From NCBI GenBank assembly GCA_022606425.2, contig JAHDVF020001223.1:62001-126000 (forward strand): DNA of 64,000 nucleotides, written 5' to 3'. The translations under genes were made by a program, and so were the position numbers. The notes beneath the pieces are model-generated. The model ran no database searches. It was not told where the DNA came from and was given only the letters and a program-made list of their open reading frames with translations. Numbering within the stretch: position 1 is the first letter of the stretch; every line of letters starts with the position of its first letter. Shown here piece after piece: positions 1 to 64,000 of the stretch. The DNA is from Lepidostoma basale (Eukaryota > Arthropoda > Insecta > Trichoptera > Lepidostomatidae).

Positions 1-224
1 ATATTATCAGTTTCTTTACTAAATCAATAGCTTTAGTGTTATAAATCACATTCAACCCAAAACTTTCATTCTAAAAGTCATTTTCAAAATTTAACCCATT
101 GATCTCGTAATGATGCCCTGGTAATCTGCATAAGTTAACTAACACATGTTATTTACCATATATGTACGTATGTTCCTAGGTTCTTGTATTTAATTTGAAA
201 TAATTTTAGTAAGTTTATACCGTT

Positions 225-650
225 CTCGATATAACCTACAAATATTATTCAAAACATGCCGAAAAAAATAAAAGTGGAAAAAAATGTGTTTTAATTCATA
301 AAAAATCATCATTATGGAATTCCACAGTGTTAACACTTTAAGTGTATCTGAAGTCTCTTCAAGTAACTATTTTTTTATTAAAGCACTTATTTTTTCACTT
401 TTGAGTTATCTCGACATGTTTCGAAGGCTTCACAACTTCATCATCTTCAAACGATTTAAACTAACCTAAATTATTACAAATTTTATTTTGTAATAATTTT
501 GGTTAATTTATATCGTGCTCTCGGTGATTAAAGTGTAAAGCCTTCGAAACGTGTCGAGAAAAATAATGTCAAAAGCGGAAAAAACAATGTTTTAATTCAT
601 AAAAAAAATCGTCATTATGTAATTCCACAGTGTTGACGCCTTAAGTTTAT
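225..650. repeat. Family A hammerhead repeat cluster, tandem and inverted copies
   Basis: Three decayed copies lie together. One is truncated (225-345, plus), one is reversed (346-460, with cgacatgtttcgaaggctt) and one is forward (480-650, with gccttcgaaacgtgtcgaga). The tail GGAATTCCACAGTGTTAAC occurs at 317-335 and, slightly changed, at about 620. CUGAUGA is lost in both hammerhead-like copies; GAAA and helix II survive. Confidence 0.6.
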
Positions 651-1018
651 CTAAATTTATTATTTTATGTGTTGTGCTTAGAAAATGTATTGCTTTGTGT
701 TTGTTCGTAGATAAAATAAATATGTATGAAGTAAATTCAAAATTAATTTGAAAACCTTAGTCATAATGGTATGACTATTTTATTTAAAATTCATAAGATT
801 TGTCCGTGTTTGAATTTGCTTCATACATTTTAGTATATATGAATGCACTGGTGTTATGAATCCTAAATCTTTTAAATTTTATTTTAACTTTTAAAGTATA
901 GTTATAACATGTTACGGTTCAATCTTTCTGACTACACTATCGAGGAGATGGTGTGAAAGTTAGTTAAGTATAGTTATTAAGTTATAATATATTATAGTAA
1001 TATTATAAAACACAGTAT

Positions 1019-1400
1019 AAGTTAGACGAATGTGAATATAAAAATTAAATGCAGTGCGAATGAAATTGTTTTGATGAAAATAAGGAAAGGTTCATTAAGA
1101 TGATTAGGCACATAGAATGAATGAATTAAGATTAAATGGTTAAGAAAAGACATGTTAACGATTGAATTCGAATAAGAAATAGAGTTACACTTATAAAAAC
1201 GTGGCATGATTAAATCAATCAATTTTCAAATGTCGGCAACGTAAGAAGTCGAATAAATCGACGTGCATGCATGACACAATGCATGAATATTGAGGAAGCG
1301 AAATAAGTATGCCAGAAAAAAACTGTGTGGCGGTGCATTATTAATGACTACTCCTTCAGGGAGACGGCGTGATGGTTTGTTAGTTCGTTAATTAATTAAA
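1019..1400 (+). pseudogene. LINE-1 family 3' fragment
   Basis: Decayed C-terminal end of a non-LTR reverse transcriptase. The words gacgtgcatgcatgacacaa and gagacggcgtgatggtt match the better copies at 22640 and 57850. A GTTA/GTTC-type tail follows. Frames are broken. Confidence 0.65.
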
Positions 1401-1724
1401 TATAGTTTCACCAAATTAATTAGTAAACCACGATTAAGATAAAAACAAACCATGTTGTATTATCATCTCGTTAATTTTACGACGAAATAAAAAAGAATTG
1501 AATCTAGGATACAGACACGTCGATTAATTCAATTTACTCCAACACTGAACACTGAAATCAAAATAAGCCAACATTGTTCGCTAAAGAAATATTTTTACAC
1601 CATTTATTTTCGTAAAATATCCACTACGGTTATACTTATGTATATATAATATCACGAATAAATTATAGAACTGCAAGTAAAGGAAAGGAAAAATAACTCG
1701 AAATAAATAGATTTTCTGTCTATT

Positions 1725-1998
1725 GTTTCTTGAACAATTACGTAAAAATCCATGTTAAATAATTAATACGAATAAAAACGTCAGTTTTCTAGAAGTTTTA
1801 TTATATTTTAAGGGAATGACATGTTTCGCCCTTCTAAGGCATTATCAAATGTATTTGTGTTGATAATGATAATGCCTTAGAAGCCAAGATTGCCAGATTG
1901 CCAACATTTGATAATGTCTTAGAAGGGGGAAACATGTCACTTCAATAAAATATAATAAAACTTCTAGAAAACTAACGTTTTCATTCGTATTAGATGTC
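1725..1998. repeat. R1 palindromic repeat with hammerhead-like centre
   Basis: Inverted arms (aacgtcagttttctagaag on the left, cttctagaaaactaacgtt on the right) enclose two facing motifs with GAAACATGTC. In this family the core reads UUGAUAA instead of CUGAUGA, while helix II (GCCUU with AAGGGC) is kept. The flanking tail ttgttcaag next to acaatag is shared with all R1 copies. Confidence 0.65.
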
Positions 1999-2229
1999 AA
2001 TTGTCTAACAAAATATTGTACGAATGTTTAATTTACATATTACAAGAGTAGAATAAAATATTATAACCCGTTCTCAATACATGCTTTAAACCTTAATCTT
2101 GTAACATAATATCTGATTTGATTTGATTCGATTTGATTATAAACAAAAAAAAATCTATGAAAACGTACAGAAAAAAGTACACGCGATAGAAATGAATTTA
2201 GATTGAAAATGAAAAACATTCTTACTTCT

Positions 2230-2530
2230 GATAGCCGTAACTCTTGAAGAGTTTGTCTTCTTGAAGATACCATTCTGAGCTCCTCAATCCTGCGCCTTTT
2301 GCTCCCAGCAGTCCGTTTCGGACAACCTAGCTAGGTCGGCCAGAATATTATCCATTAGGCGGTGTCTCCCTGGTCTCTCAAGTTCGGCATACGTGCCCAA
2401 TCCATGCTTAGCGACCAGCTCTCACGGTGCTCGTTATAAGGGTGTCATTTTGCGGAGCTCTTGGTTGCTCATGTGCCTCCAAGATCCTGCTGAAATACCA
2501 GGTCTAGGTCCCAGGATCATTCTGAAATCG
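2230..2530 (-). pseudogene. LINE-6 family 3' fragment
   Basis: gcgccttttgctcccagcag and tcggcatacgtgcccaatcc on the plus strand match 23935-24210. The coding frame is broken. Confidence 0.7.
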
Positions 2531-2779
2531 AGAAAGAATACAAATAATATTTGGATTAATAAATTCAATTCAAGAGTCGACAAAATAGATACTTTATGAA
2601 TTTATAGTAGACTCACTAAGGATAGGAGAGATAATTTTTACTAGAATAAATAATTTATCAAAAAAAGTAAAATAGAATGATGTTAATGGAAACAAAAAAT
2701 CTAGGAAGATCGAGAAAAATAACAAAGAAAGTTTTAAAAAAAATATGATAGAAGTTCATTGTAAATAATGATAAAAAAT

Positions 2780-2855
2780 ATTTAGTTAAAATCCACTGAT
2801 GTTTGTGACTTCAACCGGTTTCGGCAGCTCGCTGCCATCTTCTGGTCAGACCAGC
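2780..2855 (-). repeat. Family B hammerhead-like repeat
   Basis: The minus strand reads CAGAAGA, GGCAGC/GCUGCC, GAAA, CCGG, UU and then GAAGUCA, followed by the AT-rich tail AGTGGATTTTAACTAAATA. U4 of the core is changed to A. GUCA downstream can pair with UGAC upstream, at an offset of three bases. Confidence 0.6.
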
Positions 2856-3037
2856 TATATAAATTTTAAAAAGATTTAAAAAAATATATATTTTCAGTAT
2901 TTAAAATGCAGTTTTGAATGACATAAAATCTCTTCTATGTTCGCCATACTTTGTGTTGTAGATGTTATATGTCTGTCTTTTTCTTTTTCATATACATTGT
3001 ATATACAACACTGACTTTATTATTTTTTTTAATTACA

Positions 3038-3078
3038 TATCAGACATGTTTCGGACAACCGGTCCTTCTTCAGTGATA
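3038..3078 (-). ncRNA. Hammerhead ribozyme motif, family F, complete core
   Basis: On the minus strand, in order: UAUCA, CUGAAGA, one extra A, helix II GGAC/GUCC with a 5-nt loop, GAAA, helix III CAUG, UC, then UGAUA. Every core base of the hammerhead is present. Helix I pairs perfectly over 5 bp (UAUCA with UGAUA). Predicted cleavage is after the C at position 3043. Helix III is only one or two base pairs, as in type I hammerheads of animal repeats, which usually act as dimers. A deletion derivative of the same family lies at 44636-44667. Confidence 0.75.
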
Positions 3079-3370
3079 CATTTTATAAAGATACATATTA
3101 AAAATATTTTAAAATTGCTTACAAATATGATCTTTGAGCTTACTTCTGTGGGGGGAAGTCATTGAGATTAATTAAGAAAAAATTCTCACTCTAAGCCTAT
3201 ATTTTAGAAACATTTTTTTGCAACTCAATAACAACCATAATGCATTAAAAGTATTATTCGATAGTAGATGTTAATAATCTATATTTATAAATAATCGTGA
3301 AGTGTTGGTTAGATCATATAGCAAAATAAAACATTTCCGAGAAAATAAAACTCAATCACGTATTCAAGAG

Positions 3371-4004
3371 AATGATTGTTGAATTTTCTTTCTTTTTAAT
3401 TCTGTGCCAATAAAACGCACGGAAAATAACAAACACCACTTTTTTCTTTTCTTTTCAAGCTTAGTGTGAGAATGACACATATAATGTTTGTGTAATACAT
3501 TATCTACAAGATTTTATAGTGCATTGAAATAGATAATTATTTAACGTTATTTAAAAAAATGTTATTCTTCTTGTTGTTTCTCTCCTATCGGATATTGGAC
3601 AACATCATGACTATTTCTACCCTTGATACAGCAGCTATAAACAGGGATTTTGTGCTGCAACTGAACAATTCTTGAAGGTCTTATTTTCTCTACACTTCGT
3701 TTTCCATTTACACACTTTATAATATATATTTTATACTTAGGAAATTGAAAAACATTGTTTAATCCACAATTTAATAAAAAAATATTTTAAAAAACACGTC
3801 TCGTTTCGGAGGATACCTCCATCTTCAGGTGTAAAAATATAATAAAAACTAAACAAAGAAAGACTTTAAAATGATACATAAATACGCATTTAAAATGATT
3901 GTTGAATTTTCGTTCTTCTCAATTCTGTGCCAATAAAATGTACGGAAAATAACAAACACAATTTTTTTCTTTTCTTTTCAAGCTTAGTGTGAGAATGACA
4001 CATT
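3371..4004. repeat. 110-bp direct duplication (3371-3480 and 3895-4004)
   Basis: The two segments agree over most of their length, for example cttttcaagcttagtgtgag in both, with a few substitutions. They are 524 bp apart in the same orientation. The second copy lies inside the loop of the family E inverted pair. Non-coding. Confidence 0.7.
3794..3832 (-). ncRNA. Hammerhead-like motif, family E, cleavage-site mutant
   Basis: The minus strand has ACAC, CUGAAGA, GGAGG/CCUCC and GAAA, and helix I pairs ACAC with GUGU. The NUH site reads GAC instead of GUC, so the U that should pair with the last A of GAAA is lost. Predicted inactive. Inverted partner of 4424-4462. Confidence 0.55.
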
Positions 4005-4423
4005 TTCACAAGTTCAAAATCTCTTGTACAAGTTTGTGTAATACTTTGCAATTATGAAAACATAATTAATAATTAGATTCCTCCTTTAACTCCTTTCTCC
4101 TTAAATACTTTGTCTACATTTAATCTCCCAAGCTCCCATTTGCAATCAAATGCAAATTAATCATTTATTTATATCTATATAAATTATGCCTTTTCAAATG
4201 TATGTTTTTTCTAAACTGCATTTTTTATTATATAAATATTTTTATATTATCATCATGTATTATTATTATTTAATATTATTTATTATTTCTTACTGTAAAA
4301 AAATAATTATTAGTACCTACTTATAACAAATAGCACAGGTTCATTTTTAAATTTGAATTATTGTATCAAATTTCAAATGCGTTATTTATAAGTCTTTCTT
4401 TGTTTAGTTTTTATTATATTTTT

Positions 4424-4462
4424 ACACCTGAAGATGGAGGTATCCTCCGAAACATGTCGTTT
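4424..4462 (+). ncRNA. Hammerhead ribozyme motif, family E
   Basis: Order: ACAC, CUGAAGA, extra U, helix II GGAGG/CCUCC with a UAU loop, GAAA, CAUG, UC, GUUU. The core is intact. Helix I is weakened, because ACAC faces GUUU rather than GUGU. It is the right arm of a large inverted pair with 3794-3832. Confidence 0.65.
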
Positions 4463-4520
4463 TTTTTTAATATTTTTTATTAAATAGTGGATTAAACAAA
4501 GATTTTCAATTTCCTAAGTA

Positions 4521-6048
4521 TAATACTATGGAATTCCACAGTGTTAATGCCTTAGGTTCAATAAAAATTTAAATAAGTAATTATTTTAGGTTATTTCAAA
4601 AAACTGTAATATAATAATACTTACGTTAATAATATGCATTGTGTCTTCGTCTTCTGCATGGTTTAGACATTGTGCTCTGTTATTCTCTGCATCAAGTTCC
4701 TTTTTAACCATACTGCCAACTGTTCTTCTATCTTTTTGGGATCTGCTTCTTTGAGGTAAACCATTCCTTGCTGCTTTTACGGCATTCGATTTTTCTAATC
4801 TTGTCACATGTTCATTCTAGATCCAAATAGCTCTCTGATGTCCGTGTTTCGTATTATTGATGCAACAAGATGGCGTCCATAGCTGTCATTTGAAATATTT
4901 CACAATATTTTTTTGCATTATGGCCATTATTTGAGTTCTTTTAGAACTGTGTAATGGTTTTTGAAAATATAATTTTAATCGCTATATAATCCACATTAAA
5001 ATTTTTCATGTTTTTACAAAATTAAAAAAGATGGCAAATGAAGGATAAAAGTAAGATAAATGCCGTGAAAATTATAATACGAGTAGATAATTGCTTCCGC
5101 TATTGATTATATTATATTATGTATAAATGTCGTGTCTTTTATGTCAAAAATAAAATGAAGAAAATGAACCATGAATATTTTACGAGTGAATAATTAAGCT
5201 TTCGTAGGTTTATCATTTTGATAAATTCCATTAAAACAAATATTAGAGGATTTTCTCGTTTTTCAAATGCTTACAATTATATTTTTTCATCGTTAATTTT
5301 CTCTGATCGTTAAATTTTTCCTTGGTGAGTGATTGAAGAGCACTGTACTATATTTAAACTGTTAAAAAGTAGCGACATCCGGTCAGGAAACATTTTTTTT
5401 TTAACTTTAAAACAAATTATTTTTCTGGTAATTCAATGTTTTTACTGAAATCTCGTTGGGACGATCCAACTTGAAATAAATAATGTAAAAATTTAACGTT
5501 TTTTTAATGACTGCCAAAGTTTATAACTGTTCGACTGCTGATATAATCATAAATATCTTATTCTTCCTACCTTCGTTTCCTCTCTCCCGAAGGTCGTGAT
5601 CCATTGACCTGCCCGTAGCTAAGACAAAACGAATATCATCCTCTCTGTTTTCCACTGACTTCACTGCTGATTAAAATCTCCTTCAATCATCTCCTTAATC
5701 AGGTCACACCGCCACTCAGGAGATCTGCCTTTATTTCTTTTACCCTGAACACTTATTGTGACAATACTTTCTTTCCTGTGACAATAATGTTCTTGTGGCA
5801 ATAATGTTCTTCTAGAAGGTGCACTTGTCGTCAGTTGGACGATCCGGACATTTTGTTTATTTAATTTATATTCCACGTATCCACCGTTTTTTTAATTAAC
5901 TGTAATTAGGCACTTACAACAATCCAACAACAGCAAAAACTTTAAAATATTATTGAACAATTTATTAAAATTGTCATTGAAACAAATGAAAAAAATATTT
6001 TTACACCTGTCAAAATTCTTTTTATAAAAGAAAAAAATTATATACCTA
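4521..6048. other. Mostly featureless AT-rich stretch
   Basis: A family A tail scrap (ctatggaattccacagtgtt, 4525-4545) and the LINE-like scrap at 5640-5880 are the only items noticed. Confidence 0.5.
5640..5880 (-). pseudogene. Possible non-LTR RT C-terminal scrap
   Basis: A 71-codon reverse-strand frame contains GKRNKGRSPEWRCDLIKEMI, like the GR(S/P)xxRWxDD segment of LINE tails. No other supporting sequence. Confidence 0.35.
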
Positions 6049-6383
6049 CAGTAGACGCTCTCTTACCCGGCCTTGACCGGACCGACCCAGGGCCGGATAA
6101 CGAAAAAGCCAGTTAAAGAGAAGGTAGTGAAAAACTCATTTAAAAAAAACACTTTCGTAAGGAAGAAAAAAAACAATTTTTTATCAAAACACTAAGAAAA
6201 CAAAACTTTTATTCGGTATTAGAAACTCACATATTAAAAATTAATATTTCCCAATCTGTAAAAAAATATGTACAGGAAAAAGCCACACATCACTACAATT
6301 TGTTTTTAAAAAAATAGGCCTAAAAGAGGCCGGTTAAAGCGGTGGGATGGTTAAAGCGGCGCCGGTTAAGAGAGCGTCTACTG
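6049..6383. mobile_element. Pogo-like MITE with TA target duplication
   Basis: A 335-bp element has terminal inverted repeats: CAGTAGACGCTCTCTTACCC on the left and CCGGTTAAGAGAGCGTCTACTG on the right (read in two overlapping parts, 6362-6383). It is flanked by TA at 6047-6048 and 6384-6385. Subterminal GGCCGG motifs repeat near both ends. No coding capacity is seen. Ends and target site place it with pogo/Tigger non-autonomous elements. Confidence 0.85.
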
Positions 6384-6539
6384 TACTCATAATTTTAACA
6401 TCAAAACAATTAAAAACGTAATTCGTGACACAACTAACTGTTATAAAGTGCGGTAAAATTCACTTAAATATCTCCAAATTTACGAGGGCACCACATGAAC
6501 CAAACCAAATTTTCAAAATCACAAACGATTTCTATTAGT

Positions 6540-6675
6540 GGCGATGAGGTTTGCAACCCATCACACCGCGTCTCTCGCAGGGGCGAAAAGAGAAGGATGG
6601 AGTGCCGCATCGGTTTAAGTGTGGCAGTCCATTCTTTTTGCCTACCCTTTCGGGTAGACGGCGTGATGGTAATTT
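6540..6675 (+). repeat. Chimeric LINE-1 3' end (copy 1)
   Basis: ggcgatgaggtttgcaaccc, cacaccgcgtctctcgcagg and gtagacggcgtgatgg lie in series, as if two LINE 3' ends were joined. The reverse equivalent is at 39447-39585. Confidence 0.6.
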
Positions 6676-6799
6676 TAAGTTAGCTAAGGACAGAGACATT
6701 CATCCTTTTTGCAGTCCACGGGATCCTCAGTATGCGATGCCAACAACACATTTCAAAGGTGTCAATCCTGGCGATGTCAAGGGATTTCATTGTTCAAGT

Positions 6800-7130
6800 T
6801 CTTCTTCTCCGGTGTCAATCTAATGATTGGTCTGCAGCAAGGCGACGCATCTCCTCTTCCACTCCGCTCGGTCCTCGGCAACTCTCTTCAACTCCGCCTA
6901 AGAGGTGCAGCCCATATCTAGGCAAATCTGGTCTAGGTACTCCTGGCGAGGTCGTCCTCTGCCAATCGATCCCTCGACCATTCCCTCCAACACATCATGC
7001 AGGAAACATTCGTGTCGCAACACATGACTAATCCATCTTGCGCGCCTCTCCGCTATGGTGTTCAACATGTGCCTACTCTCTTCAACTCTGCTGAAAACCT
7101 CTTCACTTGTAATGTGGTCCCTTTATGTTA
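6800..7130 (-). pseudogene. LINE-3 family 3' fragment
   Basis: The reverse strand carries FSRVEESRHMLNTIAERRAR, MDGRGIDWQRTTSPGVPRPD-like and EWKRRCVALLQTNH pieces. The start at 7130 matches the HITSEEVF segment. Confidence 0.65.
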
Positions 7131-7559
7131 AAAGTCCAAGGTCTAAGTTAAAACAGTGTAAAGAAATATTAGGAACATGGGGGTGTGTATATTTTTAATT
7201 TTGGTGGAAACGGAAAACATAAACATTCATAGTTTTTACTGAAATAAGAAAAGTCGGATTTAGAATTTTGGGTTAATGTGGTCACATAAACGTGACACTA
7301 ATTCAAATTAATATGTCCGCCATTTCATTTCGAAATGTTACTTAATTGAATCAAAGGAAATCTCAACTCGTATTCCACATTATGTCATATTATTATCGCA
7401 CGTGTTATCATAAATAAAACAAATGAAAATTAAAGGGTTTTTGATTCTTGCTTAAATTTAGAACACTTCTTTCTGGATTTTTTTTTACTGTAATCTTTGA
7501 AATCATATACATTATGAAATAGTCTATTTTGGCTGAAATACTTTGATACTTCAGCATTC

Positions 7560-7745
7560 TTCTTCTCAGTCGTATTCCTCATGATTGTGGGTCGTGTCTA
7601 TCTTTTAAACCATTAACCATGGCACGCCCTGCGCTTCTGTCACCCGTCAGTCTACAGGCTGCAGCTAATGATAGACCAGTCAGCTCCCTGATTTAATCGA
7701 ACCAGCTGCTCGGTTGTCATCCTTGTGGTCGCCTTCCCTCCGTTT
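7560..7745 (-). pseudogene. LINE-7 family fragment
   Basis: cctcatgattgtgggtcgtg and catggcacgccctgcgcttc recur at 36325-36560. No open frame remains. Confidence 0.55.
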
Positions 7746-7796
7746 TGCCATAATACCTTCAAAATTATTACCTGTTAAGTTTACAACACTGTTATA

Positions 7797-7985
7797 ATAT
7801 AATCAAATGATTTAACTGAAATCTCTTGATGGAAATTCATTTTAAATAATAATTAAATGAAACTTTATTTTTATAACTACTTTCACATTTGTCTTTATTT
7901 CGACAGAGACCGGTTTCGCCAGGCTCGCTGGCATCGACAGACTGGACCAGTCTTGTTTTTTTTTATAACAACTTCCAAGTAGTTA
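7797..7985 (-). repeat. Family C hammerhead-like repeat
   Basis: The minus strand carries CUGUCGA, GCCAG/CUGGC, GAAA, CCGG and GUC (7903-7945), then a tail with AAATGAATTTCCATCAAGAG (7825-7846 region, reversed). The A6 position of the core is U. Relatives are at 12297-12655 and around 23829-24240. Confidence 0.6.
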
Positions 7986-8049
7986 TAAAAAAAACACTGT
8001 TATAATATCATATTTTTTAATGATCAAACGTATTTGCCATTCATCAAAT

Positions 8050-8350
8050 TATTCTATTCAGAGACGAAGATGCAAATTGGAAACTGAATATGGTTGATCA
8101 AGGTGTTTTCAGGACTTATGACCTGTCATTGGTTGGGTTAAGCGCACGCTTTATGTAATTACAACATTCCCCATTCCAACTTTCTTATGACCATGTCTGA
8201 CAAATTTTTTGGAAGTTGTATATATGTTTGTCAGTTTCCAATTTGCATCTTCGTCTCTATTGAGATACAATTAAATCATGAATTGATAACCCGCAATGGG
8301 TAAGATCCAATATTCGTTTACAAGTATAAGTATACATTCAAAAAATATTA
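8050..8350 (+). repeat. Repeat X (copy 1), partly palindromic
   Basis: The words gagacgaagatgcaaattgg (8061-8080) and its complement ccaatttgcatcttcgtctc (about 8238-8257) bracket ggttgggttaagcgcacgct. The tail aacccgcaatgggtaagatc follows. Related copies are at 23395-23660 (reversed tail) and 24625-24825. No coding signal; class unknown. Confidence 0.65.
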
Positions 8351-8499
8351 TTTTCAAATCATTTTTAATTAATACGAATCAGAACCTCTGGTCTAGAAGT
8401 TTTCTTTTATTCAAAATACATATTTCTTATTGTTATTAATTATCTATAGATTTAAGAAGCCTTGCAAAGGCATAATCAAAGCATTATTTTGTTGAGCAG

Positions 8500-8675
8500 C
8501 TCTTTAGAACATTACAACATGAGCCAAATCGAATCACTATTATATTGATTTTTATAACATGTGATAGGTAGCTGATCATGAGAATCATACTGTCGTCACC
8601 GGGAATCGAACCTGCGACCTTCAATGTAGCAGTCATAACTCTTGCCACTCTGTTACAAAGGTCGGCAATGTTTGA
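8500..8675 (-). repeat. SINE-A copy, diverged
   Basis: The plus strand shows accgggaatcgaacctgcga (B box reversed) and gtgataggtagctgatcatg, matching the other SINE-A bodies. The A box is recognisable at about 8640-8660. Confidence 0.7.
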
Positions 8676-9209
8676 TAATACAATTGTTTACATTTGTTTC
8701 ATTCGTATTTAATGATTTGATCTTCATTAGTTAACAAATGACTTCTAAGTAATTGAATACGCGATTTGAGAAACTGCTCGAGCAAGGATATATTCAAAAC
8801 AAATCGTTATTTCTTAATGAGTTTTTTTGAACAGCGTTAAATAAGCTAGTCATAAAATGAAGGTAATAAACTCATACAAAATTATTATCAAAATCTGAAC
8901 AATGGGTTGTAAAATAATAATTGTTTCCTGCCTTATAAAACTACCCCTAGTGCTATTGTAAGAAAAGTGTAAACACAGAAATTTACATTTTTCCTTCAAG
9001 TTTGAATGATTCAATTTGAATTGGAAATTACTTTAATAGTTCGTCTTGTAACACTACTTAAAATGGCATTTTCTTACCTTTTACATATATAATGTCATGG
9101 ATTGAATATGGAAAATCGTATTCTTCTTCTTTCTTGCTATATACCTATGTTCCTTTTCAGCGCCCTTGAGATGATTAATTCATAAAAATGGCGCTCTATA
9201 AATCATCCA

Positions 9210-9210
<1 letters not shown>

Positions 9211-9243
<33 letters not shown>

Positions 9244-9246
9244 ATT
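9211..9246. repeat. (TTA)n microsatellite
   Basis: About twelve TTA units, slightly imperfect at the right end. It abuts a LINE-4 family fragment. Confidence 0.95.
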
Positions 9247-9600
9247 ATGTGATCTGTTCTCCGGAGGGCTGCTCCTTCTGTGAGGTGGATTCCAAGCTGT
9301 TAAACCATATTTTAGAAGGTCTTCCACGAGAACGAGTCCCAAGCGGCTGATTTGGTTGAAATCCATTGTTTTATTGTCTTCTTCTTCCCCTTAGTTTAGG
9401 TTGAATAACCTGTTTGTGACGGTGGGCTGTCCTGGGATGATAATGTCCAGCTATCTCTCCATCTCTTTGGCGGCCTTCCTGGTAATCTCTTGCTGCTTGG
9501 GTTTTCATCTTTAACAATTTTTGCAATTCTTGTATTCTCCATGCGGTCCACGTGGTCTCTCCAAAACCACATTTTGTTTCTTCCCCATCTCATTCCATTT
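9247..9600 (-). pseudogene. LINE-4 family 3' fragment
   Basis: The reverse strand encodes MRWGRNKMWFWRDHVDRMEN and RLPGRPPKRWRDSW, then repeats a 3' segment near 9250-9330 (gatctgttctccggagggct). Two partial copies appear joined. Confidence 0.7.
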
Positions 9601-9809
9601 TATACAAGGAAATATAGACTCTAAATTTGTCCAATCATTAAGGTCTATATTCGCTTGTCCTGCGATAATTATCAATTAATTTATTAATTTTAAAGTTAAT
9701 TAGAGCAACAACAGAAAGATTCGGAGCCGGAGTACAATTTATAAATATTGAACATTTCTTCCCGTTCTGATAACTATTTCAGAGATAACTAAGCACACAA
9801 TAACAGACA

Positions 9810-10060
9810 TTCGCATTTAAAAAGTAAATTTTTTTTGTTCTTTGAATTTTCACGGTAAAAATTCATTGAAAATAACGAATATAAAAATAAATAAATAAAT
9901 AAATTTAAATGTATATTTAGTTTAAATCCACTAATGTTTGGATCTTCGACCGGTTTCGGCAGCTTGCTGTCATCATCAGATCGAGCTACCGAAACCGGTA
10001 GAAGACACAAACATTAGTAGATTTTAACTAAATATACATTTAAAAAAAAACTTTTTTTTT
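9810..10060. repeat. Family B head-to-head repeat
   Basis: Tails with ACTAAATATACATTT-type sequence face outward on both sides of the hammerhead at 9941-9983 and its truncated partner (ctaccgaaaccggtagaag, 9985-10004). The left tail also contains a TAAA run (9886-9903). Confidence 0.6.
9941..9983 (-). ncRNA. Hammerhead ribozyme motif, family B
   Basis: The minus strand has CUGAUGA, extra U, GACAGC/GCUGCC (one mismatch), GAAA, CCGG and UC. It is followed by GAAG and then AUC, which can pair with GAU upstream of the core. Of the family B copies this one has the most canonical core; others read CAGAAGA. A truncated inverted partner follows at 9985-10010. Confidence 0.6.
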
Positions 10061-10394
10061 AATTATCACAATGTTTTTGTTATTTCCTTGTTCGAGTCTA
10101 TCGGTAGAATGTTGCCAGTTAGCTATGACTTTCCGCTACTTCCTAAGTGTGATCCGCCGTCTAAAATGTGAAACTTCGGAAGTCGAGCGTGCCGTGACTT
10201 ATTCAATTTTATGCCTTGGAGTAATTCTTATGGGAACACATTTTGTCCATTATTCAAGTTGCATGACAGCTAGGTACCTACCCGGTAGCTACCCGCATAA
10301 GAGTACCTACTCCGATTCTATGAATCAATAATCATAAAAACCTAGTTACTTATCAAAACCGCAAATTCCAAAACTTTTTCATCCTGCCCTCCCT

Positions 10395-10800
10395 TTTTCT
10401 TATTATTCTACTGTCGTGTCAAGTCCCCCATCATCGGCGATCCCTGCAGCGAAAGAATCTCTGTTCTGCGCTACTTGGAACAGGTTTTCAACTCTGCTCA
10501 TTTCTATCCAATCGCTTATATTTCACAGCCAGAACTACTGGCTTCTGCCAACTCCCCACCATCCCTCTATCTCGCCCATGATTATCAGTCGAAGGAGGTG
10601 GTATTTTTCTCCCCTTAGCATATGACCCAAATATAAGACCTTTCTAACATTCACACTCGAAAACAGCTCTTTATTGGCTCTGGGTCTCTGTAGTACGTTT
10701 GCATTACTGACCCTATCCGTCCACGGTTTACGGAGCATTCTGGGGTATATCCACATCTCATATGTCTTCAACCGGTTCATTAAATTCCCTTTCATTGTCC
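10395..10800 (-). pseudogene. LINE-3-related fragment
   Basis: The reverse strand: RLKTYEMWIYPRMLRKPWTD, RVSNANVLQRPRANKELFSS, LGHMLRGEKYHLLRLIIMGE. The 3' end is the gacttgacacgacag segment. Confidence 0.75.
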
Positions 10801-11019
10801 AAGTTTTATCAAGTCATATAGTATGATATTAATTTATATAATTTATAACTTTATAACAACAATCAGCGTAGACCAAAATGTTCATTTTTTAAGACACGCC
10901 TATGTACTTAATTTCTGATTCATTTTTTATGCTTGACTTATGCATACATTATCAAATCACTCCTTAATTTTATGATGTATAAACTTAATCAGAAATTGAA
11001 GATTTTCTTTTTCTTCTTA

Positions 11020-11462
11020 TTCCTTGTTGTAGACCTATGTGGTCTGTTCTCCAGAGTGTTGCTCCTCCTGTGAGGTAGACTCCCAGCGGTCCTTCCATCT
11101 TTTAGGAGGTCTTCCACGAGGACGAGTCCCCAGCACCAGCCGATTATGTAGTGCAATATAGGGGAGTTTGGTGGTGACCATTCTTAGAACATGACCGTAC
11201 CATTCCCCTTTTCACTGTCTGCTCCATCTAATAATATCCTCAACCTCACATATCTCTTATTCTGATGTTCCTCACGCGATCTCTCAGTGTCTCTCCTGCT
11301 ATCGTCCTCAGTGTCTTCATCTCGGAAGTCCTAAAAACTTGTTTGGTCTTGACTGTGTCTGCCCTTGCTTCGACGCCATTTGTTATTATTAGTATTACGC
11401 ATGCTTTATAGATTCTTATCTTACTCTTAATGACCGTGTCTTTGTTTTTCCTGTTTTTCATG
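11020..11462 (-). pseudogene. LINE-4 family 3' fragment
   Basis: The reverse strand reads KSKIRIYKACVILIITNGVE and TSEMKTLRTIAGETLRDRVR, then GRPPKRWKDRWEST-like pieces and the 3' end near ggtctgttctccagagtgtt. Confidence 0.8.
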
Positions 11463-11739
11463 GGTATTAATTAATATTTATATAATACATAATCATCTTC
11501 TACTCAATATACAAAGGTTTTATTTGTTTCTCAATATATTTAAAAAAGGACCTCAATCTCATTTACAGTTGGTACTCCCTCCTAACTTGTTACAAGACTT
11601 ACAAATAGATGGTAATGTCCAATTTTAGAACCTGTGTTATTAAGAAATGTGCTCAAAACTATAAGTGAACTGCCATTCATTAAGTAAAGGTCGATATAAC
11701 ACAAGATAATACGACTAAAAATTTAGTAATAAGGTTTGA

Positions 11740-11935
11740 ACAAACAGAAAGAATGAATGAATTAAGAATGGTACAAAAGGTATACGTTAAACAGAAATTA
11801 ACTAAGCTAAAATAAATATGAATGGAGCAAGAACAAAGACAAACACCGAAGAAAACTTGGCACGAACAAATCAATCAAATATTTAATGTTGAGGATTCGA
11901 GAAAAGTATGTCATGAAATAATAGTCTGTACTTTC
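11740..11935 (+). pseudogene. LINE-1 family fragment, strongly decayed
   Basis: Contains aaacttggcacgaacaaatc and aatgttgaggattcgagaaa, diverged forms of the WHDQINQ and NVEEAR coding segments. Confidence 0.5.
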
Positions 11936-12296
11936 AGCCAATTCAGCTTCTGCGAAACAACGTGGTGGTTAGTTACTTAGTTGCTACAATTCATACATAT
12001 TTATTTACTGTTTACTTAGAAAAATCAAAGCAAAAGCTTTACAAGTATTTAGTAATGAAGAAAACGTCTTTTTATAGTAGTTATGTTTTATTTTGTGGAT
12101 GTGATATGTTTGAAATTTGATTAAGCCCTATCAATGTAAAAATGTTAATTCCCTAAAACATATTTAAACTTCTTAAAAATTGAACGTTTTAATAACTACT
12201 TAATGAACGTCTTTTACATTATTGAATTTTCGATTTTTTTTTTAAATTACGTATTTGTATATTTCAAAAAAAAAAAGCTCAAATATATTTAAGATA

Positions 12297-12655
12297 ATCA
12301 AATGATTTTACTGAAATCTCTTGATGGAAGTTCATTTTAAATAATAATTAAATAAAACGATGTTTTTTTAACTACTTCCACTCCATTTTTTCCATTTTTC
12401 CATTTTTTCAAACATTATACAAGAATATGTAAGAGATAATAAAAATTAAAACCCATTGTATTAAACACGAACCTCCAAGAATACCTGTAATACCAATAGT
12501 TAAATTCAGAAAAATTTTACATAAATATTTGAAGATTATTTTTGTATAGAATCGTGTTTACCACCCCTGATCTGTATGTATATAAAGGACTAAGTTTACA
12601 AAAGTGTTACCAGTCTGTCGCTGCCAGCGAGCCTGGCGAAACCGGTCGCTGTCTA
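12297..12655. repeat. Family C repeat, inverted tail and hammerhead-like motif
   Basis: The left part (12297-12385) is the family C tail in reverse. The right part (12606-12652) carries CUGUCGC, GCCAG/CUGGC, GAAA, CCGG and GUC on the plus strand. Between them is AT-rich sequence with no recognised feature. Confidence 0.55.
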
Positions 12656-13790
12656 AATATATTTAAAATTTAATAAGATCATAATTCAGATACAAATTAT
12701 CAAAGCTTTGCAGATATTCCACTCATTAGCATGATAAACTTATTTAAAACATTAAAACGAAAATACAAATAAAAATTGATCACACATATTTCGAAATGTA
12801 CTTTTATATTAGTTAATTTTGTACAATATAATGCATTGACAAATTTAATCTACTCTATAGTGATATTTGACATTTGATAATCTATAAAATCAAAACATAA
12901 AATATGAAATAATGAAACAACATGAATATTTAAAACTTGCTACATGGTTTCCTATTTCAACATTTATTCAATATAAATTAAAACAAAATATTTTGCGTAA
13001 AAACATAAATACGAAAAAAATACTATAAATATTACATACAAAATCATCTACCAAATCCTTGCCTAGTGGCGCCAATCGATTCTAAATTGAAAGACAATCA
13101 GAATTTCAAATTTCGAACGCTCTTCAAATTTCAAGCAGTGTTCTAATGTTTCAAAGAACGAATGTAGATTTTTTATAATTTGAATTTCAAATGTATTTTA
13201 AATGCATGAAAATAATTTGAATTCTCACAGCACCCCACATGAATTAATTAACGGAACAGTTTTTAAATATGACAAAACATTAAAAATTAAAAATATGTAA
13301 GACTTTAAAAGTAAATTTATTAATTAAAACATCGTTAAGAGTATTTTGTTTTAACACCACATAATCATGTTTTTTTAAACTAGCAATCTGGTTTTCCTCC
13401 AAACCTTAGCTTTATTAGGATGTATCGCTGATTTGATGAGAAACCGGTTAGTAGTTTTAAAAACAAAATAATGTAGTGTTTTAATGTATTTTCAAAAACG
13501 TCGTACCACAAAACAAGTGCCCAATACGAAAGTATTAGAACATTTATTTTAAGACACTTACTCGAACTTAACACTTGTTTTTTTTTATTGCAATTGTTTC
13601 CATTTATTGGTCTTGTAGATATAGAAGGGTACCCAACGCTTACTTGGGGTTGTTATTAATGCTGTCTCAAAATCACTGTTTACAAGGTTTTGGTTGAATT
13701 AAGTGTGGGGCCGATCTATTATGACAGCTGTCAAATTAATTAACATAAACATTTTTAACAATGTTATTTGATTAATATTGTTGGTAACAA
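12656..13790. other. Stretch with no recognised feature
   Basis: AT-rich. A 64-codon reverse frame at 13380-13574 has no family resemblance. The words gtgcccaatacgaaagt (13517) and agtgcttcatacgaaagt (21609) are similar, hinting at another shared repeat tail. Confidence 0.5.
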
Positions 13791-13794
13791 TAAC

Positions 13795-14125
13795 AACAAA
13801 AAACCATCACGCCGTTTCCCCGCAGGGGTAGGCAGAGAAAATGGACCGCCACACTACTCTATCCGGGCACACCTCTCTAGCTTCCTCCACATTTATACAT
13901 CGAGTCATACACGCACGTCGATTCTTCCGGCTTCTGACATGACCAACCTTTAATATTTTATTAATTTGGTCATGTTTTCCTCGGTCTACCTCGACTCCTT
14001 ACTCCATTTTCATCGTTAACGTATCCTTTTTCAACCATTCTTTCTTCACCCATGCGCTCCATATGTCCGAACCAACGCAGCGAACCTTTCATAATTTTGT
14101 TCATAATACCTTCTTTATAAAAAAA
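13795..14125 (-). pseudogene. LINE-1 family 3' fragment
   Basis: The reverse strand encodes pieces of the RT C-terminus (MERMGEERMVEKGYVNDENG, then WHDQ-like pieces) and ends in the gggaaacggcgtgatggttt 3' end. Confidence 0.7.
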
Positions 14126-14815
14126 TATTGTTGGTACTTTACAAATGGGAAAGATTCTACATCACATTCTTTGAAAATGTTATTTAGAATCATCAGTGTA
14201 GAGCATTAGGTAGCCAAATTTGTAACACGTATATAAGGAATAATAATACATTCATAGTCGTATTAAATAATAATTTCACATTTATGGTAACTGTGAGACA
14301 CATGGTCACTTCACGGATTTCAAAACTGATATGACGGTTCATACGGCCCCATAAATCTCCATGTTGGAAAATTTGTTTATGGTACTTACGGCCTGGTAAA
14401 GACTATCAAGACGGCATTTAGCTGCAGTTCACTTCCTGGGCCCGTCCTCCATCCGACCGGGGATGCCATTAACAGTTATTTCATTTGAGAAAATCAATGG
14501 AGACATTAGGCCACTTTTAAGGCTTTCTATTTTTCTACACACGGTCTTGTGGACAGGTCGGATACCATAAAACAATCACCAAATCACATTTCCAACAGAC
14601 GTAAGAGGAAGCTAAACCTCTTTATGCCAAAAGATAAATCTCCAAGTCAAAGAACCCCTCCTTTCGTATTCAGTGGAATGTTCTATTATATTAATATTCT
14701 GGGTATTGTACTAAAATCTTGATATTTTTGATTGAAACATTTTTTTATACAAAGTTTGTTTCTTTGTAACACAAAAATTTATTTTTAAATACATTTAGAA
14801 TTAAAAATTACACAT
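14126..14815. other. Stretch with no recognised feature
   Basis: The segment 14390-14640 is richer in GC (ccgtcctccatccgaccggg) than its neighbours but shows no open frame or repeat match within the window. Confidence 0.4.
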
Positions 14816-15029
14816 TGATCCAAAGATGTTTCGAGACGCAGAGCCCTTCATCTGTGCAGTTAAAATATTATAAATATAAAATAAATATTTAAACATATTT
14901 TATCATGAATTTTAACATCTGTCAAAACTTGACCACATTCGTGATGAAATTTGTTTGATTATTTATTTTCTATATAGTATATGATATATTATTGTAACAC
15001 CTGATGATGTCAACATAGGTTAAGGAAAA

Positions 15030-15360
15030 AGCTGTCATGCACGCGCGTCAATTTCTCTGACTCCTCACATGGCCGACTTTCAATATTTGATTTATATGAT
15101 CGTGCCACGTTTTCCTCGGTCTTCCTGTATTTCTGGTTCCATTTACATCGTTAACATATTATCAATCTTAATGATCTTTCATTATTTTGTTCATAACACC
15201 ATCATTCGCACCGCATTCACTTCTTATATTTTCATTCGACACTCTATCATACACAGAGTATCCACACATTCGTCTAAGAGATCTCATTTCCACTGCATTT
15301 ATTCTACTTTCATCCTTCTTTTGCCAGTTCCATGCTTCGCTTCCATACATATACATTAAA
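15030..15360 (-). pseudogene. LINE-1 family fragment
   Basis: The reverse strand reads MYMYGSEAWNWQKKDESRIN and MRSLRRMCGYSVYDRVSNEN, the C-terminal region of the RT, then breaks. It lies between the two family H hammerhead-like motifs. Confidence 0.75.
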
Positions 15361-15386
15361 CAGTTTATAGTATATAATATTTTAAA

Positions 15387-15430
15387 TACACTGATGAAGG
15401 GCTTCTGTATCCCGAAACATGCTTAGTTTA
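15387..15430 (+). ncRNA. Hammerhead-like motif, family H
   Basis: CUGAUGA (15391-15397), extra A, GGG/CCC helix with a 9-nt loop, GAAA and CAUG are present. The next bases are CU instead of UH, so the cleavage site is damaged. A minus-strand partner lies at 14820-14860 (core CAGAUGA), with a LINE-1 fragment between them. A third, decayed copy is at 24354-24392. Confidence 0.5.
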
Positions 15431-16239
15431 ATGTGTATTTTTTATTTTATTTGTATTTAAAAATAAGGTGTTGAGTTACAAAGAATAATATATTGTTCAA
15501 TTATGGAACCGCCACACAAAGAAATTGTGTATGAATGTAGAAGACACAAATTTTGTTGTTCGAAATTTGGTTCCATCAGCGTTCTAAATTTAATTGCAAC
15601 AGCGATACATCTTCTAACGATGTTTAATCTATGGTTTGTTGCAGAAGTTCGTTAATTTAAAATTAGAACGTGCTTTTAAAATGGTGGCACAGAAACACGA
15701 ATAAACACGCCGTAACATCGGAATTGTCTCTGCCTTGTTTATTTTTCGTAACAAGCGAGTCTTCTAATGTGTATTATTGTTATTTGGCAGGCATCAGTAA
15801 TGTAGATCAGAGGTCGCCAACCTTTTTGCGCAACGAACCGGATTGTAAACATTTTAAACTTTAACACACTCCAAAACATTATTTTTATAATTTACGAGTA
15901 TATCTTTGCATATTAGCTGAAGATGTAATGTAATACTGTAAAGCATAGGTTTTCAATCTTTTCTGGGCCAACGCCCCCTTTACAAGAAAAATAAACGTTC
16001 AACCCCCCCCCCCTCCAATAAATGTTATTCCAAATATTTAGAAACATAATTGAATTTTAAAATATTATTAAATCTTTTATGTATCTGAAAAAGACATATA
16101 TGGTAGAATACCTGTATGTCTTTTTAGACTATATTTTTTTATCTGCCTACGCTCTCTATTTTATCTGGGTCTTCTACTGCCCCCCTGAAAGTCTCAAACG
16201 CTTACAAGGGGGCGTTATAGCCCACTTTGAGAACCTAGG

Positions 16240-16745
16240 CTGTAAAGGTAAGATGGTAGTGCACGATGGTGTTATTCCGACGCGTATTGTAGTGAAGCAT
16301 GTAACTGGCAAAAAAAGGATGAAAGTAGAATAAATGCAGTAGAAATGAGATCTCTTAGACGAATGTGAGTAAATCTGTATGATAGAGTGTCAGATGCAAA
16401 TATAAGAAGTGAATGCTGTGCGAACGAAAGTGTTATGAACAAAATAACGAAAGGGTCGTTAAGATGGTTTAGACAGATGGAAGGAATGAGTGAAGACAGA
16501 ATGGTGAAGAAGGTATATGTAAACGACGTGAACGGAGTTTGAAATAGAGGGAGGCCGAGGAACACGATCAAATCAACCAAGTATTAAATGTCGGTCACGT
16601 GAGGAGTCCAAGAAATCGACGTGCGTGTTGACACGATGTATAGGTGTAAAGGAAGCGAGAGATGTATGTCAGGACAGAATAGTGTGGCGGTCCATTCTTT
16701 CTGCCTACCCCTTCGGAGAGACGGCGTGATGGTTAGTTAGTTATT
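16240..16745 (+). pseudogene. LINE-1 family 3' fragment inside the hAT element
   Basis: Carries the ESRINAVEMRSLRRM segment, the RWFRQMEGMSEDRMVKKVYV segment and the gagacggcgtgatggttag end, with frameshifts and stops. Confidence 0.75.
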
Positions 16746-16754
16746 TATATATTT

Positions 16755-16985
16755 ACATCATTACAACGCGAGCCAAATCGATATGTAGGGGATAGCTATT
16801 ATATTGATTCTCATGTAATGTAATAGGTAGCTAATCCACAGCCATTTTATTGATACGTGAATTCTACCCCAGACCAAAGACTATATGAAAATCTCACTGC
16901 CATTACCGGGAATCGAACCCGGGACCTTGTGTGACCCGGTGTGGCAGTCAAAGTACTTAAAACTCGGCCACGATGATGGTACAAT
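16755..16985 (-). repeat. SINE-A copy
   Basis: The minus strand has GTGGCCGAGT and GGTTCGATTCCCGGTAATGG, then the shared body with a tcacatgagaatcaat-like end. It lies inside the hAT element. The poly(A) is lost. Confidence 0.75.
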
Positions 16986-17039
16986 TAATCTTTATTTTAT
17001 TGTACTGGTTTTTTTAAATATTACATTCAAGTTTTACAG

Positions 17040-17450
17040 TTGTTCTTCTTCTTCAGCGTATTGCCATCCGCTCCTGGATAAAGGCTTCCTCCTCCATTTA
17101 CTTTCACGTCACTCTGTCTTGTGCGACTGCATCCAGGTTATTCTGACTTGTCTGTTCAGGTCATTCTTCCACCGTAATTGAGGTCGCTCTGTACTTCTTT
17201 TTGCCGTCCACGGTATCCAAGTCAGCAGTTTTGTTGTCCATTTATTGTCCGAGCTTCTGGCTTCGTGACCTGTCCATTGCCACTTTAGAGTAGCTACCCG
17301 GTGGATGATGTCAGTGACCTTTGTTTTTTCTCCTACCGAATCGTTTCTGACTCTGTCTCTTAGGCTTATTCCTAACATAGTTTTTTCGGTTACAGTCATT
17401 TTCAATGATTTCAATAACGATTTGAACTGCGATTTTATTAGGTAAAAAAA
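17040..17450 (-). pseudogene. LINE-2 family 3' fragment
   Basis: The reverse strand encodes MLGISLRDRVRNDSVGEKTK, VATLKWQWTGHEARSSDNKW and RPQLRWKNDLNRQVRITWMQ, then ends in GAAGAAGAA. RT C-terminus with the W-x-GH motif; no polymerase core. Confidence 0.8.
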
Positions 17451-17589
17451 ATACACAATTAACCCGAGGATCCAATAAAAGGGATGGCCCGGATTTGGCC
17501 CGCGGGTCGTAGTTTCCGACCCCTGATATAGATTACAGCGGCATCACTCGCAGAAGCTTACCTCTATAATCTCTAGTGACAAGATAGAC

Positions 17590-17935
17590 TGAAACAAGTA
17601 CAAAAAATAACCACCTCAATACTGCAAGGCCACTGGTGGCCGCTACGTAGGCGCACCGTCAATACCGTAAGGCCACTTTGCATTAAAAATTATTACAGTA
17701 GGAATTTCAACATTTTTGTGTAGCTAGCGACATCTATATACTATCGTTGCAAAAAAAAATTAACCTTCTGACGTTTGTCGATCTTGTTGAAAAATGGATT
17801 TTTATAGGAGTCGAGCACTAGGGTTACCACTTATGGTGAGATTGATATAAGGGATCAAAAGGATATCACTTCAAAGAATTAAATTTCAAGTGATAATATA
17901 CAAGAACTGATACAACATACTTTGATTTTTTAATG
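17590..17935 (+). repeat. Repeat Y (copy 1)
   Basis: An unclassified repeat of about 340 bp with the words cgctacgtaggcgcaccgtc, cactagggttaccacttatg and tttcaagtgataatatacaa. A diverged reverse copy is at 33095-33395. No frame or clear terminal repeat was seen. Confidence 0.65.
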
Positions 17936-18214
17936 TTTGCTTTCAATATTTTTTTTTTATAAAAATGTAAAATTTATATTAATTTATGCTTGTGACAAAT
18001 CTGAAAGAAAAATCAAATATACGAAATTTCGATAATGCAACTTGAAAAATTTTATCTTTGTGTATCATTTTATAGGTTAACTTCAAACATAATGCATAAA
18101 ATCCATTAGCCCTATTTTTTTTAAATAATTAAAAACATGCGATATGTGAGTATTTCTAAGCTTAAAACATCACGGTACTAAAACGGCTCTGATATATAAA
18201 ACACCATATGACAC

Positions 18215-18662
18215 TAGTTAGTTAGAAAGTTTCAATCCTGGGATTGGTTTGCAGCAATTTCTTCTATTCTTCTCTTCCATTCTTCCCTGTCTTGTGCGGC
18301 TCTTTTGAAATCTGCATATGAAGAGCAGCGCACGTCCACCAACAGATCCTCCAGGTACTCTCGGCGTGGGCGTCCCCAAGAGTTTGTCCCCTCGGTCATA
18401 CCCTCCATTATGGCATGCAAGAGATCTTCTTGACGTATTACATGGCCGATCCATCTTGCACGCCTTTCGGACAAGGTCCTAAGCAGGTGCCTTCCTCCTT
18501 CGATTCCTTGAAGAACTTCCTCATTCGTGATGTGGTCTCTCCAGGAAATTCCTAATAGTCTTCTATAGGACCACATCTCAAAAGCCTCTAGTCTCCGCTT
18601 ATTTCTTTCGGATAGGTACCATGTCTCGCAGCCGTACATCAAGATACTCCATACATAAGTCT
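18215..18662 (-). pseudogene. LINE-3 family 3' fragment, best copy
   Basis: Open for 136 codons: MMYGCETWYLSERNKRRLEA, FEMWSYRRLLGISWRDHITN, RRARWIGHVIRQEDLLHAIM, GRPRREYLEDLLVDV. Known from many insect non-LTR elements as the RT C-terminal tail. Confidence 0.85.
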
Positions 18663-19199
18663 TGATGAGGAGTATTCTCAGTTTTAGGTCTATATTATTT
18701 TATTCTATTATTGACACTAAATTATTGACACTATATAACACTAAATGTTTTTAATTTCGATTTTTTAAAGTTTTATTTTGAATTTTTTCTTCTTAGTCGT
18801 GTCAATGGCAAATTATTTTTAAAGAAATATCCCTAAAATGACGGATTAGCCGTCTTTATGTCTTTTTCTGTGGTCTTTTATGTAAAAATAAAATTGTTAC
18901 AAAGAGCATACTCGTTTTTTTTTTTAATATCAAACCGGTACTTGCATAAAAAAAACACGCCTCATGCTTTGACTTATCTCATTTTACATTATCACCTCAG
19001 AATTAATGTTCCAAATGCTGGCTCTGACGCCCAACAATACTTTTCTGACGAAATCATTCGTGTTCTTATTATATGCGTTAGAAATTTCACAATTTCAGCC
19101 TGAATGTAACTTTTCTTTGAAAAAAAAACAAATAATCAAAAACATTTTTATACATTTAAATTAACAAACTTAACAACGTTTTTTTTTGTATTATTTTGA

Positions 19200-19450
19200 T
19201 GATGACCAAAAAAATATATTTTTTGAAGAATTAAACCACTGTGTTTTTCCACTTTTGAGTTATTTTTTCTCGACACGTTTCGAAGGTTTTACACCTTCAT
19301 CATCAGGAGAGAACGATATAAACTCCCTATATCTCTAACTCCCGATGATGAAAGTGTAGAGCCTTTGAAACATGACAAGATAAAAAAAATGTGGATAAAA
19401 TAGGCTTTTAATTTTTTTTTTCAAATTAATTATGGAATTCCACAGTCATA
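19200..19450. repeat. Family A head-to-head repeat
   Basis: The left arm (minus) contains the intact motif 19268-19310. The right arm (plus, 19337-19380) has gatgatgaaagtgtagagc, then GAAACATGAC. The outer tails share the accacagtg/ttttaattt pattern of the 225-650 cluster. Confidence 0.65.
19268..19310 (-). ncRNA. Hammerhead ribozyme motif, family A, complete core
   Basis: The minus strand has UCUC, CUGAUGA, extra U, helix II GAAGG/CCUUC with a 7-nt loop, GAAA, CGUG, UC and GAGA. The core is fully canonical and helix I pairs UCUC with GAGA. A diverged plus-strand partner follows (about 19340-19376, GAAACATGAC), giving the usual head-to-head layout. The downstream AT-rich tail contains TTATGGAATTCCACAG (19430-19445). 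Confidence 0.75.
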
Positions 19451-20385
19451 CCTTAACACCTTAAAGAAACTTTACTTTACAACTTTAACACCCTAAAGAA
19501 ACAGAGTTGAATATAAGCAATATTATATATAAAAACAAAGTAATCATTATAAAATGTTACATTCAAAAATGTCTAAAATCCTAAATAATTTCTACAATGT
19601 AAGCTTATTTTTCGTATCAAGCTAATTTCGCAATGATGTCACCGAAAATTGCCTTATCTGTACTAGTTTCTTTCTGTTGTGGTGGAAGGTTTAATCGACT
19701 TTGTGTCGTTTCTAGGGGCGCCGGGTGTTATAGTTGTAGTAATAGTGGAGGCACCACCCTTGCCACCACGACGCAAACTAATACACCCTGTACATGCATT
19801 CAATACATGCACAATAAATGTTTAGTTGGTGTTGTCATACAATGTATTGTACTTGTCTTGATGTATAGTTTGAATGTTCACTACTTCACCCATCACGTGA
19901 CATCTACTCTAAATGACGAGTGATGACCTTCATGGCAAATTAACTTAATAAATTTTGAATTTAGAACTCACAGAAGGTTCCAGCAAACAAGTCAGCATTT
20001 TATAAAAAGTTTCAGTGTTACCAAAAAGATATCCCACATAATTATTTAAAATAATAATTTGAGATGTCTTATATTTTTCAATGCTATCAAAATACCAAGT
20101 TATAATTGTAGAAGACCGAAATTTTAAATTTATCTTTAAGAGAAATAATTAATATTATGTAACAATGAACGAAAGATGGTTTTATATAAAATTTTGATAA
20201 TTTTGTCAAATTTTACAAGCCTTCTAATAACTTAATATTAAATTAATGTTTCTCGACATTTGTCAACGAAATTTAATTTAAAATGTTTTTTTTTAATATG
20301 TAGTTATTATAAAAAAATAGTATAACTTCACTTTCTGAAAGCAGTTTTATGTAAAGAACTCTAATAATATTAAAATGAACTTATT

Positions 20386-20580
20386 TATTGTTTCTTGAAC
20401 AATGATGTAAAACTCCATATTAAATAATTAATACGAATGAAAACATCAGTTTTCTAAAAATTTATTATGTTTTATGGGAATGACATGTTTCGCCCTCCTA
20501 AGGCATTTTCAAATGTTGAAACGTGTCATTCCCTTAAAATATAATAAAACTTCTAGAAAACTGACGTTTTCATTCGTAAA
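20386..20580. repeat. R1 palindromic repeat
   Basis: The arms tcagttttctaaaaattta and cttctagaaaactgacgtt face each other around a shortened centre. Two GAAACRTGTC motifs remain, but the centre between the two helix II arms is deleted. Confidence 0.65.
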
Positions 20581-20744
20581 TTAAAATGACCTATTAAAAT
20601 CATAAATAGTGGGGCATTAATACATTATATTTGATTGATTATTGGGTGATACACCCAATTAAATTAAATTAATCGATTCAAATAGCAATAAAACATATAT
20701 ATATAAGCAAGTGTAAATAAAAATTCCTTTATAATATATATTAA

Positions 20745-20885
20745 GCATATTTTATTTGATTTTATGATATCGCCCGGTTTCTGCACCTCACTGGCATCTT
20801 CTGAGTTGACCAGAACATGGCAGCGAACTGCCGAAACCAGTTGAAGCCATGAAATCAAGTGGAATTAAACTAAACATATATTAAT
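20745..20885. repeat. Family B head-to-head repeat
   Basis: The left half (minus) and right half (plus) each show a CAGAAGA-like core, a GGCAG-type helix and GAAACC. The right half reads gcagcgaactgccgaaacc. The cores and cleavage sites carry several changes. Confidence 0.6.
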
Positions 20886-21325
20886 TTATTGAAAGTTAAG
20901 ACGTTAAGACTGTAGAATTTCATTGTAAATTGTAATTTGAAACACAATACTGTATATTTTCCACTTTAGTTTATTCAATATCTTTGATTATTTATAAAAA
21001 TGTTATTTTTGTTCCAAATTGTTTATTTCAAATGTCAATTTTCGATGCATAACGTAATCTACAAGATATATCAGTAAGTAAATTTAAAAAAAATACATAT
21101 TTACAAATTTAAAAAAAATAGGGGTTGAATGCAATTGTGCATAAAATAAAATACATAAAAAAATGTAAAAAAAAATGTACAGTTCTAACGTTTTGTCAAA
21201 ACATAAAGTGTGCAAAAATAATACTGATGGTATATTTAACCCAATTTCACAAAAAATGCATCTGGGACCTTATGCCAAATAAGTACCGTATACTATTATT
21301 TTATAATAATAATAAAAATATTAAA

Positions 21326-21365
21326 ACACGACAGCGTTTCGGAGGTGACCTCCATCTTCAGGTAT
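21326..21365 (-). ncRNA. Hammerhead ribozyme motif, family E, complete core
   Basis: The minus strand has AUAC, CUGAAGA, extra U, helix II GGAGG/CCUCC with a UCA loop, GAAA, helix III C-GCU-G, UC and GUGU. Helix I pairs AUAC with GUGU (one G-U). A decayed partner on the plus strand at 21645-21690 has lost CUGAAGA and the G of GAAA. The family D palindrome lies between the two. Confidence 0.7.
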
Positions 21366-21433
21366 AAAACTACCATAAAATAAAATATTAATACAGTTTT
21401 ATTAATTTGTATTAACACCACTTTATTTGGTAA

Positions 21434-21473
21434 CACCAACCGGTTTCGCTCCCGCCGGTGCTTCGTCAGGGTG
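21434..21473 (-). ncRNA. Hammerhead ribozyme motif, family D, left arm
   Basis: The minus strand has CACC, CUGACGA, extra A, helix II GCACC/GGAGC (one mismatch), GAAA, CCGG, UU and GGUG. Helix I pairs CACC with GGUG. The cleavage site is of the permitted NUH type (GUU). It forms the left half of a long palindrome with 21494-21531. Confidence 0.7.
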
Positions 21474-21493
21474 AGAGAGTAAGTTTCTCTCTT

Positions 21494-21531
21494 ACCCTGA
21501 CGAAGCTCCGGCGGGAGCGAAACCGGTTGGT
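21494..21531 (+). ncRNA. Hammerhead ribozyme motif, family D, right arm
   Basis: The plus strand has ACC, CUGACGA, extra A, helix II GCUCC/GGAGC, GAAA, CCGG, UU and GGU. All core bases are present. Helix II is perfect and helix I pairs ACC with GGU, with further G-U extension. Confidence 0.75.
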
Positions 21532-22364
21532 GTTACCAAATAAAGTGGTTTTAATACAAATTACTAAAAGTGTATTGGTATTTTATTTAATAATGTCACA
21601 CCACAAATTAAGTGCTTCATACGAAAGTTTATCATAAAATATATATGGAGGTCACCTCCAAAACATTGTCGTGCTTTAATATTTTTATTATTATTTTATA
21701 AAGATATTGACTAAACTGAAGTGGAAAATATACAGAGTTCTGTTTCAAATTCTAATTTAAATATATATATTATAAAGGAATTTACTATGATTATATCATG
21801 TACATATTTTTTTAAATTATTTAAAATGAACTTCAATAAAAACATTTAAATTAAAATCTTTTTTTTTAAATAAAAGCTCTTGGATTTATTTTATTGTATT
21901 AACGTATGGTGGTCAAGACACGCGATCATCTATACTGCAAACACTCCCCTTACTGACTTGAATACTGGAACCTAGTGTAATTATTTTAGAACTTATGTGG
22001 TTTTGTTATTGCTGTCGTGTCTCGCACAATACCTGTGATGTCCGACAGTTGATGTATACCAAATAATGACTTATTTCGTTCGCTTATCCGACAGATTCCA
22101 GGCAGCATCGGTCTGTATGGAAAAGGGGCCATGTCTCATTTGGCTTGCGCAACAATCACAAAACGCATGGTCTGTAACCCTATATTCATTTCCTATCCAA
22201 AATTAAATTAATATTTAATTAATGTAATTTAAATCACGGGGTAAAAGCGCCATTTTTCACGTCTGTCGCATTTAAAAATCTTATGACATATTTTTTTAGT
22301 TATGCGAAATATTTTTTTTTGTTTCTTGAACAATTTATTTATTTAAATAAATAAATTTACAATT

Positions 22365-23190
22365 GGTATTACACAACTTTATTTCACTTATCACAGACAT
22401 GTTTGGGTTATAATATAACCTTTATGAATGTATACAATTTTAACAATAAAATAAAAACGGAGTGTGGTCCCTTATACAGTAAAAAGGGGTGGAGTTATAT
22501 ATAAAGGTGGAGGGGGTATAATTGGGATTGATGAGAGGGAGATGTAACGAGAACATTTCGAACATGGGAATTGAATTTTATTTTTACTGGTTGTTTATTA
22601 AATTTTCATTGTTTTTGAACACTTTTATAATTTCTATCTAAATAGAAATAGATATGGACATATGCAAAGAAAGAATGGTAAAAAAAATTATATGTTAACG
22701 ATGTAAATGGAACCAGAAATAGAGGAAGACCGAGGAAAACGTGGCACGATCAAATAAATCAAATATTGAATGTCGGTCATGTGAGGAGTCAGAGAAATCG
22801 ACGCGCGTTCATGACACGATGTATGAATGTTGAGGAAACGAGAGAAATATTTCAGGAAAGAAAAGTATGGCAGTCCATTCTTTCTGCCTACCCCTTCGGG
22901 GAGACAGCGTGATGGTTAGTTGGTTAGTTAGTTAGTTTTATAATTTCTAAAATTTCTAAATTATTTAATATAAGGTTTTTATTGATATGCATATTTTCGA
23001 TACCGTTTTCATTATTAAATGCTCAATTATTTTTAATTAAATGGTTAGCGAACTACGTATTTTTTTATTATTAGAAAGGCATCTAATATGTTTTTTTTTA
23101 TTCTTATGTTTTCTCTATGTAAAATGAAGTGCAATCGAAACATGTCTATGTTAAGTGAAATAAAGTGTTGTAATACGAAGTATAATTATA
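22365..23190. repeat. Family I repeat pair flanking a LINE-1 fragment
   Basis: The left copy (22365-22430, minus) reads CAAACATGTCTGTGATAAGT. The right copy (23130-23190, plus) reads CGAAACATGTCTATGTTAAG. Both share the tail AAGTGAAATAAAGTGTTG (one change on the left). The left copy has a 7-bp hairpin (GGTTATA/TATAACC) but no CUGANGA. The LINE-1 fragment (22640-22935) lies between. Confidence 0.5.
22640..22935 (+). pseudogene. LINE-1 family 3' fragment
   Basis: RNRGRPRKTWHDQINQILNV and the NRRAFMTRCMNVEETREIFQ region are readable. The 3' end gagacagcgtgatggttagt is followed by GTTA units. Confidence 0.8.
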
Positions 23191-23394
23191 TTTATTCAGA
23201 TATGAATCCACAACACAAAGTAAAGGTAGAAATATTGTAGAAGAAATGTATTTATTGATTATTTACCAAACACGTGGTTTTAATACCTCCCAACTGAAGT
23301 AACCCGTTCTAGTGAGGCATCGCACTCTATATAATCACAATAGAAAAATACTAAAATAGGAAAGAAATAAGGAACAAGGGAACCAAAACATATC

Positions 23395-23665
23395 TTAATG
23401 TTTTAAATGTATACAAATACTTGTAGACGAATACTGGATTTTACTCATTGCGGGTTATCAATTTTAAGAATTAATTGTATCTCAATAGAGACGAAGACGC
23501 AAATTGGAAACAGAATATGGTGGCCGAGGCGTTTACAAGACTTATGACCGGTCGTTGGTTGGGTTAAGCGCACGCTTTATGTAATACAACATTCCCCATT
23601 CCGACCTTCTTACGACCACCACGTCTGACATTTTTTGGAAGATGTATATATGCTACAATGCTGGG
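23395..23665 (-). repeat. Repeat X (copy 2)
   Basis: The reversed tail (actcattgcgggttatcaat) precedes gagacgaagacgcaaattgg and the shared ggttgggttaagcgcacgct block, ending near gaagatgtatatatg. Confidence 0.6.
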
Positions 23666-23929
23666 AAACACTTCACATTTTTTATTTCAATCTACACTAG
23701 CGCCATCTATTAAGATTGTTTTGTAATATATTAATGTGTTAAAATTAATTGTCTTATATGATGTATTAACAATATTTTAATATTATTTATTGTTCTTGAA
23801 AAATGATGTAAATCTCCATAATGAACAATGTAATGATTTTACTGAAATATCTTTATGGAAGTTCATTTTAAATAATAATTAAATAAAACGATGTATTTTT
23901 TATTAACTGCTTCCACTTATAAGTACTAC

Positions 23930-24212
23930 TTACTTACTTCCTATGGTCATACAACTCATGAAGAGTTTTAGCCTCCTTGATGATTTTCCGCCAAGCTCCT
24001 CGATCCTGCGCCTTTTGCTCCCAGCAGTCCGATTCGCCCAACCTAGCCAGATCAGCCAGAACATTGTCCATTAGGCGCTGTCTAGGCCTTCCTAGAGGTC
24101 TTACTCCAGTTTGGCTAGACGCGTACAGGGTCTTGATTGCTCTGGTTTCTTCAGCTCGGCATACGTGCCCAATCCATGCTAGGCGACCGGCTCTCACGAT
24201 GCTCCACATATG
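23930..24212 (-). pseudogene. LINE-6 family 3' fragment inserted in a family C repeat
   Basis: The reverse strand is open for 91 codons: MWSIVRAGRLAWIGHVCRAE, GVRPLGRPRQRLMDNVLADL, EQKAQDRGAWRKIIKEAKTL. Flanking sequence on both sides is the inverted family C tail (ctgcttccacttataag and cttataca complement). Confidence 0.85.
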
Positions 24213-24439
24213 TATAAGTGGAAGTAGTTAAAAAAGAATCATTAAATAGTTAACGTAATTAAAAACGTCTGTTTTCTAGACAATTTATTATTTTTAACGG
24301 GAATGACAAAATAATGTATCGTATATAACGGGGATTAAATCCAAATAGTCAGTAAACAAGGGCGTCTGTGTCTCGAAATATGTTTGTGAAAAGTGCAAAA
24401 AAGTGTTGTGAAAATACAATGTTTTCGAAAATTTAATCA

Positions 24440-24495
24440 AACGAAATAACCCTATAAAACCATCACGACATCTTTCTTCATCCATGCATTCCAGT
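24440..24495 (-). repeat. LINE-1 3' end scrap
   Basis: aaaccatcacgacatctttc followed by tcatccatgcattcca: two short pieces of the LINE-1 3' region. Confidence 0.35.
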
Positions 24496-24624
24496 TTATC
24501 AGTTTATCAGTTTATTTATTCACTCAAAAGATATTACAAACATAATGACAGCTTAACCAGGAACGCATGAGAGATGGTTCAACTTTAGGAAGACAAGATA
24601 CTCTCTAAAGTTAAGAGTATTTTT

Positions 24625-24825
24625 CTTCTGAACGTAACCAACGCGCTTAACCCAACCAATGACAGGTCATAAGTCCTGTAAATACCTTGATCAACCATAT
24701 TCAGTTTCCAATTTGCATCTTCGTCTCTATTGAGATACAATGAAATCATGAATTAATAACCCACGTTGGGTGAAATCCAGTATTCGTATACAAGTATAAG
24801 TATACATTCACAAAAAATGTTGTGA
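24625..24825 (+). repeat. Repeat X (copy 3)
   Basis: Contains gcgcttaacccaaccaatga, then ccaatttgcatcttcgtctc, and the tail ending in acaagtataagtatacattc, in the same orientation as the right half of 8050-8350. Confidence 0.6.
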
Positions 24826-25204
24826 CCATTTTTGCTTTTATTGATAAAGTAAATACCAATAAAACTGGGATTTAAATATACTCGTATTTGAACATTTTAT
24901 TTCACATTTTAACCATTCATAAACTAAAATATACAATGACTATTGTATATTGTGTGAGATTGCTAACTTATTTATGGTAGTTTTTTAAACAAGTTTAAGA
25001 CTCCCTTCACACGAAACTGTTTATCTAACGATCTTAGAAGCATTTTTACAAAATAATACTTTTAATTCGGCTAGTACACAGCAAGATTAATTTGAACGCT
25101 TTTATCAAACATTAGTTTTTATTTTATTTTAGTATTTCACGTGTTTTTTTCTGTTTTATTATATAATAATACATTTAAAAAATGTTCTTATAAAAAATTA
25201 ATTT

Positions 25205-25612
25205 AATAAATCTATAAAGCATGCGTAAGACCAATAATAACATATGGCGTCGAAGCAAGGGCAGACACAGTAAGCACCAAACAAGTTTTGAGGACTTCCG
25301 AAATGAAAACACTGAGGACGATAGCAGGCAAGACACTGAGAGATCGTGTGAGGAACACCAGAATAAGAGAGATATGTGAGGTTGAGGATATTATAAGATG
25401 GAGCAGACAGCGAAAAAGGGACTGGTACGGTCATGTTCAAAGAATGGACACTACCAGACTCCCCTATATTGCATTGCATAATCAACCTCATGGGACTCGT
25501 TCTCGTGGAAGACCTCCTAAAAGATGGCAGGACAGCTGGGAATCTACCTCACAGGAGGAGCAACACTCTGGAGAACAGACCACATAGGTCTACAATAAGG
25601 AAGAAGAAGAAG
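25205..25612 (+). pseudogene. LINE-4 family 3' fragment, best copy
   Basis: MRTSEMKTLRTIAGKTLRDR, REICEVEDIIRWSRQRKRDW, YGHVQRMDTTRLPYIALHNQ and GRPPKRWQDSWESTSQEEQH are open on the plus strand. The 3' end is followed by a GAAGAAGAAGAA tail. Confidence 0.85.
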
Positions 25613-25869
25613 AAAAAAAATATTTCAACATAGTTTGAAGAAACAGATGTGATACAAAAAACAAAGTTATTTAATTTAACAGTTTAAAATGATTAGGTAT
25701 CATAGTGTTTCGGCCAAAAAAATGGAATATTTAAAATATATTTTAATTAATAAATAGATTTCCTCTCGTCTTTCTAGAAAATAGATTAAATGGGTTAATA
25801 TAGATTTTCTGTCAAGAAGCCACTTTGAAGCTTCTGTAAGTGAAAATAATTATCCTGGTTTCTTAAGGA

Positions 25870-26900
25870 CAGTGTTGTGTTATTATTGGAAGTTTGTTCT
25901 TGGGATCTAGATGTCCCGCTGTCTCACCATTGTGATCTTCCTGGAGTTGGCTGCCCGTTGGTAATATGTTCCACTATGGTTTTCACTCTATGAAAACACG
26001 TTCTTACCACGTAATCTCTTCAGGGACATATTCTCAGTCTAACCCAACGCCAATCTTTGTTATCACAGAATTTCTGACCCTGCCTCAAAGTGTCGTTCTT
26101 GCAATGGATCGAAGGTCCTCATTTCTGTGTTTCTTAGGAGACTTTGTTTTAGCCGTGTCAGCTCATATCTCAATGCCGTATTTCATCAAAGGTCGAACGC
26201 AGATTTTATAGATTTTCATTTTGCTTTCCTTCAACATATTTTTGTTTTTCCAAACAATATTTCTCAAGCATCCAGCATATGTTTCTCTCCTTTTATTATA
26301 CATATGTTAATTTTTCCAAATAACGTTTATTCAAGCATCCATTTGTCTGTTTCTCTCCTTCTGCATATGTTAATTTTTCTAAAAACATTTATTCAAGCAT
26401 CCATATGCTTGTTTCTCTTCTTCTGCATATGCTAATTTTTCCAAATAACATTTATTCAAGCAACCGGCATATGTTTCTCTCTTTCTGCATATATAAATTT
26501 TTACAAATAACATTTATTCAAGCATCCATATGTTTGTTTCTCTCCTTCAGCATATGTGCATTTTTCCAAATAACATTTATCCAAGCATCCAGCATATGTT
26601 TTTCTCCTTCAACATATGTTTGTTTTTTACAAATTACATTTAGCCAAGCATCCAGCATATGTTTCTCTCCTTCTGCATATGTTAATTTTTCCAAATAACA
26701 TTTATTCAAGCGTCCAGCATATGTTTCTTTTCCAAATAACTTTTATTTAAGCATCCAGCAGGTTTTTTTCCTTCAGCATATGTTTGTTTTTCTAAATAAC
26801 TTTTGTTGAAGCATCCATATTTTTGTGACTCTCCTTCAGCATATATTGATTTTTTAACACATTTCTCAAGCATCTAGCCAAGACGAAGCCTTTGTTTGCT
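25870..26900 (-). pseudogene. LINE-4-related fragment hosting the 62-63-bp array
   Basis: 25890-26230 matches 48745-49130 (reverse strand: RSIARTTLRQGQKFCDNKDW, AFDEIRH-like pieces). The array occupies the middle, and 26867-26910 resumes the LINE (catctagccaagacgaagcc). Confidence 0.75.
26230..26885. repeat. Tandem array of about 10 units of 62-63 bp inside a LINE fragment
   Basis: Units begin around CAAGCATCC at 26265, 26332, 26394, 26457, 26519, 26582, 26645 and 26707, and more loosely at 26749, 26808 and 26867. Most steps are 62-63 bp, with one short step of about 41. Each unit holds gcatatgtttctctccttc and ttccaaataacatttattca. On the minus strand three 63-bp units remain open, repeating 21 residues (such as NVICKKQTYVEGEKHMLDAW). 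The same stretch occurs once in the LINE fragment at 49135-49180, so the array arose by amplification within a retrotransposon copy. Confidence 0.85.
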
Positions 26901-27539
26901 TGTTCTATCGTGATGCTACGGTGTTTTAAATATTCAAATTAAATTATATACTAAATGTAATAATACCTTTTGAAATTGACAATTTCTACACATGGCGTGC
27001 GGAATCCGATGAAAATTTAATTCATAGCAGATAAGCGAAATGTGTGTTTTCTTTGACAAATCGTTAAATAGGCTTGTCACGTATTTTAGTTCAAGTTCAT
27101 ATATATACATTATGTATGATGAGGTCATGATCAAAATCGATTTTGTTTGAGTGTTGCCACAATGGTCATTTAAACATGAATGGCTCGCGTGTGATATGAT
27201 CTAGTAGGTCACAATGTGATTTGTTACCACCAAATATTTTCTATATCGGGGAGCGCCACCGTACATTTTCAAAGGCAATTTATAAAGAAATACTTTAGTA
27301 CCGAAACATAACAACAGTCTAGTTAATTTGGTAGGAATTTTATTTACCTAATAGGTAGCTACCTACTTTTATTAACCAAATAAGAAGGTGCCTACTTTTA
27401 TATACCAAATTGGCAGATACTAAAAAGTAAACAAAAATATTTTTAAATGTTTAAATAGTTAAATACTACAGTGGGTCAGTATTGCATTTAAACTGTCGTA
27501 ACGTTGAAAGGGTAGAAATTTTTTAATACCTCCGCAGCA

Positions 27540-28060
27540 TACTAACGCAATCTCTTGACCCAGATGTAGAGATAAAATGCAGAATTGAAACAGCAAGAGC
27601 TACATTTAATAAAATGAAATCACTCTTCTGCAATGATAACATAAATTTGAAACTCCGCCAAAGATCAAATGCTATGTGGAGTGTTTTATTGTATTGCATT
27701 TGAAGCATTTGAAATGTGGCTCTACCGCCGAATGTTCAGAATTCCCTGGACAGACATGGTTACAAATACCGAAGTCGTGAGGCGAGCTAGAGTTGACAGG
27801 GAGCTGTTATCAACTCTCAAGGTTCGGAAGATTTCACATCTGGGTCAAATACTGCGTGGGGAAAAGTACCACCTTTTCCAACTGATATTGGAGGGGAAAA
27901 TTAAGGATACAGATGTCCTGGCTGCGAAACGTGAGGGAGTGGACCGGCATCCGAAGTGTGGAGCTGTTCCGAGCGGCGCAGGACAGGGATAGGTTCGCCG
28001 AGGAGATCGCCAACGTTGGGGGGACCCGACAGGGCACTCGAAGAAGAAGAAGAAATACTT
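27540..28060 (+). pseudogene. LINE-3-related fragment
   Basis: EAFEMWLYRRMFRIPWTDMV, NTEVVRRARVDRELLSTLKV and LGQILRGEKYHLFQLILEGK on the plus strand. The 3' end is gttggggggacccgacaggg, followed by GAAGAAGAAGAA. Confidence 0.8.
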
Positions 28061-28462
28061 TAAGTCATTTTCGTTGTATAAATGATATTGTATATTCTTA
28101 TTTGTGTAATAGATATGCAGAATTTCATAACGAATTTATTATTTTTACATAAGCTGATTTTTACAGTAACGTTGTTTACTTAAAAATCACCGCAAAGTGA
28201 AATTTGTGGGGGGCTGGGCTTTGGCTCAACAAATCTGCCCATTGCTGACGAGTTTGATGATCGAAGCGTATATTTTCTGAAATTAGGGCTATCAGCAATA
28301 CAAAGTTTAGAGATATTGGCTGACGTCATTACGAAAAGTGTTCTAAAAACAGTCCAGCATAGTTTTTACGGGATTCTTTCAGTGCATTTGAGCCATTGAA
28401 GATATTTTGAATAGTGTAAAATATTAAATAATGAAAATAAAAATAAATTTTAGAAATCTTTT

Positions 28463-28740
28463 TACTAACTAACTAACTAACCATCACGTCATTTCCCAGG
28501 AGAGGTAGGCAGAGAGAATGGACCGCCATACTGTTCTGTCCTGACATACATATAGCTTCCTCTACATTCATATATCGGAACATGCACGCTCGTCGAATTT
28601 TCGGACTTTGATTAATTTGGTCATGCCATGGTTTTCTTGGTCTTCCACGGCTTCTCTTTCCGCTCACACTGCTTGAATACAACATTTTAAACATTCTTCT
28701 CTCGTCCATTCGTTCCATATGACCAAACCATCTCAGGGAT
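28463..28740 (-). pseudogene. LINE-1-related 3' fragment, subfamily 2
   Basis: The reverse strand reads MERMDERRMFKMLYSSSVSG and RGRPRKPWHDQINQSPKIRR. It ends in the gtgatggttagttagttagt tail on the minus strand (TAAC repeats at 28467-28481 on the plus). Confidence 0.8.
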
Positions 28741-28867
28741 CCTTTTTTTAATATTACTTATGGTACAATCATCTGCCTTTTATTTCTTTATTATTTAATT
28801 GTTCGGTATTTTATCATATATCGTTTTCCCGCACATTCTTCTCAGTGATCTCATTTATATCTTTTTA

Positions 28868-29060
28868 AAATGTATATTTAGTTAAAATCCACTAATGTAT
28901 GTGGGTTTGTCCGGTTTCGGCAGCTCGCTGCCATCTTCTGGTGTTATTATCAGATTTTATGATAAAATGCATTGTGAAAAGATTTTATTACAACATTTTT
29001 TTATTTAAATTATTTACAATGAACTTCTACCATGAAATTTCAAATAACCAAATTTTTTTT
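28868..29060 (-). repeat. Family B hammerhead-like copy and nearby ATGAACTTC motif
   Basis: The minus strand at 28895-28945 reads CAGAAGA, GGCAGC/GCUGCC, GAAACCGG, then AC instead of UH. At 29018-29055, on the plus strand, is the motif CAATGAACTTCTACCATGAA, which recurs beside other hammerhead repeats. Confidence 0.5.
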
Positions 29061-29399
29061 TGGAACAATGTTGATTTGGTATGTCTCATAATTAAAAACT
29101 GTATACATTATATAGTGATTTAGAAAATTTTGTTTTAAATATTAAAATGTGATTGCTTTGAATTTATATGTTTGAACTTGATATCAATAATATCTATAAT
29201 CAATTAAAAACAATACATTCGGTATCGTATGATCTTACGTATACAAAAATGACATCTTGCATTTATTTTTATAATTTATACTATTATATTTTAACAGATT
29301 ATTGCGATAGACATAATAATGGCGTTTTTTAAACTCAAACCCCTAAAAAATGTGTAAAATTTAAAGCATTACTGTTTTTATTTAAATGTAATATTTCAA

Positions 29400-29480
29400 T
29401 TTATTGTTTCTTGAACAATGATGTTAAACTTCACATTAAATAATTAAAACGAGTGATATCCTCTGTTTTTTAGAATTGTA
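29400..29480 (-). repeat. R1 tail fragment
   Basis: Plus-strand ttattgtttcttgaacaatg followed by a diverged R1 segment. The hammerhead part is missing. Confidence 0.5.
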
Positions 29481-29967
29481 AAAATTTTGAGTTTTAATTC
29501 ATAAAAAAATTGCATTATTAATTTACTAATTAAAAAGGTTTGCGATTACCTCCATTAGGAATTGATTGTTTTAGATGAAAATTGTTTTATCGTTGTTTCA
29601 TATAAAATAAAGTTTCGATATTCATAAGTTTATATCGAAACTTTTAAAAACTACTGCTTTCCTCTAAAATATGCTTTTTTTAAATAATACTTTATTTGAT
29701 ATCATTGTTCAAGAAATAATATTAATAATATTTATACTCGGATTGTTTTTGGAACCCTCAATAATTATTATTTTTGAACTTTTAAGCTATTGGAAGATGT
29801 TTTTGATGTAGTTATACCATGACATGAAAACCCTTTAACACTAATAAAACATTATGTAGCCAACCTATTTATTATATAATATAATATATGAATGCCCCCA
29901 TTATTAGCTCTAGCAATTTAAAATAACACCCTTATATACAAAAATTAGTATACTGTGTGGATAGTAA

Positions 29968-30477
29968 AGGGTGTTTTTTTTAAGGTTTGGTTTTTAAACT
30001 AGCAATATTGTTTTTATGGACTGTCAATTTAATAATTGATAGTTGATTTGTAGTCAATACGTTTTGCCATTTTATGATAAATAAGTTGACGTCAGAACAA
30101 CGCTTGAAAATTGTGCATATTTATTCTGAAAATCATTGTTTGGTTCGCCAAACATATCGTGCACTATGTCCATTTTACGGTCGACATAATCGTCTATCCG
30201 AGCAAGTTATTCGGAAGATCGTGGATCATTTTCGCACCACGTACACTCTAGTAGATAATACGCATCCAAAAAGCCGACAATTGTCGAAAATTGGATTTCA
30301 CGATTGCGCTTCATTCGAGCTAGCCGTGGCGCTCATATGCCCGAAATCATATTTAAACAATAATGGCATAAAATTATCTATTAAATAAAGCCAATATCAT
30401 AGACATTAACATTATTTTAATGTGGGTTTTTTTTTTTCATTTTGAATATGTATTGTATACCTCTAAAAAAACACCCT
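29968..30477 (+). mobile_element. Mos1-like DNA transposon remnant, internally deleted
   Basis: An element of about 510 bp is bounded by inverted ends: AGGGTGTTTTTTTTAAGGT on the left and the complementary CTCTAAAAAAACACCCT on the right. Inside, 30074-30388 encodes 104 residues starting MINKLTSEQRLKIVHIYSEN and including FYGRHNRLSEQVIRKIVDHF. This is the N-terminal DNA-binding region of the widespread insect Tc1/mariner transposase group near Mos1. All DDE catalytic residues are absent. The last part (from about FELAVALICPK) jumps to sequence close to the 3' end, so the element is an internal-deletion derivative. The target duplication is not clearly resolved. Confidence 0.75.
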
Positions 30478-31019
30478 AAATTAACCTCATTTACTATGAT
30501 GTGTAGCTAGTACACACTTCTAATAACTTTAATATCTCTACAAATATAATATTTTTTAAGCTTTCCTCTATTATGCCTTTACGGATCGATTGATCTTATT
30601 AATTATTGCATAAAAACTTTTTATTGGTCACATAATAAGTGTTTTATTGAAAATCGGAGATAAATTACCAACACAATCAAGCAATATCTTTTGCGACACC
30701 TGTGTGGTGCAATGTGGTGTATTAATGTGTTAAAAGTAAATTATATACGACAGTCTCACACACTACACGTATGTATACATTCACGAGATAGAAAAATAGT
30801 AAATCGCATTCAGTCAAATCGAATATTGAGTCATTTGGTCCAAGACGCTTGTCATGAGCGGACCTCTCGCTTGTTGGTTTTATAAACTTGTGAGCGCTTA
30901 CAAATGTAGCATACAGTAATGTACTGTAAAGTTTTAAGAGTTTATAAAATGTTTTTGAAAGTTTTCAATAGATGGCGTCTCATTTCTTTATCTTCGTGTC
31001 AATGGTAGTAGTATTGTCT

Positions 31020-31305
31020 ATGTATCGTTGGCCCAGAAGATCCCCAGTCGGTTTCGCGCTTCTGGATGCCAGGTCCTATTCAGTGCAGGTAACTGCGTTA
31101 AACGCAGCATAGACTGCTCCGAGCCGTATTTATAGTGCATCTCATCACCATGAAGAATCCCCCATTTTGCCAATTTGTTTCTATATCTGCCAACGCGTGT
31201 ACGCAGTCTTCCAGGTCCTCCAGGGCAGCTGTTGTCCTGCTGCTAAACCAGTTGAAGCATCCACATGTTCTCTTCTAATCGTGCAGTCTTTCCACTTCAC
31301 ATCTT
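31020..31305 (-). pseudogene. Possible decayed retroelement coding segment
   Basis: GC-richer than its surroundings. The reverse strand gives short coding-like pieces (DVKWKDCTIRREHVDASTG) with several stops. No family match made. Confidence 0.3.
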
Positions 31306-31309
31306 GAAT

Positions 31310-31925
31310 GATACTGAATGCGAATGAAAACGTTAGTTTTCTCGAAGTTTTTTTATATTTTATGGGAATGACATGTTTCGCTCTTCTAAGGCATTCTCAA
31401 ATGTCACGAAACTTCAATTCGTAGCAGTTTATAAACACTAGTAAATGGAGCAGAATATGGTAATTAACGAAAATTGATGTGACTATACATTATTAACAAA
31501 GAATTATTTGGGTAGGTCCAGAAATATTAGAAAATGTTTCTTGGAACTCGATAAGAAATTTTAGGACAATGATCACATAGTTAGGGGATACTAAATGATA
31601 TTATATAAATAAAAAATAAGTTATTTGAGGTAGGACGAAATAAATAATTTCTTATCGAGTTTCAAGAAACACTATCCAATATTTCTGGATAATTCTTTGT
31701 TAAAAATGTATAGTCACATCAATTTTCGTTAATTACCATATTCTGCTCCATTTGCTAGTGTATATAAACTGCAACGAATTGAAGTTTCGTCACATTTGAT
31801 AATGCCTCAGAAGGGCGAAACATGTCATTCCCATAAAATATAATAAAACTTCTAGAAAACTAACGTTATCATTCGTTTTATTATTTAAAATGGAGTTTTA
31901 CATCATTGTTCAAGAAACAATAAAT
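31310..31925. repeat. R1 element as a giant palindrome
   Basis: The palindrome core is 31321-31875: two arms of about 240 bp pair almost throughout and surround an unpaired centre of about 80 bp (31563-31644). Outer parts carry the R1 hammerhead-like motifs (GGGCGAAACATGTCATTCCC on the right). Inner arm parts include ACACTAGTAAATGGAGCAG. The R1 tail (tggagttttacatcattg) follows on the right. Related sequence abuts a mariner fragment at 52960-53214. Confidence 0.75.
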
Positions 31926-31944
31926 ATATTGAATGGTACTAGTT

Positions 31945-32390
31945 ATAGTATCTTCTTCTTCTTCTTCAGCCTTCTTTCCTCCACTGATGGATACAGGCCT
32001 CTTCCATTTCGTTCCACTCGTCACTGTATTGTCCTTTCCGCATCCAGGTCGTTCAAGGTATTCGGTAAATATCGTCAGTCTATCTTTTAAGTGGCATCCC
32101 AACACTTATTTTCTTTGTCCAAGGCTTCCACTGAAATATTCTGAATGTCCATCGGGTATTGCCCTGTCTTGCTATATGTCCAGTCCATTACCACTTTAAT
32201 TTAACTGTACGATCAATGATGTCGGCAACTTTGGTTCGGCATCTTATTTCTTCATTTTTTATTTTGTCTCGGAGACCCACACCGAGCATTTGCCTCTCCA
32301 TGGATCGTTATGTGATTTTTAGTTTATGGACACTTTTTGCTGTTAGGGTGGTTGTCTCTAGACTATTTGTCATAGTATCAAATTAGGAAT
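31945..32390 (-). pseudogene. LINE-2-related 3' fragment
   Basis: The reverse strand begins (3' end) with GAAGAAGAAG and a GGAAAGGACAATACAGTGAC region. Coding pieces toward 32390 are broken. It lies just upstream of the first exon of the unrecognised gene. Confidence 0.6.
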
Positions 32391-32443
32391 AAAATTAATG
32401 CAGGTGTAAGCGATTTGTGATATTTAATCGGAATTATTTGCAG

Positions 32444-35400
32444 AAAAATGCGGTCCTGTCAGCAGCGCTCTGGGTCACACATCCGCAACGGACCCGGAGC
32501 CCCCACAGCCCTTGGTCACGAGGCGGCCTTCCGCCGTAGGGCTCCCCAAGTGGGCCCCGACGCCAGCCGCCACCAACAATAACAACGTCCCCAACCAGAG
32601 CGGCAACTACGCCAACAACAATGGGGGCATCGTCCAGCCGGCACGATTCCAGCCGCTGTCCCTCGCCACGCTAGATAGAGACTGCTTCATCATTCCAGTT
32701 CATAGTTTAGATAGATTCCTACCAGCCGGAGTTCCAGTAAGTATCTCTTCAACTACTTTATTTGGGACCATCTCCTCTTACTTCTCGAAGTCTGTTATTG
32801 TAATGAAATCATCTCCACACACGTGAGACCGCTTGGGTTACGATGCTGGATAAAACTGAAAACGAGCACATCAAAGGTATCCTAAAAGTATCACCCATAG
32901 CGGAAAAGCTATGGAACGTCGTCTGCGATGGTACGGCCATGTGAGCAGGAGGGACGATGACTACATCGTCCACAAGGCCCTGCCACTGCCTCGTGGATGT
33001 CCACGGTTTGGAATGACCTGAGAGCGCTGGGACTGGACAGCTAAATGATCCAGGATCGCCCAGATCGACCCAGAAGGCAAATATTAAAAAAATGTTGTAT
33101 CAGTTCTTGTCTGTTATCACTTGAAATTTAATTCTTTCAAGTAATATCCAGTTGATCCTTTATATAAATCTCACCATAAGTGGTAACCCTAGTGCTCCAC
33201 TTCTACGAATATCCCTTTTTCAATAAGATCGACCAACGTCAGAAGGTTCATTTTTCTTGCAGAGATAGTGTATAGATGTCATTAGTCACACAAAAAAATT
33301 GTTAAAATTCCTACTGGAATCATTTTTAATGCAAAGTTGCCTTACGGTATTGATGGTGCGCCTACGTAGCGCCCACCAGTGGTCTAACGGTACAATCTGT
33401 TTTGCTCGATTTGTGAACTACTCGTAATGAGAGGTGTTCGTTAAGAGAGGTTCCACTGTATTTAAAAATCAAGAGAAACTCAGGCGAGTAATTTTTAAAA
33501 ATATAAACATTTCAAAATAAATAAAATAAAATGGAAAAGGGGTCACAAAACCAATAGAACTCTCAGATGGGTTCATTACAGCGGGAAATCAATGGACAGT
33601 TTCAAAATGGACAGTTGTAGACAGAAGCTCTGGCGAAGTTGACAACTTTTATTTTTAATGGGAGCAAACTGCATCCATCAAGCGCGGGCTATCTGTCAAA
33701 CCATCCGCCCGGTAGCAAGCGGACTGTGTTTGCATACAAGTATGCTTACAAAATTAACGCAATATCTAGAGCAAACCATTTCTAAATCTGGCAGAGCAAT
33801 ATGCAATACGCTAGTAGAGTGTATCAACACTGCATTAAAATATTGCTTAACTAACAACACATCACGCCATCTCGCCGAATGGGCAGACAGAAGGAATGGA
33901 TCGCTACACTGTTCATTACCTGAAATATTTCCTCAACATTCAAAATATCGTGTAATGCACGATCGATTTCTCCGACTCCTCACGTGGTCGAAATTTTAAA
34001 ATTATTTAATTGTGCCACGTTTTCGTAGGTTTTCATTCTGTTCATAACACTTTCATTCCCACTGCATTCACTTATTATATAATATTTGCATTTGACACTC
34101 TATCTTATACGAATTTTCATTTCTCACGAGATCTCATTTCTACTGCATTTATTCTACTCTCATTCTACTCCCAAGACCTCGGCCCCTGTCCAAGGCCACG
34201 CCTACCCCTCCACACTTCCTTCAAGACACAACCCACTACATTCTCCAAGTAACCCTCTCCTCACCATCCAACAATATCCAACCTTATCCTCATTCTCAAC
34301 AAAGTCACTTCCAACAGGTGGAAGCCTTCGATCTGATACTACCGAAAAACAAGATCCTAGACTAGAATGTCTTAGAAAAGCGAAACATGTCATTCCCATA
34401 GATTATAATAAAACTTAAAATAAACACTTTCATTACTATTAATCTATTCATTAATATTTTTATCTCTTCTATTTCTAGTTCCCTTTGCCGCAACCTCCGT
34501 CGATAGACAAGACAACACCAAGCAAATCCATATTACCAGCGCATTCCCTCAGCGTTTTAGAAGTAGCAGACCCCAAACTGTGCATTCTCGCTCATCTGAT
34601 GAGTCCCTTAGAAGCCATAGACCCTATTCTGGAGTCTCCTTTGGCGAGACCCTTGCACAGACAGAGAGCGGCCGCTAGCGAGCTGCTGACAGACGTGGCT
34701 CAAGCCAATACTGCCGTGGGGGGAATGCTTCTAGCTAACATGGAAAAAAACGCGGAATTCCCGTTCATAGCTTACTACGTTATCAACAGCACTCAAACCG
34801 ATCCCTTGGTGTTCTACAATAATATGAGAGGGGCTTCTTTGACCAAGTTTGACCCCCGATCTATGCGATATACTGCAGCCCATACCCTTGATCTATATAG
34901 TGAAGTCGCCACGATATGTAGGCCACCTTTCCACGATCTAACTGGAGGCGTAAAGAGATCACATACTCCAACAACAGGATACATTATTAGTGTTTACAAG
35001 GTAAGTGATACAAAATCATAACTTAGTTAAATTCTTTTTCTTATTAGCCACTTTTTCTACACTTCTGGATATAAGATATTAGCAACAACACATCAAACCA
35101 TCACGCCATTTCTCTGAAAAGGTAGGCAGAGAGAATGGACCACCAAATGACTCTATCCTGACACACTTTTCTAGATTCCTACACGTTCATTCAGTCAGCG
35201 AGTCATACACGCACGTCGATTTTTTCGACTTCTAACATGGCCGACCTTTAAAATTTGATTAACTTGGTCATACCATGTTTTCCTTAGTCTTCCTTGACAC
35301 CGTACTCCATTCACATCGTTAACGTATACACTTTTAACGATTCTTTCTTCATCTATACGTTCCATGTGACTAAACCAACGCATTGATCCTTTCACAATTT

Positions 35401-37496
35401 TGTTCACAATACTTTCTTCCGCTCTAAATTCCTTCCTAATATCAGCATTTGAAACCCTTATTGAAATAATTAATATAACTAACTAACTAACTAACCATCA
35501 CGCCATTTCCCCGGAGGGGTAGGCAGAGAGGACGGATCGCCACACTGGCCTGTCCTGGCATACCTATCGAGCTTCCTCTACATCCATACATCGTACCATG
35601 CACGCACGTCGATTGTTCCGACTTCGAATGTGGCCGCCTTTTAGTAATTGATTAATTTGGTCATGCCATGTTTTCCTCGGTCGTCCTCGGCTTCTTTTCC
35701 CACTCACGCTGCTTGTGTACAACTTTTAACCATTCTACTCTCATCCATCCGTTCCATATGTCCGAACCATCTCAGGGATCCTTTTTTAATTTTATTCATG
35801 ATGCAGTCATCTGCCTTACATTTCTTTCTTATTTCATCGTTCGGTATTCTATCATACAACGTAATATTAAATGTTTATTTTGGATTTTCACATTATTCAA
35901 GAAACAATACATTAAATTAAATTAATTTTCTAGAAAAACGACATCTTCCTATGAGAGTGACATGTTTCGCTCCGCAAGGGAATTACCAAACACCTTGCTG
36001 GGATAATAATGGCCTAGCAAGGTGAATACTGTCACTACTATATAATATAACAAAACTTTTAGAAATGATACATGCTCAGAAATATTAAATACTTAATTTA
36101 TGAATGGCGATAATAATTCGAGAGAGTGCGATAATTTTTACTTCCCGTCTGAATCGGGGTTTATGGAGTCTTTATGATTTGTGTGTTCCAGGTATTTGAG
36201 GGTGATGATGGTGAAAGATTCGAAAGGAACTGGTTGTATTGGACAGGGGCAAGGATGCTGTACCGACATTTACCCAGAGCAGCCGGCCTTAGAAGAATAG
36301 CACTACACAAGTAAGACAACCAATTTCTTCTTCTCAGTTATATTTCTCATGATTGAGGGTCATGTCCATCCTGTAAACCATTAACCATGGCACGCCATGC
36401 GCTCCTGTCACTAGTCCGTCTCTAGGCTGCAGTTAATGAGAAACCAGTCAGTTTCCTGCATTGATCGGAACAGCGGCTCGGCGGTCATCCTTGTGCTCAC
36501 CTTCTCTCCACTTTGCCCATGATGATGAGCTTTTCAAGGTTGTCCTGATCTCTTCGGGCTATGTGTCCATAATATTAACACTATCTGAGAGCACATCCAC
36601 GAAGGTCTTGTCCTGATACCCAGCTGGTCAATGATTGACTGGTTTTTCATATATACACTCTTCTTTTTGTCCTGTCACACCTCCGTGGTGCATAGGGCCT
36701 CAAGTAACCTTCTCCACCCACTCTATCGCATGCCTGATACCTAACATCATCCCAAGTAAGGCCAGCTGCTGTAACCTCGTCCTGCAGGGCTCTTCTTCAG
36801 GTGGCTCTAGGTCTAACTCGCTACCTCTTTCCCCCCATAGGAAACCAGTCTAGTGCGCCCTGAGCGATGCAGGCTGGGTTCCGTCTCAGAGTGTGGCCGA
36901 TCCACTGCCATTTGCGTCTAGCGACTTGTTCTCTAATTGGTTTTTCGCCTGCCATGGTCCAGAGAACGGTATTTGACACTGTTTGGGGCCAATAGATCTT
37001 GAATATTGAGCGAAGGCACCTATTTATAAACACCTGGAGTTTTCCAATAACGTCCGCGGTAGATTTCCAAGTCTCACATCCGTACAGCAGCACGCTTTTA
37101 ACGCTACTGCTGAATATTTGGAGCTTGAGCTTTCTCGAAATGACACTGGAACGCCATACAGGGCGAAGCATAGCGAAAGCTCTAGTACTGTTACTGAAGT
37201 AACAGTACTTATATTGCAGACCTGTCATATAAATTCTGTTATATACACTACGCCTATAGAAACCTATAACTTACGCTCATTGTTCGAGAAACAAGAGGTT
37301 TATTTATAAGATTAAAAAAACGTTTATTATTTCGTGTTGCAGATCCGTGGCCACGAAGGGCGACCGCATGTATCTCTTGGTGTGCGAATGTGGCACCCTG
37401 CTGCAAGACATGTCTGCCGCAGCGCTGTTGGTTCCGGCCCTGCGCGCTCGTCTCTGCGGGTACACAGGCCTCTACAGACCCATAGAGGCCTTCTAG
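32444..37496 (+). CDS. Unrecognised host gene, last four exons
   Basis: Four exons join in frame: 32444-32736, 34479-35000, 36192-36310 and 37343-37496. Each internal junction has AG and GT sites (for example ttatttgcag before exon 1 and gtaagt after exons 1 and 2). The frame is open throughout and ends at TAG 37494-37496, giving about 362 codons. The first exon here starts in mid-codon, so the N-terminus lies upstream, probably outside the window. The first exon is rich in Pro and Asn, with two short Asn runs, and looks disordered. The second holds a long ordered-looking stretch (about 174 residues, including SPLEAIDPILESPLARPL). The last ends with a hydrophobic segment, MYLLVCECGTLLQDM, and the C-terminus LYRPIEAF. 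I see no catalytic motif or signal peptide and could not assign a family. The exons are visibly richer in GC than the introns. The introns carry LINE, palindrome and other repeat debris. The gene structure is well supported; the function is unknown. Confidence 0.8.
32840..33085 (+). pseudogene. LINE-8 family fragment, intronic
   Basis: Carries MERRLRWYGHVSRRDDDYIV and HKALPLPRGCPRFG in one frame: RT C-terminus with the RWYGHV motif. Truncated and decayed. Confidence 0.7.
33095..33395 (-). repeat. Repeat Y (copy 2), intronic
   Basis: The reverse of 17590-17935: tgtatcagttcttgtctgtt at the left, cataagtggtaaccctagtg in the middle and ggtgcgcctacgtagcgccc at the right. It lies in an intron of the unrecognised gene. 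Confidence 0.65.
33855..34165 (-). pseudogene. LINE-1 family fragment, intronic
   Basis: Reverse-strand tail (catcacgccatctcgccgaa on the plus) and a decayed ESRINAVEMRSREK-like region. Antisense to the unrecognised gene. Confidence 0.65.
34170..34375. repeat. Repeat P (copy 1), GC-rich
   Basis: Contains aagacctcggcccctgtcca and ctccaagtaaccctctcctc, shared with 54090-54724. Richer in GC than its surroundings. No intact frame. Confidence 0.55.
34376..34430 (+). repeat. R1 repeat 3' fragment
   Basis: Starts at aaaagcgaaacatgtcattc and runs into the R1 tail. It is joined directly to the end of repeat P, within an intron of the unrecognised gene. Confidence 0.5.
35085..35440 (-). pseudogene. 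LINE-1 family fragment, intronic
   Basis: The reverse strand encodes MNKIVKGSMRWFSHMERIDE and CQGRLRKTWYDQVNQILKVG, then the tail. One of two neighbouring antisense copies. Confidence 0.8.
35475..35865 (-). pseudogene. LINE-1-related fragment (subfamily 2), intronic
   Basis: Starts with TAAC units on the plus strand (tail), then aaccatcacgccatttcccc. The reverse strand has FGHMERMDESRMVKSCTQAA-like coding pieces related to 28463-28740. Confidence 0.75.
35925..36085. repeat. R1-related palindrome, divergent
   Basis: The left arm tttctagaaaaacgacatc and the right arm with aacaaaacttttagaaatg resemble R1. The centre has gacatgtttcgctccgcaag and a second hairpin (caccttgct against agcaaggtg). 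Confidence 0.5.
36325..36560 (-). pseudogene. LINE-7 family fragment, intronic
   Basis: tctcatgattgagggtcatg and catggcacgccatgcgctcc match 7560-7745. It follows the third recognised exon of the unrecognised gene by about 15 bp. Confidence 0.55.
36600..37230 (-). pseudogene. LINE-5 family fragment, intronic
   Basis: The reverse strand is open for 135 codons: MTGLQYKYCYFSNSTRAFAM, KSVLLYGCETWKSTADVIGK, LQVFINRCLRSIFKIYWPQT, EQVARRKWQWIGHTLRRNPA. Its 3' end (36600-36820) is non-coding. Antisense to the unrecognised gene. Confidence 0.85.
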
Positions 37497-37814
37497 GCAT
37501 AAACTACCCCCTGAAATATAATGTTCATTGGCGTATCCATTTCATATGTTCCATATTTTGCAAAAAATACTCCTCTGACGGTGCTGCGTAGTCACTACAC
37601 ATTATAAAATGGGATAGTTATTGTAAAATAATATAAATTTGTTATAAAAAATATCAGATACAAAAGATGATTTTTAAATCGAAAAAGTGCAATATTCACG
37701 AGTAATTACTCCAATTCACTGTTTTTAAAGTAAAAAAGTTATAATATTTTAAATCTAATTATTAAAAACTTAAAATATATATTGGGAAACGTTCACAACT
37801 ATAGAAAAAACATA

Positions 37815-37995
37815 GAGCAAGACACCCATTCACGGATAACGGCCGAGACCGACTGAAGCAATATTCGAATCCAGGGTGCATAAAAAACACGTAAAATAAT
37901 TTGTCTCTCTCGCACTCGCGAATATAGTAATAGCGAGTGAGCAGTGGAGGCTCCCTATGCCTCGGCCATTTAAAACGTAAAGAGTGTATGAAACA
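37815..37995. repeat. Possible imperfect palindromic MITE
   Basis: aacggccgagaccgac on the left and gcctcggccattt on the right form loose inverted ends. The inner words cactcgcgaatatag and tagcgagtg also pair. Ends and target duplication are not resolved. Confidence 0.3.
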
Positions 37996-39446
37996 GTCGT
38001 ATAATATTTACTATTTTGCTATATTGTATTGGTAATTTATCTCGTATTTTATATTAAATTCTTATTTTTTGCCCAATACGTATTTATTATGTAATAATTT
38101 ACTATTGAAATCGATTGGAAAAATATGGAAAATTTTAAACCAAGGTTTGATATTTTATAGAAACATTAAAGTTATTAGAAGTAATGTGTACTAACTAGAC
38201 AGCACCGTTGATGTAAGGTTTATGGATCCTTTAACATGATGTACAGATAAAGCGAAATTAATACTAACACTTCAGCAAGTGGCTTCATGCATAGATATGA
38301 ACCGTTTAAAAGCATTCGAATTTCAAATCCTTACAAGCCATTAAAAATCTTTTTATCACAATTAAAACATATCAAGTCTTTCTCAACTTTGACCAGATTT
38401 TAAAATATCATTAAAAAATCTAAAAGTTCTTTTATAATAATTTGATTATTTGTGTATATACTTTTGGCCCAAATAACATATATTTATTGGCCAACATCTG
38501 AATTAAATATGGTGTTAAGTTCAGATAAATGAAATGCGAAACAATTGAATCTGAGAAGCATGTTGAATTGTTTCAGACTTATAAAAATTATATTCTAAGA
38601 TGCTCAAGTTGCGAAAGTTCTTCAAGTTCCTTCTCAAGAGGGTCTTATGTGATTGAGATAATCGAGGAAGAATGAATTAATCATTATTTATTTTAGTCGA
38701 TTTAGATATTAATTAAAACTGTATATAACCGGTTCGGAAATGAAGTGATTCAAATATTTGATATAATTATCACAAAGTATTTTAAATTTGTAAATAAAAA
38801 AATACTGTAAGTAGAAAATAATACAATTTTTGACACTTCATATTCCCGCCTTTGAGTGAAAAGACAAAATAGCAAATTTGAACCAAAATCGAACACAAAA
38901 TAGTTTATGGTTGGGTAGGTCCGTTTTTATTGGAGTACTTAAAACAACTGTTTGTTTTACACGCATATCATTAATAATCTCGTGGATGAATAACGTATAA
39001 ATTTAAAAAATATATTAGAAGTTATATCTTATTGTAAATTGACCACAACAAAAATCGGCGGGTATGATTGTATTCGTAGTAACTTATAAATCTTTTCAAT
39101 TTTCAACTGGCAATAATCTGCTTAAAGTATTTTAAAATAGAATTCTATAGATTCTTTATTTAAATCTACTTCTTTCAATTAAATAAACGTATCAAAATAG
39201 ATTTCATATTTCTTAATTTCAATATATATTTCCCCATATTTTAATTTTAGTATATAATATAATCCTAATACTTGTAATAAAAAAACGTCATATTATGCAT
39301 ATTTCGATTATCTGTGAACATTTTAAAAAAATAAGTATTTTTAATGAATTAAATCTTCAGTACAATAACCGGTTTCATCAGCGTTGCGGAAATGGGATCG
39401 TCATATAATTTAAAGTAAAAACTGTTCATTAAAAACTAATTAACTT

Positions 39447-39585
39447 TCCAACACGCCGTCTCTCCGAAGGGGTAGGCAGAAAGAATGGACTGCCACACTT
39501 TAGCCGATGCGGCACTCCATCCTTCACTTTTCGCTCTTGCGGGAGGCACGGTGTGATGGGTTGCGAACCTCATCGCCAACAATTG
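39447..39585 (-). repeat. Chimeric LINE-1 3' end (copy 2)
   Basis: Reverse complement of 6540-6675 with moderate divergence (cacgccgtctctccgaaggg on the left, gatgggttgcgaacctcatc on the right). Confidence 0.6.
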
Positions 39586-39659
39586 GCATCTCCTAGTTAA
39601 AATACTCTAAAAGAGATAATTACTATATTTTATATATTGTGTAAAAACTATATGGTTTT

Positions 39660-39708
39660 TATATTGCCATGATGAAATTTGGGTACAAGTAAAACTAGTT
39701 GGCTTCAA
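39660..39708 (+). ncRNA. Hammerhead-like motif, family J (copy 1)
   Basis: GCC, AUGAUGA, extra A, AUUU/AAGU helix II, AAAA in place of GAAA, CUAG, UU and GGC. Helix I pairs GCC with GGC. C3 and the first G of GAAA are changed, so it is probably inactive. Confidence 0.4.
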
Positions 39709-40354
39709 ATTTAATTTCCATTTCATGATTATAATACAAAGAGTTTCTTTTATTATTTTTATATATTATATATTGAAACAGAATCAACATACTCAAATTA
39801 ATGTAATCAGAATATGTAAATACATTTGCTTTCGATTGATTTTGAAACTTATAATTAAAATATGGGTGAAATTATACATATCAGCTTTTTTATCTTTATA
39901 ATTCAACATATCTAAAAGTCTACTAACTTCTTTAATTATAGTTTATCATTTTTAACGTAATGCAATAAATTTGCAAATGCGGGACCCATAAATACTATAA
40001 ATTTAAATATTCTAATTGCTTCAGAATCGATTTCCTTTATTATCGTAGATACGTTTATAGTTATAATACACATTTCAATGCTTTCAGTAAAATAATCTAT
40101 ACCTTTAAGTGCCTGTAAATATTGATATTATTTTCGTTTTGATGTTGTGTATAAAAATAAGTTTTTATTTATTATTCTAACACCACTATTGTATCGTATT
40201 ATTTTGAACCAATTCTTTACATATCGAATTCTATTAATATTAGCATTCCTTCAACACTATTTACACAATTTATTCAAGAATTAATTTTCTGTACCTATTC
40301 ACATTTGAATTTTTAAAACATTGATTTACGTTAAACATTATTTACAATACTTTT

Positions 40355-40945
40355 TACAATTTTCGCAGACATGTTTCGAATGGTTCTCATCCTTCTTCAA
40401 TTCAAATTTATACAATACTAGCAGATCCGACAGACGTTGTCCTGACCGAACGTTGGCTTGCCTGCTATTAGCTGGTTCAGCAAGCAATTGTGATACATGA
40501 CATACATGGAATGAACTTCCCAGATGGTTTTAACAATCACCTACCGGGTCCAAATGTGAATCTAAACCACACAAAATTTCGTCAGAATCGGTCCAGCCGT
40601 TTAGGAGGAGTTTAACTACATACGCCCATACAGAATTATGTATATAATGAAGATAATGGTACCAAATCATTACTTATATACTAAATAAGGGAGATAGAGT
40701 CGGGTAAAGTCTAAAAGTAAGAATTGTTATTTAATTAGTATTATAGAAAAATGGGAACATATCAAAAATCGGGCTTTAAGCTAAATTTTCGTTATTTTTA
40801 ATATTTTCTTTTATTTTAATTTCTACTAAGTTACTAAATGTTATATTTCTCTTATTATTAATTGAAAGTGTCTATTTATTAAATTTGTACACCGAAGAAG
40901 GATGACACCAATCGAAATACGTTTCAGAAAAGTGTTTCAAATCTT
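40355..40945. repeat. Family G hammerhead-like pair interrupted by a retroposon tail
   Basis: Left, minus strand (40364-40412): UUGAAGA, GGAU/AUUC, GAAA, CAUG, UC. Right, plus strand (40890-40930): CCGAAGA, a weak helix, GAAA, UACG, UU. The first or second base of CUGAAGA is changed in each. The RTE-like tail 40424-40655 lies between them. Confidence 0.5.
40424..40655 (+). repeat. RTE-like LINE/SINE 3' tail
   Basis: Starts tactagcagatccgacagac and contains cgtcagaatcggtccagccg followed by tttaggaggagtttaac. This is the 3' region typical of many insect RTE-type retroposons. Ends in a short AT-rich tail. Confidence 0.65.
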
Positions 40946-41149
40946 ATTCTAATGTAATCAAGATTTTAAATACTTCAACATGGTGTTAGAAATTGGTTAG
41001 AAGTAATAAAAATAATCATTTATAGTACAGATAATTTTCATTTATATTATATATAATGTAATAAATAATAACACAACAGGACCCAGATATAATATTTAAA
41101 AAATACAAGTTTGCAATTGTAATTTACCTGCGAGTGGCCTGACTGCGCA

Positions 41150-41400
41150 ACCCAAATACAGTATTCGGCTATAGGATTTAAACATCGGGATTGAGATAGA
41201 GACTGTCGGCTAACTTCGGCTTAGTAGAGCAGCGTCTCTCTCATTCATACACTTGAATACGTCTTTCAAGATACTGAACTGCTTGCGCATCGTGCGACAG
41301 AGACGACGTTATCCGATCATGGGCGACAGTCTCATTCCTAAGCACGATGTTGAGACGACCGCCGGATACTGTATGTGCATTGCTTCGCCACATTTTTTAG
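41150..41400. repeat. Possible imperfect palindromic MITE
   Basis: tacagtattcggctatagg on the left resembles the reverse of gccggatactgta on the right (41360-41375). Inner words gagactgtcgg and cgacagtctc also pair. No target duplication found. Confidence 0.35.
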
Positions 41401-41536
41401 AACGTATGGCGTAGTTTTATGTAATGTACGCCATTTTCCTGATTACCTTATATTTAAATCATGAACAAATATTTTAATTATATAATATTTAGCCGTAGAA
41501 ACTTCGTATACAATAGTATTAATAAATACCATATAT

Positions 41537-41941
41537 GAGGGTATTAGTTGCAAACCTGGCAAACTCCATCATTAGATGTTTTGAGTAAATTGCAAAAAAC
41601 TGATATGCTAATAAAATGCGCTTTTTTACGATATTTATTTTTTTCATCTCAACCAGTTAGTATTTTAAAAGTAATCAGCCATGAAATAATCATCATTATG
41701 TTGATAATTAAAGTAAAATAATGAATTTCATTTTGGAGTTTGCCAGCTTTGCAACACTCAAGTGGAGGTTGCCATGTTTGCAACAAACCCTATATTTTAA
41801 TAGCAAAATTCTTCAGAATGAAGCCGAATTTGAAACTGAAAATCAATAAAAATTGTGTGCAAATGTATTATGAATAAGACCCAATTCATATCTCACTTTT
41901 GATTGTTGGTGGAGTTTGCCGGGTTTGCAAATAATACCCTC
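41537..41941. mobile_element. MITE with GAGGG ends and 4-bp target duplication (copy 1)
   Basis: A 405-bp element has long inverted ends: GAGGGTATTAGTTGCAAACC on the left and TTTGCAAATAATACCCTC on the right. It is flanked by ATAT on both sides (41533-41536 and 41942-41945). The subterminal motif (GGAGTTTGCCAGCTTTGCAA) recurs twice in the middle (about 41753-41800). No open frame. It shares end sequence with 61646-62280. The superfamily is not assigned; a 4-bp duplication would be compatible with Chapaev-like elements. Confidence 0.8.
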
Positions 41942-41945
41942 ATAT

Positions 41946-44630
41946 ATAATAAATTTAAATTTATTGTATTGTTTTGATGCTTAAGTATGGAATCAAGTTT
42001 TTAGTTAATATTAACTGATAATGTCTACAAAAACAATGCAAAACATTTATTATGAAAAATATCTTTTAAAATGGCGCTGATGTTTCGAGCAAGACTAAAA
42101 AAATTTCAATTTGAAATAAAATTGTTGATAACGTCACAGAAATTATTTACTATCGCAAATGGCAAAGTGAAAGGTTACAGTTTCTTGTCTTATCGATAAA
42201 TATTTTCTTTACTTTCTTCTCCGTTACTCTCTAGATCTTCAACAGTTTCTGAAACCATTTTTTTGTTGTTGATATTACTTAAATAACTATGCAATATTTT
42301 TATTTTAATCTATCAATTATTAAAATGGAAATATTAGAGTAAAACGTAGTTTTTATGGTGCTATAAAAATAATCTTAGGCAAAGTTTCTCGGATTCGATG
42401 TAAATATGCCTTTTTAAAATAGGAAAATTAATTTCCTTCCAAATAGATATTATATCCATTCTTAGCTTTACGAGTTATGATTTTCTTACCGACCAACGTA
42501 ATAATTGGGTTGTGAAAAACAATGTCTTCATAAGTTTTAATAATTCATAGAATTTAGTTTCATTAGTTACTATATACATTTAAGTGCGAATAGCTACGAA
42601 ATCTTAACTTTATTTAACTAATTAATGTCACGCGAATAAGACAACAAATTCAAGAATTATTCAAAACAAGTTTGAACATTTAAAATTCATTTTGCGAATT
42701 AAAAACTCATCAGAGAATACACTCAAACTTATTTTAGAACACAATTTATTATTAAAGTTTCAGTTACATTTTATGTCGATAGATGGCAGTAAAACAGACT
42801 GAAGCGCCATCTATTGACACAAAATGTAAGTTTCATCATTATTTGAATGCCTGTCACATGTAAGCCTTTTTTTAGTAAAAGATTTATTCTTTTGATTATT
42901 TTATTTTCAAGGACCTATTATATTATACATTATTATTTTATTCTATTAGTATTTCTTATTATTGTTCTTTATTACTCTTTCTAATTATTGTATTATATTT
43001 TATGTAACATTTGAAAAACATTACATTATTAGAATCATATAAATAGATTTACTTTTTGGCGAATTTATAATAAGAGAGTTGACCAATTCGTAACTAGAAT
43101 ATCTCAGTTCAAATAATAAATTTAAAATTGCATAACGGAAACAAAATAGAACCACTTGACACTTACTAACAAAAACTCAATAAATGAATCGTGTCTAATA
43201 CAATTTTCATCCGTATTCTTAATTCGAATAATTATATTTCAAGAGTTTGAAAAAGGGTTGCTTGTTTAAAAAATATATTATATAAAGTACTAAGTATCCA
43301 TTTTGCGTTGCATTCGGAACTTTAATTGTTTTAAATTATCAAATATATTTTCACATGGCTGTTTAATTCTTGTTATTATTTTATAACTGATTTATGATTT
43401 GCCATGCGCAAAAAACATGACAAAAGAAATATTTTAAAAACAATCAAATGTGTTATATTATTTTTCAAATTTTCACAGTACACATTCATTTGAAATTAAG
43501 GGAGGTTCAAAATTATTTATTTAAAAAACGAAATCTGTGTTAGTTAGTACCTATTGTATTTTTTAATTTACTTTGTGTTTTTGTATTTTTAAAATGTTTG
43601 TTTTTTTGTAAGTTTCCACAATAATTCGTTAACTTCGTTTTTATGAAGGGTTCCATTTTATTTATTGAATGATATTGTAGTATTAATCTCCCGATTACAG
43701 GTTAAAGAATTAATCAAATCTATTTTTTCATCATTCTCACATTAACTCACTTCGCTAGAGTTGCGCTTTGGTTAAAAATCATTTTTTTAACCTAATTAAT
43801 ACTTAAAATTGCCTTTGTAAATCTTCAAAATATTTTCAAATTACGAACGACCACTTAAATATGCGTTCTTTAAAATTAACACCGTTTATTTCACACGGAT
43901 ATCCCGTGTGAAAGAATTTTCATATTTAGACAATAAATAAGTAAAGTTTTGTGAACCTTTGAGCATTTACTGCTTCAATGCTTTAAAAAAAACAATTAGC
44001 TAAGTAACTCATAGGTGGCCTTGCTAATATTGAATACATAGATGAACAATAAAACTTCTTTTTTCATAATATTACAATACAATGAATTAGTAGAAACATT
44101 AGATTTTATCTTAAGTGTTACCAACGGTAAAAAATGCCAAAGGATTTGTAAAATAATAATTAAAATGCACAAATATAGGTACTTACTCGGAATGGGGAAA
44201 CGTGGGCAGTTGGTGAAAGTTTAAAGTGCTTTTCACAACACGGCTCTCACTCGTTTTCTTCTCATATCTCACAAAACAATAAATAATAATTTAAATAGGT
44301 TATAAGTACAATATATCTATGATACAACATATTCTGAATAATATAATACAATATATAAAAGCGAAACAGGGAAGATTACAGTGTCTAAACTGAATTAGTG
44401 TTTTTTTTTAAGTAATCAAAGACCTATTTGTTCCAAATATTTTAATTTACTTATCTTGGATTGTAAAACTTCGTCATTAGAAAAAATATTGTATTATCTT
44501 ACATAAGTAAAATATTTTGGTAGAACAATTGGAGTGAACCATAAAAATAAGCTAATGTTCATATTTTTCTTTTTCTTTTTAATATCCCTACTTTGTATAA
44601 AACACAAACTTTTTAAACAAATTAAAATTA
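41946..44630. other. Gene-free AT-rich stretch
   Basis: About 2.7 kb with no supported exon, RNA gene or transposon end apart from the 66-bp hairpin at 42764-42829. Short open frames (for example 44042-44224) look like chance. Confidence 0.6.
42764..42829. repeat. Short hairpin with GCCATCTAT motif
   Basis: A 24-bp arm (TTACATTTTATGTCGATAGA, then TGGC) pairs with GCCATCTATTGACACAAAAT followed by GTAA, with two mismatches and an 18-bp loop. The word GCGCCATCTAT is common in insect repeats; copies of it occur near 23703 and 30970. Confidence 0.6.
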
Positions 44631-44668
44631 AATATCAAACATGTTTCGGGCAACCTCAGTGATAATAT
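44631..44668 (-). repeat. Family F hammerhead deletion derivative
   Basis: The minus strand keeps helix I (UAUCA with UGAUA), GAAA, CAUG and UU. About nine bases of the CUGAAGA/helix II segment present at 3038-3078 are deleted. Confidence 0.55.
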
Positions 44669-44669
44669 A

Positions 44670-44792
44670 TTCTTCTTCTTAAAGTGCCCTGTCAGGTCCC
44701 CCCAACGTTGGCGATCACTCTGGTAAACTCTTCCCTATCCTGCGCTGTCCGGAATAGCTCCTCCACAGTTTTGATTCCCGTCCATTCCCTCA

Positions 44793-44846
<54 letters not shown>

Positions 44847-45140
44847 GTATACAACAGGTTGCTTGAACCCAATTACAGTATACATTTTTTTTTTTAAGCT
44901 GATATATTGATTCTCGTGACATGTGACAGGTAGCCAATCTATCGCCATTTTATTGTCACGTGAATACTACGCCAGACCAAAGACAATGTGACAATCACAC
45001 TGCCATCGCCGGGAATCGAACCCAGAACCTTCGGAATGGGAATCAGAGCTCTTACCACTCTGCCACGAAGGTCGTCATTGCGCAGCCAAGAGATCTGCCT
45101 TCTCCCTGCCCCCCTGGGGCCCTCTATTTTTCCCTTCAAT
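44670..45140 (-). pseudogene. LINE-3-related fragment split by SINE-A
   Basis: Its 3' end (ccctgtcaggtccccccaac on the plus strand) runs to 44796. SINE-A occupies 44797-45075, and the LINE resumes at gcgcagccaagagatctgcc to about 45140. Confidence 0.8.
44797..45075 (-). repeat. SINE-A, full-length tRNA-derived SINE with 48-bp poly(A)
   Basis: Read on the minus strand from 45075, it has an A-box-like TGGCAGAGTGGTAAGAGC and a B box GGGTTCGATTCCC. A body follows, then an A run, a GTATAC-bounded segment and a 48-base poly(A) (poly-T at 44797-44844). It is inserted in a LINE-3 fragment that continues on both sides (44670-44796 and 45076-45140). Confidence 0.85.
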
Positions 45141-45555
45141 ATATAGATATATAGATATTTAGATATTTAAAATATCATAAAATTGTTTTCTATTATGATC
45201 AGTTTTGACAGATGTTATTAACATCAAATAAATATGAATTTAGAAACCAGTTCAATTTCTGGCACCGATTTTCTCCTCTTTCGCTTTTACATATACATGT
45301 TAGAAAATTAAAAAAAATACGAGTATGAACATAATTTCAATTAATAAAAGTATTAAGATACAGCGTTCTAGGAAATTAAAACATATATTTTAAAATTAAA
45401 TTTCATTGAGTAACACATATTATTAATGTGTATTTTTAATTATATTAATATACAGTCAATTGAAGATTACCTGGTGGATAAGTGTACTGTTATTATTATA
45501 CTGGTGAAATATAATTGGACAATTAAAACAATAAACGAAGAAGACAAAAACATTA

Positions 45556-47032
45556 TAGTAGAACTCCAAATATCAGAATCGCTTTCAGAATTTCAAAAAA
45601 AAAATTAAGACGGAAACTTACTGATTCTGTCTATGCGCGCTATGATTCTGTATATTGTCCTTCCCTCCGTAAAGCCATCTGTCATGGTTCATTTTTATTT
45701 TTCTGTCAGTGTGTCGTTAACCTGCTACTGCTGAAGATATAGGAGAGTGGATGGTGTGTGATTCGCCAGACCCTGGGTTTCAAATTCAAAACGATGATGA
45801 ACTTATTGAAAGCGTGAGAGAAGAAAGTGTCAAGGAAGATCAAGCGGATGATGACAGTCAAACAAATTACTATGACCAAGTTGTTCGGCAAGCAATGACT
45901 TTCATTTACAGTACGGTACGTACATGCTGTACTATTGTGCAGCACTTGTAACTACGCTTAACACTTAAAAGTGTTGCCTTTTCATTTTCTCCCATTTTCA
46001 ACATAGGGTCAAAGCACTAATGAATGACCGTTTAAGGTTCAGCTTGTACTGAAATCCACATTAAAGGCATTAATTTCATTATTTCAGTGTACAAAATAAA
46101 ATAAAACAATAAAAAATACATTGACTTCTCTAAATTCTCTATTTTTTTTTTATTGAAATATGAGTATTACTATTAAAATTAATATTTCTCTAAAAAAAAT
46201 AGCACAATCACCAGTAATTGACCACTTCAGGTTATATTGATACAATACATAGATTTTGTTACATTGTCACATTGTGAAACACCCTAACATATAAAAATAT
46301 GTAAATATTCAAAGATTGAATAAGAAATAACATTAAAAAAACACTCCACACTTTTCCTTATAAAAAAAACTACTAACAATCTCAGAACAACAACGGGAAG
46401 ATGCACTTTTACCATTTGACAAGGCACAGTTCAAAACTGATAGTTTTGTTTCTTACCAACAGTTGTCTCTGCCTACCTCTTTTGTCATAGTTTCTTGGGA
46501 TTAAAGCTTTTTGACTGGACACATAGAGCAATTCTTATTATATTTTGTTTTATTAACCAACGGTCATTTACTGGGGGGCGGTCAAATACTGGTGCTTCGA
46601 CCCTACACACAATAATTAGTTAATCTAGACTAGTGTTTCTGACTGTAAGCGCCCCCTTTCCCACAGTAAAATTGTATTTCATGCAATGAATTTCCTACTA
46701 TAAATTTTTTTAAAACTCGTACGGTACAAAACTTGTCACATATCAAAACAATCATAGGTGATATTTTTAACCTTTTTTAATTTTTGAACATAATATTGAG
46801 TAGGTATTATCCCCAAGTTAAAAATTTTGCGCGTGAAAGTGTAGTTTATTTGACAGAACTTATAAAATCAAAGCTCCTAAAGAAAGAAGTCCTATATTGA
46901 CACAATGCCCAGACTTCCAAAATGCCCACAAAGGGGCGCCGGAGCCCCGGTTAAGATCACTGATATAGACCTGTTTTTGATTACCGGAATGGGGTCCGGT
47001 TCCAATTGATTCGGATAATTGGAGTTCTACTG
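45556..47032 (+). mobile_element. Tigger/pogo transposon remnant
   Basis: The left end TAGTAGAACTCCAAATATC (first base changed) and right end GATAATTGGAGTTCTACTG are the inverted ends of a pogo-type element. Both are flanked by TA (45554-45555 and 47033-47034). The interior retains only the C-terminal tail of the transposase (45727-45948: EDIGEWMVCDSPDPGFQIQN, then an acidic stretch). The DNA-binding and catalytic domains are gone. The remainder (46000-46950) shows no coding signal; its 46560-46690 part contains C/G homopolymer runs resembling sequences at 15960 and 55850. Confidence 0.75.
45727..45948 (+). pseudogene. Tigger transposase C-terminal fragment
   Basis: The frame from EDIGEW through DDELIESVREE to an acidic tail matches the extreme C-terminus of jerky/Tigger-type transposases (WMxxDxxDPGFQIxxDDE). 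It is open to a stop at about 45950, but the ending after the acidic tail is not family-like. It has no upstream catalytic domain and is non-functional. Confidence 0.7.
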
Positions 47033-47704
47033 TATTTATATTTCTGTCCACCCCTAAGCAGATAAACTAAATGGCGTGGTTAGTTTCCATAAAGATATTT
47101 TTCCAAAAAAATATTGAATAAAAAATACAATTTAAAAAATAAATAACATTAATTAGCTAATTTGTATATCATCTAAAAAATTATATATTATATATATGTA
47201 CTGGATGTATAAAATTTATCATGAAAATATCTCTGGTATTTTCATTATCTATGGTTTACTGTATATTAATTACTTAGCTCAATACTCCCTATTTGCCAAT
47301 TATATTAAATAACAAAATAGAAAATACATAGTTTAAAAAATAGAATGCTTCAAATTCAAACATCTTTTATCCCTTTCCCTGTCAATATGTAAAAATTAAG
47401 AATGCGTAATTTCTTATTTGCAGTCAAATGTTTTTTTACTGCAGCTAAAGAAAATTCAACATACATACATCAGCTTCTAAATATTATATTATTCGATTAA
47501 AATTTATTTTAAAACTATTCATTATTTTGAATCGATTCTCTGAATACCAATTCATGTATAGATTTACTATTTTTAACACATTTCTATAAATGATTTCAAA
47601 TTTGTAAATTTATTTTAATGTATTAATGTTGTTATTTTAAATGTAATAGTAGAAGTCCATTTATTGTATTATATAATAATGAAAATAAAAAAACAATAAT
47701 TAGA

Positions 47705-47850
47705 AATGTCTTTATAGTATATATTTAGTTAAATTCTACATAGGTTTATGGCTTTGATCGGTTTCGGCAACTTGTTACCATTTTCTGGTCGGTCGAAACA
47801 GGTCGAAGTCATAAACCTAAGTGGAATTTAATTAAACATATACAATAAAG
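47705..47850. repeat. Family B head-to-head repeat, decayed
   Basis: gatcggtttcggcaacttgt on the left and ggtcgaaacaggtcgaagtc on the right face each other. The tails carry taaattctacataggtttat and its complement. Helix II is missing from the right copy. Confidence 0.5.
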
Positions 47851-48700
47851 AAATTTTTATTTATTTATATTAATTGTGACCTCATTCATATTAATTTTGA
47901 ACTATAAAAGAGTTCAAAGATGTTAAGTTCAGTGAATTTTTATAAAAAAAATCTATGGATTTCCCAAAATAATAGAGTTGAAATCAAAGGTAATCCATAG
48001 ATAAATCGATAATAATGAATTGCACGTCTGACGTCACATTCTCAACATTATCTTTTGTTATGTTTTAATATTGTCATACTCGGATTAAATGCATATTCCA
48101 AATTACTTTTATATTACATGTTGATCTGTTTCTAGTCAAATAATATTAATTTGTTCTTAACTAGAATTCTTTCAATTTTAAATTGTATGTCAATAACAAA
48201 ACAATAAAAATCTTATTTGTATTTCGTATCTGAATTATAATATTTTATACATATCACTATTATTTTTACTTCATAGACGATTTCTTAGAGCATCGGGGTT
48301 ATTTAGGAATTGACATTTCTATATAAATTAGGTACTTAAACATTTTTATTTCGTTATTTCAATACGAAAGATATTTATTTTAATGTTTACGTAAATAACT
48401 TGTTAAACTCGTGTTTATCAATATTTAATAATTTACATGTCTTCATTATGTATAGGCGATGTAACAATAATTAAAAAAACTAATATCGTAAATTGTGAAA
48501 ATAATTAATATATTTAGTTTATAATAAATGCAATGACTCGGAATGTATCATAAATGATATTCTATACATTGAGAGAAATCATGTCAAAAGACAAAAAAAT
48601 TATAATATTTAATTATTTCACTTATTCTAATACTTTGTTGATTGATTACTATTTTTCTATTAAGACTCTGTTACGATACTATTTTACTTATATTGAATTA
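47851..48700. other. Stretch with no recognised feature
   Basis: Very AT-rich. The 61-codon frame at 48554-48739 is compositionally biased and not gene-like. Confidence 0.5.
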
Positions 48701-48704
48701 AATA

Positions 48705-49380
48705 TCATAGTCTTCTTCTTCTTCATCTGCAATATTTAGGACTGCGTCATGTTATTTCTCGGAGCCTGTTCCTGGGATGTAGATGTCCAAATGTCTCGCC
48801 ATCTTTTGGGTGGTATTCCTGGAGGTCGATTTCATGTTGGTATTTTATTTGCGGCTGTATTAATCACTCTTTCAAAACATGCTCTTTCCACATGATTTTT
48901 CCACGAGCGACTTCTCAGTCTTCCCCATTACATGACATCTTCCACATTGCAGATCTTTCTTATTTCAGAATTTCTTACTCTGTCTCAGAGTGTCGTTCCC
49001 GCAACGGATCGGAGAGTCTTCATTTCTGAAGTGAGACTTTTTGTTCTGGTGATGTCAGCTCTCGTTTCTATTCCATGTGTCATTTTAGGACGTACGCATG
49101 TCTTGTAAATTCGTATTTTGCTCTCCTTTAGCATATTTTTGTTTTTCCAAACAGCATTTTCCAAGCAGCCAGCCACAACGGCGGCCCTGTTTGTTAGTTC
49201 ACTTACTTCTCCGTAGAGGTCACTGCTGCTTGATACATCAACACCTAAGTACTTGAAATGCATCACTTGTTCTATTATTTTATTATCTAATGCAAGCTTG
49301 CATCGTACTGGTTGTCTTGATGTAACCATGCTCTTTGTCTTGCCTTTGAAGATATTCATGTTGGTTATTTCAATATTATA
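48705..49380 (-). pseudogene. LINE-4-related fragment
   Basis: The reverse strand is open for 124 codons: MNIFKGKTKSMVTSRQPVRC, VMHFKYLGVDVSSSSDLYGE, KNKNMLKESKIRIYKTCVRP, MKTLRSVAGTTL. This is RT C-terminal sequence with the KYLG motif. It serves as the single-copy reference for the array at 26230-26885. Confidence 0.8.
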
Positions 49381-49394
49381 GTCATTTAATAGTA

Positions 49395-49650
49395 ATCATC
49401 ATCATCAGACTTTAGTTGTCCAATGCTGAACATAGGCCTCCCTTCCTGACCTCCACAACTCTCTATCTCTCGCCACTCTGTGCCATTGACCTCCTGCCAC
49501 TCTCTTGATGTCATCAGACCATTTGGCTTGTGGTCTGCCTGGATTTCTATGTCCGTATCTCGGTCGCCATTCTAGAGTGCGTCTTGTCCACCGATCATCC
49601 GTTGACTTCGCTACGTGGTCGGCCCAATTCCACTTCAACGAGGCTATTTT
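49395..49650 (-). pseudogene. LINE-2-related fragment
   Basis: The reverse strand encodes MKWNWADHVAKSTDDRWTRR and GRPQAKWSDDIKRVAGGQWH, ending FVQHWTTKV-like. It abuts a LINE-4 fragment. Confidence 0.75.
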
Positions 49651-50084
49651 GCACGTGTCTGCGTTAATAGAAATACTACAATAATATTTTGGTAATTACG
49701 AAGTATGGTAGTATCGAAACTGATAGACAATGGATCAAAAAAGTAATAAAGTGGTGTCAAAATAAGCAAAGAAAAACGTCACTTTTAAAATAACATTGTT
49801 TGTTTAATATATTTTATGTGACAAGAAAGTATTATATAGAATGTATCTTGTATATGTATAAATAAATAATTGTTATTTAATAAAACATTAAATGAATATT
49901 ATTTATTATGTATAGTTTTGTTGTATAGTTTTTTAATCAAATAATTTTCCGTCGATCGTAAAATGTTTTAGTTATAATCTCACATTATGTATTAATAAGT
50001 GTACCCACGCTAAAGCGCAATAAAGTTTTTTGCATGTGTGCAATATATTTTAATATGAAAGTATCTTTATTTTAAAACGTCCTA

Positions 50085-50440
50085 ATCCATATAATGTTCT
50101 CTTCTTGCCCTGTCACACCTCCGTGGTTCATAGGTCTTCAAGGAATCTTCTCCACCCGACTCTATTGCAGGCCTGATGCCTAAAATCATCCCAAGTGAGG
50201 CCTGCTGTTTTAACATCGTCCTGCAGGGCTCTTCTCCAGGTGGCTCTAGGTCTGCCCCGCTTCCTCTTTCCCAGTCCAGTCTAGTGCGCCCTGAGCGATG
50301 CAGGCTGGGTTCTGTCTCAGAGTGTGACCGATTCACTGCCATTTGCGTCTAGAGACTTGATCTCTAATTGGATTTTCGCTTGTCATGGTTCAGAGAACGG
50401 CATTTGACACTGCTTGGGGCCAATAGATCTTGAATATTGA
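50085..50440 (-). pseudogene. LINE-5 family 3' fragment
   Basis: Matches 36650-36990 (cctccgtggttcataggtct on the plus strand). The coding part is broken. Confidence 0.75.
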
Positions 50441-50449
50441 TAATATAAA

Positions 50450-50990
50450 CCGCAGAGCTAAAAAGAAGGTTCGGAAACATGAGTTAAATCCTTAAAAAAA
50501 CGGAAAATACCGATCAACCTGTAACGAAAAATCTATGAGGCCTGCGTTCTGCCAGTTGGTACTTATGGTCTTGAAACTGTTACATTGTCCAAACAAAGTG
50601 GGGAGAAACCACAAGTGAACCAAAGAGCCGTGGAAAGAGCCATATTAGGAATCAGCCTAAGAGACAGAGTCAGAAGCGATACGGTGAGAGAAAAAACAAA
50701 GGTCACTTACATCATCCAACGGGTGGCGACTCTAAAATGGCAGTAGGCAGGTCACGTAGCCAGAAGCTCAGATGAAAAGTGGCCAAGAAGACTGCTGACT
50801 TGGAGACCGTGGACGGCAAAGAGAAGTGCAGGGCGACCACAACTACGGTGGAAGGATGATCTGAACAGGCACGTCAGAATAACCTGGATGCAGTCTGCAC
50901 AGGACAGAGTGACATGGAAGCGAATGGAGGAGGGCTTTGTCCAGGTGTGGACGGGAACAGGCTGAGGAAGAAGAAGAAGAAGAAGATGTA
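50450..50990 (+). pseudogene. LINE-2 family 3' fragment
   Basis: The plus strand has pieces such as AILGISLRDRVRSDTVREKT and RPQLRWKDDLNRHVRITWMQ with frameshifts. The GAAGAAGAAGAAGAAGAAGA tail (50966-50986) marks the 3' end. Confidence 0.8.
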
Positions 50991-51398
50991 TATTTAATAT
51001 ACGAGGCATCAATTGGTAGGCATTTTTGACCTTGATATTTTCAAGTAATTCCACGAAATTTCTAATGTATCTCTAATTACTTTTTTTTCTTCTGCCTATT
51101 AGTTTAGGCTTAGGTAATAGTTTTACTAACGATCTAAAATGCGATTTTTTTACCGTCTTTACCTTTTTCTCCCAAACAAGAAATTAGACAAAAGTTTATT
51201 AGGTAATTACTAGCAAATATTTAATTAAACTGGTAACACTGAAGTAGAGCATCAAAAGCGGGATTAATTTGAAAGTTATGTTGTCATGAGTAGATAACGT
51301 AATCTGATAAGATAATAGTACTAAACATTGTTCTGTACAAATAAGATAATGCACACCCTAGTACACTTCGCAAACAACGAACAGAGCTGAATAGTGAA

Positions 51399-54300
51399 AT
51401 GGCTCAATCACAAAATGGTAGTCCCGCAAGACCAAACCATTCTCGCATCGACGATGTGGTCTCATCAAGTCCAGAGCTCGGACCGACTCCTCCGGACGGT
51501 GGCTACGGCTGGATGATAGTGCTGGTCGCTTTAGTCGTCCAAATCCTAGTTCCAAGCATCGTGTCAGCCTATGGTGTCATTATCCTGTATTTAAACCTTC
51601 TGACGGACTATGAAGAAGAACAAGTGTTCAAGATATGGGAGAAGAACATTATTCTGGTGCCTATTTTGATGACTGTGTTTTGGCTGCTGCTGGAACCGTG
51701 GAGCAGGACGATTGTTTTGATCTCCAATCGACCTCGGGTAGTGTCCATTTCAGGGGTATTGCTGATGGGAGCTGGCATTATGCTATCCAACTTCTCAGTT
51801 GATTCGGAAGAAAACGATATCATTATCAATGTGTTTTCTGGAATTCTTATCGGTAAAGTAGACCTTTATTTTACTAACTAAGCAACCATCATAGTGATAG
51901 TGATTCATACATTTATTAACACTATAGAATTCTTAGAATTATTCAAACAAAACAATAGTTTTTCACCTATATGAATTTGTAGGTTTCACCTAATTGTATG
52001 TCCTTAATGTTTATTCATTTATTTATTTTTGTTGGTACACAAACAATGCATCATGCATCATTTAGGTGGCCCTTAACTATATGGATTATTTATTTATTTA
52101 TAATTTTTATAAGTCTCACCCCCTAATCCTTTTCCTTTAGGGCTAATAAGTAACTGGTAATTTTTTGTAATTTTTATTTAATATTAACAGGTGCCCCAAA
52201 GGGGGTGAAATTTTTTACAAAATTAGTTAAATTTTTAAATTACGAAAAAAATACCAGTTGCTTATTAGCCCTAAATGAAAAGAATTGGGTGGTGAGACGT
52301 TTTAAATTTGAAACAAAATTAATAAAATAGTTTTTGCGAAAATTTTAGAATCTAACTAATTTTGTTAAATTTTCGTAATCGTGCCACGTTTTCCTCGGCC
52401 TTCCTCTATTTCTAACTCCGTTAACGTCGTTTACATATACCTTCTTCACCATTCTATCTTCACTCATTCTTTCCATGTGTCCAAACCTGACCCTTTTTTT
52501 ATTTTGTTCAAAACATTTTCTTTCGAACCGCATTTACTTCTTATATTTACATTTGACACTCTATCATATACAGATAATAAAAAAATTGTTGCAGTATAAA
52601 AGTTTTTTTTTCTTTTTTTTTTTGTATACAACAGGTCGTTTGAACCCAATTACTGTATACAATTTATTTTAGCTATTATATTGATTCTCATGACATGTGA
52701 TAGGTAGCCAATTTATCGCAATTTTATTGTCATGTGAATTCTACACAAGACCAATGACAATGTTGATTTGCACTTTTATAACTTAACAATGTATATGGCC
52801 GTCTTGAATTGACCAATTTTATTGTTTCTTTAACAATGATGTTAACAACAACAAAACTCCATATTGAATAATTAATACGAATGAAAACGTCAGTTTTCTT
52901 GAAGTTTTATTACATTAGGGAATGGCATGTTTAGCCCTTCTAAGGCATTATCAAATGTGGCGAAATTTCAGCTCGTTGCTGTTCATATATGCACACTAGT
53001 AAATGGAGCAGTATATGGCAATTAACGAAAATTTATGTGGCTTTATACAATTTAAAAAAAATAATCATTAGTTTCCTTGAAATATGTAAAATTATTTTTT
53101 TAACAATTTGTAAAAATATGTTTTTATTAGAAAGACTTTATTTCGTCCCCACCTCAAAAAACTTTTTTTGATTTATATAATGTCATTTAGTATTCCCTTA
53201 CTATGTAATCATTAAATAGTCCATTGTTTTGGCCGAAAAACTATGATTGGGGCATGTTTGGGGCAATGTTTGGGGCATGGTTTGGCTGGTTCGGCAGGGT
53301 TCAGCCATTGCGATGAGCGCTTCCGATTATCATACAGGATCCACTTTTCATCACAGGTAATGATTCGATTCAAAATCCCTTCATTATTGTGCCGGTTGAG
53401 TAATGCAACGCAGCAGTCAACGCGCGTTTGTTGATTTGCTTCGCTCAATTCGTGAGGTACCCACCTTTCAAGCTTTTTCACCTTCCCAATTTGCTTCAAG
53501 TGGATTAAAACAGTTTTATCACTAACACCGCAGCCTGCAGCTAACTCGGACGTGGTTTGCGATGGATCCGCTTCCACAATAGCCTTCAATTCTTCATTAT
53601 CAACTTTGGTCTCTGGCCGTCCACGGGGCTTGTTCTGCACGTCGAAATTTCCAGAACGAAAACGTTGGAAACAAAAACGCACTGTGTTTTCTTTTGCGGC
53701 ACCGTCGCCATACACATCATTAATCCTTCGAGCCGTTTCTGCAACACTGGTACCACGGTGGAACTCGTACTCGTAAATAACGCGATATTTCAAGTTTTCC
53801 ATTTTGTAAACTGAGTGACGCAAAGAAAAAAAACAATTGAGGAAAAAACAAATTAATTATAATTTTCGAAACACAAATACTTGAGTAAATAGCTGTATAA
53901 ATTTGAATTTGGAATTCCTAACCAAAGAGAAGATATTTGAGATTAAAGTTGCCAGTACGGCAAAACGCCAATTTCATATGTAAGGACCTAATACGAGTAT
54001 ATATGCATCATCATGGGTGATTTCTTGTTTTTTAATGTGATTCAATATGGGAATTTTTCAAACAGTGCACACTCTCATATTCAAATTGTACATCGCTCTA
54101 CACGCCTTCCCGTCAGCCAGCCAGCTAAAATGACAACTTCTACCTGAATAGGCTTTGCCTCCAGTGCCGCCGCCACAGTTCCTGACCATCTTAATCGCTC
54201 AATACTCCATTTTGCCGTTACCATCATCCCAACCCGTTTCTTGGACGCCTCCATCCCTTGGTTCTTCTGTCGCCGTTGACGCCACCTCCTTCTGCCCCGC

Positions 54301-56440
54301 CGCCATTGCTGCCGACCCGCTGTTAACTCCAACGACCCATGCTCCAATCCTTTCCTTTCCACCATCCATCATCCTTATTCCATTCTGTATCTCAACCAAG
54401 GCCACCCTTGTCCCACTCGGTTCTGTATCCAAGACCGATCGACCCCCACCCAAGGCCACTCCCTGTCACCGTCCTTCGGTCTCCACCCAAGACCTCGGCC
54501 CCTGTCCAAGGCATCCTCGACCCCTTCACACTTTCTCCCTACCCGGGTAGTCAGGTCCAAATGTGGGAAACAACCTACTACATCCTCCAAGTAACCCTCC
54601 CCTCACCATCCAATATAATCCAACTTTATTATTCCAAGAAAGAAATTTCCAACATGTGGGGGAGCAACAGCTTTCGGGCTGGTACTCCCGAAGAGACAAT
54701 ATCCAAGGAGAACCCACGTGAATAATGTTTTAAATATTTATTATTTGCAGGTGTTGGCGCCTCTCTGACGACCCAACAAACGGAGATTTTATTGAAACAC
54801 TATTTTAGAAAAAAAATTGAGATAGTTCAAAAAGTGTATAAAACCAGCATCGTCATTGGCAACGTTCTGATTCCACTGGCCATCGGGATTCTATGTACGC
54901 ATTTTGGTGCAAGTTTGACACTGGTAATTTACGCCGGACTCGTCGTCCAACAATGCCTGACGCTCCTATTTTTCACTCGCCCGATTTACGTCGTAAAAGC
55001 GATGCAGAACAACTACAAAATATTGAAAGAAGCCACGGAAGACGACGATGAACAGATATACCCGCCCCAGGGGCAAGCCGATCTTGAAAGAAACAACCAG
55101 AGCGAAGATGTCACAAATAATAATAAAGAAAATGAAATAATTCCGGACAGGACTGTGCCGAATGATGACCAAGACGAAAATGTAATAGCCACTTTCAACT
55201 CTGCCAACACAACGAGAGAAGTAATCGAAATAGATTCTCCAGTCTTGACCAGATACGATACAACTAGCAATCCTTTCGGATCTAACTTCGTAAGCGAATG
55301 GGATAGGATTGATCGCTTTGTAGAACCTCAAGATTTGTACAGAGAAACAACTATAGCCGCAGACGCGGTAGGTGACAATGTCTTCACATACGAACCGCAA
55401 AGCATCAATCCTGGAACCGCGAGAAGAACGGCCAACACAAAAAAGAACATCTTTATATTTCTTTCAGTGCTGAAGGATAGAAAGTTTTACGCTTTTACAC
55501 ACATTTTACTCACTCTGAGGTTCTCCATGCTAATGTTTGGAGTATTGTTCCCTGCATACATCTCGCAGCAAGCTCCCGAGATGGAAATGATGACGGTTAT
55601 GGCTGTCATTACAGTGATGTATCTTGGAGCCTTATGCCTCACAGTTGTATCTGTATTCTTCACGAGTCTAGTCAGCGAGAAATTCTTTTTACGATTATTT
55701 AGCGTAATCGCAATGATATCTTTTATTGGTGAGTAAACTAACTTTAACTTTTTTAGATTTAAATATAAAATTAAAATGCTTTTTCATGAAAATAGTCTTA
55801 CAGAGTATTTTATTATTAATTTCTTAAATGTGTTATTATAATTACACCATGGCGCCCCCCTTGACTGCCCATTTCTCCCCCAATTGATTCTAGACCCACT
55901 ACCCACCCTTACACTGGAGTCCAGTACCGCCCCCATTAACAAACCGAAGCTTCAACCCCTATGTGCGGTTACCTGCAGCCCAAAAAAAATTGGTCTTAAA
56001 CTGGGACTGATTACATTTGCAACTTATATATAAACATAATTATAATAAACCTTTTCACTATAATTCCTTAATACTAAACTATACATAATATTATGTTGAA
56101 CTGAAAGAAACTGTCTGAGCAGCAAATGTTTCCAGCCACTGCAACTATTATCTTATTTTATTTAATTCCAGTGATCTGCAATATTCCTTCTCAAAACTGG
56201 AGGGTTTTCTTCGGGATGCTGGCCGTATATTCAACCATCTGCGTCTATGTGGCACACAAACCCATCTACAACACGCTGACGTTGGACTTCGACGCGTCCG
56301 TCATCTCAATAGCCTCCAACTGCCTCTCCGCTCTGGTTATCCTGTTTGTAATGCTGGTTCACAATTATGAATATGCCACCTGCTTTATAATAGCGGGTAG
56401 TTTACATTTTATGATATTTGGGGTGTCTTTCTTATTATAG
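51399..56440 (+). CDS. Monocarboxylate-transporter-like MFS protein (SLC16 type)
   Basis: Three exons, 51399-51852, 54751-55728 and 56172-56440, splice in frame (both junctions interrupt a codon after its first base) to 566 residues. The first ATG is at 51399, after a short hydrophilic leader. PPDGGYGWMIVLVALVVQ near residue 31 is the signature at the start of TM1 in the SLC16 family of the major facilitator superfamily, which moves monocarboxylates and related small solutes across membranes. About six hydrophobic spans occur before residue 235. A long charged loop follows, rich in Asp, Glu and Asn (roughly residues 240-380). A second set of about six spans reaches the C-terminus. This 6+loop+6 layout fits the family. 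The loop is highly acidic and unlike a conserved domain. Substrate cannot be inferred. Intron 1 (2.9 kb) contains a LINE tail, a SINE, a palindromic repeat, a truncated mariner and a GC-rich repeat. No poly(A) signal was confidently placed. Confidence 0.88.
52378..52572 (-). pseudogene. LINE-1 family fragment, intronic
   Basis: The reverse strand encodes FGHMERMSEDRMVKKVYVND and RNRGRPRKTWHD. Both ends are truncated. Confidence 0.75.
52603..52765 (-). repeat. SINE-A copy, 5'-truncated
   Basis: Poly(A) (plus-strand T run 52603-52623), the GTATACAACAGGTC segment and the body (catgtgataggtagccaatt). The tRNA-like head is missing. It lies in the first intron of the SLC16-like gene. Confidence 0.75.
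52810..52960 (-). repeat. R1 repeat arm
   Basis: Reversed R1 tail (tttattgtttctttaacaat), the cgaatgaaaacgtcagtttt segment and a decayed GAAACATGTC (reads ggcatgtttagcccttctaa on the plus strand). It continues into the 52960-53214 segment. Confidence 0.55.
52960..53214 (+). repeat. Part of the 31321-31875 palindrome family abutting the mariner fragment
   Basis: The left part (from about 52960) matches one arm of the giant palindrome at 31321-31875, including the shared ACACTAGTAAATGGAGCAG. The right part (53120-53210) matches, in reverse, that palindrome's unpaired centre (tttatttcgtc, then atcatttagta). The segment therefore looks like a rearranged copy fused to the truncated mariner at about 53212. 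Confidence 0.6.
53212..53991 (-). mobile_element. Truncated mariner transposon with N-terminal half of transposase
   Basis: Read on the minus strand, the element starts at a mariner-type inverted end (TTAGGTCCTTACATATGAAA, from 53991) next to TA. It has a short leader, then a frame from about 53800 (MENLKYRVIYEYEF). The predicted protein shows the paired helix-turn-helix DNA-binding region (GRPETKVDNEEL, TTSELAAGCGVSDKTV), a basic linker, and the first catalytic aspartate in ITCDEKWILYDN. The frame stops at 53212, shortly after the first Asp, and abuts unrelated palindromic sequence. The second and third catalytic acids and the other terminal repeat are missing, so it cannot transpose. It sits in the first intron of the SLC16-like gene, antisense to it. 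Confidence 0.85.
54090..54724. repeat. Repeat P (copy 2), GC-rich
   Basis: The longest copy. It ends about 25 bp before the second coding exon of the SLC16-like gene. Open frames on both strands are a by-product of composition and none resembles a known protein. The end has a small hairpin (TTCGGG against CCCGAA). Confidence 0.55.
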
Positions 56441-56934
56441 TGTTATTAAATGTATTAGAATTAAATATTATGCACTAAATAGACCTAAGAGAGATAAAAA
56501 TATTTTTAATATATACATACACCTAAATAGAAACTAAGAGAGATAAAATTATTTTTAATTATTACACGCGGATAAGAATAAACTATTTTATAGAAAAAAC
56601 TTTTTTTTAAACTCTTGAAACACGGTTAGCATCTTTAGGGTGACATTATATATTATTCAATCACTTTCCACGTTTGCACAGTTATTGGCATATACGTCTG
56701 CTGAACGCAGTCTCCCCCGAGATCGACGTCTTTCATATTAGTGAAGGTACGTTCAGGGGACAAATACTCTTGACTTATCTTGTCTTTCTAATGTCGAAAC
56801 ATCTCTAATGCATTTCTGGTATTATGTTATATTTTTATAATATTTTACCTGTACTCAATAGATGCCTTAAACAATTTGCTGTTTGTAATGTCTTTTGAGT
56901 TAATAAACTGATTTGATTTGATTTGATTCTTCTT

Positions 56935-57345
56935 CAAGTGCCCTGTCGGGTCCCCCCAACGTTGGCAATCACCTCAGCGAACCTGTCTCTCTCCTGCACC
57001 GCTCGGAACAGCTCCTACACGCTTCGGATGCCGGTCCACTCCCTCGCGTTTCGCAGCCAGGCCTCGGCGTCCCTCAATTTTCCCCTCCAACATCAGTTGG
57101 AGAAGGTGGTACTTTTCCCCACGCAGTATATGACCCAGATGTGAAATCTTCCGAACTGCTTGTATACAACTTTCAAACCATTCTTCCCCGATCCATTTGT
57201 TCCATATGTCCAAACCATGTTTACAACCCATCTCAATTTTATTGAGGATGCATTCGTTTACATTCTAACATACATTATTCTTAGTTTACAGCAATTATCC
57301 TTCTTTGGCCAGCTCACTTTACTTCCATATATTATAGCAGAATAC
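56935..57345 (-). pseudogene. LINE-3-related fragment joined to a LINE-1-related piece
   Basis: The reverse strand of 56935-57165 encodes ISHLGHILRGEKYHLLQLML and ends at the gttggggggacccgacaggg 3' end. The 57170-57345 part reads like the RWFGHM region of LINE-1. Confidence 0.7.
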
Positions 57346-57849
57346 AAGAATATCATTATTTGGACAAATTACCCACACTATAAATAAAATAACATTAATA
57401 TTATTATTTTTTAAGTGTATGGTTGTATGCCAAGCCAACAAAAACATTGGATATTAGTTATTAGTGTAAGAAAATTATGGATAGTGCGGTTGTGAACTCT
57501 TTGGGATCTAAATTCAGTTATACTTGTGTTTTTTTTTCAGTTTTGATTGACGTTTATAACAAAGGAATGGTAAGGTATTGAAATATGGTAACCCTGTGTG
57601 TATGAAAAATAGCATAAGTGGCTAGTCATTAGAAGTTTTATTATACTAGTAAAATATTTGTAAAAATGTATGTATGAATTTTGGATTAATTATGATTACA
57701 TGACTTTAATTATATATGGTTGGAAAATTTAAATTATAAGAGATGTTTTCAGTAATTAACATTACATTACTATATATGTAATTTGTTTAATTAAAACTAT
57801 GGTTAAATAAATATTTAAAACTTATAAATATGATATAATAAAACACTTG

Positions 57850-58620
57850 GTATTTAATCACGGTATGGTTATTACAATTGATGAAAACTATTTTCACTTG
57901 GACCCAAGATTCATTAGGGCAATATATAATAATAACTGGTTAGCTAGAATGGCAGTGCACAATGGTGTTCTTCTACCGACCCTTATGTATGGAAGCGAAG
58001 CATGGAACTGGCAAAAGAAGAATGAAAGTAGAATAAATGCAGTAGAAATGAGATCTCTTAGACGAATGTGTGGATACTCTGTGTATGATAGAGTGTCGAA
58101 TGAAAATATAAGAAGTGAATGCGGTGCAAATGACATGAAAAAAATAATGAAAGGATCATTAATCGGGTGGTGGTCTAGGGGTTAGAACGCTTGGCTGCTG
58201 ATCCAGGGGACTTGGGTTGGAGCCTGGACACGACCAGATTCCTTCTTCATAATAATGAGCTATTTTCTGCTCATATTGAAGATTGTAAAATAAATTCTAA
58301 AATCATTGATTGAAATCTTTGGTATTAGTATTTTTTTTTTTTTTAATTAAAAAATTAAAGATGGTTTGGACATATGAAGAAAGAATGGTAAAAAAATTAT
58401 ATGTTAATGGTGTAAATGGAATCAGAAATAGAGGAAGACCAAAGAAAACGTGGCACGATCAAATAAATCAAATATTAAATGTCGGCCATGTGAGGAGTCA
58501 GAGAAATCGACGCGCGTGCATGACACGATATATGAATGTTGAGGAAGGGAGAGAAATATGCCAGGAAAGAAAAGTGTGGCAGTCCATTCTTTCGCGTGAT
58601 GGTTAGTTAGTTAGTTAGTT
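57850..58620 (+). pseudogene. LINE-1 family, longest copy, split by SINE-B
   Basis: The left half (57850-58161) is open for about 105 codons: PTLMYGSEAWNWQKKNESRI, then MRSLRRMCGYSVYDRVSNEN. The right half (58341-58620) reads EERMVKKLYVNGVNGIRNRG, KKTWHDQINQILNVGHVRSQ and NVEEGREICQERKVWQSILS, and ends in gtgatggttagttagttagt. No catalytic RT core is present. Confidence 0.85.
58162..58340 (+). repeat. SINE-B, second tRNA-derived SINE family
   Basis: A tRNA-like head, GGTGGTCTAGGGGTTAGAAC, and a B-box-like GGGTTGGAGCCT are followed by an AT-rich body with ATTGA words and a T/A-rich end. It interrupts a LINE-1 fragment whose two halves continue on either side, with ATTAA at both edges as a likely target duplication. 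Confidence 0.75.
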
Positions 58621-58621
58621 A

Positions 58622-58668
58622 TATTGCCCTCATGAAGCTCGGGTCCAAGAAAAACCAGTTGGCATCAA
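58622..58668 (+). ncRNA. Hammerhead-like motif, family J (copy 2)
   Basis: UGCC, CUCAUGA, extra A, a weak helix II, AAAA, CCAG, UU and GGCA. Helix I pairs UGCC with GGCA over 4 bp. G5 and G12 of the core are changed. The downstream tail resembles that of copy 1 (tacaaagtgttttattattt here). Confidence 0.4.
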
Positions 58669-58964
58669 TTATAAGAACCATACTGTGGTTAAATACAAAG
58701 TGTTTTATTATTTTATATCTACAAGTTTTAAATGTGTAAACACAAAGTGAGTGCTTCATTTGAAAATTTAAAGAAATATTTTATTAATATCAATTAAGTT
58801 ATTAAATTATGCTTTGATTTCACACAACATTTTATTACAACCAACTGAAACACACATGTATGAAATATTTGAGGAAAAATAATGTTCAGTTTTGGAATGA
58901 ATAAACCCTATTCGGAAAATACTTACCATTCATAATCATTTCTGTAATATTGCGAGTATATTAA

Positions 58965-59122
58965 CCCATTGCATCTCAATCCCATTGCCACATCTGTCCT
59001 CATCCATGACCATCAGCCAATACCTACGACCACTCTCGCCCCATTCGGTTCCGTGGCAATAACCACTGTCTCCTGGTCCTTACCCTCACCTCTACCCAAG
59101 GCCACCCCTGACCCCTTCACAC
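58965..59122. repeat. Repeat P (copy 3), split by a hAT MITE
   Basis: Continues at 59641-59770 (accttaacacccaataaaga there). The two halves are separated by the hAT MITE 59123-59632 with its target duplication. Confidence 0.6.
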
Positions 59123-59632
59123 TAGGGATGCGTGATCCGCTCACGAGTTAACTCAAAGAGTCGACTCACTTAGCTGAGCGAGTGAGCGATGACTCACAAA
59201 AAAAGAGCGGCAGCTCAATGATCCGCTGGCCAAATATGAATTATTGCGAAAGAGTCGACTCTTTTGTGAGCTGAATATACTGTTCAGCAAAGTGAGCCGA
59301 CTCTTTTTCATAACTCACGGCTCATCATTTTGAATCGTTGTTTGTCATAAAAACGAATTCCAAAATGAGCTAAAACAAAAGGTCGCCGCCAATTTCTCTG
59401 CCCACTAACCGCAAGCTGTAAAATTGGGTGATCGAAATCGTTGGCGACCGTTGATCGACGGTGTTGTTGTTTTTTTTTTAAGCTCGGCAGTGACTTCCGA
59501 TTAGTAATTCGTTTTTCTGAAAAACAATGACTCAAAATTATGAGCTCTGAGTTATGAAAAAGAGTCGGCTCACTTTGCTGAATGGAACCGTTCAGCTCAG
59601 ATCCCTGAGGTGATTCATTTTGCCCACCCCTA
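59123..59632. mobile_element. hAT-type MITE with palindromic interior
   Basis: The ends TAGGGATGCGTGATCC and GGGCAAAA-type (TTTTGCCCACCCCTA on the plus strand) are short hAT-like inverted repeats. The 8-bp target duplication is CTTCACAC (59115-59122) and CTTCAAAC (59633-59640). The interior repeats the word GAGTCGACTC and its relatives (AGAGTCGGCTCACTTTGCTG) in both orientations, so the element can fold on itself. It splits a copy of the GC-rich repeat P (58965-59122 and 59641-59770). No coding capacity. Confidence 0.75.
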
Positions 59633-60191
59633 CTTCAAACTCCTACCTACCCAGGTCAGTCAAACTCAAGCCTTCACATCCTTCAAGAAACCGTTCTCTC
59701 ACAAAATCACCATCTAACAATATCCAACCTTAACACCCAATAAAGATATTTCCAACTGATAGCCTCCGGGCCGGTAAGATCCAAGAAGAAAAAGACTGTT
59801 TTTAAATACTTTATATTTAAAAAATACATTATATACATTCAAAATTTGTTAAATATGAGAGTCCTAAAATAATTTATATAGCATGTAGTTTCATTACACA
59901 TTCAATTATAATATGAGATATGTTAAAAATAATTTACCTAACGTGGAATGGCAACTTTTTATACATAATTTTAAATACATCCAATAATATATATTATCTA
60001 AATAAAATAATACAAAAATTTAAATAAAATATGACTACGCACTCTATTCTTTTTTATAGAGTTTACACTCTTAAGTCCGTGATGTAATGATGAATATGTA
60101 CAGGGAAGGGAATGATATATCACAATTTGATTACCGTATTTTTGGTTGCGAAAAAATGCCAAAAAAGTAACAAAAAAATTTAACTAAATAG

Positions 60192-63100
60192 TTAACCAAG
60201 TAGATCCATAATATCATTATTAGGATTTGTCGAGAAATTATTACTTGGAAGCAAGGGCTGTTGTATTGGTGACTTATTAAAACCGGTTGGAGACGTCATG
60301 AGATTGTTAAGCGAATTCCAACTTGTATTCGATCCCGTCTGATTGAGCAGCGGTTGTTTGGTTTGAGAATCGTTGAAGCTTAAAAGACTCGGGTTTGCTA
60401 GTGCCGCGGTAGATTTGGACTGCCATTGCGTGTTGGAGTTTGAGGACCACTCTTTGAGGGAAGTCATGCTCTGGACAGGACTGGCGACGTGGCTGCCGGG
60501 GGAGGCCATCATGGTGTAGGAGCTGGCCTTCTGCGGGGTGATCATCTGGTTGATGTTGGATTGCATGAGGCTCTCGGTGAGGTCCTTGGGCCGTGGGGGC
60601 GCGACTACTTGAGTGGGCCGCGGGTGCAGGGGGGCCCCGCTCTGCTGTTGGTTGTACCTCTGCATCGTTTCCTGCTGCTGTGCCAATCTACAAAAAAAAC
60701 AAGAACAATTAATTCCAAATTCAAATGTCTTTATTTATTCAAATAGACATTACAAATATTAAAACATTTAAGTGGCCGATTTGGAAGAATGCATCGACCC
60801 ATTGACACATAAACAAGTTAAATAATTTCGAGTATTTTCCTTTTGAACATTATTTTATCAATATGAAAAATTTCAATCTCCAAAGCGATCGTGTTCACCA
60901 GTTTGGTTGCTATCCCTACCTACATCACCAGAGGCAGATTGGTTCTGTAAGTTGGGAGATAAAACAGTCTGTGTTGACGCTGTAGAAGATAAACATCCGG
61001 AACATAAAGATGGTAGAGTTCTCAAAGAATCCCCTGATAAGTCTGATGAAATGGGTAGGTGTGAACCCATCCCTCCTTATCTGTAGACTATTGGTCCCCA
61101 GCATACCCAAAAGGAATGTGGTGGGATATAATTTATATTCTCACTTTTTAAAATTGGATTCTACTATAATTCATACTCTCAATTCATGGATTTTCATTAA
61201 CTCCCATTGTGCGGCCAACTTCATTTACAATTTAAAAAAATATCTCGAATTATGCTTGGCCATACAAAACAGTCATCTTAGAACTAGAAAGGATCCAAAA
61301 ACGATTTTTGAGAAATTGAAATTACTATCCTTTTTATACACCTCACTATTTCTCGCAGGAATGTTGGATTTCAACACTCTTGAAACTCGTCAAATGATCT
61401 TTCTAGGTAAGCTTTTTTTCAAACTATTATCCAGAGGTATTTACAATCCTGGAATACTGAGAAAACTAAATCTATACGTTCCCCAAAGCTATAGCAGAGC
61501 AAGGGGGCATACCTTATTTTATGCCCCAAATTGTCGCACAGTGGCCCTTCCAAGTTCTCCTGAACTTTTTTATTAATTAAACTTTTTTTGTATTACCGAA
61601 TTTGGGAATTGAATGCGGAGCAATAAATATATATATATGACACTTGAGGGCACTACTTGCAAAGTCAGTAACCTCTACAAATTTTAATTTTGAGAAAAAT
61701 GAAGAAATGTGTTATTTTTGTTCTGGATATCAGATATAATATGTTTATGGCTTGTACGTGTTTAATTAATGGAGAAAATGAGGATCACCAAAAAAAGTAT
61801 ATTAAAAACAAGAGTAAAACTGAGATATATTGAATTATAGTTTGGATTTTGCTGACTTTGATAAATACATTTGAAGGTTACCGGGTTTGCAACACATAAC
61901 TTTGGAATTTACCTACTTTGATTATAACATCAGAGAAAATAATGTTACTGGCAATCTCGGAAAATTCTGACGAACATTTATTTATTATTGAAAATGTTTT
62001 TTTTATTAACAGAGTTTTTATTATTTAAAAAAAGTATTTTAACACACCAATAATTGTTTGAATCGGGGACTGCTATTGGTCGAGACAAAATCAAGATGGC
62101 GGCAAGTGGATGTTACTAATTTTGCAAGATACATCAAATTTCAAGTCTTATTTTACTTGAAATTAAGCTAGTTATGATCCTAACATTTGCACACAATATA
62201 CAAAAATACTTTATTAATCTACCATTCAAAGTTGGAAATTTTTTTTTAAGGAGGTTACTGGCTTTGCAAGTAGTGCCCTCACTTAATACTTACTATAATA
62301 ATTTAATAAAACAGTTTTATTCATGAAAAATCTGTATTTTAAGTCCCATTAAGGTATTTAAAAAAAGAATTAAAAACCTTTGTTTGTCCTGAATAGATAG
62401 GGACTGCACCCCATTGGTGGAGCTGGAGAACATGTCAGTTTTTTCTGAGCCCTGCATGGTCTGTGTAGCGTTCACAGACTCCAGAGCCATTCCGGAAAAG
62501 ATGTCCCCAACCTGTGGTGGCGCCGACACAAGAGGTCCCACTGCGGCAGCTAAGTTAGCTTCAAAAGCCCTGAAAACAGGTATTTTTATTTTAAGTATTT
62601 TCTAGGTCATACCAGTCTATCCTTGACCAGCTGGGCATCAGGGCAATACTCTCAGGTGTGTGCTCTAAGATAGTGTTAAAATATTTTGGTCACATAGCCC
62701 GGAGAGAACAAAACAATCTTGTAAAGTTCACAAAGATGGCCACTGAACCGCTGGTCCGATCAAATCAAGGTACCAACTGGTCTCCAATACCCAAAGTCTG
62801 AAGACTGACTGGTGACAGAACGGATAGCGAACCATGGTGGATAGTTTAAGGGATGACACGACCCTCAGTCTTGAGAAATACTACTAAAAAGAGAGATTTC
62901 CTAGGTCTAATGTAAATTAATGCATAAGAAAAAATATTTCCTAAGTAATAAAATGATAGATAAACTACTAAAAATATGCCTTAATCCCTGGTCAAATAGA
63001 ATGCGAACAATATCATTTTTTTCGCAGTTCAATATCAAATTTACATTCCACGACAGCTGAGAGTGAACTAGAGATTCACACAATACAATTGATTTGCAGA

Positions 63101-63792
63101 TCGATATGAACGAAATTTCGCTGTTCATTGTGAAAGTTTGTGTTCTATTTATGTAATCATATTTTTCATTTTTTTTAAATGGCACACAAGAAGCACACAA
63201 ATTATTATCAGCCTCATCCAGAAGTGCATTGAGGGGCCGTATTGCTCTGGAGATGGGCGACTCTTGTCTTCTTCTTGTCCTGTCACACTTCCGTGGTGCA
63301 TAGGGCCTCAAGGAACCTTCTCCACTCGACACTATCGCACACCTGATGCCTAACATCATCCTAAGTGAGGCCTGCTGCTTTAACCTCGTCCTGCAGGGTT
63401 CTTCGCTGCCAATCTAGTGTGCCATGAAATATGCAAGCTGGGTTCCATCTCAGGGTGTGACCGATTCACAGCCATTTGCATCTAGCGACTTTTTCTCTGA
63501 TTGGCATTTCCTGTACACCCATTAAAATAATGAAATATGGTCTTAATGTAATATTTTTGCTATTCATCTTACTTGGATTCATTTTGGATAGAATTAAGTT
63601 GTTCCAGCTTAGTCCTGTGCTCCGTCTCCACTTTGTTGACCATCTCCTTGACGAGGGCTATCAGGGCATTGAACTGATTGAGGGTGAGCCCATTCTCGAT
63701 GCAGAGCGGCATCAAGAAAGGCAAGACCTTCGTAGCCATCACTTCCTTGGTGATCCCCAGCTTTTTATGAGTCATTGCCAACTTGTAAACAC
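60192..63792 (-). CDS. SCYL2: SCYL2, SCY1-like pseudokinase 2 (C-terminal exons, partial)
   Basis: On the minus strand three exons splice in frame: 63792-63573, 62569-62378 and 60687-60192, about 301 codons ending at TAA 60194-60192. The first encodes GVYKLAMTHKKLGITKEVMA and then a Leu-rich helical stretch ending in KLEQLNSIQNES. This matches the end of the HEAT-like region of SCYL2 (CVAK104), as recalled from the family. The second begins AFEANLAAAVGPL and ends SIQDKQ. The third is a Gln/Ser/Asn-rich disordered tail ending NNDIMDLLG. SCYL2 is a catalytically weak kinase-like protein tied to clathrin-coated vesicles and TGN-endosome traffic. The long Ser/Asn tail with acidic-Leu ends fits clathrin or adaptor binding. 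The kinase domain and start codon lie beyond position 64000. Introns hold a GAGGG-type MITE, a LINE remnant and other repeats. Confidence 0.9.
61010..61576 (+). pseudogene. Non-LTR retrotransposon RT C-terminal remnant
   Basis: An open frame of 188 codons lies antisense within a SCYL2 intron. The second half reads like the C-terminal tail of jockey-type reverse transcriptases: FNTLETRQMIFLGKLFFKLL, then YNPGILRKLNLYVPQ, then an Arg-rich segment shortly before the stop. The first half still resembles the thumb region (for example SHCAANFIYNLKKYLELC) but lacks an intact polymerase core. The frame may simply be fortuitously open in a decayed element. It is not a host gene in my reading. The downstream AT-rich tail with a TA run (61627-61638) fits a LINE 3' end. 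Confidence 0.6.
61646..62280. mobile_element. MITE with GAGGG ends and 4-bp target duplication (copy 2)
   Basis: A 635-bp relative of 41537-41941. The ends GAGGGCACTACTTGCAAAGT and CTTTGCAAGTAGTGCCCTC are near-perfect inverted repeats flanked by ACTT (61642-61645 and 62281-62284). The subterminal words GTTACCGGGTTTGCAA and TTTGCAAG recur inside. It lies in a SCYL2 intron. Non-coding. Confidence 0.8.
62620..62885 (+). pseudogene. Non-LTR RT C-terminal fragment, intronic
   Basis: KIVLKYFGHIARREQNNLVK on the plus strand is the FGHIARRE motif region of insect non-LTR elements. The rest is degraded. It lies antisense in a SCYL2 intron. Confidence 0.65.
63265..63505 (-). pseudogene. LINE-5 family 3' fragment, intronic
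   Basis: cttcttgtcctgtcacactt, then ggggcctca-type sequence shared with the other LINE-5 copies. It lies in a SCYL2 intron, in the same orientation as that gene. Confidence 0.75.
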
Positions 63793-64000
63793 CTGGAACC
63801 GCAATGTATTCGTATAAGCATATAAACTTCAATAATAAAAACACAAAACTCTTGCTGAAGATACGAACGTGGGTTACTAACACAGCTGTATGATAATTAA
63901 CCCTTAACGGAAGTAAGTCACCTCTGACATGACAACAGAACTTTGTCCCTGCGGCACATACGAGGTGACATGATGAATAATTTTGAATTACCAATGGAGC

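Follow-up and report, generated by a model that had tools for sequence, protein, structure and literature searches.

Predicted minimal type I hammerheads in inverted repeats of Lepidostoma basale, very probably left by Penelope-like elements

Repeat content of the analysed window

The window, that is the whole stretch of DNA analysed here, comprises 64,000 nucleotides of Lepidostoma basale (assembly GCA_022606425.2, contig JAHDVF020001223.1, positions 62,001 to 126,000, forward strand). Repeats bearing hammerhead-like motifs were sorted into about a dozen families (Table 1), close to the "about eleven" proposed by the first-pass annotation of the same DNA. The window also contains a transporter-like frame with a relative at 68% identity, remains of a mariner-type transposase, and two inverted repeats without hammerheads (41508-41969 and 61645-62281) that resemble ordinary MITEs.

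Table 1. Motif-bearing elements of the window (window coordinates; strand between brackets).
Feature	Position	Motifs or strand	Tail and remarks
Family E direct copy	189-352	(+)	Decayed predicted ribozyme; tail 314-342
Family E inverted repeat	~366-655	Outward: 403-460(-), GAAAC 546(+)	Right-arm tail 619-645
Family A head-to-head pair	1721..1992	1808-1858(-), 1898-1948(+)	Left-arm tail, ATG 1753; flanking TGTCWATTGT duplication not significant (p 0.16)
Family D motif	2803..2854	(-)	CAGAAGA core; tail ATG 2759
Family H motif	3033..3083	(-)	Perfect core; stem I 8 bp; outside R2 training
Family B head-to-head pair	3731..4556	3783-3838(-), 4418-4468(+)	511-nt spacer; right-arm tail, ATG 4528
Family I solo copy	7795..7950	7898-7950(-)	Tail ATG 7840 (MNFHQEISVKSF..)
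Family D head-to-head palindrome	9866..10044	9938-9989(-), truncated GAAAC 9991(+)	Left-arm tail, ATG 9866
Family I motif	12605..12657	(+)	
Family F pair	14760..15545	14813-14864(-), 15381-15433(+)	Right-arm tail MEPPHKEIV, ATG 15503, assigned by eye; LINE fragment between arms
Family E pair	19219..19470	19262-19316(-), 19332-19386(+, weak)	Right-arm tail, ATG 19432
Family A pair	20379..20579	20472-20522(-), truncated GAAAC 20518(+)	Left-arm tail, ATG 20418; exact 10-bp flanking duplication ATTAAAATGA
Family D pair	20732..20883	20762-20813(-), 20801-20852(+)	Tail found on neither arm
B-type pair	20895..21759	21321-21371(-), 21629-21679(+), both B	Arms 20926-21005, 21677-21759
Tail 1 of the B-type pair	20895-20921	(-)	Left arm
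Family C near-perfect palindrome	21375..21640	21428-21479(-), 21487-21538(+)	Apparently nested within the B element; arms 21375-21482 and 21484-21591; right-arm tail MSHHKLSASYES, assigned by eye
Family G pair	22340..23245	22386-22438(-), 23107-23156(+), both weak	Right-arm tail MNPQHKVKV; tail-2-like stretch on left arm makes the one-arm tail ambiguous
Family D motif, solo	28899..28950	(-)	
Family A pair	31316..31925	31360-31410(-), 31786-31836(+)	Right-arm tail, ATG 31890; duplication-like repeat, 15 positions with 2 mismatches
Family J motif	40358..40410	(-)	UUGAAGA core
Degenerate motif, related to family H	44628..44669	(-)	
Family D pair	47660..47866	47746-47797(-), 47780-47814(+, weak)	Left-arm tail, ATG 47660
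Family A single arm	52818..53213	52914-52964(-)	Tail ATGGAGTTTTG..
Family K pair	57813..58775	Decayed motif by eye only, no model match	Right-arm tail MCKHKVSASFEN

Motif frequency and hammerhead core

Counted on both strands, GAAAC(AT/CG/GT)GT occurs at 25 sites, against a mean of 1.83 and a maximum of 5 in 60 dinucleotide shuffles. A full descriptor was also used, consisting of the core CTGANGA, 0 or 1 extra nucleotide, a stem II no shorter than 3 bp, GAAA, a two-pair helix III and UH. With at most two core mismatches it detected 13 sites (shuffle mean 1.07, maximum 3), with at most one mismatch 7 sites (mean 0.1, maximum 1) and with a perfect core 4 sites, none being found in the 60 shuffles. 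The "some thirty" motif repeats and seven complete or nearly complete cores counted in the first-pass annotation agree with these figures, and its observation is borne out by the shuffles. Many cores are imperfect across the motif copies. A hairpin of at least 4 bp, for which the GAAAC sites had not been selected, lies just before G12 at 12 of the 25, compared with 58 of 1034 other GAAA sites.

The canonical spacing between A9 and stem II of a type I hammerhead was not observed. Indeed, one extra nucleotide separates them in all 13 descriptor sites, including the 7 best. Stem II is paired in 95% of cells and covaries between families, and helix III is a palindrome of two pairs. Pairing runs in stem I exceed those obtained with shuffled partners, reaching at least 4 bp in 8 of 18 cases and remaining shorter in the other 10. 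In family A, C3-G8 is jointly replaced by U3-A8; this exchange was not retained as a novelty, being a natural and active hammerhead covariation already published (excerpt of PMC3088659). Monomer folding energy was likewise rejected as evidence, 5 of 6 z-scores falling between -1.1 and 0.13. Altogether, these sequence features support the prediction that the motifs are minimal type I hammerheads.

Detection by covariance models

Scanning the window with the Rfam models gave no hammerhead at the gathering threshold, nor any up to E=10. The Rfam matches to microRNA families sit on inverted repeats and were taken as no evidence for microRNAs. We also built a model from the window motifs, R2, leaving out families E, H and C. 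It matched all three left-out families, with rough E-values of 2.5e-5 for E at 19262-19316(-), 1.3e-4 for C at 21487-21538(+) and 1.8e-4 for H at 3033-3083(-). The first-pass annotation had singled out 3038-3078, 19268-19310 and 21494-21531 as places where covariance models should find hammerheads: Rfam has no match there, which, read literally, would fulfil the refuting outcome that it had set, whereas R2 recovers all three. The families yield a covariance model with the additional base that catches motifs missed by Rfam.

Arrangement of the arms, tails and flanks

The majority of the motifs belong to inverted repeats whose arms meet head to head and which carry a tail on one side, a setting absent from the first-pass annotation. 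In all 13 inverted repeats having model matches in their own arms, every match faces outward. The two arms stop together and one of them continues into an ATG-led tail of about 40 nt in about 12 of the 14 elements, nine of these tails being assigned by motif and three by eye; the exceptions are the element at 20732, which has no tail, and the ambiguous one at 22340. The tail ATG lies 63-105 nt after G12. The tails carry recurring peptides, such as MEFHSVN.., MNFHQEIS.. and MSxHKxSAxYES.., and a full ORF joined to them was not found in the window. Starts of the type M[EDNK]F[HY] are enriched just downstream of hammerhead matches (8 of 16, in 2.4% of positions); the tail-2 pattern alone did not exceed its shuffled-pattern control.

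Duplication-like flanks reached significance (p<0.02) in seven elements out of 13, 0.24 being expected, and fell short of it in the other 6. One is an exact 10-bp repeat, one of the seven (element 9904) rests on A/T runs, and their length varies between elements. Among the 19 tandem-repeat rows of the window none is at a hammerhead site, nor were two intact copies of one family observed in tandem.

Origin of the repeats

The window very probably contains many non-autonomous insertions made by Penelope-like elements (PLEs) of about a dozen families, each insertion being essentially one or two copies of a pseudo-LTR (pLTR). A pLTR unit would, with the same high likelihood, begin with an upstream region, followed by the minimal type I hammerhead, with its additional base after A9 and its palindromic two-pair helix III, and by an AU-rich spacer, one arm also including the first 10-15 codons of the ORF. 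We favor this origin because the inverted arms and the one-arm tail match published Penelope features (PMC11167929; excerpt of PMC3846280), because duplication-like flanks exceed expectation in 7 of 13 elements, and because the hammerhead of an Anolis PLE has the identical +1 spacing. The proposal of pseudo-LTR-like PLE ends, put forward in the first-pass annotation, fits the motifs, tails and flanks, with three amendments: the pLTRs are mostly inverted head to head and not in tandem, Rfam misses the motifs, and this type of motif is common in animals. Its statement that no Penelope reverse transcriptase (RT) or GIY-YIG frame is present agrees with a Pfam scan of 150 of the 204 frames of at least 63 aa, which found neither domain, and with a pattern scan of the window, in which two loose GIY-YIG matches and a single xDD match failed to convince. 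Only pLTR-sized pieces were found. Several results weigh against a PLE origin: neither domain was found in the frames scanned, the window yielded no full-length PLE to which its pLTRs could be linked, 6 of 13 elements lack a significant duplication, one element has no tail and another is ambiguous, the tail-2 pattern alone does not exceed its control, the tail ATG is placed differently from the ORF start of the Anolis PLE, and no strand difference in start site was seen in that PLE.

Several known systems resemble these repeats. Minimal type I hammerheads have been described in PLE pLTRs (Cervera and de la Pena 2014; Lunse, Weinberg and Breaker 2017, as cited in excerpts of PMC7761336 and PMC6466107). 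According to these excerpts, they share with the window a short palindromic helix III and an occurrence in pLTRs and dispersed copies, but they are in tandem and active as dimers, whereas the window motifs are mostly inverted head to head. Poseidon PAc of Anolis carolinensis (PMC11167929) also has one extra base after A9, a tail whose limits are two RT start sites, a template uncleaved by the ribozyme and AT-rich targets. However, PAc codes for both RT and GIY-YIG, and its helix III (GAAACGUC) is shorter than that of the window. Its ORF begins within the hammerhead and its RT starts lie 111-118 bp into the ORF, whereas the tail ATG of the window repeats lies 63-105 nt after G12. In the excerpt of PMC3846280, Penelope of Adineta vaga displays inverted pLTRs, palindromic head-to-head junctions and a tail on one pLTR; its pLTR extends 12 aa into the ORF and its duplications measure 8-10 bp, features to which the ATG-led tails and duplication-like flanks of the window may correspond. 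It differs by including coding elements, where the window has only pLTR-sized pieces.

PLE pLTR hammerheads are thus of an already known kind. Their local density is notable, and the phenomenon is not new, because the type I hammerhead motif is common in animals: more than 6000 in 16 families are given for one coral genome (excerpt of PMC7229834). Among the titles and abstract openings found in a search outside which most subscription papers fall, none reports such an arrangement of hammerheads, be it in terminal inverted repeats or in Penelope elements of the nonautonomous kind. A literature search for CTGATGA with hammerhead and retrotransposon found nothing.

Alternative explanations

The inverted repeats could instead be MITE-like DNA transposons with incidental GAAAC hairpins in their terminal inverted repeats. 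Duplication-like flanks, the mariner-type remains and the two hammerhead-free repeats resembling ordinary MITEs (41508-41969 and 61645-62281) point that way. We consider this origin quite improbable: unrelated families have one ribozyme core in common together with the +1 spacing and covarying stems, the arms are unequal in about 12 of 14 elements, single-arm copies occur (52818-53213), the outer end falls within an ATG-led frame, and the duplication-like repeats vary in length instead of being fixed. Even less credit is given to the motifs being relics of one ancestral palindromic repeat without selection for RNA folding. Copies within a family are indeed not independent, Rfam has no hammerhead match, many cores are imperfect and most monomer folds are unremarkable in z-score. 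Against this very improbable origin, families that differ in their flanks and stems have the core, the +1 spacing and the palindromic helix III in common, R2 recovers left-out families, and family A exchanges both partners of the C3-G8 pair together.

Non-LTR retrozymes, which are non-coding tandem repeats spreading via ribozyme-made circular RNAs, appear extremely improbable as a source. They are close to the window repeats in being non-coding animal repeats with type I hammerheads, but are described as tandem, with canonical hammerheads and circular RNA intermediates (excerpt of PMC7229834). No motif-bearing tandem array was present among the 19 tandem-repeat rows of the window, the inverted arrangement contradicts such an origin, the ends lie at the tail past the predicted cleavage site and not at that site, and helix III has only two pairs. 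A possible, though rather doubtful, variant keeps the pLTR pairs as PLE products and derives the palindromes from self-priming on an antisense transcript instead of two-strand target priming. Self-priming has been proposed for Penelope (excerpt of PMC3846280) and would suit the near-perfect palindromes with a 1-nt centre at 21375-21591 and 9904-10044. Simple self-copying would not, however, yield arms whose outer ends differ, one carrying the tail; several pairs have long non-palindromic centres (e.g. 3731-4523), and both strands were extended in vitro (PMC11167929).

Possible route of insertion and role of the ribozyme

The insertion route of PLEs and the role of their hammerheads are open questions (PMC11167929; excerpt of PMC7761336). 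Many small insertion products are available in the window, and both ends of each, as well as its centre and flanks, are directly readable. It is of interest for its local density and its regular one-arm tail, the copies showing the build of an insertion unusually clearly.

For insertion by PLEs, we propose that the endonuclease would cut both strands of the target, with about 10-15 bp between the cuts, and that each target 3' end would prime reverse transcription of a pLTR RNA. Two start sites close to each other would be available for synthesis, the first immediately ahead of the ORF ATG and the second about 40 nt after it, and the two cDNAs would presumably then join at their heads. Two-strand priming, two start sites and head joining would together produce the inverted arms, the one-arm tail, the variable centres and the target duplication. 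The anatomy of the products is seen directly in the window, while cutting and extension of both strands and two RT start sites are documented in published PLE work (PMC11167929). The insertion products fit such priming, on templates that crossed the predicted ribozyme site uncleaved: the arms contain sequence on both sides of this site, which indicates that the copied template was intact there.

Tentatively, the two start sites may be used unequally in vivo, one strand being primed after the ATG and the other before it, which would leave exactly one tail in nearly every pair. This contrasts with the in vitro data of PMC11167929, where no strand difference in RT start site was seen. If unequal use is true, pLTR pairs would be the regular insertion product of a dozen families that keep +1 hammerheads. 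The ribozyme would most likely trim or separate tandem or read-through PLE transcripts, via a PLE protein or an intermolecular dimer. Where a copy is palindromic, pairing between its arms probably masks the ribozyme.

Hammerhead motifs in the window

The window is AT-rich, its GC content varying from 28 to 42% in 4-kb steps, and holds transposon fragments and host-like exons besides the motifs. The motif counts of the first-pass annotation, which had described about eleven repeat families with hammerhead-like motifs, proved correct and above chance. GAAAC followed by AT, CG or GT and then GT occurred 25 times (shuffles: mean 1.83, maximum 5). A hammerhead descriptor found 13, 7 and 4 sites with at most two, at most one and no core mismatches, against means of 1.07, 0.1 and 0 in 60 dinucleotide shuffles; about one of the 13 loosest sites could thus be due to chance. 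A stem of at least 4 bp lay directly before core position G12 in 12 of the 25 GAAAC sites, compared with 58 of 1034 other GAAA sites, without selection for the hairpin.

The Rfam models gave no hammerhead match in the window. Two covariance models were built from window sites. R1, trained on 12 sites, matched 18 places at E <1e-4 and 26 at E <0.05, 12 of these being training sites. R2, trained on nine sites with families E, H and C excluded, gave 23 matches at E ≤0.0085, 14 of them outside training. It recovered the three sites singled out in the first pass (3038-3078 at E 1.8e-4, 19268-19310 at 2.5e-5 and 21494-21531 at 1.3e-4), which belong to families unseen in training, and two further sites of families C and E. 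Taken literally with Rfam, the covariance-model check of the three sites goes against the first-pass claim; with R2, which had not seen these families, the claim holds. By flanks and stem II, the insertions form about a dozen families (A to K and N), a grouping made partly by eye in which K and N lack good model matches and D comprises several subfamilies.

RNA structure and core

Twelve representatives, partly picked for having stems, were aligned, so that the resulting counts are biased in favour of pairing; this bias does not affect the unselected hairpin comparison. The proportion of paired cells was 95% for stem II and 92.9% for the structure as a whole; slid versions of the alignment paired in 23-44%. 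Two-sided changes occupied 22 cells, a number reached by none of 500 shuffles; the number of pairs with any two-sided change (four) showed no excess, as 238 of 500 shuffles equalled it. Stem I, which was not a selection criterion, had a mean run of 2.94 (1.87 with shuffled partners). It reached at least 4 bp in 8 of 18 sites, where 2.3 were expected; none of 2000 shuffles matched this, a probability that is too small since the sample holds several copies per family. Contiguous stem I was short or absent in the other ten. The minimum-energy structure of 3034-3084 (minus strand) consists of stems I and II, and folding z-scores of sites folded singly were mostly unremarkable.

In all 13 descriptor sites a single additional base, U or A, lies between core position A9 and stem II; allowing 0, 1 or 2 extra bases at no more than one core mismatch returned 0, 7 and 0 sites. 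An additional core nucleotide has reportedly been noted in a viroid hammerhead study. The RNA of Poseidon, a Penelope-like element (PLE) of Anolis carolinensis, resembles the window motifs, with the core CTGAGGA and six stem II pairs at one extra base, and none at zero or two in the same test; its start codon is A9-U-G of the hammerhead (PMC11167929). Core positions 3 and 8 are both kept in 6 of 10 aligned family A rows, all six reading UUGANAA, with U3-A8 replacing C3-G8; the remaining four are truncated or diverged there. The exchange speaks for function and is no novelty, since PMC3088659 describes it as a natural compensatory covariation that is active in vitro.

Head-to-head arms, tails and flanks

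Among the 28 pairs of inverted repeats within 1.6 kb, 14 are touched by model matches (34 R2 matches up to E 2 and three weak R1 matches). A LINE-derived repeat accounts for one of them; its lone "inward" match falls outside the arm and is part of the adjacent pair 14760-15485. Every match in the remaining 13 pairs points outward (25 counts, one match being counted twice). Centres vary from near-perfect palindromes (21375-21591, 9904-10044) to long spacers. The ribozyme is probably masked in such palindromic copies, because a transcript of 21375-21591 is predicted to form a hairpin of -163.8 kcal/mol (-44.3 for shuffles). Dimers in cis need two tandem sense motifs; a single nearby direct pair within one family was noticed, formed by the family E copies 189-352 and 482-655, the first of which is decayed.

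In 11 of 13 elements, the two arms cease to resemble each other at nearly equal distances from G12 (51-91 nt); the automatic end point is unreliable for C21375 and E19260 owing to nesting or low similarity. Beyond this end, an ATG-led stretch of about 40 nt (the tail) continues on one arm alone. With the B-type element 20895-21759 added to the 13 aligned ones, a single arm carries the tail in 12 of 14 elements (nine by motif, three by eye), neither arm does in one (20732), and one (22340) is ambiguous. Two tail sequences are recurrent. One, GGAATTCCACAGTGTTAACGCCTTAAG, has four matches, beside families E and B and the B-type element (shuffled patterns: 0.017, maximum 1). Another, ATTGTTCAAGAAACAATAA, is the terminus of family A and plain in the alignment of its copies; its six loose matches are no excess over shuffled patterns (mean 2.2, maximum 6). 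The commonest tail reading is M[EDNK]F[HY]. Of its 16 starts in the window, eight lie immediately downstream of hammerhead matches, in regions that make up 2.4% of positions; by eye, six of the others are in related repeats and two are not. Further readings, also by eye, are MSHHKLSASYES, MCKHKVSASFEN, MEPPHKEIV and MNPQHKVKV.

When the short-arm flank was compared with the stretch beyond the tail for putative target-site duplications, using hand-set boundaries, 7 of 13 elements showed repeats at background p <0.02, where 0.24 were expected, and the other six no significant repeat. They include an exact 10-bp repeat around 20379-20579 and one of 15 positions with two mismatches around 31316-31925; that at 9904 consists of A/T runs. 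In the seven elements, the tail-side copy starts 30-43 nt past the ATG.

Relation to Penelope-like elements

PMC3846280, on Adineta vaga Penelope elements, describes inverted pseudo-LTRs (pLTRs) with an optional 31-bp tail on one of them, pLTRs extending 12 aa into the ORF, duplications of 8-10 bp in several cases and palindromes at head-to-head junctions. Published PLEs (PMC3846280, PMC11167929) and the window elements are alike in inverted arms, tail and +1 core, and distances agree only roughly. Since Pfam scans of 150 of the 204 frames of at least 63 aa and a pattern scan gave no convincing reverse transcriptase or GIY-YIG, we class the elements as pLTR insertions that derive from PLEs and are non-autonomous, rather than as autonomous PLEs.

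PMC11167929 shows for one PLE protein that it cleaves both strands and extends them, that it starts reverse transcription at two sites bounding the tail, and that it uses RNA uncleaved by the element's own hammerhead, which requires the protein for cleavage. The window arms contain sequence on either side of the cleavage site. With both-strand extension and the two start sites taken from that work, each target strand would prime its own cDNA, and the cDNA heads would then join. Palindromes may instead arise through self-priming on an antisense template, the explanation preferred in PMC3846280.

Earlier work (PMC7761336, PMC7229834 and PMC3846280) has already described hammerheads in the pLTRs of PLEs, minimal motifs in dispersed positions, and inverted pLTRs. 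A search of titles and abstract beginnings found no report of pLTR-only head-to-head pairs with hammerheads. We regard the local density, the one-arm tail and the +1 base common to the motifs as useful particulars that do not make a new class. The strongest candidate for novelty among them is the one-arm tail, because PMC11167929 reports no difference in start site between strands in vitro, although PMC3846280 already mentions that one of the inverted pLTRs can carry a tail.

Other elements

The repeat headed by a tRNA-Gly(CCC) call looks like a SINE derived from a tRNA rather than a tRNA gene, because it ends in a 50-A run and has partial relatives elsewhere in the window. Two inverted repeats with TGAGGG-like and TTGCAAA stretches in common at their ends look like ordinary MITEs. 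Transporter-like frames occur among the host-like exons, and one frame presumably resembles the SCYL2 C-terminus.

Positions of selected motifs and other elements in the window
Feature	Positions	Strand	Remark
Family A motif, U3-A8 variant	1808-1858
Family A motif, U3-A8 variant	20472-20522
Family A motif, U3-A8 variant	31360-31410
Family A motif, U3-A8 variant	31786-31836
Family A motif, U3-A8 variant	52914-52964
Family K pair	57813-58733		Decayed motif, by eye only
Repeat with tRNA-Gly(CCC) call	44795-45072	-	A run reads T on + strand
Partial relative of this repeat	8579-8670
Partial relative of this repeat	16794-16973
Partial relative of this repeat	52603-52763
MITE-like inverted repeat	41508-41969		No hammerhead
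MITE-like inverted repeat	61645-62281		No hammerhead
Inverted repeat	59283-59582		77-nt arms, 91% identity; no hammerhead or tail
Tandem array	26227-26878		Periods ~62 and ~125 bp
Mos1/mariner-type transposase remnant	53215-53856	-	HTH_48, E 3.3e-16
Host-like exons within	51345-51881
Host-like exons within	54726-55736
Host-like exons within	60192-60734
Transporter-like frame	54726-55733		MFS_1 match below curated cut-off
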